Source: Solimonas variicoloris DSM 15731 (GTDB lineage: Bacteria; Pseudomonadota; Gammaproteobacteria; Nevskiales; Nevskiaceae). From it: a stretch of 64,000 nucleotides of DNA. The stretch is from assembly GCF_000382285.1 (NCBI RefSeq), contig NZ_KB907933.1, positions 62,001 through 126,000 on the forward strand, written 5' to 3'. The notes beneath the pieces are model-generated. The model saw only the letters and a program-made list of their open reading frames with translations, made no database searches and was not told where the DNA came from. How positions within the stretch are numbered: the stretch's first letter is position 1; each line of letters begins with the position of its first letter. Positions 1-64,000 of this stretch are shown here, one piece after another. The translations under genes and the position numbers were made by a program.

Positions 1-549
1 GCGCGTCAGCGCCATCACGCCGGCCTTGGCCGCCGCGTAATGCGCCTGTTCCTGCTGCGCGCGCCAGCCGAGCACCGAGGCGTTGTTGACGATGGCGCCG
101 CGGCGGCGCGGCTGCATCTTGCGCAGCATCGCCCGCGTCATGCGGAACGTCCCGGTCAACGTCACGTCGAGCACCTTGTGCCACTCCTCGTCCGTCATGT
201 CGACGACGCGCTTGCTGCCGCCGAGACCGGCGTTGTTGATCAGCACGTCGACGCCGCCGAGGCGCTCCTCGGCCTCGTCGACCAGGGCCTGCACGTCGGC
301 CTCGACGGCAACGTTGGCGAGCCGGCCATGCACCTCGCAACCGGCATGCTGTGCCTTCAGCGCCGCCACCGCCTCGTCCAGACGGCGGGGGTGGATGTCG
401 GAGATGAGCAGCGCCCGCGCACCCTCCTCGGCGCAGCGGCTGGCGGCGGCGAAGCCGATGCCGCCGCCGGCGGCGGCGGTGACGAGGACGCTGCGGCCGC
501 GCAGCAGGCCGTGCGCGGGCACGTAGGGCGGTGGCGGGACGGTGATCAT
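1..549 (-). CDS. ipdF: IpdF-like short-chain dehydrogenase (3' end cut by window edge)
   Basis: SDR oxidoreductase of steroid C/D-ring degradation. In Mycobacterium, IpdF oxidises the 5-hydroxyl of the HIC-CoA intermediate. The 183 visible codons run off the left edge without a stop. An N-terminal nucleotide-binding motif VTAAAGGGIG, the NNAG motif and the catalytic Ser/Tyr/Lys region (NNASVLGWRAQ then HYAAAK) are all visible. The VTAAAG variant of the glycine motif and the NNASVLGWRAQ stretch match what I recall of mycobacterial IpdF rather than generic FabG. The ATG at 549 lies 7 nt after the stop of the upstream acyl-CoA dehydrogenase gene, so the two are cotranscribed. In Mycobacterium ipdF is also adjacent to an acyl-CoA dehydrogenase gene (fadE30), which supports the call. 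C-terminal residues cannot be assessed. Confidence 0.82.
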   Translation of the reverse strand, partial: MITVPPPPYVPAHGLLRGRSVLVTAAAGGGIGFAAASRCAEEGARALLISDIHPRRLDEAVAALKAQHAGCEVHGRLANVAVEADVQALVDEAEERLGGVDVLINNAGLGGSKRVVDMTDEEWHKVLDVTLTGTFRMTRAMLRKMQPRRRGAIVNNASVLGWRAQQEQAHYAAAKAGVMALTR

Positions 550-556
550 TCGGGTT

Positions 557-2866
557 TCAGCTCGCAGGCCGCGGCTCGCGCGGCAGGTTGAGGCCGCGCT
601 CGGCGATGAGGTTGAGTTGGATCTCGTTGGTGCCGGCGTAGAGGGTGTCGGCGCGCGAGAAGAAGAACAGCTGCTGCAGCGGGCGGATCGCCGGATCGTC
701 GGAGATCACGTCGGCCTGCGCGCCGAGCACGTCGGCGGCGAGCTTGCCGAGCTCGCGGTGCCAGTTCGACCAGTAGTACTTGTAGATCAGCGCCTCGCGC
801 TTGAGGCCGAGCGCGGCGCCGTCGCCGAGCATGCGCATGGCGTTGTAGCGCATCACGCGCAGCCCGCTCCAGGCCTGCGCGAGGCGCTGGCGGATCTGCG
901 CGTCGGCGAGGCGGCCGTTGCGCTGCGCCGCCTGCACGACCAGCGCCAGCTCGTGCGCGAAGTGCATCTGCTGGCCGAGCGTCGACACGCCGCGCTCGGC
1001 TTCGAGCAGGCCCATCGCCACCTTCCAGCCCTCGCCGGGCGCGCCGACGACGTGCTCGGCGGCGGCGACCGCCTGGTCGAAGAACACCTCGTTGAACTCG
1101 GCGCCGCCGCCCATCTGGCGGATCGGGCGGATCTCGATGCCGGGCTGGGCGAGCGGCAGCAGCAGGAACACCAGCCCCTTGCTGCCCTTGCTGCCCGGCT
1201 CGCAGCGCGCCAGCACGAAGATCCAGTCCGACTCGTGGGCCAGCGACGTCCAGATCTTCTGCCCGGACACGCGCCACGAACCGTCGGCCTGGCGCTCGGC
1301 GCGCGTCTGCACGTTGGCGAGATCGGAGCCGGCGTTCGGCTCGGAATAGCCCTGCGCCCAGAACTCCTCGCCGGCGACGATCTTGGGCAGGAAACGGCGC
1401 TGCTGCGCCTGGCTGCCGAACTGGATCAGCGTCGGCCCGATCAGGCCCTCGCCGATGTGCCCCATGCGGCCGGGGCCGCCGGCGCGCGCGTATTCCTCGT
1501 GGAAGATCACCTGTTGCGCGATCGTCAGGCCACGGCCGCCGGCCTCGCGCGGCCAGCCGACGCAGGTCCAGCCGCCGGCGGCGAGCTCGCGCTCCCATGC
1601 CTTGCGCAGCGCCGGATCGGCTTCCTCGTCGCCGGGCCCGCCGCGATGCCGCAGGCTCGCGTAGCGGCCCGTCAGGTGCTCGCGCATCCAGCCGGCGACC
1701 TCGGCGCGGAAGCGCGCGGCGTCGGCGTCGGCATCGGCGGCCGCCTGCTCGGTCTTGCCGAGCTGCGTCGCGGCGATTTCCTCGCGCAGCGCGTCGGCGG
1801 TGCCGAGCCAGTGGCTGGCCGCCTGCGCGCGCTTGAAGTAGAGCTGCGGATCGTATTCCCAGGTGAAGCCGACGCCGCCGTGCAGCTGCACCGCTTCCTG
1901 CGCGCACCAGAACAGCGTATCGGCCGACAGCTGGCGCGCCGCGGCGCATTCGCCGGCGAGCGTGCCGGCATCGGCGCCGGCGGCGGCGGCCGCGGCGGCG
2001 CCGGCGACCGCCGAGCGCAGCGCCTCGATCTTCACCATCATTTCCGCGCAGCGGTGCTTGACCGCCTGGAAGCCGCCGACGACGCGGCCGAACTGCTTGC
2101 GCTGCGCGACGTAGGCGACCGTGAGGTCGAGGCACTGCTGCGCGGCGCCGAGGCTTTCGGCGGCGACGAACAGCCGCGCCAGCGCCAGCGCCCGTGCCAG
2201 GCCGTCGCCGCGCTGCGGATCGTCGATGCGCTCGGCGGCGACGTCGGCGAGGGTCAGCGTCGCGAAGCGGCGCGTCTGGTCCCAGGTCGCCAGCGGCGTC
2301 GCCGTCACGCCGGCCGCGTCGCGCGGCACCGCGAACAGGCCGTAGCCGGACGCGGTGCGCGCGAACAGCAGCAGCGTGTCGGCGCTGGCGCCGTCGACGA
2401 CGGCCGGCGCCTCGCCGCGCAAGCTCCAGGCAGCGCCGTCCGGGCTCGCCGTCAGCGTCGCGGCGGCCAGCGACCAGTCGCCGTCCGGCAGCGCCACGCC
2501 GAATCGCACGCCACCTTCGGCGACGATCGGCAGCAGGCGCTCGCGCGCCGCGGCGCTGCCGGCCTCGACGATCAGCGTGGTGCCGAGCAGAACCGTCGCG
2601 AAGTACGGCGTGCAGAACAGGCGGCGGCCGATCTGCTCGGCGAGCAGCGCCAGCTCGACCGCGCCGAGACCGAGACCGCCCTGCGCTTCGGGCACCGCGA
2701 TCGCGCACCAGCCGAGTTCGCCGGCGAGGCGCTGCCAGAGTTCGGCGTCGAAGCCGTGCGCGCTCGCCATGTGGCGGCGGACGGCGGCGGAGTCACTGAC
2801 GTCGGCGAGGAAATTCTCGGCGGCGTCGCGGATCAGCAGCTGGTCGTCGCTGAGAGACAGGTTCAT
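557..2866 (-). CDS. Fused two-domain acyl-CoA dehydrogenase (FadE30/FadE34-like)
   Basis: A 769-residue protein made of two complete acyl-CoA dehydrogenase units in tandem; ordinary family members are about 380-400 residues. Residues 1-370 form an alpha-type unit with the FAD/CoA motifs RKQFG and LHGGVGFTWE. Residues 390-769 form a beta-type unit with WAQGYSEPNAGSDL, GQKIWTSLA and the C-terminal AGTNEIQ motif. Steroid-specific dehydrogenases are typically alpha2beta2 heterotetramers, so this fusion probably covalently joins the alpha and beta chains, as in FadE34 (side chain). The C-terminal half and the ipdF neighbour point instead to a FadE30-like role on the HIP-CoA ring-degradation intermediate; the substrate is unresolved. 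The start at 2866 gives a canonical N-terminus beginning MNLSLSDDQ. A candidate regulon operator lies about 60 nt upstream. Confidence 0.85.
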   Translation of the reverse strand: MNLSLSDDQLLIRDAAENFLADVSDSAAVRRHMASAHGFDAELWQRLAGELGWCAIAVPEAQGGLGLGAVELALLAEQIGRRLFCTPYFATVLLGTTLIVEAGSAAARERLLPIVAEGGVRFGVALPDGDWSLAAATLTASPDGAAWSLRGEAPAVVDGASADTLLLFARTASGYGLFAVPRDAAGVTATPLATWDQTRRFATLTLADVAAERIDDPQRGDGLARALALARLFVAAESLGAAQQCLDLTVAYVAQRKQFGRVVGGFQAVKHRCAEMMVKIEALRSAVAGAAAAAAAGADAGTLAGECAAARQLSADTLFWCAQEAVQLHGGVGFTWEYDPQLYFKRAQAASHWLGTADALREEIAATQLGKTEQAAADADADAARFRAEVAGWMREHLTGRYASLRHRGGPGDEEADPALRKAWERELAAGGWTCVGWPREAGGRGLTIAQQVIFHEEYARAGGPGRMGHIGEGLIGPTLIQFGSQAQQRRFLPKIVAGEEFWAQGYSEPNAGSDLANVQTRAERQADGSWRVSGQKIWTSLAHESDWIFVLARCEPGSKGSKGLVFLLLPLAQPGIEIRPIRQMGGGAEFNEVFFDQAVAAAEHVVGAPGEGWKVAMGLLEAERGVSTLGQQMHFAHELALVVQAAQRNGRLADAQIRQRLAQAWSGLRVMRYNAMRMLGDGAALGLKREALIYKYYWSNWHRELGKLAADVLGAQADVISDDPAIRPLQQLFFFSRADTLYAGTNEIQLNLIAERGLNLPREPRPAS

Positions 2867-2925
2867 CGGGATCGGGCGGGAGATACGGCCCGCATTATTC
2901 GAAGAACCCGGCGCCTACTCTTCAC

Positions 2926-2940
2926 CCATTGGGACGAATG
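2926..2940. promoter_or_regulatory. Candidate steroid-regulon operator, site 1
   Basis: The + strand 15-mer CCATTGGGACGAATG contains the GGGACGA core of a motif that recurs in the gaps of this island. It sits about 60 nt upstream of the fused acyl-CoA dehydrogenase start, in a gap of about 100 bp. It also carries a CATT/AATG inverted repeat. Found by eye; no binding evidence. Confidence 0.35.
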
Positions 2941-2965
2941 CCCCTGACCCGGGCCTGTCCGCTGC

Positions 2966-4117
2966 TCAGTTCAGCTGCAGCGCCTGCAGGCGCTGCAGCT
3001 TGCCGGCGTAGATGTCGCGGTCGCGCAGATTGGTGCTCAGGCGCATCGCCTCGCCGAGATGCTGCTCGGCGTCGCGGGCATCGCCGAGCCGCGCGCTCGC
3101 CACGGCGATCGCGTAGTGCACTTCGGCGCTGTACGGAATGTGCTCGAGTTCGCGCCGATACAGCGCCATCGCCCCGTTCACGTCGCCCGCGGCCATCGCG
3201 CGGTAGCCGGCGTCGAGAAACTGGAACGGCTGATAGGCAGCGAGCCGCGCCAGGCGCGCGCGCAGGCGCGCGGCATCGGCGAGACGCCGGGTCTGCTCGT
3301 AGAGGCCGGCGAGGTTGTTCATCAGCTGCGCATCGCGCGGCGCGAGCGCGAGACCGCGCTGCAGCGCGGCCTCGGCCCTATCGAAGTCGCCGCTGCGGCG
3401 GTAGACCACGCCGAGCGTGTTGTAGGCGCTCGCGAACGCCGCCGTCCGGATCGACGCGCGCGCCCACCAGTACGCCTGCCGGGCATCGCCGGCCACCAGG
3501 GTCTCGGCCGCGCGGTTGTTCATGAACATCGCCACGATCAGGCGTTCCGGCACTTCCTCGGTGTCATGCGAAAGCACGCCGCGCGCCGGCGCGAAGTCGA
3601 TGACCAGGCCCGGTTCCGATATGCCGGTCGTCAGCCCGTAGCGCCGATGCGGATCGAGCACGATGTTGACGTGGCCGTTCAGGAACACGAGATCGCCGCT
3701 GCGCGTCCACGCGCCTTCGCCATGCACGAGCTGGTAGCGCAGCGGAATATCGAGGCGCTTGGCGAACGCCGAGGCCAGGATCACCAGCGAAAGACAGTTG
3801 CCGGCGCCGGCGGCGAAGGTTTCGCCGGCCGTGCGCGTGACGGCCGCGTCGTAGTCGATGCGCAGGTCCTCGGTCAGCGAGGTGAACAGCGCGCGGCTGT
3901 GGCCGAGGATCACGGCGCGCTTGCGGATGTGATCCTGCAGGTAGGCGTCCATCGCCGGACTCAGCGCAAAGAGGTCGAGCTGTTGCAGCGCCGCCGGCGG
4001 CTCGCCGTAGCGTTCGTCGGCGAACAGCGCATCGGACGCCGCCGGCGGTGCGAACGTCGCGCAGCCGGCGAGCAGCGCGAGTCCGATCGCGGCCAGGCCT
4101 GTCACGGCTTTTTTCAT
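2966..4117 (-). CDS. Lipoprotein with transglutaminase-like and TPR domains
   Basis: Predicted outer-membrane or periplasmic lipoprotein of 383 residues. A type II signal peptide ends in the lipobox LLAGC, with Cys19 as the lipidated residue. Residues 90-165 resemble a bacterial transglutaminase-like (papain-fold) core: Cys108 in GAGNCLSL, His149 in NGHVN and a following Asp155 are positioned as a possible catalytic triad. Residues 215-370 form tetratricopeptide repeats, with NTLGVVYRRSGDFDRAE a clear TPR. The enzymatic role and substrate are unknown. It lies within the steroid run, between the thioesterase and the fused dehydrogenase and on the same strand, but nothing in its sequence links it to steroids. 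It may be a bystander or help the envelope handle hydrophobic substrate. Confidence 0.8.
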   Translation of the reverse strand: MKKAVTGLAAIGLALLAGCATFAPPAASDALFADERYGEPPAALQQLDLFALSPAMDAYLQDHIRKRAVILGHSRALFTSLTEDLRIDYDAAVTRTAGETFAAGAGNCLSLVILASAFAKRLDIPLRYQLVHGEGAWTRSGDLVFLNGHVNIVLDPHRRYGLTTGISEPGLVIDFAPARGVLSHDTEEVPERLIVAMFMNNRAAETLVAGDARQAYWWARASIRTAAFASAYNTLGVVYRRSGDFDRAEAALQRGLALAPRDAQLMNNLAGLYEQTRRLADAARLRARLARLAAYQPFQFLDAGYRAMAAGDVNGAMALYRRELEHIPYSAEVHYAIAVASARLGDARDAEQHLGEAMRLSTNLRDRDIYAGKLQRLQALQLN

Positions 4118-4214
4118 GGGCGCGCCCCTCCGACGGCCGGCATTTTTCCGGACCGTCCGGTCGCGCTTGCGCCGCGGGACGGGCGGTCGCGGCCAGCTTA
4201 GCGCAGCCCGGCCG

Positions 4215-4646
4215 TCAGGCGTATGCCGACAGCCGGGCCCGCTCGCCGGCGTCGAGCGCCACCGCCTTGCGGCTTTCGGCGTCGATGCGCACCAGCACCG
4301 TCTCCGCCGTCGCCGCGCAGTGTTCGCCGTCGAACAGGCCGATGCCGAGCCGGAACGAGCTGCGGCCGAGCTCGAGCACGCGCAGGCCGACGCGCAGCCG
4401 GCCCGGATAGTGCAGCTCGCGGCGGTAGTCGAGTTCGAGCCGGACGATGACGTTCTGGCGCGGCGCGAACGGCACCCACAGGCCCGTCTCGCGCAGGAAC
4501 GCGGCGCGCCCGCTCTCCGCGTAGACCGTGAAGGCGATGTTGTTGACGTGGCCGAGCAGGTCCAGATCGGCGAAGCGGATCTGCTCGTCGGTCCAGAAGC
4601 GGTACGCGGCCGGATCGGTGGCCGCGGCGGGGGCGCCGGCGCTCAT
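4215..4646 (-). CDS. Hotdog-fold acyl-CoA thioesterase (4-hydroxybenzoyl-CoA thioesterase type)
   Basis: A 143-residue single hotdog-domain protein. The segment RFADLDLLGHVNN carries the family signature, in which an Asp near a conserved HVNN hydrolyses acyl-CoA thioesters. It is four nucleotides downstream of the SDR gene at 4651-5529 and so part of the same transcript. In a steroid CoA pathway such an enzyme may release CoA from dead-end or overloaded steroid-CoA intermediates. The exact substrate cannot be deduced from sequence. The length is normal for the family and no anomalies were seen. Confidence 0.8.
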   Translation of the reverse strand: MSAGAPAAATDPAAYRFWTDEQIRFADLDLLGHVNNIAFTVYAESGRAAFLRETGLWVPFAPRQNVIVRLELDYRRELHYPGRLRVGLRVLELGRSSFRLGIGLFDGEHCAATAETVLVRIDAESRKAVALDAGERARLSAYA

Positions 4647-4650
4647 CGCC

Positions 4651-5529
4651 TCAGGTGCCGTAGACCTTCTGCGGCGCCGGCGATTGCGCGATCAGCTCGT
4701 CGACGACCGCGCCCAGCTCGGCCGGATTCCAGCGCGCCTTCTTGTCGCGGACGATGCCGGTCTTCCAGCCGGTGGCGATCGAGACCTTGCCGCCCTCGAC
4801 TTCGAACACCTTGCCGCTGACGTGCGCCGACTGCGGGCTGCACAGCCAGACCACCAGCGGCGCGACGTTGGCCGGATCGTAGTGGTCGAAGCTGCCGTCG
4901 TCCGGCTTTTTCATCACCGAACCGAACACCGGTTCGGTCATGCCGGTGCGCGCCGCCGGCGCCAGGGCGTTGGCGGTGACGCCGTAACGGCGCAGCTCGG
5001 CGGCCTGCACCAGCGTCAGCGAGGCGATGCCGCCCTTGGCCGCCGCGTAGTTGCTCTGCCCGACCGAGCCCTGCAGGCCGGCGCCGGAGCTGGTGTTGAC
5101 GATGCGCGCGTCGACCTTCTGCCCGGCCTTGCTCTGGTCGCGCCAGCGCTGCACGAGGCGGCTGGCGATGCAGAAGTGGCCCTTGAGGTGGACCTTGATG
5201 ACGAGATCCCAGTCCTCCTCGGACAGCGAGGCGAACATGCGGTCGCGGACGATGCCGGCGTTGTTGACGACGCCGTGCACGTCGCCGAAGGCGGCGACGC
5301 CGGCGTCGACGATCGCCTGCGCGCCGCTCATCGAGGTGATGTCCTCGCAGGCGACGACGGCCTTGCCGCCGGCCTTGGTGATTTCGTCGACGACGCCCTG
5401 CGCGGCTTCGCGGCGGATGTCGTTGACGACGACGCTGGCGCCTTCGGCGGCGAGCGCGAGCGCGTACTCGCGGCCGAGACCGCTGCCGGAGCCGGTGACG
5501 ATGATGGTGCGGTGGTCGCAGATGCCCAT
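4651..5529 (-). CDS. SDR dehydrogenase, HSD4A/Rv3548c-like
   Basis: A 292-residue SDR with the nucleotide-binding motif VTGSGSGLG, NNAG, and the catalytic Ser plus YAAAK motif. The length and C-terminal extension (about 40 residues beyond the usual SDR core, including EVEGGKVSIATGW) resemble the dehydrogenase part of peroxisomal multifunctional enzyme type 2 and its bacterial relatives, which oxidise 3-hydroxyacyl-CoA groups on steroid side chains or ring remnants. It follows the repeat-rich gap and leads the thioesterase-lipoprotein-dehydrogenase-ipdF group. A beta-hydroxyacyl-CoA dehydrogenase step before the FadA6 thiolase is a reasonable role. Assignment to side chain versus ring degradation is inference. 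Confidence 0.78.
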   Translation of the reverse strand: MGICDHRTIIVTGSGSGLGREYALALAAEGASVVVNDIRREAAQGVVDEITKAGGKAVVACEDITSMSGAQAIVDAGVAAFGDVHGVVNNAGIVRDRMFASLSEEDWDLVIKVHLKGHFCIASRLVQRWRDQSKAGQKVDARIVNTSSGAGLQGSVGQSNYAAAKGGIASLTLVQAAELRRYGVTANALAPAARTGMTEPVFGSVMKKPDDGSFDHYDPANVAPLVVWLCSPQSAHVSGKVFEVEGGKVSIATGWKTGIVRDKKARWNPAELGAVVDELIAQSPAPQKVYGT

Positions 5530-6276
5530 GAACTGATCCTTCGGTCTTCGATAGTCGCTAGTCGCTTGCCCGGTTCGCCTTGCGCGTCGATCCGGCCTTC
5601 TTTTCGCCTTGACGGCGCCCTACTTCTTTTTGCTTGTGCAAAGAAAAAAGTAAGCAAGAGAAACACACCCCTGGCTTACGCGCCGGCCCTCGCAGTGGCT
5701 CGGGCGTTCGCCGGGGCGGATGTCCACCGGACATCCGCAACCCCCCGGCTCACCCTGCGATGCTCGCCGCCCGGCCGGCGCTGAAACTCGCGGTGCTGCG
5801 CACCGCTCAAACAGTCAGCGCCGGACAGCCCCGGACCGGCTGCGCTTCTCGGCGCTACGCAAAGGGGACCCGGAAGAAAACAGCAAAGCTGCTTTGGCTG
5901 TTGCTGTTGACGTTCGGGTCCCCTTGGGCCGCACCGAGCAGCGCAGCGCGCGCAGGGAATGGCCGGCCAGGACGGCCGGCCAAGTCGCCGCCGCGGCAGG
6001 GATGCCGCGTCGGCGACGGTCCCGAGCACGTGAGCAGCGCAGGGCACTTCGCGCAGCGAAGTGCGGCCCCAGGGGTGTGCTTTCTTTTGCTTACTTTTCT
6101 TTGCACAAGCAAAGAAAAGTGAGTCGCGCGTGAGCGCGAAACCAAAAGCCCGAAATGCATGCGCCCGGCACGAGTGTGAAACCGGCGCTCTCGCGCCGGT
6201 CCTCACCCCGTCCCTCCCCCGCAGGCGGGAGAGGGAATGAGGGCTGAGCGCATGCATCTCGTCAGAGCAGCTTCCT
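5530..6276. repeat. Non-coding mosaic of inverted repeats and palindromes
   Basis: A 747-bp gap with no credible gene. An AT-richer element near 5621-5674 (with TTGTGCAAAGAAAAAAGTAAG) recurs inverted at 6068-6123 (with CTTACTTTTCTTTGCACAAG), flanking about 400 bp. Inside are a perfect 10-bp-arm palindrome at 5716-5738 (GCGGATGTCC, 3-nt loop, GGACATCCGC), an 11-bp perfect stem pairing 5862-5872 with 5915-5925, and a GGCCGGCC-type palindrome near 5969-5989. Near 6209-6244 is a CCCTC...GAGGG hairpin resembling the one at 10703-10740. Short ORFs translated across the elements (LLLTFFF-like peptides) are judged spurious. The block separates two halves of the ring-degradation run and may end or attenuate transcription. 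Confidence 0.75.
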
Positions 6277-7425
6277 TCAGAGCCGCTCGATGATCGTCAC
6301 GTTGGCGACGCCGCCGCCCTCGCACATCGTCTGCAGGCCGTAGCGCTTGTTGGTGCGCTCCAGCTCGTGCAGCAGCGTCGTCATCAGCTTGACGCCGGTC
6401 GCGCCGAGCGGATGGGCGAGCGCGATGCCGCCGCCGTTGACGTTGGTCTGCGCGTGCGGATAGCCGGTTTCCTTGAACCAGGACAGCACCACCGGCGCGA
6501 AGGCTTCGTTGATCTCGACCAGGTCGATGTCCTGCATCTTCATGCCCGACTTCTTCAGCGCGTACTGCGTCGCCGGGATCGGCGCGGTCAGCATGAAGAT
6601 CGGATCGTCGGCGTACACGCTCATGTGGTGGATGCGCGCGCGCGGCTTCAGGCCGTAGCGCTGCAGCGCCTTCTCGGAGACGATCAGCATCGCCGACGCG
6701 GCATCGCCGGTCTGGCTCGACACGCCCGCGGTGATCGTGCCGCCCGGCGCCAGCGGTTCGAGCTGCGCCATCTGTTCGAGCGAGGTGTCGCGCACCGTCT
6801 CGTCCATCTTCAGGCCCGCGGTTTCGACGATCTCGCGGTCGAAGCGGCCTTCCTTCTGCGCGGCGCGCGCGCGGCGGTGGCTCTCCAGCGAGAACACTTC
6901 CATCTCCTCGCGCGAGATCTTCCACTTGTCGGCGATCAGCTGCGCGCCGTGGAACTGCGAGACCGGCTCGGTGCCGAAGCGCTCGACCCAGCCCTTCGAG
7001 CCCGAGAACGGATCGGCGAAGCCGAGCGGCTTGGCGGCGATCATCGCCGACGAGATCGGGATCTGCGTCATGGTCTGCACGCCGCCGGCGACGATCACGT
7101 CCTGCGTGCCGCTCATCACCGCCTGCGCGGCGAAGTGCACGGCCTGCTGCGAGGAGCCGCACTGACGGTCGATGGTGACGCCCGGCACGTGCATCGGCAG
7201 CCCGGCGGCCAGCCAGCAGGTGCGCGCGATGTTGCCGGCGAGCGGGCCGATCGCATCGAGGCAGCCGAAGATCACGTCGTCGTAGTCCTCGGCGGGAATG
7301 CCGTTGCGCTCGACGAGCGCCTTGATGGCGTGCGCGCCGAGATCGGCACCGTGCATGTGGGCGAGGCTGCCCTTGCGCTTGCCGGTGGGCGTGCGCAGAG
7401 CGTCGACGATATAGGCTTCGGCCAT
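6277..7425 (-). CDS. fadA6: FadA6-type acetyl-CoA acetyltransferase (thiolase)
   Basis: A 382-residue thiolase that in steroid degraders removes an acetyl unit from the beta-oxidised side arm of the ring C/D (HIP-derived) CoA ester. The catalytic set is intact: nucleophile Cys89 in DRQCGSSQQ, His338 in LAHPLGATG and Cys368 in MCEGGG. The DRQCGSSQQA stretch and the C-terminal CEGGGVANVTIIERL match what I recall of mycobacterial FadA6. The start at 7425 is chosen because AAGGAAGAG lies 5-7 nt upstream and the protein then begins MAEAYIVDA; the open frame extends further upstream but into the preceding gene. The upstream acyl-CoA dehydrogenase gene ends 19 nt before it. Confidence 0.88.
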   Translation of the reverse strand: MAEAYIVDALRTPTGKRKGSLAHMHGADLGAHAIKALVERNGIPAEDYDDVIFGCLDAIGPLAGNIARTCWLAAGLPMHVPGVTIDRQCGSSQQAVHFAAQAVMSGTQDVIVAGGVQTMTQIPISSAMIAAKPLGFADPFSGSKGWVERFGTEPVSQFHGAQLIADKWKISREEMEVFSLESHRRARAAQKEGRFDREIVETAGLKMDETVRDTSLEQMAQLEPLAPGGTITAGVSSQTGDAASAMLIVSEKALQRYGLKPRARIHHMSVYADDPIFMLTAPIPATQYALKKSGMKMQDIDLVEINEAFAPVVLSWFKETGYPHAQTNVNGGGIALAHPLGATGVKLMTTLLHELERTNKRYGLQTMCEGGGVANVTIIERL

Positions 7426-7444
7426 TTCAATCTCTTCCTTAGGT

Positions 7445-8500
7445 TCAAAAAGTGGTGCCGGGCCCGAGACGGGCTCCGGGGGTGAGGATCGCGGCGGCGA
7501 TGCGCGCCTTGTGGAACTTGGCGTCGCCCCAGGCGGCATCGAGCGCCCAGGCGCGCTTCATGTACATCTGCAGATCGGCTTCCCAGGTGTAGCCCATCGC
7601 GCCGTGCGCCTGGATGCTCTTGCGCGCCGCCAGCCGGGCCGCTTCCCCCGCCGCGAGTTTAGCGTGCGAGACCTGCACGTCGCGGCGCGGATCGTCGGTG
7701 GCCAGCGCCTGCGCCGCGCGGTGCACCACCGGCTCGGCGAATTCGATCTTCACGGCGACGTCGGCGAGGTGATGCTTGACGGCCTGGAACGAGCCGACCG
7801 GCTTGCCGAACTGCTTGCGCTGCGCGGCGTGATCGACGCCGAGATCGAGCATGCGCTGCGCCAGGCCGAGCAGCTGCGCGCTCGCCGCCAGCGCGGCGCG
7901 GTCGAGCACGTCGGCCCACAAACGCCGGCCCTGCGCGGCCGGACAGATGCGCGTCGCCGGCGACGGCGTCCACGCCGGCTTGTAGAGGCGCCGCGACAGG
8001 TCGATGCTGGGGTTGAACGACAGCTGTACCTGATCGGGCGTCAGCGCGTGAATCTCGTCGTCGTGCCAGAGCAGCAGCAGATCGGCGTTGGCGGCGTCGG
8101 CGACCAGCGGATTGACCGGATGGCCGACGGCGATGCGCGCCGTGCCGGCGGCGACGCGCGGCAACCATTCGCGCTTGAGCTGCACGTCGGCCGGCAGATG
8201 CGTCAGCAGGTACACCGCCAGGTAGGCGCTGTCGGTCAGCGAATCGGGAATCGCGAAGTAGCCGAGCTCCTGCTGCACCAGCACCCAGTCGAGATCGCCG
8301 AGGCCGATGCCGCCGAACGCCTCCGGCACCGACAGCGCGGTCAGGCCCTGGTCGGCGAGCTTGGCGCGCAGCTCGGCGGAGCGGCCGCTCTTGGTCGTCT
8401 CCCAGACCTCGCGCAGCATTTCCGGCGCCGCCTCGACCATCAGGAACTTGTGGATGGCGTCGCGGAAGGCGAGTTGCTGTTCGTCGAAAGTGAAGTCCAT
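7445..8500 (-). CDS. Acyl-CoA dehydrogenase, alpha-type subunit (FadE32/33-like)
   Basis: A 351-residue acyl-CoA dehydrogenase. It begins MDFTFDEQQLAFRD and keeps the RKQFGKPVGSFQ and HGAMGYTWE motifs that contact FAD, but is shorter than classic 380-400-residue enzymes, as is typical of one partner in the alpha2beta2 steroid dehydrogenases. The start at 8500 is preferred over upstream in-frame codons, because residues upstream are low-complexity and have no family similarity. It follows the companion subunit gene (8628-9803) by 127 bp and precedes fadA6. Together the pair probably introduces a double bond into a ring-derived acyl-CoA. Placement with FadE31/FadE32 rests on size and synteny. 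Confidence 0.82.
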   Translation of the reverse strand: MDFTFDEQQLAFRDAIHKFLMVEAAPEMLREVWETTKSGRSAELRAKLADQGLTALSVPEAFGGIGLGDLDWVLVQQELGYFAIPDSLTDSAYLAVYLLTHLPADVQLKREWLPRVAAGTARIAVGHPVNPLVADAANADLLLLWHDDEIHALTPDQVQLSFNPSIDLSRRLYKPAWTPSPATRICPAAQGRRLWADVLDRAALAASAQLLGLAQRMLDLGVDHAAQRKQFGKPVGSFQAVKHHLADVAVKIEFAEPVVHRAAQALATDDPRRDVQVSHAKLAAGEAARLAARKSIQAHGAMGYTWEADLQMYMKRAWALDAAWGDAKFHKARIAAAILTPGARLGPGTTF

Positions 8501-8627
8501 GGATATGTCGGTCGCGCAGCGACTCAGCGAACGTCCGTCCGCACGGCGGCGGACGGGACGGGAATGGGCAGGAGCGCCGGCGGCGGCGTGCGCGCGGCGG
8601 ATGGCGACGCCAGTGGCGGCGACGCGC

Positions 8628-9803
8628 TCATGAGCGCGGCAGGCCGAGCATGCGCTCGGCGATGATGTTGCGTTGGATTTCGTTGGTGCCGGCGTAGATC
8701 GGCCCGGCCTGCGCGAACAGGAAGCCGTCGAGCCAGCCGTGGCCCGGCCCCTGCACGCCGGCATCCGGCGCGTCCGGCATCAGCTCGCCGAGCGGGCCGA
8801 GGATGCGCATCGCGGTCTCGTGCATCAGCAGGTCCAGCTCGGACCAGAAGATCTTGTTGGTGCTCGCCTCGGCGCCGATCTTGGCACCCTTGCCGAGCCG
8901 GCTGGCGGTGCGGTAGGTCGCCAGCGCGTAGGCCTCGGCGTCCATCCAGCTCTTGATGACGGCGTCGCGGATGCCCGGGTCGGCGTCGGCGCTGGCCTGG
9001 TTCTGCAGATACAGCTCGACGAGATGGCGCGCGGTCTGCTGGAAGCGCGCCGGCGAACGCAGCATCAGGCCGCGCTCGAAGCCGGCGGTGGCCATCGCCA
9101 CGTTCCAGCCGGCGCCTTCGTCGCCGAGGCGGTTGGCGACCGGCACGCGCACATCGTCGAAGAAGATCTCGGCGAAGCCCGGCAGGCCGTTGAGCTGCTT
9201 GATCGGCCGGATGGTGATGCCCGGCAGGTTCAGCGGCAGCAGGATGAAAGTCAGCCCGTGATGCCGGCTCGATTCCGGATCGGTGCGGAACATGCCGAAC
9301 AGCCAGTCGGCCCAGACCGCACGCGTCGACCAGATCTTCTGGCCGTTGATGACGTACTCGTCGCCGTCGCGGATCGCCTTGCTGCGGATCGCCGCCATGT
9401 CGGAACCGGCGCCCGGCTCGGACCAGCCCTGCGCCCAGACGTCCTGGCCGGACGCCATGCGCGGCAGGAAGCGCGCCTTCTGCTCCGGCGTGCCGTATTC
9501 GATCAGCGTCGGCGCGAGCAGGAACACGCCGTTCTGGTTGACGCGCAGCGGCGCGCCGGCGGCCCAGTATTCCTCTTCGAAGATCAGCCACTCGATCAGG
9601 TCGCAGCCGCGGCCGCCGTACGCCGCCGGCCAGGTCACCGCGCTCCAGCGGCCCTCGAACAGCCGCGCCTCCCACTGGCGGTGCGCCTCGAAACCCTCGG
9701 CGGTATCGAAGCTCGGCAGCGTCTGCTTCGGCACGTGCGCGGCCAGCCAGTCGCGAATCTCCTGGCGGAACTGCTTCTGTCGTTCGGTGTATTGCAGTCT
9801 CAT
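8628..9803 (-). CDS. Acyl-CoA dehydrogenase, beta-type subunit (FadE31-like)
   Basis: A 391-residue acyl-CoA dehydrogenase with the full set of C-terminal family motifs: WAQGWSEPGAGSD, GQKIWSTRA, and YAGTNEIQRNIIAERMLGLP near the C-terminus. It precedes the shorter subunit gene at 7445-8500 in the same transcript. Paired long/short dehydrogenases in steroid clusters form heterotetramers in which each chain supplies part of the FAD site, and these two genes fit that layout. The 127-bp spacing to the partner is larger than elsewhere in the run but contains no obvious gene or terminator. Substrate is inferred from context only: a methyl-hydrindane-derived CoA ester. Confidence 0.84.
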   Translation of the reverse strand: MRLQYTERQKQFRQEIRDWLAAHVPKQTLPSFDTAEGFEAHRQWEARLFEGRWSAVTWPAAYGGRGCDLIEWLIFEEEYWAAGAPLRVNQNGVFLLAPTLIEYGTPEQKARFLPRMASGQDVWAQGWSEPGAGSDMAAIRSKAIRDGDEYVINGQKIWSTRAVWADWLFGMFRTDPESSRHHGLTFILLPLNLPGITIRPIKQLNGLPGFAEIFFDDVRVPVANRLGDEGAGWNVAMATAGFERGLMLRSPARFQQTARHLVELYLQNQASADADPGIRDAVIKSWMDAEAYALATYRTASRLGKGAKIGAEASTNKIFWSELDLLMHETAMRILGPLGELMPDAPDAGVQGPGHGWLDGFLFAQAGPIYAGTNEIQRNIIAERMLGLPRS

Positions 9804-9889
9804 GGATTACTCGTGCGTGCGCCGCCGCAGCGGCGCCGGCCGTGCGCGACGGGGCGTTCGCCCGGCGCCGCGCAAGGCCGGTTCTGGAT

Positions 9890-10654
9890 TCATGGCTTGG
9901 CAGCGAACTGGGCTTCGCGCTTCTCGACGAAGGCGCGGCGCGTTTCCGCCGAGTCCTTCTCGCTGTAGGCCTGCAGCGTGAAGCCCTGCTCCCAGCGGTA
10001 CTTGTCTTCGAGGTTGCCGTCCTCGATGCCGTTCAGCGATTCCTTGGCGAGGCGGATCATCGCCGTCGACTTGGCGGCGATCGAACGCGCGATCGCCAGC
10101 GCCGCGTCGCGCAGCTCGCTGCGCGGCACGACGCGCTCGACGGCGCCGAGCCGGTGCGCTTCGGCGGCCGTGATCGGCTCGCCGGTGAAATACATCATGC
10201 GCACCTTCTGCACCGGGAACAGGCGCTGCAGGTGCGCGCCGCCGCCCATCGCGCCGCGGTCGACTTCCGGCACGCCGAAGGTGGCGTCCTCGGCGGCGAC
10301 GACGATGTCGGCGGCGCCGGTCAGGCCGATGCCGCCGCCGAGCACGAAGCCGTGCACGGCGGCGATCACCGGCAACGGATTGCGGTGCACGGCGCGGAAC
10401 GAGCGGTAGTTGCCGGCGTTGACCGAGACGATGCGCTCGGGATGCTTGTCGAGCTCTTTGATGTCGACGCCGGCGCAGAAGCCGCGGCCTTCGGCGCGCA
10501 GCACGATGACGCGCGCCGCCGGATCGCGGCCGAGGCGCTCGATCTCGTCGGCGAGCGCGTGCCAGCCGGCGTCGTCGAGCGCGTTGACCGGCGGGCGGTT
10601 GATGACGAGTTCGGCGATGCCGTCTTCGATCGTGGTCTGGAATCCGTGGTTCAT
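9890..10654 (-). CDS. echA20: EchA20-type crotonase, steroid ring D hydrolase
   Basis: A 254-residue crotonase-fold enzyme. In Mycobacterium and Rhodococcus EchA20 hydrolyses ring D of the HIEC-CoA intermediate to give COCHEA-CoA, the substrate of IpdAB. The oxyanion-hole segments are visible at RAEGRGFCAGVDIKE and HGFVLGGGIGLTG. RAEGRGF-AGVDIKE, a PEVERGA-like segment and the C-terminal RMEQGFT-like segment match my recollection of EchA20 and differ from generic enoyl-CoA hydratases. ipdC lies immediately upstream in the transcript, and ipdAB are in the same run, consistent with the conserved echA20-ipdA-ipdB-ipdC neighbourhood. Confidence 0.86.
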   Translation of the reverse strand: MNHGFQTTIEDGIAELVINRPPVNALDDAGWHALADEIERLGRDPAARVIVLRAEGRGFCAGVDIKELDKHPERIVSVNAGNYRSFRAVHRNPLPVIAAVHGFVLGGGIGLTGAADIVVAAEDATFGVPEVDRGAMGGGAHLQRLFPVQKVRMMYFTGEPITAAEAHRLGAVERVVPRSELRDAALAIARSIAAKSTAMIRLAKESLNGIEDGNLEDKYRWEQGFTLQAYSEKDSAETRRAFVEKREAQFAAKP

Positions 10655-10702
10655 ATGGTTTCTCTGGTGGCGGCCTCGGCGCTGCGCGCCGCGCTCTGCC
10701 TA

Positions 10703-10740
10703 GCCCTCTCTCTCAAGCGGGAGAGGGGCTGGGGGAGAGG
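10703..10740. repeat. CCCTCTC...GAGAGGG intergenic hairpin repeat invading the ipdC 3' end
   Basis: The sequence CCCTCTCTCTCAAGCGGGAG and following GAGGGG form a hairpin typical of dispersed proteobacterial intergenic repeats. The ipdC stop codon (10713-10715) lies inside it, so the last residues of IpdC (SPSPSPA) are encoded by the repeat. A related hairpin is near 6209-6244. Confidence 0.6.
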
Positions 10741-11795
10741 GTGCCGAGCGCCGCGAGGCGTTGCTCGGCTTCGGCGACGATCGATGCGATCAGCTCGGCG
10801 ACCGGCGGCAGGCTGTCGATGACGGCGGCGACCTGGCCGCTCGGCAGCACGCCCTCGTCGGGACGGCCCTCGACCATCGCGCGCTGGATCAGCACCGGCG
10901 CGTTCGCGGCCATCATCGTTTGAATGGCGGAGTCGCCTTCGCGCAGCGCGCCGACGAAGGTCCTGGCCATGTGCGCGACCGACATGCCGGTGTGCGCGCG
11001 CCAGTGCCAGGCGCTGGCCAGCGCCACGAACAGGCGATGCAGCAGGCCGCCGCTTTCGAGGCGCAGCAGGAAGGGGTTGTCGATCATGCGCTGCGGCATG
11101 CCGTCGACGGCGGTCGAGGCGCGGATCCGCGCCGGATCGTGGACGGCGACGTACTTCGCCAGCGTCTCGCGCGGCACCGGCGATTCGGCCGTCATCAGAA
11201 AGCGCGTGCCCATGGCGATGCCGGCGGCGCCGAAGGCCAGCGCGCCGGCGAGACCGCGGCCGCTGTGGAAGCCGCCGGCGGCGACGACCGGCACCTGCAC
11301 CGCGTCGAGCACCTGCGGCAGCAACAGCGTGGTCGGCACCGAACCGGTGTGACCGCCGCCCTCGCCGCCCTGCACGGTGATGATGTCGGCGCCGAGCTCG
11401 ATCGCCTTGACCGCGTGCTTGAGCGCGCCGACGGTCGGCATGCACAGCACGCCGGCGTCCTTGAAGCGTTGGATCGTCTTCGCATCGGGACCGCGGCCGT
11501 ACGACACCGCGCGCACGCGGTCGGCGTTCTCGAGCACCAGCTCGATGACCTCGCGCGCGTTCGGCTGGAACATGTGGAAGTTGACGCCGAACGGGCCGGT
11601 GGTCGCCGCGCGCACCGCGGCGATTTCGTCGCGCAGCGTCGCGGTCGACATCGTCGCCGCGGCGAGAAAGCCGAAGCCGCCGGCGTTGGTGGTCGCCGTG
11701 ACCAGCCGGCTGGTCGCGACCCAGCCCATCGCCGTCTGCACGATCGGATGGCGGCAGCCGAGCAGTTCGGTCAGCGGCGTCTGCAGAGCGCTCAT
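10713..11795 (-). CDS. ipdC: IpdC, nitronate-monooxygenase-like flavin reductase
   Basis: A 360-residue FMN-binding TIM-barrel protein of the 2-nitropropane dioxygenase family. IpdC is required in Mycobacterium and Rhodococcus for conversion of 5-OH-HIC-CoA toward HIEC-CoA before ring D hydrolysis. Characteristic segments are TELLGCRHPIVQTAMGWVA at the N-terminus, VQGGEGGGHTG for flavin phosphate binding, and VAAGGFHSGRGLAGAL. Its ATG (11795) overlaps the stop of the preceding enoyl-CoA hydratase gene as ATGA, implying translational coupling. The C-terminus runs into a hairpin repeat that supplies the last few residues, a likely recent and harmless alteration. Confidence 0.88.
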   Translation of the reverse strand: MSALQTPLTELLGCRHPIVQTAMGWVATSRLVTATTNAGGFGFLAAATMSTATLRDEIAAVRAATTGPFGVNFHMFQPNAREVIELVLENADRVRAVSYGRGPDAKTIQRFKDAGVLCMPTVGALKHAVKAIELGADIITVQGGEGGGHTGSVPTTLLLPQVLDAVQVPVVAAGGFHSGRGLAGALAFGAAGIAMGTRFLMTAESPVPRETLAKYVAVHDPARIRASTAVDGMPQRMIDNPFLLRLESGGLLHRLFVALASAWHWRAHTGMSVAHMARTFVGALREGDSAIQTMMAANAPVLIQRAMVEGRPDEGVLPSGQVAAVIDSLPPVAELIASIVAEAEQRLAALGTLSPSPSPA

Positions 11796-12679
11796 CGGGA
11801 ACCGTCCTTGGCGTCGGCGGCTTTGTTGGCGGCGGCCATCGCCTTGGCGTCGAGGCCGGCGAGGTTGTTGCCGGTGACGAGCTGGTTGTGCGCGTGCGCG
11901 AAGTGGTGCCAGCCGAAGGCGGCGTCCATCGCCGTGCGCTTGCCGCGCAGATCCTCGATGTGATTGATCGACTGCTTGGCCAGCGCCAGCGCCAGACGCG
12001 GCTGCGCGGCAAGCTTCGCGGCCATCGCGCGCACCTCGGCGGCCAGCGCCGCGCGCGTCGTCACGCGGTTGACCATGCCCATCTGCTGCGCGCGCGCCGC
12101 GTCCATGCGCTCGCCGAGGAACAGGAATTCCTTGGCGATGCGCGGATGCAGCTCGAAGGCGTGCGCGAAGTATTCGACGCCCGGAATGCCCATCTGCAGC
12201 ACCGGGTCCTGAAAGTACGCGTCGTCGCTGGCGACGATCAGGTCGCAGACCCAGGCCAGCATCAGGCCGCCGGCGATGCAGGCGCCCTGCACCTGCGCGA
12301 TGGTCGGCTTCGGAACATCGCGCCAGCGGCGGCACATGCCGAGGTAGACCTCCTGCTCGCGCACCAGCTGCGCTTCGGCGCCGGGCTTGCCGACGTGGTC
12401 GTACCACAGGTGCTCGCGCTCGAAGGTTTCGTGCGCGTCGCGCTCCGGCGTGCCGATGTCGTGGCCGGCCGAGAAATTCTTTCCGGCGCCGGCCAGCACG
12501 ATGACCTTGACCGCGTCGTCGTCGACGGCGCGGCGGAACGACGCGTCGAGCGCGTAGGTCATCTTCGAGTTCTGCGCGTTGTGATAGCGCGGCCGGTTCA
12601 TCGTGATGGTGGCGATGCCGTCCTGCACCTCGTACAGCACGACCGGCTCGCTGGCGGCTTGCGGATTCATGGCCGTCAT
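11792..12679 (-). CDS. Enoyl-CoA hydratase/isomerase family protein
   Basis: A 295-residue crotonase-fold enzyme with oxyanion-hole segments GAGKNFSAGHDIG and VQGACIAGGLMLAW. The usual hydratase Glu pair is not obvious by eye: the second region reads DPVLQMGIPGVEYF. It is longer at the C-terminus than EchA20 by about 40 residues, with an Ala/Asp/Lys-rich tail. In a steroid operon it is a candidate for hydration of the Delta6 or side-chain enoyl-CoA made by the dehydrogenases; an EchA13-like assignment is possible but uncertain. It starts 3 nt after the Ltp thiolase stop and its own stop overlaps the ipdC start, so it sits in a tightly coupled translational chain. An alternative ATG lies three codons downstream. 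Confidence 0.75.
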   Translation of the reverse strand: MTAMNPQAASEPVVLYEVQDGIATITMNRPRYHNAQNSKMTYALDASFRRAVDDDAVKVIVLAGAGKNFSAGHDIGTPERDAHETFEREHLWYDHVGKPGAEAQLVREQEVYLGMCRRWRDVPKPTIAQVQGACIAGGLMLAWVCDLIVASDDAYFQDPVLQMGIPGVEYFAHAFELHPRIAKEFLFLGERMDAARAQQMGMVNRVTTRAALAAEVRAMAAKLAAQPRLALALAKQSINHIEDLRGKRTAMDAAFGWHHFAHAHNQLVTGNNLAGLDAKAMAAANKAADAKDGSR

Positions 12680-12682
12680 CGT

Positions 12683-13864
12683 TCAGCGCTTGACGATGAC
12701 CGACGAGCCGTGGCCGAACAGGCCCTGGTTCGCGGTGATGCCGACGCGCGCGTTGTCGACCTGGCGCGCGCCGGCCTGGCCGCGCAGCTGCCAGGTCAGC
12801 TCGCAGACCTGGGCGAGCGCCTGCGCCGGCACCGCCTCGCCGAAACAGGCGAGCCCGCCGGACGGATTGACCGGCACGCGGCCGCCGATCGTCGTCGCGC
12901 CCTCGCGCACCAGCCGCGCCGCATCGCCGCGCGCGCACAGCTGCAGGTCCTCGATCCAGTCGAGTTCGAGCGCGGTCGACAGGTCGTAGACCTCGGCGAC
13001 GCTGACATCGGCCGGATCGACGCCGGCCTCCTCATAGGCCTTCGCCGGCAGCGCGGCGCGGAAGCTCTGCGCCTTTGCAGCGATCGCCGAGTCGGTGGCG
13101 ATGTCCGGCATCTCGACCAGCGCGGAAGCGAAGGTCGGCGTCACCGTCGACACCGCGGCGACGCGCGGCGCGTCGGCCTTGCCGATGCGGCGCGCGTAAT
13201 CGACGCTGGAGACGATGATCGCCGCGGCGCCGTCGGACACCGCGCAGACGTCCATCAGGCGCAGCGGATCGGCGAGCATCGCCGAGGCGGCGACGTCCTC
13301 GGCCGTGAATTTCTTGCGATAGCGCGCGTTCGGATTGGTGTAGCCGTGCGCGGCGTTCTTGACCTTGACCGCGGCGAAGTCGGCCAGCGTGTCGCCGTAC
13401 AGCGCCATGCGGCGGCGCGCATACAGCGCGAAGTAGGTCGGGTTGGTGATGCCGATGCGAAAGCGCACCCAGTCCGGGTCGTCCGGACGATCGCCCGGCG
13501 CCGGCTTGAGAAAGCCCTTCGGCGTGGTGTCGGCGCCGATCACGAGCGCGACTTCGCATTCGCCGGACAGGATCTTCGAGCGCGCGGCGGCCAGCGCCTG
13601 CGAGCCCGACGCGCAGGCCGCGTACGAGGTGTTGACCTGCGCGCCCTGCCAGCCGAGCGCCTGCGCGAAGGTCGCGCCGGCGACCTGGCCGGGATAGCCG
13701 TTGCGGATCGTCGCCGCGCCGGAGACGAACTGCACGTCGCGCCATTTCACGCCGGCATCGGCGAGCGCAGCGCGCGCGGCGACGACGCCGTATTCGACGA
13801 AGCTCTTGCCCCACTTGCCCCAGGGGTGCATGCCGACGCCGAGGATGGCGATGTCGCGGCTCAT
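12683..13864 (-). CDS. Ltp/SCP-x-type thiolase-like lipid-transfer protein
   Basis: A 393-residue thiolase-superfamily protein of the sterol-carrier-protein-x/Ltp branch. Cys84 in YAACASGSQAL occupies the nucleophile position. The C-terminal segment NQGLFGHGSS replaces the second-cysteine motif of ordinary thiolases, as in SCP-x and Ltp proteins. Such proteins pair with DUF35 partners to cleave C-C bonds of steroid side chains, as thiolases or retro-aldolases (Ltp2-ChsH2 being the studied example). The start at 13864 overlaps the stop of the DUF35 gene as ATGA, strongly suggesting a stoichiometric complex. Upstream in-frame codons lie within the DUF35 gene and are rejected. Whether it acts on a side chain or a ring remnant is unresolved. 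Confidence 0.8.
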   Translation of the reverse strand: MSRDIAILGVGMHPWGKWGKSFVEYGVVAARAALADAGVKWRDVQFVSGAATIRNGYPGQVAGATFAQALGWQGAQVNTSYAACASGSQALAAARSKILSGECEVALVIGADTTPKGFLKPAPGDRPDDPDWVRFRIGITNPTYFALYARRRMALYGDTLADFAAVKVKNAAHGYTNPNARYRKKFTAEDVAASAMLADPLRLMDVCAVSDGAAAIIVSSVDYARRIGKADAPRVAAVSTVTPTFASALVEMPDIATDSAIAAKAQSFRAALPAKAYEEAGVDPADVSVAEVYDLSTALELDWIEDLQLCARGDAARLVREGATTIGGRVPVNPSGGLACFGEAVPAQALAQVCELTWQLRGQAGARQVDNARVGITANQGLFGHGSSVIVKR

Positions 13865-14310
13865 GCCATGGCTCCGGCCGGCGCCCACTTCCAGGTCAGC
13901 TTGCCGTCGGCGAGCGCTTCGAGCTTCAGCGCCATCGTCATGCCGACCTTCAGTTGTTCGACGCCGACGCCGTCGACGACCGGGCCGAGCACGATCATCT
14001 GCTCGGCCGCCAGTTCGACGGCGGCGATCGCGAACGGCCGGTACGCTTCCTTGTCGACCTGCGCGAACGGCTCCGGCGGCTGGTACGCGGCATTGGTGTA
14101 CGACCACAGCGTGCCGGTGCGCGACAGCGGCACCTCGTCGAAGGCCTCGCCGTCGCAATCCGGATGGCGGCAGTAGCCGCTCTTCAGCTTCGGAAAATAG
14201 ACCGTGCCGCAGCGCGCGCAGCGGTTGCCGAGCAGCTGCGGCCGCTCGGCATCGAGCGTGAACCAGCCGTCGAGCACGGGCATGGGCGCCGCGACGGCGG
14301 GCGCGTTCAT
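13861..14310 (-). CDS. DUF35 OB-fold/zinc-ribbon partner of the Ltp thiolase
   Basis: A 149-residue DUF35 protein. A rubredoxin-like zinc ribbon is formed by Cys31, Cys34, Cys47 and Cys52 (CARC then CRHPDC). It is followed by an OB-fold with GTLWSYTN and a PFAIAAVEL strand that in ChsH2 contributes to acyl-CoA binding. DUF35 proteins are obligate partners of Ltp thiolases/aldolases in steroid catabolism. The gene overlaps ipdB at its start and the Ltp gene at its end, both as ATGA, so ipdB, this gene and the Ltp gene are translationally linked. No hydratase (MaoC) domain is fused here, unlike ChsH2. Confidence 0.83.
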   Translation of the reverse strand: MNAPAVAAPMPVLDGWFTLDAERPQLLGNRCARCGTVYFPKLKSGYCRHPDCDGEAFDEVPLSRTGTLWSYTNAAYQPPEPFAQVDKEAYRPFAIAAVELAAEQMIVLGPVVDGVGVEQLKVGMTMALKLEALADGKLTWKWAPAGAMA

Positions 14311-15143
14311 GCTGCCGCCCTCACCGCCGGCGGATTGCCCTTGACCACCGTCGCGCGCAGGTTGTGCGGATCGAGGCGGCGGATGATCGCCAGCTGCTCG
14401 GCGCTCGGCAGCGGCGTCTCGCGCAGATCGTCGGCGCGCGCCAGCGCGAAGCCGGTCGCCGCCTGCACCTGCTCGAAGCTCACGCCGGGATGCAGCGAGC
14501 GCACGCGAAGGCCCTGGCCGGCCCATTTGTCCGGGCCACCGAAGTCCATCACGCACAGATCGGTGACGATCAGGCGCAGATCGACATAGTCGTGCTTCAT
14601 GCCCGGCGCCCAGCGCTCGGCGCGGTAGCCGACGCCGGACACCATGTCGACCTCGCCGGCCACGAAGACGCGCGGGCCGTGGTTGGGCACGAACATCGAG
14701 TTCAGGTGGTTGATGCTGTTGCCCGGCAGGCCGCGCACGCCGAGGATCGCCGACTTCGGCTTCTCGTAGCTGCCGCCGACCACCGACAGATTGGTCTGGC
14801 CCCAGCGATCGATCTGCGTCGGGCCGATCATCGCGTGGCGGCGGCCGCCCCAGACGCATTCGAAGACGCGGTCGAAGGACATGTAGCCGGAATACTTCGG
14901 CACGTAGTCGCCGCGCGGGCCGAGCGGAATCGGCTCCTCGACCAGGAAGGTCTCGGAGTCCGTCATCAGCAGCTCCGGCGAGTGCGTGAGCTTGGCGAGC
15001 GAGGCGCCGAGGCGCGGCACGATGCCGATGCCGGAGGCGAGCAGCTCGCCGTTGTCGCGCCAGGCTTCGCTGGCGGCCACGATCATCAGCTCGGCAAGCG
15101 TCGCGGCTTCGGCGGGGGTTTCGACCGTCGTCATCTGGTTCAT
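14307..15143 (-). CDS. ipdB: IpdB, beta subunit of COCHEA-CoA (steroid ring C) hydrolase
   Basis: A 278-residue protein of the CoA-transferase beta family. With IpdA it forms a heterotetramer that hydrolytically opens ring C of COCHEA-CoA, the last ring of the steroid nucleus, to give MOODA-CoA; no CoA transfer is involved. Family similarity is visible in ASGIGIVPRLGASLAKL, GPTQIDRWGQTNLS and VRGLPGNSINH. It is 4 nt downstream of ipdA and overlaps the DUF35 gene by ATGA at its end. In Mycobacterium ipdA-ipdB are followed by ipdC; here a DUF35-Ltp-hydratase block is inserted before ipdC. Confidence 0.88.
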   Translation of the reverse strand: MNQMTTVETPAEAATLAELMIVAASEAWRDNGELLASGIGIVPRLGASLAKLTHSPELLMTDSETFLVEEPIPLGPRGDYVPKYSGYMSFDRVFECVWGGRRHAMIGPTQIDRWGQTNLSVVGGSYEKPKSAILGVRGLPGNSINHLNSMFVPNHGPRVFVAGEVDMVSGVGYRAERWAPGMKHDYVDLRLIVTDLCVMDFGGPDKWAGQGLRVRSLHPGVSFEQVQAATGFALARADDLRETPLPSAEQLAIIRRLDPHNLRATVVKGNPPAVRAAA

Positions 15144-15147
15144 GGCT

Positions 15148-16029
15148 TCAGAACACCGGAGTCTTGAGCTTGGCGAGGCGCTCGGCGCCGCCGGCCTTGG
15201 CGAGATACTCGGCCTCGCTGCAGGCGACGAATTCGGCGACGTACTGCTGCCAGCCGTTGTCGTCGGCAGCCGAGGCGTTGTAGCGCTTCAGGTGTTCGAG
15301 GTCCCAGCCGTAGTCGGGACCGCTGTAGGTCGGATGCGCGCCGAACGGCGCATGCACCACGCCGCTGACCAGATAGCGCTCGAAGAAATTCAGCTTCGCC
15401 GACGCCGCGTCGAGCGCGAAGCGGTCGACCAGCGTCTCGGTGCTGACGTAGCAGCGCTCGGCGGCGCGCGCAAAGAGATGGTCGAACAGCGGATCGTTGG
15501 CGCGGTTCAGGGTGTTGCCGAGGCGGTCGGCCTCGTTGACGTGCAGCAGCGCCGCGTCGAGCCGCAGCGCCGGCATCGCCACGTAGACCTCGCCGTCGTC
15601 ATACGGCGAGCGCACGGTCTTCAGCTGCGGATTGCGCGCCAGCACGTCGCTCGCCAGGCCGCAGCGCGTCGGCAGGAACGACATGCGCATGCCGGCGGCG
15701 CGCAGGCCCCACTCGAACATGCCCTCGTCGAGCTCCATGACCTCGATCGCGCCGGCTTCGCGGGCCTTGCGGAAGTAGGGCTCGAGCGGGATCGCGTCCA
15801 TCGTCACGAAGCCGTAGACCAGCTTCTTCACCTTGCCGGCCGCGCACAGCATGCCGACTTCGGGGCCGCCGTAGGCGACGATCGTCAGATCCTTGAGGCC
15901 GGAGCGCAGGATCTCGCGCACCAGTGCCATCGGCTTGCGGCGCGGGCCCCAGCCGCCGATGCCGATCGTCATCCCGGAGCGCAGCTGGCCGACGACGTCG
16001 GCCGCGCTCATTTCCTTGTTCAAAGCCAT
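15148..16029 (-). CDS. ipdA: IpdA, alpha subunit of COCHEA-CoA (steroid ring C) hydrolase
   Basis: A 293-residue CoA-transferase alpha family protein, partner of IpdB. The N-terminal glycine-rich segment GIGGWGPRRKPMALVREI and the following TIVAYGGPEVGMLCAAGKV match what I recall of actinobacterial IpdA. Glu102 in the ELDEGM motif probably corresponds to the catalytic glutamate (Glu105) described for the mycobacterial enzyme; this alignment is by eye. IpdAB enzymes lack the usual transferase acyl-glutamate chemistry and are instead ring-opening hydrolases. The gene starts 14 nt after hsaC in the same transcript. Confidence 0.88.
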   Translation of the reverse strand: MALNKEMSAADVVGQLRSGMTIGIGGWGPRRKPMALVREILRSGLKDLTIVAYGGPEVGMLCAAGKVKKLVYGFVTMDAIPLEPYFRKAREAGAIEVMELDEGMFEWGLRAAGMRMSFLPTRCGLASDVLARNPQLKTVRSPYDDGEVYVAMPALRLDAALLHVNEADRLGNTLNRANDPLFDHLFARAAERCYVSTETLVDRFALDAASAKLNFFERYLVSGVVHAPFGAHPTYSGPDYGWDLEHLKRYNASAADDNGWQQYVAEFVACSEAEYLAKAGGAERLAKLKTPVF

Positions 16030-16043
16030 GGTGCGAATCGTCC

Positions 16044-16931
16044 TTAGCGGAAGCCGACCGAGAAGTCGTGGCCCCAGATCGAGACCTGCTGTGTCTGCGT
16101 GGTCTGCCAGACGCCGGGCTCGACGCTGATGCCGCCCCAGCCGTATTCGATCGCGAAATTGCCGGGCGTCATCATGTAGAACGAGGTCATGCGGTCGTTC
16201 TCGTGCTCGCCGAGCGTCGCCATCAGCTTGACGCCCTCGGCCTGCAGGCGGTCGTAGGCGCGGCCGACGTCGGTCAGCGCGTTGACCTCGACCATCACGT
16301 GCACGCAGCCGGAGGCGCTCGGCATCTCGGCGAGCGCGACGCTGTGGTGGCGGCCGGCGGCGGCGTGCAGGAAGTAGATGCGGATGTCCGGCGCGTCCGC
16401 CGCCGGCTTGAAGTTGAAGATGTCGGAAAGCCCGAAGCCGAGCGTGTCGCGGAACAGCGCCAGCGTCGGCTCGAACGGAATCGCCGGCAGCACGGTGTGG
16501 CCCATGCCCTGACGCCCGGTCTTGAAGCCCTGCACGCCGATCGGCGAGACGAACGGCGTCCAGCCGCCGGTGTAGCCGTAGACCAGCTCGTGGCGATTGC
16601 CGGCCGGATCATTGAACGTGGCGATCGCGCTCATCTTGCGCGCCGCCGCGTCCGCCGCGCTGCCGAGCGCGACGGCGACGCCGGCCTGCTGCAGCGCGGC
16701 GACGGTGGCGTCGAACGCGGCGCGGTCGGGGACTTCCCAGCCCGACGCCAGATAGCGGTCGGACGCGCCACGCACGGCGATGATGCGGAAGTCGCGGCCG
16801 TCCATCTTCAGGCCGACGCCGCCGTCGGCCGGCACCGATTGCATGCCGAGCATGCGCTCGCCGAAGGCCTGCCACTGCGAAGGATCCGTCGTCTCGGCGA
16901 CGATGTAGGCCAGCGCCTCGATATTGAGCAT
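16044..16931 (-). CDS. hsaC: HsaC-like extradiol dioxygenase (4,5-9,10-diseco forming)
   Basis: A 295-residue type I extradiol dioxygenase. HsaC/TesB cleaves ring A of the catechol 3,4-DHSA made by HsaAB. Two vicinal-oxygen-chelate domains are present, and the Fe(II) ligands fall at His145 (QGMGHTVL), His211 (CVHVMVEV) and Glu262 (FAIEYGW); the first coincides with the HsaC numbering. The segments SFYMMTPGNF and SIWGHDFSVG are typical of HsaC. The start at 16931 aligns with family N-termini (MLNIEALAY); an alternative ATG at 16946 adds five residues. It is the first gene of the minus-strand run, facing the kstD-like gene across a gap of about 200 bp with two candidate operators. hsaD is not adjacent. 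Confidence 0.9.
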   Translation of the reverse strand: MLNIEALAYIVAETTDPSQWQAFGERMLGMQSVPADGGVGLKMDGRDFRIIAVRGASDRYLASGWEVPDRAAFDATVAALQQAGVAVALGSAADAAARKMSAIATFNDPAGNRHELVYGYTGGWTPFVSPIGVQGFKTGRQGMGHTVLPAIPFEPTLALFRDTLGFGLSDIFNFKPAADAPDIRIYFLHAAAGRHHSVALAEMPSASGCVHVMVEVNALTDVGRAYDRLQAEGVKLMATLGEHENDRMTSFYMMTPGNFAIEYGWGGISVEPGVWQTTQTQQVSIWGHDFSVGFR

Positions 16932-17000
16932 GGGAGAGTCCGCCATCGTTCTTGTCGTGATGGCGGAAATTATCGAGAGCCGCCTGCGCAGGAGCTTCAC

Positions 17001-17074
17001 CCAATTAGACGAGTCAAACCCGCGTCGGCAAAGGCTCTTTTGCCGGGACGCGCGCTCATCCCATCGGACGAAGC
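17001..17074. promoter_or_regulatory. Candidate steroid-regulon operators, sites 2 and 3, in divergent promoter region
   Basis: The gap between hsaC (minus) and the FAD dehydrogenase gene (plus) holds two + strand copies of the motif: CCAATTAGACGAGTC at 17001-17015 and CCCATCGGACGAAGC at 17060-17074. Each lies about 67-70 nt from the nearer start codon, so each may serve one of the two divergent promoters. No convincing sigma-70 boxes were identified. Found by eye only. Confidence 0.4.
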
Positions 17075-17140
17075 TCGGCGCCGCGCGATCGAAATAATGC
17101 GAACGTCCCGCGCCGCGCGCGCCTGCATCGTTCCTCGTCC

Positions 17141-18850
17141 ATGTCCACGTCCACCCCCTCGTCTGCCGCATCCGACGGCACGCTGCCGATCGAAGCACCG
17201 CTGTGCGTCGACTCCGACGCGGCGCTGCACTGGGAATGGCGCTGCGACGTGCTGGTCGTCGGCTACGGCGCGGCCGGCGCCGCGAGCGCGATCGCCGCGC
17301 GCGAGGCCGGCGCCAGCACGCTGATCGTCGAGCGCTTCGACGGCGGCGGCGCGACCGCACGCAGCGGCGGCATCGTTTATGCCGGCGGCGGCACCGCGCA
17401 GCAACGCCGCGCCGGCTACGCCGACACGCCGGCGGCGATGTTCCGCTACCTGCAGATGGAATGCGGCTCGCACGGCGGCAACGGCGCCGTCAGCGACGCC
17501 ACGCTGCAGCGCTTCTGCGACGACAGCCGCGGCCTGATCGAGTGGCTGGAATCGATCGGCGTGCGCTTCGACTCCGATCCGGCGTTCGAGAAGACGCAGC
17601 CGAAGACCTCGTATCCGAAGGACGGCATCTACCTCTACTACTCCGGCAACGAGGCGGTGAAGGAATACGCGGCGGTCGCCGAACCGGCGCCGCGCGGCCA
17701 TCGCGTGCGCGGCAGCTTCCTGTCCGGACGCACGCTGTTCGAGGCGCTGCGCGCCCGCGTCGAGGCGCTCGGCGTGCGCGTGCTGCGCCAGAGCGGCGTG
17801 CGCCGCCTGGTCGTCGACCGCCAGGGCGTGGTGCTCGGCGCCGAGCTGTGGCAGCTGCCGCCGGACTCGAAAGCGGCGGCCCGCCACCGCCGCCTGATGC
17901 GCCGCGCCGAGCTGCTGCACAACGTCGCGCCGGGCTACGCCGACCGCCTGCGCGCGCAGGCGCTGGCGCTGGAGAACGCCGCCGCGGTCAAGGTCTACGC
18001 GCGCGCGCAGCGCGGCGTCGTGCTGTCGACCGGCGGCTTCATCTTCAACCGGCCGATGGTCGCCGCGCACGCGCCGAAGTACGCGATGACGATGCGCCTC
18101 GGCGCGACCGGCTGCGACGGCAGCGGCATCCGCCTCGGCCAGTCGGCCGGCGGCGCCGCGGCGCGGCTCGACAAGGTCTCGGCCTGGCGCTTCATCAATC
18201 CGCCGAGCGTCTGGCCGCAAGGCATCGCCGTCGACGCGCACGGCCAGCGCTTCTGCAACGAGCAGGTCTACGGCGCCAAGCTCGGCGTGACCATGTGCGA
18301 GCACCACGACGGCCGCGCCTGGCTGCTGCTCGACGCCCGCCTGCGCCGGCAGGCGATCCGCGAAGCGCTGTTCGGCGGCCTGTGGGCCTTCCAGAGCATT
18401 CCGGCGCTGTTCCTGATGCTGTTCGCGCCGCGCGCACGCTCGGTCGAGGCACTGGCGGCGAAGATCGGCCTGCCGGCCGGCGCGCTGCGGCAGAGCGTCG
18501 AGCAGTACAACGACGGCGCGCGCCGCAAGCAGGACGCGCTCGGCAAGCAGGCCGGCTATCTCGCCGAGCTGGCGCGGCCGCCGTACTACGCGCTCGACAT
18601 CTCGGCCGCCAGCAAGACCTTCCCGTGCCCGGCGATCACGCTCGGCGGCCTGCGCGTCAACGAGGCCAGCGGCGCCGTGCTTGACGCCCAGGGCCGCGAC
18701 ATCGCCGGCCTCTACGCGGCCGGCCGCACGGCGGTCGGCATCGCCTCCAACTACTACGTCAGCGGCCTGTCGCTCGCCGACTGCCTGTGGTCCGGCCGCC
18801 GCGCCGGCCAGGCCGCGGCCGCCATCACCCCTTTGCAGGCCGCGGCCTAG
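17141..18850 (+). CDS. FAD-dependent ketosteroid dehydrogenase-like protein
   Basis: A 569-residue flavoprotein of the fumarate reductase/KstD superfamily. The N-terminal dinucleotide-binding motif VVGYGAAGAASAIAAREAG is at about residues 38-56, followed by GGGATARSGGIVYAGGGT. The C-terminal segment NYYVSGLSLADC plus SGRRAGQ closes the FAD domain. Overall it differs from the classic Delta1-dehydrogenase (present separately at 34057-35808). The SGGIVYAGGGTAQQRR and NYYVSGLSLADC stretches suggest the Delta4-(5alpha)-dehydrogenase-like group, which would convert 5alpha-reduced 3-ketosteroids to Delta4 forms. That sub-assignment is inference from memory. It heads a plus-strand group with a hydroxysteroid dehydrogenase and a fadD3-type ligase. 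Confidence 0.75.
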   Translation: MSTSTPSSAASDGTLPIEAPLCVDSDAALHWEWRCDVLVVGYGAAGAASAIAAREAGASTLIVERFDGGGATARSGGIVYAGGGTAQQRRAGYADTPAAMFRYLQMECGSHGGNGAVSDATLQRFCDDSRGLIEWLESIGVRFDSDPAFEKTQPKTSYPKDGIYLYYSGNEAVKEYAAVAEPAPRGHRVRGSFLSGRTLFEALRARVEALGVRVLRQSGVRRLVVDRQGVVLGAELWQLPPDSKAAARHRRLMRRAELLHNVAPGYADRLRAQALALENAAAVKVYARAQRGVVLSTGGFIFNRPMVAAHAPKYAMTMRLGATGCDGSGIRLGQSAGGAAARLDKVSAWRFINPPSVWPQGIAVDAHGQRFCNEQVYGAKLGVTMCEHHDGRAWLLLDARLRRQAIREALFGGLWAFQSIPALFLMLFAPRARSVEALAAKIGLPAGALRQSVEQYNDGARRKQDALGKQAGYLAELARPPYYALDISAASKTFPCPAITLGGLRVNEASGAVLDAQGRDIAGLYAAGRTAVGIASNYYVSGLSLADCLWSGRRAGQAAAAITPLQAAA

Positions 18851-18900
18851 ACCGCGCCGGCACCAGATCGAAAACCGCAAACGCAACGAGGAGCAGCAGC

Positions 18901-19671
18901 ATGGGCAGTCGGGTACAGGGCAAGGTCGCGGTCATCACGGGTGCCGCCAGCGGCGTCGGCAAGGAAGACGCGCTGCTGCTCGCCCGTGAAGGCGCGCGCG
19001 TGGTGCTGACCGACGTCAACGAGGAAGCCGGCCAGGCGGTCGCCCGGCAGATCGGCGACGCCGCGCTCTTCATCAAGCACGACATCGCCTCCGAGGACGG
19101 CTGGAAGCAGGTGATCGCCAAGACCGAGGAAGCCTTCGGCGGCATCGACGTGCTCGTCAACAACGCCGCGATCCTCGCCTACGGCACCATCGAGACGACC
19201 ACGCTGGAGCTGTGGCAGAAGATCCAGCGCGTCAATTCCGACGGCTACTTCCTCGGCTGCAAGTACGCGGTCGAGGCGATGAAGAAGCGCCCGAACGGCT
19301 CGATCATCAACATGTCGTCGATCTCCGGGATCGGCGGCGTGTCCTCGTTCTGCGCCTACAGCGCGTCGAAGGCCGCGGTCGCCGGCCTGACGCGCACGGT
19401 CGCCGCGCACTGCCGCGCGCAGCTCTACAAGATCCGCTGCAACTCGATCCATCCGGACGGCATCGCCACGCCGATGGTCATGAACCTGCACGCCGACAAG
19501 AGCGCGCCGACCGCGTACATCCGCGAGAAGGACCCGAAGCAGCTGCAGGCGCGCTTCTGCCAGCCGCAGGACATCGCCAACCTGGTGCTGTTCCTGGCCA
19601 GCGACGAGTCGCGCTTCATCAACGGCGCCGAGATGCGCATCGACAACGGCTACGCGATGTGGGCGGATTAG
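18901..19671 (+). CDS. 3beta/17beta-hydroxysteroid dehydrogenase (SDR)
   Basis: A 256-residue SDR close in sequence character to the Comamonas testosteroni 3beta/17beta-hydroxysteroid dehydrogenase. Shared features are the motif VTGAASGVG, the segment FIKHDIASEDGW, NMSS with YSASK for catalysis, and especially NSIHPDGIATPM after the active site. It would oxidise 3beta- or 17beta-hydroxyls to ketones at pathway entry, using NAD+. The ATG at 18901 has AGGAG about 8 nt upstream. It follows the FAD dehydrogenase gene by 50 bp and probably shares its transcript. Confidence 0.85.
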   Translation: MGSRVQGKVAVITGAASGVGKEDALLLAREGARVVLTDVNEEAGQAVARQIGDAALFIKHDIASEDGWKQVIAKTEEAFGGIDVLVNNAAILAYGTIETTTLELWQKIQRVNSDGYFLGCKYAVEAMKKRPNGSIINMSSISGIGGVSSFCAYSASKAAVAGLTRTVAAHCRAQLYKIRCNSIHPDGIATPMVMNLHADKSAPTAYIREKDPKQLQARFCQPQDIANLVLFLASDESRFINGAEMRIDNGYAMWAD

Positions 19672-19782
19672 GCCCGCACGCGAACGCTCCGATCAGCCCG
19701 GCGCGTCCGGCGACGCGACGGCGCACGGGGCCGTCGTGCGCCGGACGCGGCCGGGCTCCCTCCTGCCGCTGACCGCACCACC

Positions 19783-21336
19783 ATGACCGAAACCTCGCCC
19801 CAGGCCTTCGCCGCCGCCGTCGCCCGCCACGGCGCGCGCACCGCCGTCGTCGCCGAGAACGGCGCCCGCCTCAGCTACGCGCAGCTCGACGCGCTGCGCC
19901 GCCGCGCCGCCGCGGCGCTGATCGCGCTCGGCGTGCGCCACGGCGACCGCGTCGCGATCTGGTGTCCGAACAACGTCGAGTGGATCGTCGCTGGCCTGGC
20001 GATCCACAGCGTCGGCGCGGCGCTGGTGCCGCTGAACACGCGCATGCGCGGCCACGAGGCGGCGTACATCCTCGAAAAGAGCGGCGCGCGCCTGCTGTTC
20101 TCGGTCGGCCGCTTCCTCAACCAGCACTACCCGACGATGCTCGGCGAACAGCGGCCGGCGACGCTGGCGCAGATCGTCGTCATCGAGAACGCCGAGGCCG
20201 GCGATCTCGACTGGGACGGCTTCCTCGCGCGCGGCGCCGGCGTCGCCGACGCCGAGGTCGCGACGCGCGCCGCGGCGGTGCGGCCCGGCGACTGCATGGA
20301 CGTGCTGTTCACCTCCGGCACCACCGGTCTGCCGAAGGGCGTCGTCACCACGCATGCGCAGAACCTGCGCGTGATCGCGGCCTGGTCGCGCGCCGTCGGC
20401 CTGAACCCGGACGACCGCTATCTGATCGTCAATCCGTTCTTCCATTCGTTCGGCTACAAGGTCGGCTGGCTCGGCGGCCTGCTCGCCGGTCTCACCGTGC
20501 TGCCGCACGCGGTGTTCGACGCGCGCGCGATCCTGACGCGCATCGAGCGCGAGCGCGTCTCGGTGCTGCCGGGCCCGCCGACGCTGTTCATCAGCCTGCT
20601 CGGCGATCCGCAGCGCGCGACGACCGATCTGTCCTCGCTGCGCGCGACAATCACCGGCGCCGCGGCGATCGCGCCGAGCCTGATCGAGCGCATCCGCGCC
20701 GAGCTCGGCTTCAAGGTGGTGCTGACCGGCTACGGCCTCACCGAGACCTGCGGCGTGGTCAGCCTCTGCGCGGCCGGCGACGACGCCGAGACCATCGCGC
20801 TGACCTCCGGCAAGGCGATCGAGGGCATCGAGCTGCGCTGCATCGACGCCGACGGCCGCGCGCTCGGCCCCGGCGAATCCGGCGAGATCGTGGTGCGCGG
20901 CTACAACGTCATGCAGGGCTATCTCGACGATCCGGCGGCGACCGCCGAGGCGATCGACGCCGACGGCTGGCTGCATACCGGCGACGTCGGCCATCTCGAC
21001 GCGCGCGGCTATCTGCGCATCACCGACCGCCTCAAGGACATGTATATCAGCGGCGGTTTCAACTGCTATCCGGCCGAGATCGAGCGCATGCTCGTCGCCC
21101 ATCCGGCGATCGCGCAGGCGGCGGTGATCGGCGTGCCGGACGAGCGCCTCGGCGAAGTCGGCAAGGCCTACGTGGTGCTGCGCCCCGGCCAGACGCTCGA
21201 CGCGCCGGCGCTGATCGCCTGGTGCCGCGAGCAGATGGCCAACTACAAGGTGCCGCGCAGCGTTGCCGTCGTCGATGCGCTGCCGACCAACGCCGGCGGC
21301 AAGGTCATGAAGTTCCAGCTGCGTCAGCAGGCCTGA
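19783..21336 (+). CDS. fadD3: FadD3-type HIP-CoA ligase (acyl-CoA synthetase)
   Basis: A 517-residue ANL-superfamily adenylating enzyme. FadD3 activates HIP, the two-ring propionate left after rings A and B are removed, to HIP-CoA and so opens C/D-ring degradation. The AMP-binding P-loop FTSGTTGLPKG, the motif YGLTETCG, the hinge region RLKDMYISGGFNCYPAEIE and the late lysine region NAGGKVMK are intact. GGFNCYPAEIE followed by the C-terminal WCREQMANYKVPR recalls mycobacterial FadD3. Length is close to that enzyme (about 507). It is the last gene of the plus-strand group; the next gene is convergent with an 11-bp gap. Confidence 0.82.
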   Translation: MTETSPQAFAAAVARHGARTAVVAENGARLSYAQLDALRRRAAAALIALGVRHGDRVAIWCPNNVEWIVAGLAIHSVGAALVPLNTRMRGHEAAYILEKSGARLLFSVGRFLNQHYPTMLGEQRPATLAQIVVIENAEAGDLDWDGFLARGAGVADAEVATRAAAVRPGDCMDVLFTSGTTGLPKGVVTTHAQNLRVIAAWSRAVGLNPDDRYLIVNPFFHSFGYKVGWLGGLLAGLTVLPHAVFDARAILTRIERERVSVLPGPPTLFISLLGDPQRATTDLSSLRATITGAAAIAPSLIERIRAELGFKVVLTGYGLTETCGVVSLCAAGDDAETIALTSGKAIEGIELRCIDADGRALGPGESGEIVVRGYNVMQGYLDDPAATAEAIDADGWLHTGDVGHLDARGYLRITDRLKDMYISGGFNCYPAEIERMLVAHPAIAQAAVIGVPDERLGEVGKAYVVLRPGQTLDAPALIAWCREQMANYKVPRSVAVVDALPTNAGGKVMKFQLRQQA

Positions 21337-21346
21337 GGCCGTCGCC

Positions 21347-22000
21347 TCAGGCGCTGGCGCCGGCCGCCGGGCCGCCGTCGGCGCGGCGTTGCGTGTCGCG
21401 GTCGACGAGCGCGCGCAGCGCCTCGAACAGCGGATGCGCCGCCATGTACTTGCGGCCGTAGCCGAGGTTGAACGCGTAATCGAAATCCGGCGGGTTGCGG
21501 CCCTGGTTGTGCTGGATCAGCGTCTCCAGCTTGTCGAGCCCCTTCACCAGCCGCGCCTCGGGCGTGCGCGCGTGCTCGTAGTCGTCCCACAGCGCGAGGA
21601 ACTCGGCGCGCAGCCCGGCGTCCAGCGGCGCCAGCAGCGTTTCCAGGTCGGCGCGTTCGCGCGCCGACTTGTCGTGTGCCGGCGTCTGCGCGACGGCCGG
21701 GATGTCGCCGCCGATCGCCTCGCCGAGATCGTGCACGACGCAAAGCTTGAGCAGGCGCGCGACGTCGACCGCGCCGAACTCGCGCTCGAAGACCATCGCC
21801 ATCAGGCACAGCCGCCAGGTGTGCTCGGCCGTGCTCTCGCGGCGACCGCCCGAGGTGTGCGCGCTGCGCAGCGTGTCCTTGAGCCGCTCGGCGCGCTGGA
21901 TGAACGCGAGGCCGCCGCGCAAACGCTCGGCGGATGGCTCGGCGCCCGGCGGTGGCAGGGGGCTGCAATCGGATGGCGTCATCGCGGGTTTTTGCATCAT
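21347..22000 (-). CDS. HD-domain phosphohydrolase (YfbR/HDDC2-like)
   Basis: A 217-residue HD-domain protein. Metal-binding residues are recognisable: His in STAEHTWR, the HD doublet in KLCVVHDLGEA, and a distal Asp in GLDKLETL. This arrangement is that of small HD hydrolases such as E. coli YfbR (5'-deoxynucleotidase) and human HDDC2. The proline-rich first 20 residues are unlike the rest, and a start slightly downstream is possible. No link to steroid metabolism is evident; it is convergent with fadD3 and appears to be a bystander. Confidence 0.78.
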   Translation of the reverse strand: MMQKPAMTPSDCSPLPPPGAEPSAERLRGGLAFIQRAERLKDTLRSAHTSGGRRESTAEHTWRLCLMAMVFEREFGAVDVARLLKLCVVHDLGEAIGGDIPAVAQTPAHDKSARERADLETLLAPLDAGLRAEFLALWDDYEHARTPEARLVKGLDKLETLIQHNQGRNPPDFDYAFNLGYGRKYMAAHPLFEALRALVDRDTQRRADGGPAAGASA

Positions 22001-22147
22001 GGGCGGAGCAGTGTAGGGCGCGGCCCGACTGCCGGCATCGGGAATTTCCCGACGCGCTCAGAGCAGACCCCGCCGCCGCATTGATCCGCGGCAAACCGTC
22101 GCGCGGCGGCGCGGCCGATACTCACCCCGTCTTTTCCGGAGCGAGCG

Positions 22148-22672
22148 ATGAATGCTTCACCCAACACCGTCACGACGCCGCTGCGGCGCCCCGCCCAAGC
22201 GATCGCGCCGCTGATCGCCTGGGGTCCGGAGCTGAGCGTCGGCATCGACGAGATCGACGCCCAGCACAAGCTGCTGATCGACCTGCTGAACAAGCTGCAC
22301 GTCGCGATCCTCCAGCAGCACGGCCGCGCCGAATCGATGAACGTGCTGCGCGATCTGATCGACTACACGCGCATCCACTTCGCCGTCGAGGAAAGCCTGA
22401 TGCGCCTGCTGAACTATCCGGACTACGAAGCGCACAAGGCCAGCCACGAGCAGTTGCTCGAACAGGTGCTCGACCTGCAGCACCGCCTGATCGACGAAGG
22501 CCAGGGCATCACCTTCGAGCTGCTGCACTTCCTCAAGCGCTGGCTGTCCGTGCACATCATGGAAACCGACCGCCGCTACACGCCGTGCTTCGTGCAGCAC
22601 GGCGTGCAGACGCGCTACGAGAAGCCTTCGCTGCTGCGCCGGCTCTGGTCGCGCGGCCACGCCCCGCGCTGA
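22148..22672 (+). CDS. Bacteriohemerythrin
   Basis: A 174-residue hemerythrin-domain protein. The seven diiron ligands are recognisable in order: His in AQHKLL, His and Glu in IHFAVEES, His residues in AHKASHEQL, and His plus Asp in HIMETD. The N-terminal WGPELSVGIDEID is the standard bacteriohemerythrin entry. Such proteins bind O2 reversibly and may deliver or sense oxygen. That could suit a neighbourhood rich in oxygenases, but the link is speculative. It is expressed divergently from the HD-domain gene. Confidence 0.88.
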   Translation: MNASPNTVTTPLRRPAQAIAPLIAWGPELSVGIDEIDAQHKLLIDLLNKLHVAILQQHGRAESMNVLRDLIDYTRIHFAVEESLMRLLNYPDYEAHKASHEQLLEQVLDLQHRLIDEGQGITFELLHFLKRWLSVHIMETDRRYTPCFVQHGVQTRYEKPSLLRRLWSRGHAPR

Positions 22673-22681
22673 GCGCGACGC

Positions 22682-23662
22682 CTACTGGGCGACCAGCTCG
22701 ACGCGGCGGTTGCGGGCGCGTCCGTCCGCGTCGCCGTTGCCGGCGACCGGCGCGTACGCGGCCAGCCCCTTCGCCGCCAGGCGCGGAGCGGCGATGCCGC
22801 GCGCGAGCAGCGCGGCGACCACGGCCTCGGCGCGCTGCTGCGAGAGCTGCAGGTTGTGCGCCAGCGTGCCGCTGTTGTCGGTGTGGCCGACGACGTAGAC
22901 CTTCATCTGCGGCGACGCCTTGAGGAATTTCTCGATCTCGGCGAGCGTCGCCTGCGAGGATGCATCGAGGCGGGCGCTGTCGTTGGCGAAGCGCAGGCCG
23001 TAGAGCGCGATGTGGCCCTGCTGCGCGATGCCCTGGCCGATCGCCCGCGCGTCGACGCTGACCTGCTGCGCGTCCATCGCCCGCGCCTCGACGGTCTGCA
23101 GCAGGATGCCGGCGCGGCGCCGCTCGTCCTGGCTGACCAGCAGCGAGACGTCGACGCGGCCGCCGGCGCGGTCGAGGCGGGCGCTCAGCGCCAGCACGTT
23201 GCCGTTGGCCGCGTAGAGCAGATCGTCCATCGCCGCATTGTCGCCCCGCATCGCGGCGGTGGCCGGCACCGCCAGCGCCCGCGAGAACTTGAAGCCGCCG
23301 CAGCGCTCGGCGAGGCATTCGAAGCGGATCTGGAAGCCGGCGCCGCGCAGCGCCTGCTCGAAGTTGCGCAGCACTTCCAGCGCCGACTTGCCGTCGGGCG
23401 CGGCGTAGGCGATGCGCGTCAGGCGCCCCTCGACGCTTTCGCTGGCGGCGAAATGCTCGGCGCGCGCCTCGTCGTAGGCGCCGAGCGGCACGACCAGGCT
23501 CGCGTAGTCCTGCTGCTGGTAGCCGATCAGCACCGAGCCCTGGAAGCGCGACACGATCGGACTGTCGCGCCCGCCCGGCACGTCGCGCACGGGCACGTCG
23601 GCAGCGACGGCGAGGACGGCCCAGCAGGCAGCGAAGACGAAGGCGCACAGGCGACGAAGCAT
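22682..23662 (-). CDS. OmpA-family outer-membrane protein with DUF4892-like N-terminus
   Basis: A 326-residue protein with a signal peptide (MLRRLCAFVFAACWAVLAVAA). The middle region VSRFQGSVLIGYQQQDYASL resembles DUF4892. A C-terminal peptidoglycan-binding OmpA domain spans about residues 215-326, with VVGHTDNSGTLAHNLQLSQQRA and the terminal RARNRRVEL motif. It is anchored to the cell wall or outer membrane and has no specific known substrate. The start at 23662 is chosen because it begins the signal peptide; the open frame extends upstream without signal character. It converges with the hemerythrin gene. Confidence 0.82.
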   Translation of the reverse strand: MLRRLCAFVFAACWAVLAVAADVPVRDVPGGRDSPIVSRFQGSVLIGYQQQDYASLVVPLGAYDEARAEHFAASESVEGRLTRIAYAAPDGKSALEVLRNFEQALRGAGFQIRFECLAERCGGFKFSRALAVPATAAMRGDNAAMDDLLYAANGNVLALSARLDRAGGRVDVSLLVSQDERRRAGILLQTVEARAMDAQQVSVDARAIGQGIAQQGHIALYGLRFANDSARLDASSQATLAEIEKFLKASPQMKVYVVGHTDNSGTLAHNLQLSQQRAEAVVAALLARGIAAPRLAAKGLAAYAPVAGNGDADGRARNRRVELVAQ

Positions 23663-23785
23663 GGGGTTCACACAGGGCAGGAAATGATCGGTGCCGCGGA
23701 CGCCGCGCCGGCCGCCCGCAATGACCGGCGCAGCATAGCGGCCGCGCGTGACCGCCCGTGTAACGCCGTGCAACGCGCCCTTCGC

Positions 23786-23800
23786 ACGTTCGGATGAGGC
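23786..23800 (+). promoter_or_regulatory. Candidate steroid-regulon operator, site 4
   Basis: ACGTTCGGATGAGGC matches the recurrent island motif with one change in the core (GATGA for GACGA). It ends 71 nt before the SDR start at 23872, the same spacing as other sites. Found by eye. Confidence 0.35.
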
Positions 23801-23871
23801 TCGGCCGCCGGCGTTTCGGCAGGCTGCGGCTTCGCTGCCGAGCGCAGCACCCGCACCAGAGGAGAACGAAC

Positions 23872-24735
23872 ATGGGCAAACCGCTGCAGGGCGTCGTCGC
23901 CGTCGTCACCGGCAGTTCGCGCGGCGCCGGCAAGGGCATCGCGCTGGCGCTCGGCGCCGAAGGCGCGACCGTCTACGTCACCGGTCGCTCGCAGCACGAG
24001 GGCGACGCGGCGCTGCCGGGCACGATCGGCGGCACCGCCGCCGAGGTCAGCCGCGCCGGCGGCCACGGCATGGCTGTCGCCTGCGACCACAGCCGCGACG
24101 CCGACGTCCGCGCGCTGTTCGAGCGCGTGCGCAGCGAGCAGGGCAAGCTCGACATCCTCGTCAACAACGCGACCTTCCTGCACGACCAGCTGATCGAGAA
24201 AGGCGGGTTCTGGACCAAGCCGCTCGACCTCGTCGACATCCTCGACGTCGGCCTGCGCTCGGCCTACGTCGCCAGCTGGTACGCCGCGCCGCTGATGGTC
24301 GCGCAGAAGAATGGCCTGATCGCCTTCACGTCCTCGTTCGGCGCCAGCTGCTACATGCACGGCCCGGCCTACGGCGCGCAGAAGGTCGGCGTCGACAAGT
24401 TCGCCAAGGACATGGCGGTCGACCTCAAGCCGTACAACGTCGCCGCCGCGTCGATCTGGATGGGCATGCTGCGCACCGACCGCACGCGGCGTGTGATGGA
24501 CGCCGATCCGCAGAAGTACGCGGGCTTCTGGGACATCGCCGAGACGCCGGAATTCACCGGCCACGTCATCGGCGCGCTGTACCGCGATCCGAAGCGCGCC
24601 GAGAAATCCGGCCAGGTGCTGATCGGCGCCGAGCTGGCGCTGGAGTACGGCATCAGCGACGAAGGCCGCCAGCCACCGTCGCACCGGCCGATGCTCGGCG
24701 GGCCGCAGCAGGCGCATCCGGCGATCGTCGAATAG
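23872..24735 (+). CDS. SDR oxidoreductase (DHRS1-like)
   Basis: A 287-residue SDR with VTGSSRGAGKG, NNAT in place of NNAG, a Ser region TSSFGASC and a YGAQK catalytic motif. The unusual insertion around LPGTIGGTAAEVSRAGG and the C-terminal extension are typical of the DHRS1-like branch, whose members reduce or oxidise diverse carbonyls including steroids. The ATG at 23872 has AGAGGAG about 8 nt upstream, and upstream in-frame codons have no SDR similarity. The gene stands alone between the OmpA gene and a convergent small gene, with a regulon-type motif upstream. Function in the steroid pathway is inferred. Confidence 0.78.
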   Translation: MGKPLQGVVAVVTGSSRGAGKGIALALGAEGATVYVTGRSQHEGDAALPGTIGGTAAEVSRAGGHGMAVACDHSRDADVRALFERVRSEQGKLDILVNNATFLHDQLIEKGGFWTKPLDLVDILDVGLRSAYVASWYAAPLMVAQKNGLIAFTSSFGASCYMHGPAYGAQKVGVDKFAKDMAVDLKPYNVAAASIWMGMLRTDRTRRVMDADPQKYAGFWDIAETPEFTGHVIGALYRDPKRAEKSGQVLIGAELALEYGISDEGRQPPSHRPMLGGPQQAHPAIVE

Positions 24736-24789
24736 CACGCGCGCCGCAGCACGCCGGCCGGTGGCGCAGCGCGGCGGCGCGCGCGGCGT

Positions 24790-25107
24790 TCAGGCCGCCG
24801 CCAGCGTCGGCACGAAGCCGCCGCGCCGCACGAAGCTGTGCACGTCCATGCCCTGCTCGACCAGCGGCGCCACGGCCGCGGCGAAGCGCGCGCCCTCGCC
24901 GAGGTCGAGATGGCGGCGCAGCGCCTCGCTCGACTGCCAGTTCGAGTAAAGGAACCACAGCGCCGGATCGTCGGTGGACTGGTGGACGGCGAAGTCGACA
25001 CAGCCCGGCTCGGTGCCGGCTACGGCGGCGAGTTCGGTCAGCAGGCGGCCGAGCAGCGCGCCGCGCGCCGGCTTGGCCACCACGAAAGCGAGGTGGGTCA
25101 CGGTCAT
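24790..25107 (-). CDS. Antibiotic biosynthesis monooxygenase (ABM)-domain protein
   Basis: A 105-residue dimeric ferredoxin-fold (ABM) protein, with the family-typical pattern GCVDFAVHQSTDDPALWFLY followed by WQSSEALRRHL. Members include cofactor-independent monooxygenases and quinone- or heme-degrading enzymes, but many only bind ligands. The start at 25107 has CGGAG upstream and starts the first beta strand (MTVTHLAFVV); the longer open frame adds residues without domain similarity. Its 3' end converges on the SDR gene at 23872-24735. No specific role can be given. Confidence 0.75.
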   Translation of the reverse strand: MTVTHLAFVVAKPARGALLGRLLTELAAVAGTEPGCVDFAVHQSTDDPALWFLYSNWQSSEALRRHLDLGEGARFAAAVAPLVEQGMDVHSFVRRGGFVPTLAAA

Positions 25108-25282
25108 GGGAAACTCCGTCGAGGGCATACAACCGAAGGTGCCGCACCGCGCGACAGCGAGTACGACGGTTGCCATGCTAGGCGGCGCGGCGCGCGCGGC
25201 GAATACCCGGCCCTGCCGCATCCTTGCTCATTCCTGCAAAGCGCCCGGCGAATGAGCACGCGGGCGCCGAGCACGCGCACTT

Positions 25283-26002
25283 TCAGTCGGTGCGCCGGGC
25301 GAGCAGATCGAACTCGATCGCCAGAACGTCCTGCACCGTCAGCGCGCCGCCGAGGATCGAGAACGGCGCGATGCCGAAGTCGCTCTGGCGGATCGCCAGG
25401 CTGCCGCGCGCGCGCAACTGGCGCTCGTCGCGCTCGACGCGCAGCGGCACGGTCTGCGTGCGGCGCACGCCGTGCAGCGAGATCGCCACGTCGGCGACCA
25501 GCACCGGCCAGTCGCCATGCACGGCGAGCGAGCGGATCACGACCTGCGGATAGCGCGCCGCGTCGAGGCTCTTGAGCAGATTGCCGCGCGTGCCGTCGAT
25601 GTCCTGCGCCGAGCGCGCCGACGCAAAGCTGCCGCCGGTCGCGGCGCGTTGCGCGGCATCGTCGATGCGCAGCGCGTCGAGCGAGAAGCGCAGCGCGAAC
25701 TGCGCGGCGCCCGCCGCGGCGTCCGGCACGCGCACCACGCCTTCGAGCTGCGGCGCAGCCAGCACATGGTTGTGGCCGAAGCGCGCGGCGCGGCCGCCGC
25801 GGAACGCGTAGATCGCGACCTCGGAGGCGTCGGCATCGATGCGGTACAGCGCCGCGCCGTCGGCCGCCGGCGGCGCATAGGTTTCGGCGGCGCCCGGCGC
25901 CTCTGCCGGCTGCGGTGCCGGCGCGGCGCAGGCCGCCAGCAGCAGGGCGGCGCCGGCCAGCAGTGCCGGCGTGCGGCGGAACGGCGACGCGGGACGGCTC
26001 AT
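25283..26002 (-). CDS. YceI-domain lipoprotein
   Basis: A 239-residue protein with a lipoprotein signal peptide (ALLLAACAAP, lipobox LAAC) and a YceI-like lipocalin-fold barrel from about residue 50 to 235. YceI proteins bind isoprenoid-type amphiphiles in the periplasm. Typical features are the early FGHNHVLAAP, the middle DIDGTRGNLL and the late FGIAPFSILGG segments. The start (26002) overlaps the stop of the small membrane protein gene by ATGA. A lipid-binding role near a TonB receptor is suggestive for handling hydrophobic substrate, but unproven. Confidence 0.82.
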   Translation of the reverse strand: MSRPASPFRRTPALLAGAALLLAACAAPAPQPAEAPGAAETYAPPAADGAALYRIDADASEVAIYAFRGGRAARFGHNHVLAAPQLEGVVRVPDAAAGAAQFALRFSLDALRIDDAAQRAATGGSFASARSAQDIDGTRGNLLKSLDAARYPQVVIRSLAVHGDWPVLVADVAISLHGVRRTQTVPLRVERDERQLRARGSLAIRQSDFGIAPFSILGGALTVQDVLAIEFDLLARRTD

Positions 26003-26211
26003 CGCGAGGGCCTGAACACGTAGAGCGACAGACACAGCGCCGCGCCGAGCCCGTAGAGCAGCCAGGTGCGGTCGACGAAGTACGGATAGACGAGCAGCGC
26101 GACGCCGATCGTGATCGGCTCCCAGGCCATCAGCCGGCGCCCGTAACGGATCGCCGCCAGCCCGATCAGGCTGAACAGGATCATCGCGAACAGGGCGGCG
26201 GGCGTGGGCAT
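25999..26211 (-). CDS. Small two- to three-helix membrane protein
   Basis: A 70-residue hydrophobic protein starting MPTPAALFAMILFSLIGL. Segments at about 5-22, 31-48 and 52-67 look membrane-spanning. An alternative start at 26247 would add 12 residues, but it lies just after the terminator stem, so 26211 is preferred. Neither start has a strong ribosome site. The stop overlaps the YceI gene start (ATGA), so the two are coupled. Function unknown. Confidence 0.65.
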   Translation of the reverse strand: MPTPAALFAMILFSLIGLAAIRYGRRLMAWEPITIGVALLVYPYFVDRTWLLYGLGAALCLSLYVFRPSR

Positions 26212-26256
26212 GGTGGCGCGGGCAAGGCGGCGGGTCGCGGCCATCATCGCACAGGC

Positions 26257-26283
26257 AAAAAAAAGCCCGCCAGTGGCGGGCCG
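26257..26283 (-). terminator. Rho-independent terminator after the TonB receptor gene
   Basis: Read on the minus strand, GCCCGCC-ACT-GGCGGGC (7-bp perfect stem) is followed by eight T residues. It lies 20-45 nt after the receptor stop and separates it from the small membrane protein/YceI pair. Confidence 0.85.
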
Positions 26284-26301
26284 GAGTTGGGCAAGCGGAT
26301 C

Positions 26302-28623
26302 TCACCAGCGCACGATGCCGGTCACGCCGAAGGTGCGCGGATCGTTGAAGTTGGCGACCGTGAGGCTGCTGAAGCCGGGACCGAAGTCGATGAAGTTGGT
26401 CGGCGCATCCTCGTCGGTGAGGTTGCGGCACCACAGCGCCAGCTCGCCGCTGGCGCTGTCGCCGAGCTTCACGCCGCCGAGCGACACGCGCAGGTTGAGC
26501 AGGCTCGTCGCCGGCACTTCCGAATCGCCGGCGACCTGCTTGCTCGGGTCGGTCGGCCGCAGCTGGTAGGCGTAGGTGTAGAACGCGCCGGTGTACGAGT
26601 AGTCGAGCAGTGCGCGCAGCTCGCCGAGCTGCAGGCGCGCCAGACGCAGGTCGAGATAGACGTTCGCCGAGTGCTTCGGGGCATGCACGAAGGCGCGGTT
26701 GTCGGCGACGTCCTGGCCGGCGTCGATGAACTCGTCGTACTCCGGATGCAGGTACGCGTAGTTGAAGCCGAGCCGCGAGCCCGACCATAGCGCGACCTGG
26801 CCTTCGAGTTCGGCGCCGTAGATCGTCGCCTTGCCGGCGTTGCGCACGCTCGACGCCGCTGCGCCGGAGCCGAGGAAGATCGACTCCTGCAGATCGCGCG
26901 CCTTGTTGTAGTAGACGGCGGCGTTGAGCACGACACGGCGATCCAGCCACATCGTCTTGGTGCCGAGCTCGAACGAGCGCTGCTTCTCCGGCTTGAACGG
27001 CGTCTTGGTTTCGCGCACGTTCTCGTCCGGGTCGGTGGCGTACGGATTGCTGTACTCGCCGTTGAAGCCGCCGCTCTTGAAGCCTTCGGCGTAGCGGAAG
27101 TACGCGTTCAGGTCCTGCGTGAACTGCCAGGCGACGCTCGCCATCGGCGTGGTCGCGTCGAAGGTCTTGGACGCGTTCGTCCCTTCCGGAATCAGGTAGA
27201 CGTCGGGCGTGCCGAGGATGCCGAACGCGCGCGACAGTTCCTTCTTCTCGCTCGTGTAGCGCACGCCGGCGGTCAGCGTCAGCGGCTCGACCGGCTTGTA
27301 GTCGATCTGGCCGTAAGCCGAATACGCATGCGTCTTGGTGCTGTAGCGCGAATCGTAGTTGGCGGCGTGGCCGAAGAAGTGCTGCGGATTGTCGGTCTTG
27401 CCGTCGTCGCCGAAGTAGTAGAGGCCGGCGACCCAGTTGATGCGGTCGCTGTTGCCGAGCCACTGCAGATCCTGCGAGAACTGGTGGTAGTCGGTGAAGC
27501 GCTGCGTGAAGGCGACGTCGTATGGCGAGCCGTCGAGATCGAGCGAGTCATCCCAGTCCATGGTGCGATAGCCGCTGATCGACTTGAGCTGGTTGTGCTC
27601 GTCGAGATCCCAGCTCAGCGTGAAGGCATGACCCATGATGCGCGCCTTCTCGAACATCGGCGCGTTGAGGTCCGCGTGCTCGAGGCGCTCGCGCGAGGCG
27701 TACGACGGAACGCTCTCGAAGTAGCCGCCCGGCGCGAACGGATTGTCCGGATACCCCGGCGGGCTCGGGTTCGCGTTGATGGCGTACAGCTGGTCCCAGT
27801 TCGGCGTCTGGTCGACGATGCTGCGGTCGAAACGGTACTGGCCGAGCAGCCCGGGCGCGAGATCCATGTCGACCGCCAGGCGCAGGCCGTTGCCGTTGCG
27901 GTCGTTGAGCTCGTCGGTCGAGCTGTCGTTGCTGGTGTGGACCCAGCCGGCACGCTGCTCCTGGCGGGCGGCGAGCGTGACGCTGAAGATGCCCATCTTC
28001 GGCAGGTCGACCGAGGCCTTCGTCGTCACCGCGTCGTAATTGCCGATCTCCAGGCTCGCCGTGCCGCCGAACTCGCCGGACGGACGCCGCGTCACCAGAT
28101 TGATCGCACCGGCCAGCGTGTTGCGCCCGTACAAGGTGCCCTGCGGGCCGCGCAGCACTTCGACGCGTTCGAGATCGACGACGTCGAACACCGAACCCTG
28201 GGCCTTGCCGATGTAGACGCCGTCGACGTAGATGCCGACCGCCGGATCCCAGTAGATCGCCGGATTGATCTGCGACAGGCCGCGGATCGTGATCTGCGAG
28301 ATCGTCGAGTTCGACGCGGTCTTGCTGATCTGCAGGCCCGGCGCGAGCGCCGACAGGTCGGTGACGTTCTGGATGCCGCGATCCTGGATCTGCTCGGCGC
28401 CGAGCGCGGTCACCGCGAGCGGCACTTCCTGCAGCTTCTCCTCGCGGCGCTGCGCGGTGACGACGATCTCGGCGATCTTGCCGTCGTCGGCGGCCGGCGC
28501 CGGATTCGCGGGGGATGGTGGAGGTGGGGCGGCCGTCTGCTGGGCCGGGCTTGAGAGGGTGACGAACAGCGGCAGCAGGGCCGCCGCAGCGCCGAGACGG
28601 CGCGGTCGATCGATACGGACCAT
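26302..28623 (-). CDS. TonB-dependent outer-membrane receptor, candidate steroid/sterol transporter
   Basis: A 773-residue TonB-dependent receptor with a signal peptide, a proline/alanine-rich linker, a plug domain from about residue 50 (EIVVTAQRREEKLQEVP through VEVLRGPQGTLYGRNT) and a 22-strand-type beta barrel ending in a C-terminal aromatic Trp (TGIVRW). Its sequence style is that of the large unassigned receptor groups common in organisms that consume hydrophobic compounds. It sits among hydroxysteroid dehydrogenase genes and shares its upstream region with one of them, with a candidate regulon operator on its strand. Uptake of steroid, sterol or steryl glycoside is therefore a reasonable inference. 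The ATG at 28623 has AGGAG 7 nt upstream. It ends in a clear terminator. Confidence 0.88.
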   Translation of the reverse strand: MVRIDRPRRLGAAAALLPLFVTLSSPAQQTAAPPPPSPANPAPAADDGKIAEIVVTAQRREEKLQEVPLAVTALGAEQIQDRGIQNVTDLSALAPGLQISKTASNSTISQITIRGLSQINPAIYWDPAVGIYVDGVYIGKAQGSVFDVVDLERVEVLRGPQGTLYGRNTLAGAINLVTRRPSGEFGGTASLEIGNYDAVTTKASVDLPKMGIFSVTLAARQEQRAGWVHTSNDSSTDELNDRNGNGLRLAVDMDLAPGLLGQYRFDRSIVDQTPNWDQLYAINANPSPPGYPDNPFAPGGYFESVPSYASRERLEHADLNAPMFEKARIMGHAFTLSWDLDEHNQLKSISGYRTMDWDDSLDLDGSPYDVAFTQRFTDYHQFSQDLQWLGNSDRINWVAGLYYFGDDGKTDNPQHFFGHAANYDSRYSTKTHAYSAYGQIDYKPVEPLTLTAGVRYTSEKKELSRAFGILGTPDVYLIPEGTNASKTFDATTPMASVAWQFTQDLNAYFRYAEGFKSGGFNGEYSNPYATDPDENVRETKTPFKPEKQRSFELGTKTMWLDRRVVLNAAVYYNKARDLQESIFLGSGAAASSVRNAGKATIYGAELEGQVALWSGSRLGFNYAYLHPEYDEFIDAGQDVADNRAFVHAPKHSANVYLDLRLARLQLGELRALLDYSYTGAFYTYAYQLRPTDPSKQVAGDSEVPATSLLNLRVSLGGVKLGDSASGELALWCRNLTDEDAPTNFIDFGPGFSSLTVANFNDPRTFGVTGIVRW

Positions 28624-28743
28624 GACTCTCCTCGTGTGTGTCGTCGGCGCCAGCTGCGGACACTCCTGTCCACTGGCACCACCGCGCGCCGTTCGTTGCG
28701 GCAGCGCTGGCCGACGTATCGTCGACGCAACGCGCGGTCGCGG

Positions 28744-28796
28744 CCTTCGTCCGTAAGGGTTAGACCTCGCGCCGCGCTCGCACGTTCGGACGAGGA
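28744..28796. promoter_or_regulatory. Candidate steroid-regulon operators, sites 5 and 6, in divergent promoter region
   Basis: In the gap of about 240 bp between the TonB receptor (minus) and an SDR (plus) are two oppositely oriented motif copies. CCTTACGGACGAAGG lies on the minus strand at 28744-28758 and ACGTTCGGACGAGGA on the plus strand at 28782-28796. Each is oriented toward one of the divergent genes. The plus site ends about 70 nt before the SDR start. Found by eye. Confidence 0.42.
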
Positions 28797-28867
28797 TGCG
28801 CGCCGCCCGGCGATGACACGATGCCGCATCGCGCCGCGTCGCGGCGCCGGCTGGAGTCGGCTTGCGC

Positions 28868-29701
28868 ATGACGCTTACCGGACGCGTCGTCCTGATCACC
28901 GGCGCTTCGCGCGGCATCGGCCGTGCGATCGCCTTTCGGCTCGCCGCGCATGGCGCGGCCATCGTCGCCAGCAGCAGCGCACGTTCCACCGACGGCCTCG
29001 CCGAAACCGTCGCAGCGATCGTCGCCGCCGGCGGCCGCGCCGAGGCGTTGTGCTGCGATCTCGCCAGCTCCGGCGAGCGCGACGGACTCGTGGCGCGCGC
29101 GTCGGCTGCGTTCGGGCCGATCGACATCCTCGTCAACAATGCCGCGGCGATTCCGGCCTACGCGCCGCCGAGCCGCATCGATCTCGCCGCGCGCCTCGCC
29201 GGTTTCGCCGTCAACTTCGACGCGCCGGTCGACCTGATCCAGCAGGCGCTGCCGGCGATGCGCGAGCGCCGCTGGGGGCGCATCGTCAACCTCAGCAGCG
29301 AGATGGCACGGCAGCCGCCGATCCCGTATCCCGGGCCCGCGAGGCTCGTGCATGCGCTGACGCTGTACGGCGCCAGCAAGGCGGCGCTGGAGCGCTACAC
29401 GCTCGGGCTGGCCGCCGAGCTGCACGGCAGCGGCGTGCACGTCAACGCCCTGGCGCCGTACAAGATCGCCCTCACCTCGGGCGCGACGGACACCGCGCGC
29501 CAGCTCGGCGCGCAGCATCCGGACTGGCTCGAAGCGCCGGAGCTGATGGCCGAAGCCGCCTATCAATTGATCAGCAGCCCGCTCACCGGGCTCTGCATCT
29601 GCAGCCGCGCGCTGCTGCAGATGCTGCAGGCGCCGCTGCACGCGCTCGACGGCCGCACCGTGATCGGCGACGCCGGCACGCTCGCCGCCGTGCCGTCCTG
29701 A
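28868..29701 (+). CDS. SDR oxidoreductase, probable hydroxysteroid dehydrogenase
   Basis: A 277-residue SDR with VLITGASRGIGRA, NNAA in place of NNAG, a Ser region NLSSEMA and a YGASK catalytic motif. An insertion between the Ser and Tyr (about residues 145-170) is longer than usual. The ATG at 28868 is given here. A TTG two codons upstream (28862) sits at better spacing (5 nt) from GGAG and could be the true start. It heads the plus-strand group SDR-HSD-NTF2 protein-methyltransferase. A role on steroid substrate is inferred from context and from the upstream motif. Confidence 0.78.
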   Translation: MTLTGRVVLITGASRGIGRAIAFRLAAHGAAIVASSSARSTDGLAETVAAIVAAGGRAEALCCDLASSGERDGLVARASAAFGPIDILVNNAAAIPAYAPPSRIDLAARLAGFAVNFDAPVDLIQQALPAMRERRWGRIVNLSSEMARQPPIPYPGPARLVHALTLYGASKAALERYTLGLAAELHGSGVHVNALAPYKIALTSGATDTARQLGAQHPDWLEAPELMAEAAYQLISSPLTGLCICSRALLQMLQAPLHALDGRTVIGDAGTLAAVPS

Positions 29702-29751
29702 ACGCACCGCCGCCGATCGCGAATACACCCACATCACACGAGGAGAAACGC

Positions 29752-30531
29752 ATGTCCCGCCTGAGAAACAAGGTCGCCATCATCACCGGCGGCGCGCGCG
29801 GCATGGGCGCCGCGACCGCGCGCCTGTTCGCCGCCGAGGGCGCGAAGCTCGTCATCAGCGACGTGCTCGACGACGACGGCGCGCGGCTCGCCGCCGAGCT
29901 CGGCGAGCGCGCGCTGTTCGTCCATCACGACGTCAGCGACGAGAACGCCTGGTACGGCGTGCTCGAACGCGCGGTGGCGGCTTTCGGCGGCGTCGACGTG
30001 CTCATCAACAACGCCGGCGTGCTGCTGTTCCGCACCATCGCCGAAACCTCGAAGGCCGACTTCGAGCGCGTGATCGACATCAACCTGGTCGGCAGCTTTC
30101 TCGGCGTGAAGATCGTCGGCCAGCACATGGTCGGCCGCCGCCACGGCAGCATCGTCAACATCTCCTCGGTCGACGGCATGAAGGGCGCGAACGGCCTCGG
30201 CGCGTACGCGTCGAGCAAGTGGGGCATCCGCGGCCTGACGCGCGTCGCGGCGATGGAGTACGGGCACAAGGGCGTGCGCGTGAACTCGGTGCATCCCGGC
30301 GGCATCGACACGGCGATGGGCAATCCGTACGCGGAGGCGCGCGCCGAGGTCAACAAGCGCTACGCGATGGTGCCGCTGCAGCGCGTCGGCGAGCCCGACG
30401 AAGTGGCGCGCACCTCACTGTTCCTGGCCAGCGACGAATCCTCGTATCTGTGCGGCGCCGAGATCGCCGTCGACGGCGGCATGCTGACCGGCCAGTACTA
30501 CGTCGGCTTTCCCGGCGCCCCCGGCGTGTGA
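29752..30531 (+). CDS. Hydroxysteroid dehydrogenase of the 3alpha,20beta-HSD/FabG3 type
   Basis: A 259-residue SDR resembling the 3alpha,20beta-hydroxysteroid dehydrogenase group (Streptomyces exfoliatus enzyme, mycobacterial Rv2002). Shared features are GGARGMGAATARLF, FVHHDVSDENAW, NISSVDG with YASSK, and NSVHPGGIDTAM. The C-terminal SDESSYLCGAEIAVDGG is also typical. It likely interconverts a hydroxyl and ketone on the steroid nucleus or side chain. A strong AGGAG lies 9 nt before the ATG. It is followed by the NTF2-like gene after 5 nt. Confidence 0.82.
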   Translation: MSRLRNKVAIITGGARGMGAATARLFAAEGAKLVISDVLDDDGARLAAELGERALFVHHDVSDENAWYGVLERAVAAFGGVDVLINNAGVLLFRTIAETSKADFERVIDINLVGSFLGVKIVGQHMVGRRHGSIVNISSVDGMKGANGLGAYASSKWGIRGLTRVAAMEYGHKGVRVNSVHPGGIDTAMGNPYAEARAEVNKRYAMVPLQRVGEPDEVARTSLFLASDESSYLCGAEIAVDGGMLTGQYYVGFPGAPGV

Positions 30532-30536
30532 CGGCG

Positions 30537-31184
30537 ATGGACCTTCGCGAAATCGGCGATCGCCTGGCGATCGAGGATCTGCTGGTGCGCTACTGCTACG
30601 CGCTCGACCGCCAGGACTGGCCGGCGTTCGAGCGCCTGTTCACCGCCGACGCGCGCCTCGACTTCACCGCCTTCGGCGGTCCCCGCGGCGATCCGGCCAC
30701 GCTGCGCGCGTTCCTCGAACCGATCCTGCGCGGCCTGCACGGCGCCCAGCACGCGATCTCGACGCTGTGGATCACGCTCGACGGCGACCGCGCGCGCGTG
30801 CAGACCGCCGCGCAGGTCGCGCTGACCGCGCGCAGCGCCGACGGCCGCCTGCAGACCACCTTCAGCGGCCTCTGGTACCACGACAGGCTGCTGCGCGGCG
30901 CCGACGGCTGGCGCATCCGCGAACGCGTGCAGCAGAAGAGCTGGATGTCGTCCGCCGCGGCGGACGAGCCGACCGCCCCCCTGAATCTTCTGGCCAGGAG
31001 CCGCCGATGGAAAACGCATCCGAGCAGATCAGCCCGACCGCCTACGCGACCGGCTATTTCTGGTACCGGCACGGACTCTCGCACGAGGCTTTCGCGACGG
31101 CGCGCGGACGGCGCATCGACTTCGCGTTCGAGCTGCTGTCGCGCACCGCGCGGCTGTTCAGCGGCTACTCGCTCGAGGCGCTGA
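30537..31184 (+). CDS. SnoaL/NTF2-like protein with probable frameshifted C-terminus
   Basis: The first 148 or so residues form a SnoaL-like (NTF2-fold) domain (MDLREIGDRLAIEDLLVRYCYALD through the RIRERVQQKSW strand), the fold also used by ketosteroid isomerase and many small hydrolases or isomerases. The open frame then continues to 31184, overlapping the next gene by 178 bp with an Arg/Ser-rich tail that looks like out-of-frame translation. A run of six C at 30976-30981 precedes a TGA (30982-30984) that would be in frame if the run were five C. A +1 C mutation, or a sequencing error, best explains the overlong tail. The intact protein would be about 148 residues. Substrate unknown; ring-modification role plausible from context. 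Confidence 0.7.
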   Translation: MDLREIGDRLAIEDLLVRYCYALDRQDWPAFERLFTADARLDFTAFGGPRGDPATLRAFLEPILRGLHGAQHAISTLWITLDGDRARVQTAAQVALTARSADGRLQTTFSGLWYHDRLLRGADGWRIRERVQQKSWMSSAAADEPTAPLNLLARSRRWKTHPSRSARPPTRPAISGTGTDSRTRLSRRRADGASTSRSSCCRAPRGCSAATRSRR

Positions 31185-31846
31185 TGCTGGCGCGGCACAA
31201 GGGCATCGACGCGCAGCTGGCCAAGGCCATCGAATCCGGCCGCGTCGGCCAGGTCATCGAAATCGCCGCCGGCCTGTCGCCGCGCGGCTGGTCGTTCATG
31301 CGCCGCTACGGCAAGCGCCTGCGCTATCTCGAAACCGATCTGCCGGCGATGGCGCAGACCAAGGACGCGATGCTCGAAGAGGCCAGCGCGCGCTCGGAAC
31401 GCCACCGCGTGGTCGTGCTCGACGCGCTCGCCGACAGCGGTCCGCATTCGCTCGCCGCCGTCGCCGCCAGCCTCGATTCCAAGGTCGGCACCGCGATCAT
31501 CACCGAAGGCTTGATGAACTATCTCGACGCCGACACCGCGCGCGGCGTCTGGGAGCGGATCGCCGCGACGCTGCGCGGCTTCCCGCAGGGCGTTTACCTG
31601 AGCGATCTCTACTTCCAGGAACGCAAGGTCCATCCGGCACTCGCCGCGTTCGGCGCGCTGCTCGGCAAGTTCGTCAAAGGCCGCATGCACGTCCACTTCG
31701 AATCGCCGGCCGATGTCAGCCGCACGATGAAGGCGGCCGGCTTCGCCCGCGTGCGGGCGATCAAGACCGACGCCATCGCGGCGACGCGCGAGTACGCGCA
31801 GACGCGCGGCGGCGACGCCGTGCGCGTGCTGCAAGCCTGGGTCTGA
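31007..31846 (+). CDS. Class I SAM methyltransferase, leucine carboxyl methyltransferase family
   Basis: A 279-residue protein resembling the leucine carboxyl methyltransferase/PPM family. Features are the early region TGYFWYRHGLSH, the SAM site VIEIAAGLSPRG, the acidic YLETDLPAM at about residues 103-111, and ITEGLMNYLD at motif IV. Members typically methylate carboxyl groups on proteins or small molecules, and some polyketide enzymes belong here. It has AGGAG 9 nt before the ATG at 31007. Co-transcription with steroid dehydrogenases is unusual and suggests methyl esterification of a steroid acid or a regulatory or detoxifying step, but no such role is known to me. Confidence 0.75.
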   Translation: MENASEQISPTAYATGYFWYRHGLSHEAFATARGRRIDFAFELLSRTARLFSGYSLEALMLARHKGIDAQLAKAIESGRVGQVIEIAAGLSPRGWSFMRRYGKRLRYLETDLPAMAQTKDAMLEEASARSERHRVVVLDALADSGPHSLAAVAASLDSKVGTAIITEGLMNYLDADTARGVWERIAATLRGFPQGVYLSDLYFQERKVHPALAAFGALLGKFVKGRMHVHFESPADVSRTMKAAGFARVRAIKTDAIAATREYAQTRGGDAVRVLQAWV

Positions 31847-32028
31847 ACCGGCGAGCGGACGCGGCTCACGGCGCCGCGTCGATCAAGGAAGGTCTGCAAA
31901 ACGCTGTCATCGCGAGGTCGTGCAGCGGCCGCGGCGATGCAAAGACGCTACCGGCGTCATGTACCGCGGGATGACTTCGTCGCCTGCGGCACCTCGCCGT
32001 GACGATGGATGCGCTTTTTCAGAGGCTT
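31847..32028. repeat. Imperfect inverted-repeat gap
   Basis: The 182-bp gap between convergent genes has no ORF. It contains an imperfect inverted pair: TCATCGCGAGGT near 31907 and ACCTCGCCGTGACGATG near 31991-32007. This resembles dispersed GC-rich intergenic repeats and may act as a bidirectional terminator. Confidence 0.45.
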
Positions 32029-32787
32029 CTAGCCGAGGAACGCCTGACCGCCGTCGGCGGCGATGCTCTGGCCGTTGATGTAGGCGCAGTCGTCCGAGCA
32101 CAGGGTCGCGACGAAGCGGCCGATGTCCGCTTCGCAGGCGCCGACGCGCTGCATCGGCACGGTGGCGACGAAGGCCGCCGCTTCGGCCGGCCGCTCGCGC
32201 GTCCACCACGCCATAGCCGGCGAATCGGCGAGCGGCATCAGCACGTTGGTGCGAATGCCATCCTTGCCCCATTCGCAGGCGGCGGCGCGCGACAGCTGGC
32301 GGATCGCTTCCTTGACCGCGCCGTAGGCACCGTAGCCGCTCATGTCCCAGCGCTTGGCGGCCGGCGAGCCGAGGTTGACGATGCTGCCGCCGTTCTTCTT
32401 CAGGTGCGGGTAGGCGAGCTTCATCAGGCGGAAGGTCGCCAGCGGGCCGGATTCCCAGCCGGCCGCGAACGCCGCTTCGTCGACCTGCTCGAGCGTGCCG
32501 AGCGGCACTTCCTGGGCGTTGTTGACGAGGATCTGCAGGCCGCCGAAGGCCTCGACCGTGCGCGCGACCGCGCGCTGCAGCGAGGCCGCGTCCTTGACGT
32601 CGCACTCGACCGCCAGCGCCGTGCCGCCGCGGCGGCCGATCTCGGCCACCGTGGTCTCCAGCTTGGCGAGCGTGCGGCCGGTGACGGCGACGCGCGCGCC
32701 TTCGGCGGCGAGCGCGTAGGCGATGCCCTGACCGACTCCCTGCCCGGCGCCGGTGACGAGCGCCGCCTTGCCGCTGAGTCTTTTCAC
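32029..32787 (-). CDS. SDR oxidoreductase with GTG start
   Basis: A 252-residue SDR, last gene of the GH5-hsaA-kstD-MBL group. VTGAGQGVGQG binds nucleotide; the catalytic region reads NLGSPAA then GAYGAVKEA. The Ser position is uncertain and the YxxxK Tyr is kept as YGAVK. The start is GTG at 32787, with GGGAG about 9 nt upstream and residues beginning (M)KRLSGKAALVTG; an ATG start is not available nearby. NNAQ replaces NNAG. A 3-hydroxysteroid or hydroxyacyl function is possible but cannot be specified. Confidence 0.76.
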   Translation of the reverse strand: MKRLSGKAALVTGAGQGVGQGIAYALAAEGARVAVTGRTLAKLETTVAEIGRRGGTALAVECDVKDAASLQRAVARTVEAFGGLQILVNNAQEVPLGTLEQVDEAAFAAGWESGPLATFRLMKLAYPHLKKNGGSIVNLGSPAAKRWDMSGYGAYGAVKEAIRQLSRAAACEWGKDGIRTNVLMPLADSPAMAWWTRERPAEAAAFVATVPMQRVGACEADIGRFVATLCSDDCAYINGQSIAADGGQAFLG

Positions 32788-32839
32788 GTTGTCTTCTCCC
32801 GGATGCGCCGCATGATCGGTGCGCCGCCGCGCTGCGACC

Positions 32840-34060
32840 TCATGCGCGCGGATGAGCCGCGCAGGCGCGGCGCCAGCGCGGATCGTCGACGCGGAACGTG
32901 CGCGGCCGCAGGTAGTCCTCGGGGTCGCGCAGGTAATCGAGCTCGGGCGGATCGTCGAGCGTCGCCAGCGCCGCGCGCCACGGCCGTTCGTAGGCCGCCG
33001 CGCCGCCGCCGAGAACCGGCGCCCACGCGTCGTGATGATTTGGCAGAAAAACCTGCGGATGCGCCGCGGCAACGTACAGCAGCGAGTCGCGCAGGCCGCT
33101 GGTCAGGGTGCCGAAGCCGACGATGGCGCCGAGCTGCACGTCAACGCAGTCCGGCAGCTGCGCCAGCGCCGCCCGTAGCGCCGGACCGTCCGGCGCGTCG
33201 TCGCCGATCGGCCCGGCCGAGTCGTGCCACAGCAGGCTGAAATCGCCGACGCGCAGCTGATACGCCCAGGTGCCGCCGGTCGGTTCGCCGACGCCGCCGT
33301 CGTCGAGCAGGGCGGCGGCGAACATCGCGAGCTCGCGCGGATCGGTATTCAGGTGCTCGACGTAGCTCAGCAGCTCCGGCCTGTAGATCAGCGGCAGACC
33401 GCCACTGAGCAGGTCCGCGGGATCCATCGCCGAATGGACGTGGCGGATGACCTGCAGCGGCGGCAGGTCCTGCCAGACGCGCAGGCTCTGCACCGCGCCG
33501 GGCGGCGGCGTGTCGCCGTCGCCGACGACCAGGCAGGCGAAGGGGACGCTCGCCTCGAGCTGCGCGGCCCGCGCGCGCGCCGTCGTACAGACCGTGCGGC
33601 TGCCGATCAGCGCGGCGCCGGTCTGCCCGGCGATGTAGCCCGCATCGGCGGCATGATCGAAATGGCCGTGGCCGACGAAGATCGCTTCGGGCTGGATCGC
33701 GACCAGCTCCTCGCGCCCGATCGGCACATAGTCCTTCTGCAGACCGACGGACTCCCAGGCGTCGAACAGGAACAGATGCCCGCCGGCGGCGACGATGAAA
33801 CCCGAGACGCCGTACCACCACAGCTTGACGGTCGCCGGATCGGTGGCGTCGGCGCCGAGGATGCGCTCGCGCGCCGCCTGCACGTCGACACCGGGCGCGG
33901 GCGGTGGCGGCAACGCCTGCCAGGCCTCGGGCGCGACGTCGCCCTGGTTCACCGCCGAGGCGCCGGACGGAGACTCGGTCGCCGAACAGGCGGCGAGCAG
34001 CAGCGCCGCCAGCAGCAGCAGCCCGCGACGGCAGGCAGCCAGAGCCGCAGCCGTCTTCAG
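32840..34060 (-). CDS. MBL-fold metallohydrolase lipoprotein (CTG start in CTGA overlap)
   Basis: A metallo-beta-lactamase-fold hydrolase with the metal-binding motif HGHFDHAAD and later His residues (HVHSA, PNHHDAW). The obvious ATG/GTG start at 33952 would begin in mid-chain. In-frame codons upstream encode a convincing type II signal peptide, LLLLAALLLAACSATES, with lipobox LAAC. The only plausible start for it is CTG at 34060, which overlaps the kstD stop as CTGA, mirroring the ATGA overlaps elsewhere in the island; AGGG lies about 9 nt upstream. This gives 406 residues instead of 370. It is probably an envelope lipoprotein cleaving an ester, lactone or similar bond; substrate unknown. 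The CTG start is inference. Confidence 0.72.
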   Translation of the reverse strand: MKTAAALAACRRGLLLLAALLLAACSATESPSGASAVNQGDVAPEAWQALPPPPAPGVDVQAARERILGADATDPATVKLWWYGVSGFIVAAGGHLFLFDAWESVGLQKDYVPIGREELVAIQPEAIFVGHGHFDHAADAGYIAGQTGAALIGSRTVCTTARARAAQLEASVPFACLVVGDGDTPPPGAVQSLRVWQDLPPLQVIRHVHSAMDPADLLSGGLPLIYRPELLSYVEHLNTDPRELAMFAAALLDDGGVGEPTGGTWAYQLRVGDFSLLWHDSAGPIGDDAPDGPALRAALAQLPDCVDVQLGAIVGFGTLTSGLRDSLLYVAAAHPQVFLPNHHDAWAPVLGGGAAAYERPWRAALATLDDPPELDYLRDPEDYLRPRTFRVDDPRWRRACAAHPRA

Positions 34061-35808
34061 GCCGCGGCCCTGACGTCGTCGGCCGCCGCCGCCGTCTGCG
34101 CGAGATCGCGCGCGGCCAGATAGCCGAAGGTCATCGCCGGGCCGAGCGTCGAGCCGGCGCCCGCGTAGGTCGGCCCCATCACCGCCGCCGAGGTGTTGCC
34201 GATCGCATAGAGGCCGGCGATCACGCTGCCGTCCTCACGCAGCACGCGGGCGCGCGCGTCGGTGACGAGCCCGCCCTTGGTGCCGATCTCGCCCGGCCAC
34301 AGCGGCACGGCGTAGAACGGCGGCTTGACGATCGGACCGAGGCAGGTATTCGGCTGCACCGACGGATCGCTGTAGTAGCGGTCGATCGCGGTCTCGCCCT
34401 TGTGGAATTCCGGATCGACGCCCGTTCGCGCGTACTCGTTCATCTTCGCGATCGTGCTCTTGAGGCCGGCGGCATCGACGTCGATCTTCTGCGCCAGCGC
34501 CTCGACCGTGTCGGCGCGGTAGTAGACCTTGTCGAGCCAGTCCTTCGGCAGCTTCGAATCCGGCTCGATCTGGCCGGGCAGGAAGATGCCCATCGGATAC
34601 TTGTAGCGGAAGGTCGCGTCGAACACGAGCCAGCACGGCACGCAGCCGTTGCCCTTGGCGTCGTCGGCGTACATCGCGTCGCGGAAGTCCGGATAAGCGG
34701 CCGCTTCGTTGACGAAGCGGCGGCCCTTGCGGTTGACGGCGACGCAGCCGGGCATGCCGCGCTCGACGAACAGCGTGATCTGCTGCGGCGCGCCGGGCTT
34801 GCGCACGGTCGGCGAGCCCCAGACCTTGTCCATCAGCGCCAGTCCGGCGCCGAGCGCCTGACCGGCGCGGATGCCGTCGCCGTGATTGATCGGCGGCGCC
34901 GCGGTCCACTCGGTGGTCGTCGGCTTGGCCAGATACTGCTCGCGCATCTGCTGATTCGATTCGAAGCCGCCGCACGCCAGGATCACGCCGCGGCGCGCGC
35001 GGTAGCGCAGCGTGCGGCCGTTCTGGCGCACGCTCAGGCCGACGACGCGGTTGCCGCCGGCGGACGGTTCCTCGATCAGCGCCTCCATGCCGGTATTCAG
35101 CTGCAGCGGCACTCCGCGCTGCATCATCGCGTAGCGCAGCGCCGCGACCATGCCCTGGCCGAGCACCTGGCGGCGGTCGCGATGCGTCTTCAGACGCCAG
35201 CCGATGTCGAGCCAGTACTTGAGCACCAGCTTCAGCGTCAGGCCGACCCAGCCCCGCCCGCGCGAGAACAGCGTGTGCGCCTCGATCTGGTCCATCGCGA
35301 TGCGGCCCATCAGTAGCGTGCCCTTGAAGGACTCGCGCTGCCGCTCGAACTCGGCGCCAAGCTTGGTCGCGTCGAACGCATCCGGCTGCATCGAACGCCA
35401 GCCTTCCTTGCCGCCGGGCTGGTTCGGGTAGTAGTCCGGATACTTCGGCACGTTGTGGTAGTGCACGTCGAAGGTCTTCGCCAGATAGCGGACCATCTCC
35501 GGCGCGTGCTTCAGGTAGGCCTCGATGCGCTCCTGCGGCACCGCGTCGCCGATCACCGTCTTCAGGTAGGTCAGCGCCTCCTCGTACGAGTCATGGCCGC
35601 CGCTGCGGGCGATGTCGTCGTTGCAGGGAATCCAGATGCCGCCGCCGGACACCGCGCTGGTGCCGCCGTACTGGTCGGACTTCTCGATCACCACCGACGA
35701 CAGGCCCTGGCCGCTCGCGCACAGCGCCGCCGTCATGCCGCCACCGCCGGAGCCGACGACGATGACGTCGTATTCCTGATCCCAGCCGCCCGCTTCGTTC
35801 ACGCCCAT
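34057..35808 (-). CDS. kstD: KstD, 3-ketosteroid-Delta1-dehydrogenase
   Basis: A 583-residue flavoprotein that introduces the Delta1 double bond into ring A of 3-ketosteroids, one of the two steps (with KshA) that open ring B. The FAD motif VVGSGGGGMTAAL at residues 17-29 and GGTSAVSGGGIWIP are typical. The catalytic-site region near the C-terminus is PPFYAVPLWPGEIGTKGGL, with the Tyr and Gly expected for 1,2-dehydrogenation. The closing segment GPTYAGAGSTLGPAMTFGYL matches the KstD family closely. Upstream is hsaA; downstream the MBL lipoprotein overlaps its stop. Confidence 0.9.
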   Translation of the reverse strand: MGVNEAGGWDQEYDVIVVGSGGGGMTAALCASGQGLSSVVIEKSDQYGGTSAVSGGGIWIPCNDDIARSGGHDSYEEALTYLKTVIGDAVPQERIEAYLKHAPEMVRYLAKTFDVHYHNVPKYPDYYPNQPGGKEGWRSMQPDAFDATKLGAEFERQRESFKGTLLMGRIAMDQIEAHTLFSRGRGWVGLTLKLVLKYWLDIGWRLKTHRDRRQVLGQGMVAALRYAMMQRGVPLQLNTGMEALIEEPSAGGNRVVGLSVRQNGRTLRYRARRGVILACGGFESNQQMREQYLAKPTTTEWTAAPPINHGDGIRAGQALGAGLALMDKVWGSPTVRKPGAPQQITLFVERGMPGCVAVNRKGRRFVNEAAAYPDFRDAMYADDAKGNGCVPCWLVFDATFRYKYPMGIFLPGQIEPDSKLPKDWLDKVYYRADTVEALAQKIDVDAAGLKSTIAKMNEYARTGVDPEFHKGETAIDRYYSDPSVQPNTCLGPIVKPPFYAVPLWPGEIGTKGGLVTDARARVLREDGSVIAGLYAIGNTSAAVMGPTYAGAGSTLGPAMTFGYLAARDLAQTAAAADDVRAAA

Positions 35809-35885
35809 GTCGCCACCCGCCTAATTTGAAAGTCCGCGCCAGGGATGGCGCGGTCTTGAACAGGACGTTCCCATCGACGTTCCAC

Positions 35886-37079
35886 TCACAGAAACACGTC
35901 GGTGTTGTCGCGGCCGAGCAGCACGGCGCCGTAGTTGCGGCCGAACTGGTCCGGATTGTTGGCGTAGTGCCCGCGCGCCGCGTAGATGTCGAGCAGGTAG
36001 CGATGCAGCGGGAAGTCGGTGAAGATGCCGCGCCCGCCGCAGGCCGAGAACAGCTGGTAGACGTGCTTGGCGCAGCGGTCGACGACCTGCGCCGCCTGAT
36101 GGCGGAAGTGCACGCGCTGCGTCATGTCGCTGAGCGGCTCGCCGGCGCGCACCTTGCCCATCAGCACGTCGAAGTTGCGGTGCAAGACCAGCTTCATCTC
36201 GTCGATCGCCACCGCGGTCTCGGCCGCCGCGAGTTGCGCCGGCGGCTGCTCCGAAGTCTTGTTGCCCATGTCGCCGACGCGCACCTTGGCGAAGTCGATG
36301 AAGGCGTTCAGCGCGCCCTGCAGGCCGCCGATCGCCGCCGACGATACCGCGCGCACGAAGATCTGCCCGAACGGCAGCTTGTACAGATCGGCGGTGAACG
36401 TGTGGCGGCCCGGGTTGGTGCCCATGAAACCGTCGAGTCCCTTGTGCGTGCGGTACTCCGGCACGAACGCGTCCTTGACGACGATGTCTTTCGAGCCGGT
36501 GCCCTTCAGGCCCATCGTGTGCCAGGTGTCGACGATCTCGAAATCGGACTTCGGCAGCAGGAAGGTGCGGTACTCCGGCGGCTGGCCTTCGTTGAAGATC
36601 AGGCCGCCGAGGAAGATCCAGTCGCAATGGTCGCAGCCGCTCGAAAAGCCCCAGCGGCCGGAGAAGCGGAAGCCGCCGTCGACCGGCTTGACCTGGCCCT
36701 TCGGCATGTAGGTCGAGGCGATGCGCACGCTCGTATCGTCCTTCCAGACGTCGGCCGCGGCCTGCGGATCGAACAGCGCGATCTGCCAGTTGTGCACGCC
36801 GATCACGGCGTAGATCCATGCCGTCGACATGCAGCCCTCGGCGAGCGTCATGACGATGTCGTAGAAGACCTGCGGATCCATCTCGTAGCCGCCGTACAGC
36901 TTCGGCTGCAGCACGCGGAAAAACCCGGCGTCCTCCATCTCGCGCACGGATTCGACCGGCACCATGCGCTGCGCTTCGGTTTGCGCGGCACGGCTGGCCA
37001 GCACCGGCACCATGTCGCGCGCGCGCTGGACGAGCACGTCGGGGCTGATGGGAACGGTCTTGGGGGCTTGGTTCTGCAC
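35886..37079 (-). CDS. hsaA: HsaA-like flavin-dependent monooxygenase (3-HSA 4-hydroxylase oxygenase)
   Basis: A 397-residue member of the acyl-CoA-dehydrogenase-like, FMNH2-dependent monooxygenases. HsaA/TesA2 hydroxylates 3-HSA to the catechol 3,4-DHSA, the substrate of HsaC. Sequence features are EGCMSTAWIYAVIGVHNWQ, SGRWGFSSGCDHCDWIF and the late HSVYQLF-like VYQLFSACGGRGIF, matching that group rather than true dehydrogenases. A separate reductase (HsaB) is required and is not in the window. It starts 119 bp after the GH5 gene, with a motif copy in that gap, so it may have its own promoter; kstD follows. Confidence 0.88.
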   Translation of the reverse strand: MQNQAPKTVPISPDVLVQRARDMVPVLASRAAQTEAQRMVPVESVREMEDAGFFRVLQPKLYGGYEMDPQVFYDIVMTLAEGCMSTAWIYAVIGVHNWQIALFDPQAAADVWKDDTSVRIASTYMPKGQVKPVDGGFRFSGRWGFSSGCDHCDWIFLGGLIFNEGQPPEYRTFLLPKSDFEIVDTWHTMGLKGTGSKDIVVKDAFVPEYRTHKGLDGFMGTNPGRHTFTADLYKLPFGQIFVRAVSSAAIGGLQGALNAFIDFAKVRVGDMGNKTSEQPPAQLAAAETAVAIDEMKLVLHRNFDVLMGKVRAGEPLSDMTQRVHFRHQAAQVVDRCAKHVYQLFSACGGRGIFTDFPLHRYLLDIYAARGHYANNPDQFGRNYGAVLLGRDNTDVFL

Positions 37080-37155
37080 GATGGATCTCCTCGTCCGCCG
37101 CGAACGTCGGCGGCTTTGTTTGCGGCTGCCTTTTTCACAGAATTCGGCGCCCCGG

Positions 37156-37170
37156 GCCTCGTCCGAAATG
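37156..37170 (-). promoter_or_regulatory. Candidate steroid-regulon operator, site 7
   Basis: Minus-strand CATTTCGGACGAGGC, in the gap upstream of hsaA, ends about 75 nt before the hsaA ATG. It is one of the best matches to the island consensus. Found by eye. Confidence 0.4.
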
Positions 37171-37198
37171 ACGAGCGCGCACGCCAGTGCAGGCCGCG

Positions 37199-38704
37199 TC
37201 AGCGCGGCTCGATGCGGACCTCGACCTGCGTGGCGCCGTCGTCGTTGTCGAGCTCCAGCAGCGCGGCATCGGGCGCCGAGCGCACGCGCGCGCCGCTAAG
37301 CTCGACGCGGTAGCCGTTCGGGTAATGCACGGCGAGCGGCACGTAGATCTGCGTCGGTCCGCCGGCCGCGCGCGGCGTGTAGCGGTACTCGAAGACCGCC
37401 GTGTCCGGATCGAACGACAGCGCCTGCGGAATGCCGGCGGTGGCCTGCGGATAGGTGCGCGCCAGCACGCGCAGCTTGTCGGCCTTGACGCTCGCCAGGT
37501 CGGTGTCGTCGGCGAACAGGCCCTGCGCGCCGCTGCCCTGCGAGGTCGTGGTCGGATCGCGCCAGTTCTTGTACTGCCAGTACTGCCAGCCGATCAGCTG
37601 CGCGTCGGCCGTGGCGGTGGTCTGGCGGAGGATGTCGAGATCGTCGGTGGCGCCGAACTCGGTCAGCAGTTCGACGCCGTTCATGCGCTCGGCCTGGTCG
37701 CGGGCTTCACGCAGCGAGGCGCGCGCAAAGCCCGCGCAGGTGCCGGACACCGGCAGCGCATCGAGCAGGCCGAGCTGCACCGCCTGCGTCAGCGCCGCCA
37801 GCGGGCAGTAGTAGTGGAAGGAGTAGCCGAGCTGCGTTTCACCGTCGACCGGCACGAAGCCCTTCGGCGTGCCGAGACTGCTGCCCTGCGGCTCCGACTC
37901 GAACCAGACGAGCTGGTGCGGATCGACGCTGCGGATGCCGGCGAGCGCGTATTCGAAGAACGGTTGCAGCTCCTTGCGATCGTGCGCGGGACAGCCGAGC
38001 AGCGGGATCAGGCAGCTCGGGTATTCGAGGCCGGCCCAAGGCTCGTTGAACAGGTTGTAGCCCATCGAGTACGGCTGGTCCTTCCAGCGTCGCGCGACCG
38101 CGACCCAGGCGTCGCGGAAGCCGTCGCGCACCGCGCCGTCGTTCTTCCACAGATTGTCGAAGGACTGCGAGACCTGCGGCGTGAAGTAGTTGAACGGAAA
38201 GCCGAGGCTCGGCGCGCCGAGCAGCGCCGTGAGGTCGCCGACGACGGCGTCGACCGCCCAGGGCGGCACGCCCTCGCCCTGGTAGATCGGCCCGAGCATG
38301 TCCTGATGGAAGTCGAACAGCATCCAGATGTGGCGCGAGGCGAGCAGTCCGACGACGCGATGCCAGGCGTCGAGATACGCATGATCGACGACGCCGGCGG
38401 CGTCCGGCATGACGCCGGTCCACAGCACGCCGATGCGCGCCGCGTTGAAGCCGTACTGCGCGAGCCAATCGGCGTCGGCGGCCGTGAAGCCCTCGGCATC
38501 CGCGGGCGGCACGTACGGCGCTTCCTTCCAGACCAGGTTGACGCCGTGCAGCAACACCACGCGATTCTGCGCGTCGACCAGGAAGCGTCCGTCGCGGCGC
38601 AGCTGCGGCGTCGTATCCGCGCTGCTCGCGCTTTCGCGGCTGGCGCCGCAGGACAGCAAGCCGGCGCACAGTGCGAGCACGGCCGCGCGAGCGATGATTC
38701 GCAT
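37199..38704 (-). CDS. GH5 endoglycoceramidase/steryl-glucosidase-like lipoprotein
   Basis: A 501-residue secreted lipoprotein (lipobox LLSC, Cys19) with a glycoside hydrolase family 5 catalytic domain, followed by a beta-sandwich of about 90 residues. The acid/base Glu221 is in YNLFNEPWAG and the nucleophile Glu349 in ELLTEFGAT. The spacing resembles endoglycoceramidases, whose fungal relatives (EGCrP2/Sgl1) cleave ergosteryl glucoside. Its lone placement upstream of hsaA-kstD, divergent from kshA across shared operator-like sites, suggests it releases sterol or steroid aglycones from glycosides at the cell surface. That function is inference, but the neighbourhood is unlikely for a plain glycosphingolipid hydrolase. 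Substrate could also be a ceramide glycoside. Confidence 0.82.
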   Translation of the reverse strand: MRIIARAAVLALCAGLLSCGASRESASSADTTPQLRRDGRFLVDAQNRVVLLHGVNLVWKEAPYVPPADAEGFTAADADWLAQYGFNAARIGVLWTGVMPDAAGVVDHAYLDAWHRVVGLLASRHIWMLFDFHQDMLGPIYQGEGVPPWAVDAVVGDLTALLGAPSLGFPFNYFTPQVSQSFDNLWKNDGAVRDGFRDAWVAVARRWKDQPYSMGYNLFNEPWAGLEYPSCLIPLLGCPAHDRKELQPFFEYALAGIRSVDPHQLVWFESEPQGSSLGTPKGFVPVDGETQLGYSFHYYCPLAALTQAVQLGLLDALPVSGTCAGFARASLREARDQAERMNGVELLTEFGATDDLDILRQTTATADAQLIGWQYWQYKNWRDPTTTSQGSGAQGLFADDTDLASVKADKLRVLARTYPQATAGIPQALSFDPDTAVFEYRYTPRAAGGPTQIYVPLAVHYPNGYRVELSGARVRSAPDAALLELDNDDGATQVEVRIEPR

Positions 38705-38778
38705 GCGTCCTCCCCCTTTTCTTCCCGTCTTGTCCGCCGCCTGGCGGCCGCATGCATCGCACCGGCGCGCAGGCTGCT

Positions 38779-38831
38779 TTTGTCGAACGAAACGCTAGGT
38801 TTGTCAGCGCCGCGTCACTTCGTTCAAACGG
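38779..38831. promoter_or_regulatory. Candidate steroid-regulon operators, sites 8 and 9, between GH5 and kshA
   Basis: The gap of about 225 bp between the divergent GH5 gene and kshA has two weaker motif copies with GAACGA cores: TTTGTCGAACGAAAC on plus (38779-38793) and CCGTTTGAACGAAGT on minus (38817-38831). They deviate from the stronger GGACGA sites. Found by eye. Confidence 0.3.
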
Positions 38832-38930
38832 GTGATGTGACCCCTGGGGCCTGTGCCCACACTGGCCGCGACGGTCGCCGTCGCGGCGATGCCCCATTTC
38901 GATTTTGTTTGAGCCAAGGAGCGCCGGCAG

Positions 38931-40046
38931 ATGGCCTGCTCGAAAGACTACAACCTCGGTGAATTCACCTTTCCGCGCGGCTGGTTCATGGTCGCCGAAT
39001 CAGCGAAGGTCACCGATCAGCCGCAGGGCGTGCATTTCCTCGGCCAGGAATTCGCGCTGTATCGCGGCAAGGACAGCGGCAAGGTGATCTTGCTCGATGC
39101 CTACTGCCCGCACATGGGCACGCATCTGGCGCGCAACAGCACGTCCTATGTCGCGCAGGACGGCGCGGTCGAAGGCGATTCGATCCGCTGCCCGTATCAC
39201 GCCTGGCGCTTCGGACCGGACGGCAAGTGCAACCACATTCCGTACTCGACCGGACCGATTCCGCCGGCCGCGAAGGTGCGCTCATGGCCGGTCGTCGAAA
39301 GCATGGGCGCGGTCTTCGTCTGGCACGATCCCGAAGGCGGCGAGCCCGAGTGGGACGCACCGTTCCTGCAGGAATGGAACGATGCGGCGTGGACGCACTG
39401 GACCTTCGACGATCTCGGCAAGATCGACACGCACCCGCAGGAAATCGTCGACAACATCACCGACGCTGCGCACTTCGGGCCGGTGCATGGCTCGCGCACC
39501 AAGTTCTTCGAGAACGAGTTCCGCGGTCACCTGGCGATCCAGCGCATGGGCGGCGGCCACCGCACGCTCGTCGCGCAGGGCGGTCCGATGCTCGTCACCG
39601 AGGCCGTCTACCACGGCCCGAGCATCCTGATCACGCGCATGAGCGGCCTCTACGACTCGTACATCTTCATCGCCCATACGCCGGTCGACGACGGCTCCAG
39701 CTATGTCTGGCATGCCCTGCTCGTGAAATCGGCGAGCGGCGGCGCGGCGACTGCGGCCGATCACGCGGCCGCACGCCAGTACCAGGACATGGCGCTCGCC
39801 GCGTTCGCGCAGGACTTCGAGGTGTGGAAGCACAAGCGGCCGTGCATCCAGGGCATGTTCGTGCAGGGCGACGGCGCCTTCCGCAAGCAGCGGACCTGGT
39901 ACAAGCAGTTCTACAACCCGCGCGCGCAGAAGCAGGAGTTCCTCAAGCAGGTCGAGGGCATTCACGTGCCGCGCGGCATGGAGCCGGCCCCGGACGAAAT
40001 GCGCGCGCAGAGCGAAGCGAGTCTGCCGATGGTCGCCAACGCCTGA
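38931..40046 (+). CDS. kshA: KshA, 3-ketosteroid 9alpha-hydroxylase oxygenase component
   Basis: A 371-residue Rieske non-heme iron oxygenase that 9alpha-hydroxylates ring B; with KstD this triggers B-ring fission to the seco-steroid. The Rieske cluster ligands are Cys59/His61 and Cys87/His90 (CPHMGTH and CPYHAWRF), with an unusually long spacer between them. The mononuclear iron site includes His181 and His186 in DNITDAAHFGPVHG, with Asp178 as the electron-bridging residue. The reductase KshB is not in the window. It is divergent from GH5 and ends before a strong terminator. Confidence 0.9.
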   Translation: MACSKDYNLGEFTFPRGWFMVAESAKVTDQPQGVHFLGQEFALYRGKDSGKVILLDAYCPHMGTHLARNSTSYVAQDGAVEGDSIRCPYHAWRFGPDGKCNHIPYSTGPIPPAAKVRSWPVVESMGAVFVWHDPEGGEPEWDAPFLQEWNDAAWTHWTFDDLGKIDTHPQEIVDNITDAAHFGPVHGSRTKFFENEFRGHLAIQRMGGGHRTLVAQGGPMLVTEAVYHGPSILITRMSGLYDSYIFIAHTPVDDGSSYVWHALLVKSASGGAATAADHAAARQYQDMALAAFAQDFEVWKHKRPCIQGMFVQGDGAFRKQRTWYKQFYNPRAQKQEFLKQVEGIHVPRGMEPAPDEMRAQSEASLPMVANA

Positions 40047-40072
40047 GCGCAGGCTGGCGCGGCAAACGAAAA

Positions 40073-40098
40073 GCCCGCGGCAGAGCCGCGGGCTTTTT
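40073..40098. terminator. Bidirectional rho-independent terminator after kshA
   Basis: GCCCGCGGC, loop AGA, GCCGCGGGC (9-bp perfect stem) followed by TTTTT on plus and preceded by AAAA, so it can also work for the convergent SnoaL gene. It lies 27 nt after the kshA stop. Confidence 0.9.
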
Positions 40099-40157
40099 CG
40101 TGGGCAGCAGTTTTTCGGAAAACCGCGCGTCGCGGCCGGACGCGCCGGACCGCCATG

Positions 40158-40625
40158 CTAGTGCTGCATCGCCTGCTTGAACGCCGCCGGCATGTTGAAG
40201 TCGTAAGAGCGTTTCTCGCGGCGTTCGCTGATCCGCCAGCCATCCGGCGTGCGCACATAACGATCGAGATACCAGAGGCCGAGGAACATGGTCTCGCCTT
40301 CGCCCGCCGTGCCGTCGGCCTTCGGCAGCACCATCGGGTTGAAGCAGGCGATCCTGCCGCTCGCGGTGTCGCCGTCTATCTCGAACAGGAAGTTGCCGTT
40401 GAAGTGCATGTAGCCCGGGAACACGCCGAGCGCCTGCGGCAGCCAGTCGCGGATCTGCGGATAGCGCCCGTCGATGCCGCCCATCGCGCGGTAGTCGATG
40501 TACGCATCCGCCGTGAACACCGTGTCGAGCCGCGCGAAGGCACGCTCGTCGATCGCGTAGGCGTAGCGCAGCACGAGCTGCTCGAGTTCGCTGCGGTCGA
40601 TCAGCTGCTGCAGGGCGGCGTTCAT
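40158..40625 (-). CDS. SnoaL/NTF2-fold protein
   Basis: A 155-residue SnoaL-like domain protein (MNAALQQLIDRSELEQLVLRYAYAID at start; the FLGLWYLDRYVR strand; C-terminal KRSYDFNMPAAF). Its fold is that of ketosteroid isomerase and polyketide cyclases, but the isomerase Tyr/Asp signature is not evident. It starts 2 nt before the stop of the ketosteroid isomerase gene would end, i.e. the two are adjacent (start 40625, isomerase stop 40627), so cotranscribed. Substrate unknown; steroid or CoA-bound intermediate is likely. Confidence 0.78.
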   Translation of the reverse strand: MNAALQQLIDRSELEQLVLRYAYAIDERAFARLDTVFTADAYIDYRAMGGIDGRYPQIRDWLPQALGVFPGYMHFNGNFLFEIDGDTASGRIACFNPMVLPKADGTAGEGETMFLGLWYLDRYVRTPDGWRISERREKRSYDFNMPAAFKQAMQH

Positions 40626-40626
40626 C

Positions 40627-41013
40627 TCACTGACCTCCGATGACTTCCATGTCGCCCGGCGCCCAGTACGCGCGCATCGAGCTGAACTTGCCTTCGTCGT
40701 TGAACGTCATCACGTCGATGACGCGAATGATCGCCTGCCCTTCCGGCATCTTGAGCGCGACGTCGAAGGCCATCGCCGCGGCATTGCCGTGCGAGCCGCG
40801 GATCGGCGCGGCGAGCTTGAGCTTGGCGCCGGTCGCGATCGACATCTCGTAGAACTTGGTGATCTCCGCCTTGCCGTGCCGCGGCTTGCTGCCGACCGGG
40901 TCCTCGACGCTCGCGTCGTCGGCATACAGGGCCGCGATCGCCTGCGCATCCGAGCGGTTGAAGCCATCGATATAGGCCTGCATGGCTTCCTTCATCGTCT
41001 TTTCGCTCGGCAC
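40627..41013 (-). CDS. ksi: Delta5-3-ketosteroid isomerase (KSI)
   Basis: A 128-residue NTF2-fold isomerase that moves the Delta5 double bond to Delta4 after 3beta-oxidation. The catalytic residues match Comamonas KSI: Tyr14, Asp38 (in ASVEDPVGS) and Asp100 (Asp99 there, one residue shifted; VIDVM). The start is chosen as GTG at 41013, since it puts Tyr14 and Asp38 at exactly the family numbering and has AGGAG 9 nt upstream. A start at the first ATG (MKEAM) would drop six residues. The ADDASVEDPVGSKPRHGKA stretch is very KSI-like. It fits the 3beta-HSD at 18901-19671 and precedes the SnoaL gene. Confidence 0.9.
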   Translation of the reverse strand: MPSEKTMKEAMQAYIDGFNRSDAQAIAALYADDASVEDPVGSKPRHGKAEITKFYEMSIATGAKLKLAAPIRGSHGNAAAMAFDVALKMPEGQAIIRVIDVMTFNDEGKFSSMRAYWAPGDMEVIGGQ

Positions 41014-41122
41014 TGCCTGCTCTCCTGTTCGCGGATTCCGGTTGGCGGGCGGACAGCGCGCTGTCGGTTGCGCGGCCGCCCGGATTCGCATGCTCGCGGC
41101 ACGGCTGCTGCCCGCGGATCAT

Positions 41123-41137
41123 CCGTCCGGACGAAGC
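41123..41137 (+). promoter_or_regulatory. Candidate steroid-regulon operator, site 10
   Basis: CCGTCCGGACGAAGC lies between the ketosteroid isomerase (minus) and the LuxR-type regulator (plus) genes. Its CGTCCGGACG centre is a perfect 10-bp palindrome. It is about 110 nt from the isomerase start and 170 nt from the regulator start. Found by eye. Confidence 0.38.
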
Positions 41138-41304
41138 CGCTAGTAAAACCGCATCATCGCCATCGCGCGCGGCGCCACGGCGCTTGACGCGCCCCCGCGA
41201 TGGGTCTATTCATTGCCGGCCGGTCCGTTTCGAGAATCTATTCGCGAAAGTCCCATCAGAGGACAGCGAGAGACGGGCCTACATACCGAATGGAGGAGGG
41301 AACC

Positions 41305-42519
41305 ATGGCTGTATCCGCCGAACAGATGTCCGGCCTGCGAAGCGTCGCCGCCAATAAGCGCGCCGTCATCGGCAGTCGCCCGCGCAGTTCAGAACCCGTA
41401 CCGCTCGACCAGATCGACCAGTTGCTCGGCGCGATCTACGACGGTCCGACCGAATCACCGCCGTGGCAGACCGCGATGATGAAGCTGCGCGACATGCTGC
41501 GCGCCGCGCACGTCACGCTGATGCTGCGTCCGCCGTCGTCCGACAGCACCGGCATCATGATCAATACCGGACCGACGACGGCGCAGGGGGTCGAATCATA
41601 CGAGACCCATTTCTTTGCCGCCGACCCGTTCGTGCGCCTCGCCGAAGGCGATGTGTTCTCGGCCGAGGAGTTGATCGGCCCGCAGTGGATGCAGAGCCAG
41701 TACTTCCACGAGTTCCTCGAACCGATCGGCGTGCGCCATCTGATCGGCGCCGACATCTACACCAAGGACGGCATCGAGTGCCGCTTGCGCATCACGCGCG
41801 GTCCGGACGCCGCGCCGTTCTCGGCGGAAGACAAGTCGCTGGTGCGTCTGCTGCTGCCGCACCTCAAGCGCGCGATCCAGCTGCATGCGCGCCTCGATTT
41901 TCTCGAGTGCGAGCGGGCGCTGTTCGCCGGCACCGTCAACCGCATGCTGCTCGGCATGGTCAGCTTCGATCAGAACGGCAACATCGTCGAGACCAATCAG
42001 GAAGCGCGCCGCATCCTCGCCGAGCGCGACGGCATCTGGCTGTCCGGCAACAATCTGTGCATCGAGAGCAGCCAGGAGAGCCGCGACCTGCAGCGCATGC
42101 TGCGCACGGCGCTCGCCGGCACCGGCGATGCCGAGGGCCCGGGCGTCGTCGAGGCGATGGCGGTCACCCGGCCGTCGGGCCGCGCCAAGCTCGGCATCCT
42201 GGTTCGCGCGATTCCGCTCGGCCGCTGGTCCGAGAGCAAGCTGCGCCCGGCCGTCGCCGTGTTCCTGCGCGATCCGGAAGCCAACGCCGCGCAGCCCTCG
42301 CAGGAGCTGGTGCGCCGGCTGTTCGGACTGACTCGCATGGAGGCTTCGCTGGCGCTGCTGCTGACCGAGGGCTACACGCTGGACGAAGCCGCCGAGAAGA
42401 TGAGCGTGCGCCGCAACACCGCCCGCACGCATCTGCGCTCGATCTTCTGCAAGACGGGCGTGACCCGGCAGACGATGCTGGTCCGTTTGCTGCTGAACAG
42501 CGTGCTGAGCCTCGGCTGA
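41305..42519 (+). CDS. LuxR-type transcriptional regulator, TeiR-like
   Basis: A 404-residue regulator: an N-terminal sensory region (about residues 20-200) plus a PAS-like section, and a C-terminal GerE/LuxR helix-turn-helix at about 340-404 (LTRMEASLALLLTEGYT, VRRNTARTHLRSIFCKTG). The layout is that of TeiR, the positive regulator of steroid genes in Comamonas testosteroni. It is the only regulator in the steroid island and is divergent from the ketosteroid isomerase gene. It likely senses a steroid or a derivative and activates the pathway; whether it binds the recurrent TTCGGACGA motif is a testable inference. The start at 41305 has GGAGGAGGG about 6 nt upstream; upstream in-frame codons are ignored. 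Confidence 0.82.
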   Translation: MAVSAEQMSGLRSVAANKRAVIGSRPRSSEPVPLDQIDQLLGAIYDGPTESPPWQTAMMKLRDMLRAAHVTLMLRPPSSDSTGIMINTGPTTAQGVESYETHFFAADPFVRLAEGDVFSAEELIGPQWMQSQYFHEFLEPIGVRHLIGADIYTKDGIECRLRITRGPDAAPFSAEDKSLVRLLLPHLKRAIQLHARLDFLECERALFAGTVNRMLLGMVSFDQNGNIVETNQEARRILAERDGIWLSGNNLCIESSQESRDLQRMLRTALAGTGDAEGPGVVEAMAVTRPSGRAKLGILVRAIPLGRWSESKLRPAVAVFLRDPEANAAQPSQELVRRLFGLTRMEASLALLLTEGYTLDEAAEKMSVRRNTARTHLRSIFCKTGVTRQTMLVRLLLNSVLSLG

Positions 42520-42969
42520 TCCCGACAGATCCGAGAAACCCCGACGCGCGCGTGTCAGCATTTGCTGACACGCCGCGTCGGCATTCGGTCAGCTTCGTCG
42601 CACAAAAAGAACCATTACAGTGCGTTCGGGGAGCGTGGCAGACCAAGGATGGTTCAGGCCGCACGGCGGCATCCACTTCGCTCCCGCCAGGGATCGGCGT
42701 TGGCCGGCAGGACGCGGTAGTGCACGTCCTGCCGGCCAAGCGCGGCGGTGGATCGGGTCGATCTACCGTCGCGCCAAGGATGGCGAATGCGGCGGCATCA
42801 GGCCCGCCGCTGTATCACCCAAGGCTTCGCGTTCCGCGAAGCATCTCCACAGTTCCCGCTTCGCTTGTGCCGCTTGCGCCCATGAGGCGATCGGCGTTCG
42901 CCGATGCTGATCGCGCTGCGCGCACAGGCGATACGAATTGCCCGCATCCCCACGAAGGAGACGCGGCCG
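42520..42969. other. 450-bp hairpin-rich gap, no gene
   Basis: No credible ORF was found. Near-perfect inverted arms pair 42543-42560 with 42563-42579 around loop TT (core GTGTCAGCA/TGCTGACAC) just after the regulator stop, without a T run. A second perfect stem of 13 bp pairs 42702-42714 with 42725-42737 (GGCCGGCAGGACG/CGTCCTGCCGGCC). Smaller hairpins (CTTCGCG..CGCGAAG near 42823, ATCGGCG..CGCCGAT near 42890) follow. The gap separates the steroid island from core nitrogen-regulation genes. A structured RNA or repeat is possible, but nothing specific can be named. Confidence 0.5.
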
Positions 42970-44450
<1,481 letters not shown>

Positions 44451-44454
<4 letters not shown>

Positions 44455-45518
44455 GCGGTTTCAATCGGCAGATAGATGGAAAAGACCGTGCAACCGGGCC
44501 GCGAGCGGCACTCGATCAGGCCGCCGTGGCTGTGCACGAGGTACTGCGACAGCGGCAGGCCCAGACCGGTGCCTTCGGCCCGCGTCGTCACCATGGGATA
44601 GAAGATTTTCTCGATCATGTCGGGCGGCACGCCGGGGCCGCTGTCCTCGATGTCGATCTGCACCGCGAGCTTGTGCCGCGTCGGGCCGATCGTGAGCTGG
44701 CGTCGCGTCCGCGTGCGCAGCGTGATGGTGCCCTGCGTGCCGACCGCCTGCAGGGCGTTGCGCAGGATGTTGAGCACCGCCTGGATGATCTGCTCGCGGT
44801 CGACGGCCAGCTCCGGAATGCTGGGGTCGTAATCGCGCAGCACGGCGACACCTGCCGGCGCCTCGGCCTGCACCAGACGGCGCACGTGCTCGAGCAGTTC
44901 GTGAATGTTCAGCAGCGTCTTCTGCGGCGCCCGATTGGGCCCCAGCATGCGGTTGACCAGATTCTGCAGCCGGTCGACCTCGCGGATGATGACGCGCGTG
45001 TACTCGCGATGCTGCGAATCCGGAAATTCGTGCTCGAGCAACTGTGCCGCGCCGCGAATGCCGCCGAGCGGATTCTTGATTTCGTGCGCGAGGCCGCGGA
45101 TCAGCTCGCGGCTGGCATCGAACTGCGTCTGGAACAGGCCGTCGCGTGAAATGCGCAGCTGGCGCTCGACCGGCAGCATTTCCATCAGCAGGCCCGGCTT
45201 GCGCCCGACCACGAACGGCGTCGTGGTCAGATCGACGGTCACCGCCGCGCTGCCGTTGCGGGTCAGCTTGGCTTCGCGCTCGATGAAGCCGGTGGAGGTG
45301 TCGAGCGCCCGGCGCAGCCGCGCCTCGTGCGGCGCGAAGTGCGGTACCGCCTCGGCCAGCGGCGCGCCCAGCGCCAGCCGGCGCGAGACTTCGAAAAGCC
45401 CCTCGGCCGCGGAATTGATCGTCGACACGCGCAGACCTTCATCGAGAGCGATCACGGCCGTGGTCAAGCCATCGATGACGTCTTCCGCCGTGACGCGGCT
45501 ACGGACACCCAGTTTCAT
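44451..45518 (-). CDS. glnL: NtrB (GlnL) nitrogen sensor histidine kinase
   Basis: A 355-residue cytoplasmic kinase. The PAS domain is at about residues 10-120. The dimerisation/phosphoacceptor helix has His145 in GLAHEIKNPLGG, and the ATPase domain has N-box NILRNALQAVG, DSGPGVP and GTGLGLPLS. No membrane segment is present, as expected for NtrB, which is controlled by GlnB/PII. The start at 45518 (MKLGVRSRV) is favoured; the frame extends upstream without similarity. It is directly upstream of ntrC, with an ATGA overlap. Confidence 0.93.
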
Positions 45519-45601
45519 CAGGCAAGCGAACGCAAGATGCAGGCCATGGCCGAGACCGCGATGGGACTGGCTTCTCGCGGCGGGCAATGCACCATTTTAG
45601 T

Positions 45602-46129
45602 TCAGTTGGATCTTTTTGGTGCGGAAGCGGCCAATCTGATCTCGGCGACCTCGAAGCGCCCGGTCTCCGAGCGCGCGACCTCCTGGCCGCGCGCATCGAG
45701 CAGAACCACCACGAGCTCGTGCACGCCCGGCGCGAGTGCCGCCGGGACGCTCAGCGCGTCGACGGGAGCGGCGCTGATCGATTTCCCATCCACCTGATAG
45801 ACAAGCCGAAATCCGGAAACGAGCGCCGGCATCACGCTGGCCGCAAGGATGCTCGGCTGGGCGCCCGGGGCGAGCCGCTGCCCCGGCGTCGGCGACTCGA
45901 TGCGGACCGAAAAACGCGCCGCCTGGCGCAAGGCCTCCGGCGAGTAGGTCTTCGGGAGCTTCTTCCCGGCAGCGGAGGACGGACCGAAATGCAGCGGTCT
46001 GGCGTTCCGATCCGGTGCGCGATCGCTGTAGTGGACGACCCCGTTGGCGTCGACGTAGCGATAGACCTCATCGGCAGCGGCCGTGGCGGCCAGCGCGAGC
46101 AGTACGGCAGCAACGAGCGTCTTTCCCAT
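45602..46129 (-). CDS. DUF4124-domain periplasmic protein
   Basis: A 175-residue secreted protein: signal peptide (MGKTLVAAVLLALAATAAA) and a DUF4124 domain right after it (EVYRYVDANGVVHYSDRAP). The remaining 120 residues resemble a fibronectin-like or unknown domain without a nameable family. Such proteins lie next to ntrBC/glnA in many gammaproteobacteria, function unknown. The start at 46129 is chosen because it begins the signal peptide; a longer frame exists. Confidence 0.8.
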   Translation of the reverse strand: MGKTLVAAVLLALAATAAADEVYRYVDANGVVHYSDRAPDRNARPLHFGPSSAAGKKLPKTYSPEALRQAARFSVRIESPTPGQRLAPGAQPSILAASVMPALVSGFRLVYQVDGKSISAAPVDALSVPAALAPGVHELVVVLLDARGQEVARSETGRFEVAEIRLAASAPKRSN

Positions 46130-46157
46130 GCGCGGCAGCCTACGGGGCCGCGCGCGC

Positions 46158-46190
46158 AAAAGAAAAGCCCCCGCCGATGGCAGGGGCTTT
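46158..46190. terminator. Rho-independent terminator after glnA
   Basis: On minus: GCCCCTGCC, loop ATC, GGCGGGGGC, then TTTTCTTTT (one mispair). It lies about 50-80 nt after the glnA stop. Confidence 0.82.
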
Positions 46191-46238
46191 CCGAAGGACA
46201 TCCGGCGCGGGCACGGCCCGCGACCGGCGCCGCACACC

Positions 46239-47648
<1,410 letters not shown>

Positions 47649-47722
47649 GGGTCCATCTCCTTAGGGATTTCCAGAATTCAATAGCCACCGGGACTCTCGC
47701 CGCCCGGCGCGCGCCAGAATGC

Positions 47723-47738
47723 AGCATGAAGCATGCCA
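47723..47738 (-). promoter_or_regulatory. Sigma-54 promoter of glnA
   Basis: Minus strand TGGCATGCTTCATGCT matches the consensus TGGCACG-N4-TTGCA, with the GG and GC doublets at the exact required spacing (two mismatches outside them). It lies 75-90 nt before the glnA ATG. I did not find a convincing NtrC box. Confidence 0.8.
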
Positions 47739-47818
47739 GTGGCGCGCGCGGGAATCGAAACGGGGCGCGGTATCGTACCGACTTTCCTGCACGGCGGCTT
47801 GGCCGCCGCGCCAGATCC

Positions 47819-48475
47819 TCAGCGCTGGCCGCCGAGGATGCGCTCGACCGCCGCGGAATGCGCCGGTTCGAGCTCGTCGCGGCTGTTCACCGTCATGCCC
47901 AGATCGCGCAGCCGGCCGTCCTCAAGCGCGTAGACCCAGGCGTGCAGGCTCAGCGCCTGGCCGCGCTCCCAGGCTTTCTCGACGATCGTCGTCTGGCCGA
48001 TGTGCAGGACCTGATGCAGCACGTTCAGCTCGACCAGACGATCGTGCTGGGTCTTGTCGTCCGGAATCGCGTAGAGCCGCGGCGCATGGCGGTCCGCCAC
48101 GTCGCGCACGTGGCGCAGCCAGTTGTCGGACAGACCGACGCGTTCCTGGCGCAGCGCCTTGTTGACGCCGGAGCAGCCGTAATGGCCGACCACCATGATG
48201 TGCTTGACCTTCAGCACCTCGACGGCGAACTGCGTGACCGTCAGGCAGTTGAAGTCGGTGTGGACGACGACATTGGCGACGTTGCGGTGCACGAAGACTT
48301 CGCCCGGCGGCAGGCCGAGAATCTCGTTGGCCGGAACGCGGGAATCGGCGCAGCCGATCCAGAAATAGTCCGGTTGCTGCTGGTTGACCAGCCGCTTGAA
48401 GTAGTCCGGATCCTCGGCCACCTTGCTGCGGGCCCAGGCTTCGTTATTGACGAACAGCTGGTTTAGCGTACGCAT
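47819..48475 (-). CDS. can: Beta-carbonic anhydrase
   Basis: A 218-residue beta-class carbonic anhydrase, which interconverts CO2 and bicarbonate. Zinc ligands fall at Cys42, Asp44, His98 and Cys101 (GCADSRVP and GHYGCSG), the exact numbering of E. coli Can. The start at 48475 gives this numbering, whereas the longer frame (17 extra residues) does not. It is divergent from the antiporter gene, with a gap of about 130 bp. Confidence 0.93.
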   Translation of the reverse strand: MRTLNQLFVNNEAWARSKVAEDPDYFKRLVNQQQPDYFWIGCADSRVPANEILGLPPGEVFVHRNVANVVVHTDFNCLTVTQFAVEVLKVKHIMVVGHYGCSGVNKALRQERVGLSDNWLRHVRDVADRHAPRLYAIPDDKTQHDRLVELNVLHQVLHIGQTTIVEKAWERGQALSLHAWVYALEDGRLRDLGMTVNSRDELEPAHSAAVERILGGQR

Positions 48476-48606
48476 GGCGGGGCGACTATAGCGGCAAGCG
48501 TGGAAAATGGGGAGCTTGCACTGCACCGCGTTTCACGGCAGCGCCCTCCACCGCGTTGACCGGCCGCAAGCGCACATGACACCGTACGCGCGCCTTCAGA
48601 TCCCGA

Positions 48607-49986
48607 ATGTCCATGCGTCCGTTCGCGCTGTCCTATTTATTCGTCGTCGCGGCGTCGGCGCTCGGCATCGCGGCGCTGCTGGCACTTGGCGCGCAGCACT
48701 ACCCGGCGACGGCCGCGGCCGCGCCGCATGAAGATCCGGTGCTGGCCGGCACGACACCGCTGGCGCGCCTGCTGCTGCAGATCGTCGTCGTGCTGGTCGC
48801 GGCCCGCGTCCTCGGGACGCTGTTCCGTCGTCTCGGCCAGCCGGCCGTGATCGGCGAGATCGTCGCCGGCCTCGTCCTGGGCCCGTCGCTGCTCGGCTGG
48901 CTGTGGCCGTCGGCATCGGCGCTGCTGTTTGCGCCCGCGTCGCTGGCGCCGCTGGGCCTGCTGAGCCAGCTCGGCGTGCTCGTCTTCATGTTCCTCGTCG
49001 GCCTCGACCTCGATCTCGGCGCGATCCGCGACAAGGCACGCACCGCCGTCGTCGTCAGCCACACCAGCATCTTCGTGCCGTTCGCGCTCGGCGTCGGCCT
49101 GACGCTGTTCGCCTATCCGCAACTGGCCGCACCGGGCGTGCCGTTCCAGGCGCTGGCGCTGTTCATGGGCATCGCCATGAGCGTCACCGCCTTCCCGGTG
49201 CTGGCCCGCATCCTCGAAGAGCGCGGCCTGCTGCAAACGGCCATCGGCCGCAGCGTGATCGCCTGCGCCGCGATCGACGACGTCAGCGCCTGGTGCCTGC
49301 TGGCGCTGGTCGTGGCGCTCGCCAACGCCGGCGACCTCGCTGGCGCCGCGCTGACCGCGCTGCTGACGGCGGCCTTCGTGCTCGTGATGCTGCGCGCCGT
49401 CCGGCCCGGGCTCGCGCACTGGGCGCATCGCCGCCAGGCGCGCGGCGACGACGCGCTCCACATCAGCGTCGTGCTCGTCATCCTGCTGCTGGCGGCCACG
49501 GCGACCGAACTGATCGGCATTCATGCCCTGTTCGGCGCCTTCCTCGCCGGCGTCGCCATGCCGGCGGCCGGTGCATTCCGGGCGGCCGTGCGCGAGCGGC
49601 TGCACGCCTTCGCCACCATCGTGCTGTTGCCGCTGTTCTTCGCGCTGTCGGGCCTGCGCACCCAGCTCGGCCTGATCGACGGTGCCGCCGACTGGGCGCT
49701 GTGCGGCGCGATCATCGCCATCGCCGTCGCCGGCAAGCTCGGCGGCAGCTACGTCGCGGCGCGGCTGACCGGCGCCAGTCGCGAAGACGCCTTCGCGATC
49801 GGCGCACTGATGAACACCCGCGGCCTGATGGAGCTGATCGTGCTCAACCTCGGCTACGACCTCGGCATCCTGTCGCCGCGCGTGTTCACGATGATGGTGC
49901 TGATGGCACTGGTGACGACGCTGATGACGGGCCCGCTGCTGAGCTTCGGTCAGCGCCGTCTCGCCGGGCTCGCCAGACCGGCTTGA
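48607..49986 (+). CDS. CPA2-family cation/proton antiporter
   Basis: A 459-residue integral membrane protein of the Kef/NapA-like CPA2 family. About 12-13 hydrophobic segments are visible. Typical motifs are [21 protein letters not shown] at about residues 76-97 and the ion-binding region [13 protein letters not shown], where the DD pair is diagnostic. It lacks the C-terminal RCK/TrkA-N domain of KefB/KefC. It exchanges Na+ or K+ for protons; specificity cannot be deduced. It ends 40 bp before glyQ. Confidence 0.87.
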
Positions 49987-50026
49987 TATACTCGCGCCCC
50001 ATTTTCGAAGGCCGCACGGGCTGCCC

Positions 50027-50935
50027 ATGACGTTCCAGGACATCATCCTCACGCTGCAGAAATTCTGGGCCGAGCAGGGCTGCGTGATCGTGCAGCCGAT
50101 GGACATGGAAATGGGCGCCGGCACCTTCCACTGGTCGACCTTCCTGCGTGCGGTCGGCCCCGAGCCGTGGAACACCGCCTACGTGCAGCCGAGCCGCCGG
50201 CCGACCGACGGCCGCTATGGCGAGAACCCGAACCGCCTGCAGCACTACTACCAGTTCCAGGTGCTGATGAAGCCGAGCCCGGCCAACATCCAGGAGCTCT
50301 ATCTGCAGTCGCTGAAGCTGCTCGGCTTCGATCCGCTGACCCACGACATCCGTTTCGTCGAGGACAACTGGGAGTCGCCGACGCTCGGCGCCTGGGGGCT
50401 GGGCTGGGAGGTCTGGCTGAACGGCATGGAAGTCACGCAGTTCACCTACTTCCAGCAGGTCGGCGGGCTGGAATGCCGGCCGGTCGCCGGCGAGATCACC
50501 TACGGTCTCGAACGCCTGGCGATGTACGTGCAGAAGGTCGAATCGGTCTATGACCTGGTCTGGGCGCGCGATCCGCTGACGGGTCGCGAGGTCAGCTACG
50601 GCGACGTCTACCACCAGAACGAAGTCGAGCAGAGCGCCTACAACTTCGAGTACGCCGACGTCGGGACGCTGTTCGAGCGCTTCAACAAGTGCGAGGCCGA
50701 ATGCCAGCGCCTGCTCGCGCTCGACACGCCGCTGCCGCTGCCGGCCTACGAGCGCATGGTCAACTGCTCGCACGCCTTCAACATGCTCGACGCGCGCGGC
50801 GCGATCTCGGTCACCGAGCGTCAGGCCTACATCCTGCGCGTGCGCACGCTGGCGCGCGCCTGCGCCGAGGCGTATTACGGCGCGCGCGAAAAGCTCGGCT
50901 TCCCGATGCTGGCCAAGCCGGCGCAGGCCGCATAG
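50027..50935 (+). CDS. glyQ: Glycyl-tRNA synthetase alpha subunit
   Basis: A 302-residue alpha chain of the bacterial alpha2beta2 glycyl-tRNA synthetase, which carries the aminoacylation active site. Highly conserved segments are [34 protein letters not shown] and [20 protein letters not shown] -10-like TATACT is at 49987-49992, just after the antiporter stop. Unusually, glyS is not adjacent: it lies about 4.5 kb downstream, separated by a GST, lpxO and katG. Confidence 0.96.
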
Positions 50936-50942
50936 CCGCCGC

Positions 50943-51578
50943 ATGATCCTGTACGGCATGTACGATTCGCCGTTCGTGCGCCGCGTGGCGGTGACGATGC
51001 GGCTGTACGGCATGCCCTACGAGCACCGACCCTGGTCGGTCGGCCGCGACCAGCTCGCGCTGCGCGAGGTCAATCCCCTCGGCCGCGTGCCGGCACTGGT
51101 TCTCGACTCCGGCGAGACGCTGGTCGATTCGAGCGCGATCCTCGACTTCCTCGACGAACAGGCCGGCGCGGCGCGCGCCTTGCTGCCGACCGGCGGTCCC
51201 GAGCGGCGCCACGCGCTGCAGCTGATCGCGCTCTCGCTCGGCGCCGTCGAAAAAGGCCTGCACGTGGTGCTGGAACATGTGTTCCGCCCCGTCGACAAGC
51301 GCCATGAGCCCTGGCTCGCGCGCTGTCGCGCGCAGATCGACGGCGCACTCGCTGCGCTCGAGCGTCACTGCGCGGAGGTCCCCGCCGGCCACTGGCTGCT
51401 CGGCACCGCGCCGATGCAGCCGGACATCACCCTGGCCTGCGTCTACACCTACCTGCGCGAGGCGACCGGCGTCGACTTCGCGCCATACCCGGCGCTGCGC
51501 CGCTGCGCCGAACAGACGCTGGCCTTACCGGCACTGCGCGAGATCTACCTGCCGTTCGACGCGCCGGTCGGCGCCTGA
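50943..51578 (+). CDS. Glutathione S-transferase family protein
   Basis: A 211-residue GST: thioredoxin-fold N-domain (residues 1-75, YDSPFVRRVAVTMRLYGMPYE with a Ser at the usual catalytic position, then the cis-Pro region GRVPALVLDSGETLVDSSAI) and an all-helical C-domain. It follows glyQ by 7 nt and is probably cotranscribed with it. Specific role unknown; detoxification of electrophiles is generic to the family. Confidence 0.85.
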   Translation: MILYGMYDSPFVRRVAVTMRLYGMPYEHRPWSVGRDQLALREVNPLGRVPALVLDSGETLVDSSAILDFLDEQAGAARALLPTGGPERRHALQLIALSLGAVEKGLHVVLEHVFRPVDKRHEPWLARCRAQIDGALAALERHCAEVPAGHWLLGTAPMQPDITLACVYTYLREATGVDFAPYPALRRCAEQTLALPALREIYLPFDAPVGA

Positions 51579-51613
51579 GTCGTCGTCCCGAGCTGCGCAA
51601 GGCGCGAGCCACG

Positions 51614-51645
51614 AAAAAGGCCGCCGGAGATCCGGCGGCCTTTTT
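51614..51645. terminator. Bidirectional terminator between GST and lpxO
   Basis: AAAAA, GGCCGCCGGA, GA, TCCGGCGGCC, TTTTT: a perfect 10-bp stem that serves both convergent genes. Confidence 0.92.
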
Positions 51646-51675
51646 CCATGGCGCGGACGCCGCGAGGTCTGCCGC

Positions 51676-52581
51676 CTACAGGATCCAGGCCGCGAACAGG
51701 CCGACCAGGCCCAGATGCAGGGTCCACTTGCCGATCTTGTAGCCGACCGGGCTGCGTTTCTTGAGCGCCTTCATGCGCGCCTTGTAGCCGACGATCAGGC
51801 CGCTGAAGCGATTGCCGAAACCCGACAGGCTGCTATCGAGGTTGTCGATGTAGAACAGGCTGTTGAAGAAGCGCGCGAAGTAGAAATAGAACTTCTGCAC
51901 GAAACGCAGCCGCAGCGGCCGGTCGACGTCCGTCATCAGGATCAGACGCGGCACTTCGGTGTCGTTGTACGCGGCGTGCAGGTAGGTCTCGTCGAAGATG
52001 ATGCCTTCGCCGTCGCGCCAGGTGTAGGGCTCGCCGTTGACCAGCAGTCCGCAGCGGTCGTCGTTCGGCGTCGACAGCCCGAGCGAGTAGCGCACGCTGA
52101 ACGCGAACGGGTCGTGATGCTGCGTCAGCCGCTTGCCCGGCATCAGCACGGCGAACAGCGCGAGATTCATGCCCGGCACCTGATCGATCAGCGCGCAGGT
52201 CTTCGGCGCCAGCTTGCGCGCCGACGGAATGTCGTTGTCGTAGATCTTCAGGTAGAAGCTCTTCCAGCGATTGTCCTTGTAGAAATTGCTCGCCGGCAGG
52301 TCGTTCTTCACCGCGATATGGCCCATGCCGTACAGCGCCAGCGCCTCGTCGCGAATCGTCTGCCAGTTGTCCTGCAGCAGCTTGAGCTGCGGAAAACTCG
52401 ACAGCGGTGGCCGCGCCGCGGTCGACACGCGCGACAGCAGATAGGCCGGGATGTTGAGCGGCACCACGAACGTCGAGAAGTCCGTCAGCTGCCGCCCCCA
52501 CGACAGATGGGCGCGGTTACGCAGGCGCACGAACACCAGCGACCCAACGTAGATCAGGAACATGGAAATCAGGACAGTCAC
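51676..52581 (-). CDS. lpxO: LpxO-like Fe(II)/2-oxoglutarate lipid A hydroxylase
   Basis: A 301-residue aspartyl/asparaginyl beta-hydroxylase-family protein. It is membrane-anchored at the N-terminus (MTVLISMFLIYVGSLVFV) and has a C-terminal hydrophobic segment (LHLGLVGLFAAWIL), the arrangement of LpxO, which 2-hydroxylates a lipid A acyl chain. The facial-triad region TQHHDPFAF and the later LHAAYN supply iron ligands. Length is normal for LpxO (about 300). It is convergent with the GST. Confidence 0.85.
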   Translation of the reverse strand: MTVLISMFLIYVGSLVFVRLRNRAHLSWGRQLTDFSTFVVPLNIPAYLLSRVSTAARPPLSSFPQLKLLQDNWQTIRDEALALYGMGHIAVKNDLPASNFYKDNRWKSFYLKIYDNDIPSARKLAPKTCALIDQVPGMNLALFAVLMPGKRLTQHHDPFAFSVRYSLGLSTPNDDRCGLLVNGEPYTWRDGEGIIFDETYLHAAYNDTEVPRLILMTDVDRPLRLRFVQKFYFYFARFFNSLFYIDNLDSSLSGFGNRFSGLIVGYKARMKALKKRSPVGYKIGKWTLHLGLVGLFAAWIL

Positions 52582-52679
52582 GGCACACGCTCAAGCGGGA
52601 AAGGCGGAATCATAGTGGATTCGCCGCCCGCCCAGTGCGCAGCGCACAAACCTCGATCGCGCCAGACAAACCGATACGA

Positions 52680-52711
52680 AAGTGCCGCCGGAATCGCTGC
52701 CGGCGGCACTT
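52680..52711 (-). terminator. Terminator-like hairpin after katG
   Basis: AAGTGCCGCCGG pairs perfectly with CCGGCGGCACTT (12 bp, 8-nt loop) between katG and lpxO on the minus strand. The trailing T run is short (TTT), so termination strength is uncertain. Confidence 0.65.
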
Positions 52712-52801
52712 CATTCGCTGGCGGGCCGCTTGCCGGGCGGAGCGCTCCGCCGGGACGTCGAAACGCCGCCCGACCCACCCCGCCGTCGAGCGCGCGGGCG
52801 C

Positions 52802-55208
<2,407 letters not shown>

Positions 55209-55395
55209 GATCGGGTTCTCCAGCGAATCTGGCGTTTACCTTACGCCCAGGTTTTTGATTAATGAAATTGATTGTTTATTTTGTGTCGATAGAAATTAAT
55301 GAAGATCGACGACGCATCCGCGCCGCGCAAGTTGGCGAAAAAGCAGCGATCCCCGACAATTGCCGGCTCTTCAAGCCCTCGCCGCACGCCCCCTC

Positions 55396-57462
55396 ATGTC
55401 ACGCGCCTTCCTGCTGGAACTCGGAACCGAAGATTTGCCGGCCCGCTATGTCGTATCGCTGGCCGAGGCGCTGGCGCGAGGCGTGACCGAAGGTCTCGCG
55501 CGGCGCAAGGTCGATTTTCGCGCGCACCGCGTCCTGGCGACGCCGCGCCGCATCGCCGTCATCGTCGAGGACCTCGCCGAACGCCAGCCGGACCAGACCG
55601 TCGAGCGCCTCGGCCCGGCGCTTGCCGCCGCCTACAAGGACGGCCAGCCGACGCCGGCCGCGCTCGGCTTCGCCCGCTCCTGCGGCGTCGACTTCGCGGC
55701 GCTCGGCCAGAAGGACGGCAAGCTGCACTATGCGAAGGCCGAGCCCGGCAAGCCGACGCCGGCGCTGATCGCGGACATCTTCGAAGAGACGCTCAAGCAG
55801 ATGGACGAGCTGGTGCCCAAGCGCATGCGCTGGGGCAGCAGCGACGAAACCTTCGTGCGGCCGGTGCAATGGATCTGCTGCCTGTACGGCACCGACGTCG
55901 TGCCGCTGCAGCGCTTCGGCCTCGCCAGCGGACGCCTGACGTACGGCCATCGCTTTCACGCCCCGGGCGCGATCGAGCTGTCGACGCCGGCCGACTACGA
56001 ACCGCGCCTCAAGCATGCCCACGTCTGGGCCGACGTCGCCTCGCGCAAGGCCGAGATCCGCCGCCAGATCCTCGCCGAGGCCGCCAACGCCGGCGGCCAC
56101 GCGCGCATCACCGAGGACCTGCTCGACGAGGTCACCGCGCTGGTCGAGTGGCCGGTGGCGATCACCGGCCGCTTCGAAGCGCGCTTCCTGGAACTGCCGC
56201 CCGAGGTGATCGTCGCCACCGTCGAGACCAACCAGCGCTACTTCACGGTCTTCGAGGACCCCGCGCAAACGCGGCTGACGAACGCCTTCATCACCGTCTC
56301 GAACATCGAGTCGCGCGACGTCGCGCAGGTCATCGCCGGCAACGAGCGCGTCGTGCGCCCGCGTCTGACCGATGCGCTGTTCTTCTGGCAGCAGGATCTG
56401 AAGCTGCCGCTCGCCGCCTACGGTGAGAAGCTCGCCAGCATCACCTTCCAGAAGGATCTCGGCACGAGCGGCGCGAAGGTGGCGCGCGTTGCGGCGCTGG
56501 CCGGCACGATCGCTGCCGACCTCAAAGCCGATCGCGACGCGGCCGTCCGCGCCGCCTCGCTGTGCAAGAACGATCTCGTCACCAAGATGGTCTACGAGTT
56601 CCCGGAACTGCAGGGCCTGATGGGCGGCTACTACGCGGAGAAATCCGGCGAAGCGCCGGCCGTCGCGCTGGCGATTCGCGAGCACTATCTGCCGACGCAG
56701 CAAGGCACGCCGATTCCGTCGAGCCGCGAAGGCCAGATCGTCGCGCTCGCCGACAAGCTCGACACGCTCGCCGGCATCTTCGCGATCGGCCAGAAGCCGA
56801 CGGCAAGCAAGGACCCCTACGCGCTGCGCCGCGCCGCGCTCGGCGTGCTGCGCATCTGCCTCGAGGCCGAGCTTCCGCTCGATCTGCCGGCATTGCTGCA
56901 ATACGCACTGCAACAGCAGCCCGCCGGCAAGCGCGACGCCGCGACGCTCGCCGAACTCGTCGAGTTCGTGCAGGAACGCCTGCGCGCCTATCTGGTCGGC
57001 CAGAGCTTCGACGGCCGCCCGGTGACGGTCGAGATGTTCGAATCGGTGCGCGCGCTCGGCGTCACGCAGCCGCTGGACTTCCTGCGCCGTCTGCGCGCGG
57101 TGCACGCCTTCGTCGCCAACGCCGCGGCGCCGAACCTCGCCGCCGCCAACAAGCGCGTGCGCAACATCCTCAAGCAGGCCGGCGAAGTCGGCGACACGAT
57201 CGATGCCGCCCGTTTCGAGCACGCCGCCGAGAACGCGCTGTTCGCCGGACTCGACGACGTCCACGCCCGCAACGCGACGACCGCCGACTACGCACAGCAG
57301 CTCGTGAACCTCGCCTCGCTGCGCGAGCCGATCGACGCCTTCTTCGAGGGCGTGATGGTCAACACCGAGGACCCAGCGGTGCGCGCCAACCGCCTGGCGC
57401 TGCTGCAGCGCTTCGATACCGCCTGCCGCTCGGTCGCCGATCTGTCGCAGCTGCCGGGCTGA
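55396..57462 (+). CDS. glyS: Glycyl-tRNA synthetase beta subunit
   Basis: A 688-residue beta chain of the bacterial glycyl-tRNA synthetase, binding the tRNA. Typical features are the start MSRAFLLELGTEDLPARYV, TPRRIAVIVEDLAERQ, KRMRWG and an HD-like domain in the second half (ALADKLDTLAGIFAIGQKPT). The chosen ATG at 55396 gives the family N-terminus; a longer frame starts 12 codons upstream. It is detached from glyQ. Confidence 0.95.
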   Translation: MSRAFLLELGTEDLPARYVVSLAEALARGVTEGLARRKVDFRAHRVLATPRRIAVIVEDLAERQPDQTVERLGPALAAAYKDGQPTPAALGFARSCGVDFAALGQKDGKLHYAKAEPGKPTPALIADIFEETLKQMDELVPKRMRWGSSDETFVRPVQWICCLYGTDVVPLQRFGLASGRLTYGHRFHAPGAIELSTPADYEPRLKHAHVWADVASRKAEIRRQILAEAANAGGHARITEDLLDEVTALVEWPVAITGRFEARFLELPPEVIVATVETNQRYFTVFEDPAQTRLTNAFITVSNIESRDVAQVIAGNERVVRPRLTDALFFWQQDLKLPLAAYGEKLASITFQKDLGTSGAKVARVAALAGTIAADLKADRDAAVRAASLCKNDLVTKMVYEFPELQGLMGGYYAEKSGEAPAVALAIREHYLPTQQGTPIPSSREGQIVALADKLDTLAGIFAIGQKPTASKDPYALRRAALGVLRICLEAELPLDLPALLQYALQQQPAGKRDAATLAELVEFVQERLRAYLVGQSFDGRPVTVEMFESVRALGVTQPLDFLRRLRAVHAFVANAAAPNLAAANKRVRNILKQAGEVGDTIDAARFEHAAENALFAGLDDVHARNATTADYAQQLVNLASLREPIDAFFEGVMVNTEDPAVRANRLALLQRFDTACRSVADLSQLPG

Positions 57463-57617
57463 GCCCGCGCCTTGCCGAGGCGTCTTCGATGCGCTGCACG
57501 CCCGATCTTCCCGTGCCGCGCTGGCAAGGCCGGGGCGGAGCGCGAGCTTGTCAGAAACGCTGCGCCGCCAGGCTCGACCTCCGCACGTGCCTCGTCGTGG
57601 CGCGCTAGAGTGAAGCC

Positions 57618-58205
57618 ATGAAAATCGTCATTCTCGACCGCGACGGCGTCATCAACGAAGACGCCACCGAGTACGTGAAGTCGGTGGCGGAGTGGCGGCC
57701 GATTCCGGGCAGCCTCGAGGCGATCGCCAAGCTTTGCCAGGCCGGCTATCGCGTGTTCGTGGCCAGCAACCAGTCCGGCCTCGGCCAAGGCCTGTTCGAC
57801 TACGACGCGTTCTGCGCGATGAACGATCGCCTGCAGCAGTTGCTCGCCGAGTTCGGCGGCCGCGTCGACGGCATCTTCTTCGCACCGGACCATCCGCAGC
57901 GCGCGACGCCGGACCGCAAGCCGTCGCCGGGCATGCTGCTCGATCTCGCCAAGCGCCTCGGCGTCACGCTCGAACAGGTGCCGATGGTCGGCGATTCACT
58001 GCGCGACATCGAGGCCGCGCGCGCCGCCGGCGCACGGCCGGTGCTGGTGCGCACCGGCAACGGCGGCGAGACCGAGCGTCGCAGTGCCGGCCGGCTCGAC
58101 GACGTCAGCGTCTACGACAATCTCGCGGCATTCGCGGTCGCCCTGCTCAGCGGCAGCGAGGCCGTCGGCCGCGCGACCGTCGCTCAGCGGCCGCAGACCG
58201 CGTAG
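57618..58205 (+). CDS. gmhB: D,D-heptose 1,7-bisphosphate 7-phosphatase, zinc-site-less
   Basis: A 195-residue HAD phosphatase of the GmhB/histidinol-phosphatase group, which makes heptose precursor for LPS. Catalytic Asp7 and Asp9 (ILDRDGVIN), SNQSG, Lys101 (DRKPSPG) and Asp126 (MVGDSLRD) are intact. The structural zinc loop that normally carries Cys-His...Cys-Cys just before the RKP motif is here FAPDHPQRATPDRKP with no cysteine, so zinc is likely not bound. Its last 22 bp overlap folB tail to tail. glyS upstream. Confidence 0.86.
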   Translation: MKIVILDRDGVINEDATEYVKSVAEWRPIPGSLEAIAKLCQAGYRVFVASNQSGLGQGLFDYDAFCAMNDRLQQLLAEFGGRVDGIFFAPDHPQRATPDRKPSPGMLLDLAKRLGVTLEQVPMVGDSLRDIEAARAAGARPVLVRTGNGGETERRSAGRLDDVSVYDNLAAFAVALLSGSEAVGRATVAQRPQTA

Positions 58206-58558
58206 TCCTCGCGGCGGCGGTCGATCTCGACGCCGACACTCTTCACGCCCGCCACCGCGCCCGGCTTGTCGATAGCCAGCTTGAGGCTGGCGATCGGATA
58301 CGCATCGAACAGCGCGCGGGCGATCTTCTCGGCGAGCGTTTCGAGCAGCGCCGGCTGCAGCGTCGCCGCGATCTTGCGCACCGCCTGCGTCACCGCGTCG
58401 TAGTCGACGGCATCGCGTACCTGATCGCTGGCCGCCGCGTCGCGCGTGTCGACGCCCATTTCCAGCGACAGCACCAGCGGCCTCGGCAGCTGCCGCTCCC
58501 AGCCGTGGACGCCGATGATGGTCTCGAGTTCGAGGCCGCGGATGAAAACCTTGTCCAT
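58184..58558 (-). CDS. folB: Dihydroneopterin aldolase
   Basis: A 124-residue folate biosynthesis enzyme, cleaving dihydroneopterin to 6-hydroxymethyl-dihydropterin and glycolaldehyde. It begins MDKVFIRGLELETIIGVHGWE, the usual family start, with the later LLETLAEKIA and the C-terminal strand GVEIDRRR. Catalytic Lys is seen in LAIDKPGAV. It is convergent with and overlaps the 3' end of gmhB by 22 bp. Confidence 0.92.
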   Translation of the reverse strand: MDKVFIRGLELETIIGVHGWERQLPRPLVLSLEMGVDTRDAAASDQVRDAVDYDAVTQAVRKIAATLQPALLETLAEKIARALFDAYPIASLKLAIDKPGAVAGVKSVGVEIDRRREDYAVCGR

Positions 58559-58582
58559 GGAGTCGCCGTATCAGAAGCCGGG

Positions 58583-59662
58583 TCAGGAAACGTGTGCGGA
58601 TGGCGGGCGCAGCTGCGCCAGCGGCCAGCGCGGGGTCGTGAACAGGCCGGCGTCGGCGTGGCGTCCCTCGCCGCGGCGTGCCCAGCCGGCGTACGCAACC
58701 ATCGCGCCGTTGTCAGTGCAGAACGCCTGGCGCGGGAAGAACAGCGCGAAGCGCTCCTGCTCGGCCAGCGCCGCGAGCTTCTCGCGCAGGCGGCGATTGG
58801 CGCCGACGCCGCCGGCGACGACGAGCTGGCCGTAGCCGGTCGCGTCCAGCGCGCGGGCGCACTTGATCGCCAGCGTGTCGGTGACCGCCTCCTGGAAGGA
58901 CGCGGCGAGATCGGCGCGATCCTGCGCGGCGGCGCCGGCATCGCCATCGGTCTTGAGCGCCGTCAGCACCGCGGTCTTCAGGCCGCTGAAGCTGAAGTCG
59001 AGACCGGGCCGGTCGGTCATCGGCCGCGGGAACTTGTAGCGCCGGCCGTCGCCCTGCTCGGCGAGGCGCGCCAGTTCCGGACCGCCGGGATACGGCAAGT
59101 CGAGAAGTTTGGCGGTCTTGTCGAAGGCTTCGCCGACCGCGTCGTCGAGGCTCTCGCCGAGCAGCTCGTACTGGCCGATGCCGCGCACGGCGACCAGCAG
59201 CGTGTGGCCGCCGGACACCAGCAGCGCGACGAACGGGAACGTCGGCCGCGACGGCTCCAGCATCGGCGCGAGCAGATGCGCTTCCATGTGATGCACGGGA
59301 ATCAGCGGCAGGTCGAGCGCGAGCGCCAGCCCCGACGCCACCGCGCCGCCGACCATCAGCGCGCCGATCAGACCGGGGCCGGCGGTATAGGCGATGCCGC
59401 CGAGTTCGTCCGGCCGCAGCTGCGCCTCGCGCAGCGTCGCCGCGACCAGCTCGTGGATGCGCGCCACGTGATCGCGCGACGCCAGTTCCGGCACCACGCC
59501 GCCGTATTCGGCGTGCAGGCGGATCTGGCTGTGCAGCACGTGCGCCAGCAGGCCGCGCTCGCCGTCGTAGATCGCGCAGGCGGTCTCGTCACAGGAGGTT
59601 TCGATGCCGAGGATCGGGCGATCGGCGGAAGCGACGGAAGCGGCGGCGGTGACGACGGGCAT
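58583..59662 (-). CDS. tsaD: TsaD, tRNA threonylcarbamoyladenosine synthase subunit
   Basis: A 359-residue ASKHA-fold ATPase that with TsaB/TsaE transfers threonylcarbamoyl to A37 of ANN-reading tRNAs. Features are the early [15 protein letters not shown], the metal-binding HHMEAHLLA, and [10 protein letters not shown]. The first 15 residues (Ala/Ser/Val-rich) extend past the usual family start, so initiation slightly downstream is possible. It faces rpsU in the standard gammaproteobacterial divergent order. Confidence 0.94.
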
Positions 59663-59695
59663 CCCGCTATTGTATGCGGCGCCTGCGCGTTCGTT

Positions 59696-59724
59696 TGCAG
59701 AGTTTTCGATCGCAAGCTAGAATC
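59696..59724 (+). promoter_or_regulatory. Sigma-70 promoter of rpsU-yqeY-dnaG-rpoD
   Basis: TTGCAG, 17-bp spacer, TAGAAT. The -10 box matches 5 of 6 consensus positions. A small GCCCCTTGTCGGGGC hairpin with TTTTTT (about 59729-59757) follows in the leader. Confidence 0.72.
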
Positions 59725-59787
59725 GCCGCCCCTTGTCGGGGCTTTGGCCCTTTTTTGCCCAAACATCTTTTAGCGAGAGTGATCTGA

Positions 59788-60003
59788 ATGCCTTCCGTCC
59801 GCGTTCGCGATAACGAGCCTTTCGAAGTGGCGCTGCGCCGCTTCAAGCGCACCTGCGAAAAGGCCGGTGTGCTGACCGACCTGCGCAAGCACGAGTACTT
59901 CGAAAAGCCGAGCCAGGAGCGCAAGCGTATGCGCGCCGCGGCCGTGAAGCGTCAGGCGAAGAAAGTACAGCGCGAGTCGAACCGTCGCATCCGCCTCTAC
60001 TAA
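59788..60003 (+). CDS. rpsU: 30S ribosomal protein S21
   Basis: A 71-residue basic ribosomal protein with the family-typical [20 protein letters not shown] start and [14 protein letters not shown] tail. First gene of the macromolecular synthesis operon. Confidence 0.98.
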
Positions 60004-60047
60004 GCTTTCCGCTTAGTCAGGCGGTCGCGGTTTCGCGGCACCCGATG

Positions 60048-60075
60048 ACCCCGGCCTCAAAACCGGGGTTTCGTC
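60048..60075 (+). terminator. Terminator-like hairpin after rpsU
   Basis: ACCCCGG pairs with CCGGGGT around an 8-nt loop and is followed by TTCGTCGTTT. A partial terminator here would explain high rpsU relative to downstream expression. Confidence 0.6.
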
Positions 60076-60137
60076 GTTTGTGTCGCCCCACGCGGGTCGC
60101 GTAGCGGCCCGCCGAGTCACCCGAGGAATGCACCCCC

Positions 60138-60584
60138 ATGTCCGAACTGAAAACCCGCATCGCCGACGACGTGAAGAGCGCGATGAAGGCCGGCGAGAAA
60201 GATCGCCTGTCGGTGCTGCGCATGCTGCAGGCCGAGCTCAAGCAGCGCGAGGTCGTCGACAGCATCGAGCTGACCGACGCCGTCGTTCAGGCCGCGGTCG
60301 AGAAGATGATCAAGCAGCGCCGCGACGCCGAGAGCCAGTTCCGCAGCGGCAACCGCCCGGATCTCGCCGACAAGGAAGCGGCGGAGATCGCGGTGCTGAT
60401 GGCCTATCTGCCGCAGCAGCTGAGCGACGCCGAAGTCGACGCGCTGATCGTCCAGGCGATCGCCGAGACCGGTGCCGCCGGCGGCAAGGACATGGGCAAG
60501 GTGATGGGCTGGATCAAGCCGAAGGTCCAGGGCCGCACCGACATGGGCAAGCTGTCGGGTCTGATCAAGGCCAAGCTGGGCTGA
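60138..60584 (+). CDS. yqeY: GatB/YqeY-domain protein
   Basis: A 148-residue YqeY-like protein related to the tail domain of the Asp/Glu-tRNA amidotransferase GatB. Typical segments are SVLRMLQAELKQREV, YLPQQLSDAEV and GKVMGWIKPKVQGR. It is common between rpsU and dnaG in proteobacteria; a tRNA- or translation-linked role is likely but undefined. Confidence 0.9.
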   Translation: MSELKTRIADDVKSAMKAGEKDRLSVLRMLQAELKQREVVDSIELTDAVVQAAVEKMIKQRRDAESQFRSGNRPDLADKEAAEIAVLMAYLPQQLSDAEVDALIVQAIAETGAAGGKDMGKVMGWIKPKVQGRTDMGKLSGLIKAKLG

Positions 60585-60594
60585 GCGCCGGCAT

Positions 60595-60617
60595 GCGAAT
60601 GTCCGGCGGACATTCGC
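60595..60617. repeat. 10-bp-arm palindrome, same family as 5716-5738
   Basis: GCGAATGTCC, loop GGC, GGACATTCGC. Nearly identical to the palindrome in the 5530-6276 mosaic (GCGGATGTCC/GGACATCCGC), so this is a dispersed repeat element, placed between yqeY and dnaG. Confidence 0.7.
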
Positions 60618-60723
60618 CCGCGGCACGCCCGACCCGCACGCGCGGCGCCGGCTCCTGCCCGGCGGCGACCTGCGCGCGCGCCGGGGATGGCATCATCATC
60701 GCGACGGCAGGCAGCTGAGCGGC

Positions 60724-62478
60724 ATGGCGCGCATCCCCGATTCCTTCATTCACGATCTGCTGGCGCGGACCGACATCGTCGAGCTGATCGGCTCGCGCGT
60801 CGACCTCAAGCGCGCCGGCAAGGAAATGAAGGGCCTGTCGCCGTTCACCAGCGAGAAGTCGCCGTCGTTCTTCGTCTCACCGCAGAAGCAGATGTTCTTC
60901 GACTTCTCGTCCGGCAAGAACGGCACGGCGATTTCCTTCCTGATGGAGTACGACCGCCTGTCGTTCGTCGAGGCGGTCGAGGAACTCGCCAAGCGCGCCG
61001 GACTCGAAGTCCCCCGTGAAGGCGGCTTCGAGCCGAAAGTCGTGCTCGACGGCCCGCTCGACGCGCTGGCCGCCGCCCAGCGCTTCTTCACCGAGCGCCT
61101 GCGCCAGTCGCCGCCGGCGGTCGAGTACCTGAAGAAGCGCGGCGTCAGCGGCGAGACCGCGAAGCGCTTCGGCATCGGCTACGCACCGGACAGCTGGGAT
61201 GCGCTGAGCCAGTTCCTGCAGAACACCCGGCACGGCATCGACGCCGGCCTGCTGATCGAGCGCGAGCCGGGCTCCGGCCGCGCCTACGACCGCTTCCGCA
61301 ATCGCGTGATGTTCCCGATCCGCGACACGCGCGGGCGGGTCATCGGCTTCGGCGGACGGACCCTCGCCAACGATCCGGCCAAGTATCTGAACTCGCCGGA
61401 AACGCCGCTGTTCCACAAGGGTCGCAATCTCTATGGCCTGTACGAGGCGCGCACCTCGACGACCGGCGCATTGCCGTATCTGATCGTCGTCGAAGGCTAC
61501 ATGGACGTGGTGATGCTGTCGCAGTACGGCATCCGCGAGGCGGTCGGCACGCTGGGCACGGCGACCACGCGCGAACATCTGCAGCTGCTGTTCAAGTCGA
61601 CCAGCAAGATCGTGTTCTGCTTCGACGGCGACCGCGCCGGCCGCGCCGCGGCCTGGCGCGCGCTGGAGCAAGCCCTGCCGGAAACGCACGAGGGCCGCGA
61701 GTGCGCGTTCATGTTCATTCCGGAAGGCCACGACCCGGACACCTGGGTCCAGGAGATCGGCGCCGAGGCCTTCCGCGAGAAGATCGCCGAGGCGGCGCCG
61801 CTGTCACAGTTCCTGCTCGACTCACTCACCAAACAGGTCAATCTCGGCTCGCTGGAAGGGCGCGCGCGCCTCATCGCCCTGGCCCGCCCGCATCTCGACA
61901 AGCTGCCGGCCGGCGCGCTGCGCACCCTGCTGATCGACGAACTGGCGCGACGCGCGCGCCTCGGCCGCGACGATGTCGAGGGCATGCTCGGCGCCGCGCG
62001 GACCGGCGCTGCGCCGCCACCGGAAACCGCGGCCGCCGAGCCGGCGCGGGCGGCGCCCGGCGCCTCGCGGCCGATCCGCCGCGCGATGCAGCTGCTGCTG
62101 GAGCGGCCGCGGCTGGCCGAGCAGGTCGAGCACATCGATCTGCTGGCGCAGGCTGGCGTGCCGGGCGTCGACGTGCTGATCGAGGCGATCGACTTCTTCA
62201 ACGCCCATCCGGACGCCCGCGCGGCGCAGCTCGTCGAAGCCTGGAAAGACACGGCCAAGGGCCGCGGCGTGCAGAAACTGCTGGCGCAGGAAGCGCCGCT
62301 CGTCGACGAAACGATTGAAACCGAGTTCCGCGACACCATAAATCGCTTGACGTTCAGGGCGCTCGAGGCCGAGGCGACGCGCCTGCTGGAAGAATCCCGG
62401 CACCGAGAGCTGACGCGCGCGGAACTGGGAATCATCGAGTCCCTGCACCGCAGCCGCCCGCCCAAATCCCGGCGATGA
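60724..62478 (+). CDS. dnaG: DNA primase with degenerate zinc-binding domain
   Basis: A 584-residue DnaG that makes RNA primers at the fork. The N-terminal CHC2-type domain is recognisable, but its four zinc ligands are replaced: by alignment to E. coli Cys40/His43/Cys61/Cys64 the residues are Ser39, Thr42, Asp60 and Ser63 (GLSPFTSEKSPSF, FFDFSSGKNG). The RNA polymerase/TOPRIM core is intact (VVEGYMDVV, FDGDRAGR). The C-terminal helicase-binding domain is present after a Pro/Ala linker. Such zinc-less primases are known to me from alphaproteobacteria. It lies in the usual place before rpoD. Confidence 0.93.
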   Translation: MARIPDSFIHDLLARTDIVELIGSRVDLKRAGKEMKGLSPFTSEKSPSFFVSPQKQMFFDFSSGKNGTAISFLMEYDRLSFVEAVEELAKRAGLEVPREGGFEPKVVLDGPLDALAAAQRFFTERLRQSPPAVEYLKKRGVSGETAKRFGIGYAPDSWDALSQFLQNTRHGIDAGLLIEREPGSGRAYDRFRNRVMFPIRDTRGRVIGFGGRTLANDPAKYLNSPETPLFHKGRNLYGLYEARTSTTGALPYLIVVEGYMDVVMLSQYGIREAVGTLGTATTREHLQLLFKSTSKIVFCFDGDRAGRAAAWRALEQALPETHEGRECAFMFIPEGHDPDTWVQEIGAEAFREKIAEAAPLSQFLLDSLTKQVNLGSLEGRARLIALARPHLDKLPAGALRTLLIDELARRARLGRDDVEGMLGAARTGAAPPPETAAAEPARAAPGASRPIRRAMQLLLERPRLAEQVEHIDLLAQAGVPGVDVLIEAIDFFNAHPDARAAQLVEAWKDTAKGRGVQKLLAQEAPLVDETIETEFRDTINRLTFRALEAEATRLLEESRHRELTRAELGIIESLHRSRPPKSRR

Positions 62479-62514
62479 TGGAACCCATCGTCGCCAAAAC
62501 CGTCAGACTGGCCG

Positions 62515-62520
62515 TATAAT
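62515..62520 (+). promoter_or_regulatory. -10 box, probable rpoD promoter
   Basis: A perfect TATAAT between dnaG and rpoD, about 54 nt before the rpoD ATG. The -35 region (CGCCAA, 17 bp upstream) is weak. It may give rpoD an internal promoter within the operon. Confidence 0.5.
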
Positions 62521-62573
62521 AGCCAGTTCTCCGCCTGATCCGCCGCTCGCCGGCGCTATGTGAAGAGTCCCGC

Positions 62574-64000
62574 ATGGCCAACACCAGCAATTCCGCCGCC
62601 AATTCCGACCGCGCCGACAAGACGGCCGCCGAGAAGCAGGCTCAGAAGCAATCGCAGATCAAACTGCTGATCGCGCTCGGCAAGGAGAAGGGCTACCTCA
62701 CCTACGCCGAAGTGGCCGACCATCTGCCGGAAATCGTCGATACCGAGCAGATCGAAGACATCATCAGCATGATCCAGGCGATGGGCATCCCGGTGCACGA
62801 GGAAGCCCCGCAGGAAGACGAACAGCTGTTCTCCGAACCGGCGGTCGTCGCGACCAACGAGGAAGAGGAAGACGCCGCCGAGGAGGCCGCCGCAGCGATC
62901 GCCGCGCTCGACGACCAGTTCGGCCGCACCACCGACCCGGTGCGCATGTACATGCGCGAGATGGGCTCGGTCGAACTGCTCGACCGCGAGGGCGAGATCC
63001 GCATCGCCAAGCGCATCGAGGAAGGCCTCAACGAGGCCATGTTCGCGATGGCGCAGTATCCGGAGACGGTCGCGATCCTGCTCGAATCGCACGAGAACGC
63101 CAAGCAGGGCAAGAAGCGCCTGGCCGACATCATCAGCGGCTTCTTCGATCCGAACGCCGAAGAGGCCGCGCCGGAAGAACTGCCGGAAGAGGACGTCGAA
63201 GAGGAAGAAGAGGACGAAGCCGAGAGCGGCGATGACGACGGCGAGGAAGAAGCCGCCGACACCGGTCCGGACCCGGTGCTGGCCGCCGAGAAGTTCGCGG
63301 AGCTGCAGTCGCTCTACGACCATGCCTGGGACTCGCTGCTCAAGCTCGGCGCCGGCCATCCGAAGACGCAGGCCAAACGTGAAGCGGTGGCCAGCCACAT
63401 CATGACCTTCAAGCTCTCGCCGAAGATCGTCGACGAGATCACGCAGAACCTGCGCGCGAAGATCGAGATGATCCGCGAGACCGAGAAGTCGATCATGCGC
63501 ATCTGCGTCGTCGACGCCGGCATGACGCGTGAGGAGTTCATCAAGATCTACCGTGAGTCCAACGGCGCGACCAGCCCGGACTGGGTGCAGAAGCTGATCC
63601 GCGCCAAGCGCAAGTACTCGTCCGAGCTGAACACCCGCCAGGAAGAGATCTACGCGCTGCAGGAACAGCTGCGCAAGATGGAAGGCGACAACCTGATTTC
63701 GCTCGACGAGATCAAGGACATCAACCGCCGCATGAACGTCGGCGAGGCCAAGGCCCGCCGCGCGAAGAAGGAAATGGTCGAGGCCAACCTGCGCCTCGTC
63801 ATCTCGATCGCCAAGAAGTACACGAACCGCGGCCTGCAATTCCTCGACCTGATTCAGGAAGGCAACATCGGCCTGATGAAGGCGGTCGACAAGTTCGAAT
63901 ACCGCCGCGGCTACAAGTTCTCGACGTATGCCACGTGGTGGATCCGCCAGGCCATCACCCGCTCGATCGCCGACCAGGCGCGCACCATCCGCATTCCGGT
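62574..64000 (+). CDS. rpoD: RNA polymerase primary sigma factor RpoD (3' end outside window)
   Basis: The first 475 or so codons of sigma-70, running off the right edge. The N-terminal region 1.1 ([27 protein letters not shown]), an acidic insert (about residues 205-230, rich in Glu/Asp), region 1.2 ([16 protein letters not shown]), and regions 2.1-2.4 up to [36 protein letters not shown] are visible. Region 4 lies beyond the window. ATG at 62574 with a weak ribosome site (GAAGAG). Confidence 0.97.

Follow-up and report, generated by a model that had tools for sequence, protein, structure and literature searches.

The window analyzed here is the whole 64,000-nt stretch of Solimonas variicoloris DSM 15731 (GCF_000382285.1, NZ_KB907933.1, positions 62,001 to 126,000, forward strand). 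It carries a steroid-degradation cluster in which KstD-, KshA-, HsaA-, and HsaC-type genes neighbor the gene of a LuxR-type regulator (Table 1). Structure modelling of this regulator predicted an N-terminal LasR/GAF-like sensor fold and a C-terminal LuxR-type helix-turn-helix (HTH). Profile searches gave 17.8 bits against GerE, under the Pfam cut-off of 23.5, and a weak match to the MalT HTH family (4.6e-4, 18.3 bits, cut-off 537); the designation TeiR-like reflects gene position, domain, and modelled fold.

Table 1. Steroid genes, regulator, and palindromic boxes in the window, with putative targets and operon extents (window coordinates).
Feature	Position	Strand	Details	Putative target or flanking genes
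KshA, 3-ketosteroid 9alpha-hydroxylase oxygenase	38931..40046	+	PF19298, 6.8e-64	
HsaA-type monooxygenase	35886..37079	-	NF045629, 2.3e-113, 378.8 bits (under 450-bit cut-off)	
KstD, 3-ketosteroid 1-dehydrogenase-type	34057..35808	-	NF005882, 8.1e-181, 602 bits (under 788-bit cut-off)	
HsaC/TesB-type ring-cleavage dioxygenase	16044..16946	-	PF00903, PF22632	
TeiR-like LuxR-type regulator, presumed box binder	41305..42519	+	404 aa; open frame starts at 41200	
Box 1	2922..2937	-	TCACCC-ATTG-GGACGA on +; 12/12; PWM 17.25; -10-like AATAAT 2894-2899	Fused acyl-CoA dehydrogenase 557-2866 (-)
Box 2	16997..17012	-	11/12; PWM 15.7; -10-like GATAAT 16969-16974	HsaC-type gene 16044-16946 (-) plus downstream genes
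Box 3	17056..17071	+	12/12; PWM 18.6; -10-like AATAAT 17093-17098 at +29	17141-21336 (+): FAD-binding oxidoreductase, SDR, FadD3-type ligase
Box 4	23782..23797	+	11/12; PWM 15.9; weak -10-like CAGGCT 23820-23825	SDR gene 23872-24735 (+)
Box 5	28747..28762	-	11/12; PWM 17.9; -10-like GACGAT 28718-28723 at +31	TonB-dependent receptor 26302-28623 (-)
Box 6	28778..28793	+	11/12; PWM 14.7; -10-like CACGAT 28817-28822 at +31	28868-30531 (+)
Box 7	37159..37174	-	11/12; PWM 15.4; no good -10-like hexamer at +30	HsaA 35886-37079 (-), then downstream KstD 34057-35808 (-)
Box 8	38820..38835	.	11/12; PWM 15.9; -10-like at +30 on both sides: CACACT 38858-38863 (+), TAGCGT 38792-38797 (-)	KshA 38931-40046 (+); GH5 glycosidase 37199-38704 (-)
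Box 9	41119..41134	.	12/12; PWM 23.2 (best in window); -10-like GAGCAT 41090-41095 at +31 towards SnoaL genes	SnoaL-like genes 40158-41013 (-); LuxR gene

The original prediction had proposed ten short GGACGA-type strings as a candidate operator of this regulator. All ten strings are present at the coordinates given, spread over seven gaps, and in nine cases the string is the right-hand portion of an imperfect 16-bp palindrome, TCRYCC-N4-GGRYGA. The recurrent motif was thus borne out, but its unit is the 16-bp palindrome and not a 12-mer: as a motif, the exact 12-mer TTCGGACGARGC was uninformative, occurring 4 times in the genome versus 2 for its reversed control. The tenth string, at 38779-38793 (+), is not a box, since its best overlapping 16-mer has a position weight matrix (PWM) score of -4.4 and ranks 881 in the window. 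This string ends two bases into the -10-like hexamer at 38792-38797.

Palindromic sites were called at 11 or more matches to the 12 fixed positions, and a symmetric PWM was built from 27 sites that precede orthologues of the LuxR gene in other genomes, with the window's own sites excluded. This independent matrix placed the nine boxes at ranks 1 to 9 among all window 16-mers, every one between genes. At a score of at least 13, the window holds nine matches, all intergenic, whereas 60 first-order Markov sequences of window composition averaged 0.75 and never exceeded 3. Palindromes matching at least 11/12 positions numbered 9 in 8.1 kb of intergenic and 5 in 55.9 kb of coding DNA, a split that depends on gene limits from our own crude gene finder. 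When spacers of 0 to 14 were compared over 11 regions, a clear intergenic excess appeared at spacer 4 only (65 intergenic versus 25 coding). The proposed density comparison therefore favored the motif, which is far denser in intergenic DNA than in coding or randomised sequence, and dyad symmetry is evident from the palindrome counts, footprints, PWM, and spacer test alike. Genome-wide counts of exact palindromes did not separate genomes by regulator presence, being above the reversed control in both groups (772 versus 411 in 41 family genomes with the regulator; 251 versus 126 in 17 without). The genomic background abounds in TCGCCC/GGGCGA.

Boxes were present in five of six divergent gaps, 2 of 16 tandem gaps, and none of the four convergent ones. 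A tendency toward two copies per divergent gap had been suggested; it holds in two of the five occupied divergent gaps and fails in the other three.

Footprinting upstream of orthologues, also proposed at the outset, recovered the motif in related genomes; the sequences compared are themselves related and hence not independent. Across ten relatives, 44 of 45 boxes were intergenic, mainly in gaps matching those of the window; box 4 is kept in G038 and weaker in G015. Orthologues of the regulator itself are preceded by a box, the footprint of box 9, in 27 of 29 other genomes of the family (the remaining two, L024 and L025, have no box upstream); in Burkholderiales, 55 of 86 regulator matches have a box upstream at a score of at least 12. 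This recurrence supports the suggested tie between motif and LuxR protein.

Also in Burkholderiales, the box precedes HsaC in 12/13 and HsaA in 22/42 cases; the background for these counts and for that of the regulator is 5.7% of random windows. It is rare before the two SDR targets (3/25 and 4/52) and was found before none of 28 FAD oxidoreductases (the box 3 target in the window); KshA, the TonB receptor, and the fused acyl-CoA dehydrogenase had no qualifying matches in Burkholderiales and lie outside this count. Only 46 of 80 Burkholderiales loci have a box of at least 13 inside the 600 nt before the regulator; of the 34 without such a match in that interval, 13 are Cupriavidus (L118-L128, L130, L131). 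The contig scan of relatives was confined to the best 80 of 573, every one of them labelled Burkholderia, Paraburkholderia, Cupriavidus, Ralstonia, or Burkholderiaceae. On two steroid plasmids of Sphingobium that carry 38% homologues, no match reached 13, and the 4-kb loci scanned in G281 had none either. The box was also seen, more weakly, on a Vibrio plasmid.

The position of -10-like hexamers relative to the dyad centre peaks at 30 nt, in the host's family and in Burkholderiales alike. Placed by these hexamers, the centre would lie near -42.5, which fits an activator site better than a repressor operator. Box 9 has no good -10-like hexamer at +30 in the regulator direction.

The LuxR protein had been taken as the only regulator of the island, a claim that we amend. 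The genome encodes further TeiR-like proteins 59%, 55%, and 27% identical to the island copy. The gene of one lies 14.4 kb to the left of the window, and just outside the window there is also a sigma54-type two-component pair. The 59% and 55% paralogues have a recognition helix very similar to that of the island copy. Near the C9:46479 copy, a TCCCCC half-site variant occurs ahead of the second KshA-type gene and again in the gap separating two P450 genes.

We conclude that the recurrent motif is genuine and most likely the site at which a LuxR-type regulator switches on the steroid genes, here and in distant relatives. Specifically, we consider it very probable that the nine boxes are class II-like activator operators for a dimer of the 41305-42519 regulator or a close paralogue. 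In the mechanism that we infer from where the boxes lie, how they are conserved, and how the protein is modelled to fold, a steroid or pathway intermediate, the presumed ligand, would occupy the LasR/GAF-like N-terminus. A regulator dimer would then settle on the palindrome, centred near -42.5 in place of a -35 element, and bring sigma70 RNA polymerase to the -10 hexamer 30 nt away. Acting through nine boxes in seven gaps, some common to two divergent promoters, it would switch on HsaC, HsaA/KstD, KshA, and the FadD3 operon for ring degradation, together with the acyl-CoA dehydrogenase, TonB receptor, and SnoaL genes. Via box 9, it may also act on its own gene.

Other readings concern which protein uses the boxes. 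The boxes might serve mainly a TeiR paralogue (C22 or C9:46479), or all copies with cross-talk, as the 59% and 55% identities, the near-alike recognition helices, and a box scoring 21.9 upstream of the C22 copy would allow; we regard this as rather unlikely, because the island copy is encoded among the boxes and has the footprint before its orthologues, and the region upstream of C9:46479 has no box of at least 11. An unrelated dimeric regulator encoded elsewhere, for example of TetR or IclR type, could instead bind the boxes and have the LuxR gene as merely one more target. The many boxed promoters and the box 9 gap shared by regulator and SnoaL genes agree with this, and IclR and TetR regulators occur in other steroid clusters. 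It nevertheless seems improbable, given that the box travels with the regulator family into distant lineages, that an unsystematic look noticed no second common regulator, and that a dyad centred at -42.5 would suit an activator and be atypical of TetR repressors.

Geometry also bears on whether the boxes could instead be operators at which a repressor blocks the promoter. In C. testosteroni, 3,17beta-HSD is reported to have a LuxR-type repressor (PMC8700777), but the boxes stand a fixed 30 nt upstream of the -10, at the -35 place, and leave the -10 and start uncovered, making repression very improbable. A short GC-rich string recurring by chance could account for a 12-mer that hardly exceeds its control. 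For the boxes the likelihood of chance is practically nil: the footprints and the independent matrix refute it, and the Burkholderiales matches, the -10 spacing, and the spacer-4 excess speak against it as well.

The activator reading can be set against known systems. The features predicted here, a dyad near -42.5, a LasR-like N-terminal fold, and a C-terminal LuxR-type HTH, would be shared with LuxR, LasR, and TraR at the lux box. The conserved unit here, TCRYCC-N4-GGRYGA, is 16 bp long, versus the 20 bp reported for the lux box. Unlike quorum-sensing LuxR activators, the regulator has an additional domain separating sensor and HTH, and an acyl-homoserine lactone ligand would not be expected. 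MalT boxes have GGRKGA-type half-sites resembling the GGRYGA of our boxes, although MalT is a large ATP-binding protein and the present regulator a 404-aa protein on inverted half-sites. The operators of KstR/KstR2 in Actinobacteria likewise define a steroid-catabolism regulon, but these are TetR repressors, and their consensus looks different from the boxes. A 2021 review reports that bile-acid-degrading Proteobacteria lack KstR homologues and calls the regulation distinct to these bacteria largely unknown (PMC8399759).

A further parallel is TeiR/TesR of Comamonas testosteroni, the one regulator studied in this context, also LuxR-type, encoded with steroid-degradation genes, and presumed to be a positive regulator. 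TeiR has also been described as membrane-located and active as a kinase (PMC6678751, PMC8399759), whereas the boxes point to direct DNA binding. No TeiR operator was found in the literature searched on steroid regulators. An operator of defined sequence and constant promoter spacing, recurring from the host's family to Burkholderiales, turns the question of regulation into a simple test, permits prediction of regulon members in other genomes, and offers ready parts for steroid biosensors. Tentatively, TeiR-type steroid regulators throughout Pseudomonadota may use TCRYCC-N4-GGRYGA (variant TAGTCC) as their general class II activator operator, with a single copy able to drive a divergent pair and same-genome paralogues splitting subpathways by small half-site changes such as TCCCCC.

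The progesterone (pdc) cluster has a LuxR-type regulator too, Saro_3594, whose role was deduced from expression (PMC12239570). A gene on pNL2, which we equate with Saro_3594 by position and neighbor, encodes a weaker homologue (31.9%). This system differs in having one sub-threshold site only: the LLM gene next to it is preceded by a related palindrome (PWM 12.8), and TACTTT stands exactly at +30 from that site.

We found all ten GGACGA-type strings of the original prediction at their positions, and examination of the flanks revealed that the unit beyond the core is a 16-bp imperfect palindrome, TCRYCC-N4-GGRYGA. Nine of the ten extend leftward into TCRYCC; the tenth contains no box. Sites matching at least 11 of the 12 fixed letters numbered nine across 8.1 kb between genes and five across 55.9 kb within them; as gene boundaries came from a small custom-written gene finder, the intergenic totals are approximate. 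All three perfect palindromes are intergenic. Among spacers of 0-14, only a spacer of 4 gave a clear intergenic excess.

Because the palindrome was first noticed inside the window, the motif was re-derived outside it. LuxR gene matches occur in 41 of 58 genomes of the family (the window's own included), and of the 29 genomes besides the window's that yielded a regulator locus, 27 carry a box (>=11/12) within -400..+150 of the regulator match; L024 and L025 carry none there. Half-sites at the orthologues differ on both arms (TCATCC..GGATGA, TCGTCC..GGACGA, TCACCC..GGGTGA), as does the spacer, indicating a footprint rather than mere sequence identity. A symmetric matrix built from these 27 orthologue-upstream sites and no window sites ranked nine of the predicted sites as the nine best window 16-mers, which score 14.7 to 23.2 and all lie between genes; the tenth-ranked is coding (12.8). 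At scores >=13, the window holds nine matches versus a mean of 0.75 (maximum 3) in 60 first-order Markov sequences. Across 360 kb of island regions from 10 relatives, 44 of 45 such matches fell in 102 kb of intergenic DNA versus one in 258 kb of coding DNA, most in gaps corresponding to the window's. The proposed operator motif has held up in comparison with coding DNA and randomised sequence, and it is present upstream of orthologues. The own genome outside the window (440 kb) yielded 12 matches, seven in 72 kb intergenic and five in 368 kb coding, in a partly hand-picked sample: three stretches (contigs C1, C2, C22) contained exact sites, a C5 stretch and L044 contain paralogues, and four come from the contig that contains the window.

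Among 26 gaps of >=50 bp (window up to 42.97 kb), boxes occupy 5/6 divergent, 2/16 tandem and 0/4 convergent gaps. The genes behind them look like a 9,10-seco steroid pathway: HsaC-type dioxygenase, HsaA, KstD, KshA, FadD3-type ligase and fused acyl-CoA dehydrogenase, together with a TonB receptor, SnoaL-like proteins and the regulator itself.

Alignment on the dyad revealed a -10-like xAxxxT hexamer beginning 30 nt from the centre, present at +30 in 40 of 122 non-redundant site orientations of the family (22 at +31; offset mean 4.1, sd 4.5) and in 60 of 208 of an independent Burkholderiales set (mean 6.0), where TAxxxT occurs 20 times (mean 0.64). As each site is counted in both orientations, about half are expected to lack the hexamer. 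Placing it at -12 to -7 would put the centre of the dyad at -42.5, where lux boxes are reported to be centred (PMC4471428). Box 8 is flanked by such hexamers on either side, towards KshA and towards the GH5 glycosidase; none stands at the ~30-nt offset from box 7, or from box 9 on its regulator side.

In a second lineage, sampled as the best 80 of 573 named regulator relatives (all Burkholderiaceae by title) plus four plasmid loci, a box (score >=12, -350..+60 of the start) precedes HsaC in 12/13, HsaA in 22/42 and the regulator in 55/86 cases, SDR in 3/25 and SDR2 in 4/52 (two of the four placed wrongly by script, at -15 kb), with 5.7% for random windows; these counts are not independent events, because many genomes are closely related. 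Genes internal to the window's operons had no box (IpdA 0/13, FadD3 0/47, KstD 0/41). The FAD oxidoreductase, a boxed operon head in the window, had none in 28; targets are therefore not all shared. No match for KshA, TonB or the fused acyl-CoA dehydrogenase passed the identity filter, so these three fall outside the counts. At a stricter cut (score 13, 600 nt), the regulator is preceded by a box at 46 of 80 loci; the 34 without one include 13 Cupriavidus loci, which carry boxes at other places in the cluster. On a Vibrio alfacsensis plasmid (35.5% homologue), two matches fall in acyl-CoA cluster gaps and one is intragenic; two Sphingobium steroid plasmids have no match >=13. In another genome, G143 (43% GC, 30% homologue), the regulator gene is closely followed by the perfect palindrome TCATCCAAATGGATGA.

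The best account of this pattern is that a ligand-activated dimer of the LuxR-type regulator would bind the boxes and activate class II promoters that head the steroid operons. Counting against such activation are the loci and targets lacking boxes, own-genome paralogues that could share them, and a TeiR kinship that is putative, judged from gene position, domain and modelled fold. The genome-wide excess of exact palindromes over reversed control also counts against it, as it is similar in family genomes that have the regulator (772 vs 411) and in those that lack it (251 vs 126). TeiR is already described as a positive regulator (PMC8399759, PMC8700777, PMC6678751); a TeiR operator did not turn up in the largely open-access literature searched, a body without the 2004 description of TeiR. 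A report cited in PMC6895838 confines tesR-like genes to C. testosteroni, with which our homologues are at odds if TeiR is truly their relative.

The GH5 glycosidase may release steroids or sterols from sugar conjugates, and the gene finder has perhaps overlooked a gene in the 747-bp gap. The variant boxes on contig C9 hint at a sister regulon.

Coordinates of boxes and neighbouring features (window positions unless a contig or locus is named)
Feature	Position	Remark
Boxes 1-9 (starts)	2922, 16997, 17056, 23782, 28747, 28778, 37159, 38820, 41119	perfect: 2922, 17056, 41119
Tenth string	38779-38793	rejected as box; score -4.4, rank 881
LuxR gene	41305-42519 (+)	
Gap	5530-6276	no predicted gene; among minus-strand genes behind HsaC
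GH5 glycosidase	37199-38704 (-)	C-terminal domain PF18564; box common with KshA
Sigma54-type response regulator, histidine kinase	42970-45428 (-)	directly beyond LuxR gene
TeiR-like paralogue (55%)	G000:C9:46479-47582 (L044, L067)	14.4 kb left of window, beside two cytochrome P450 genes
TCCCCC-N4-GGATGA	C9:49181	between the P450 genes
TCCCCC-N4-GGAGGA	C9:28702	before second KshA-type gene
Box, score 21.9	G000:C22:37777-37792 (L042, L065)	upstream of second TeiR paralogue (59%); adjoins Cyd_oper_YbgE gene
12/12 box (19.0)	G000:C1:454281-454296 (L033, L177)	intergenic, 34 nt behind AraC-type regulator gene 3' end
TAGCCCGAACGGGTTA, pNL2 of Novosphingobium aromaticivorans	L073 10618-10633	TACTTT at +30; ~90 nt before LLM monooxygenase gene, which adjoins LuxR-type regulator
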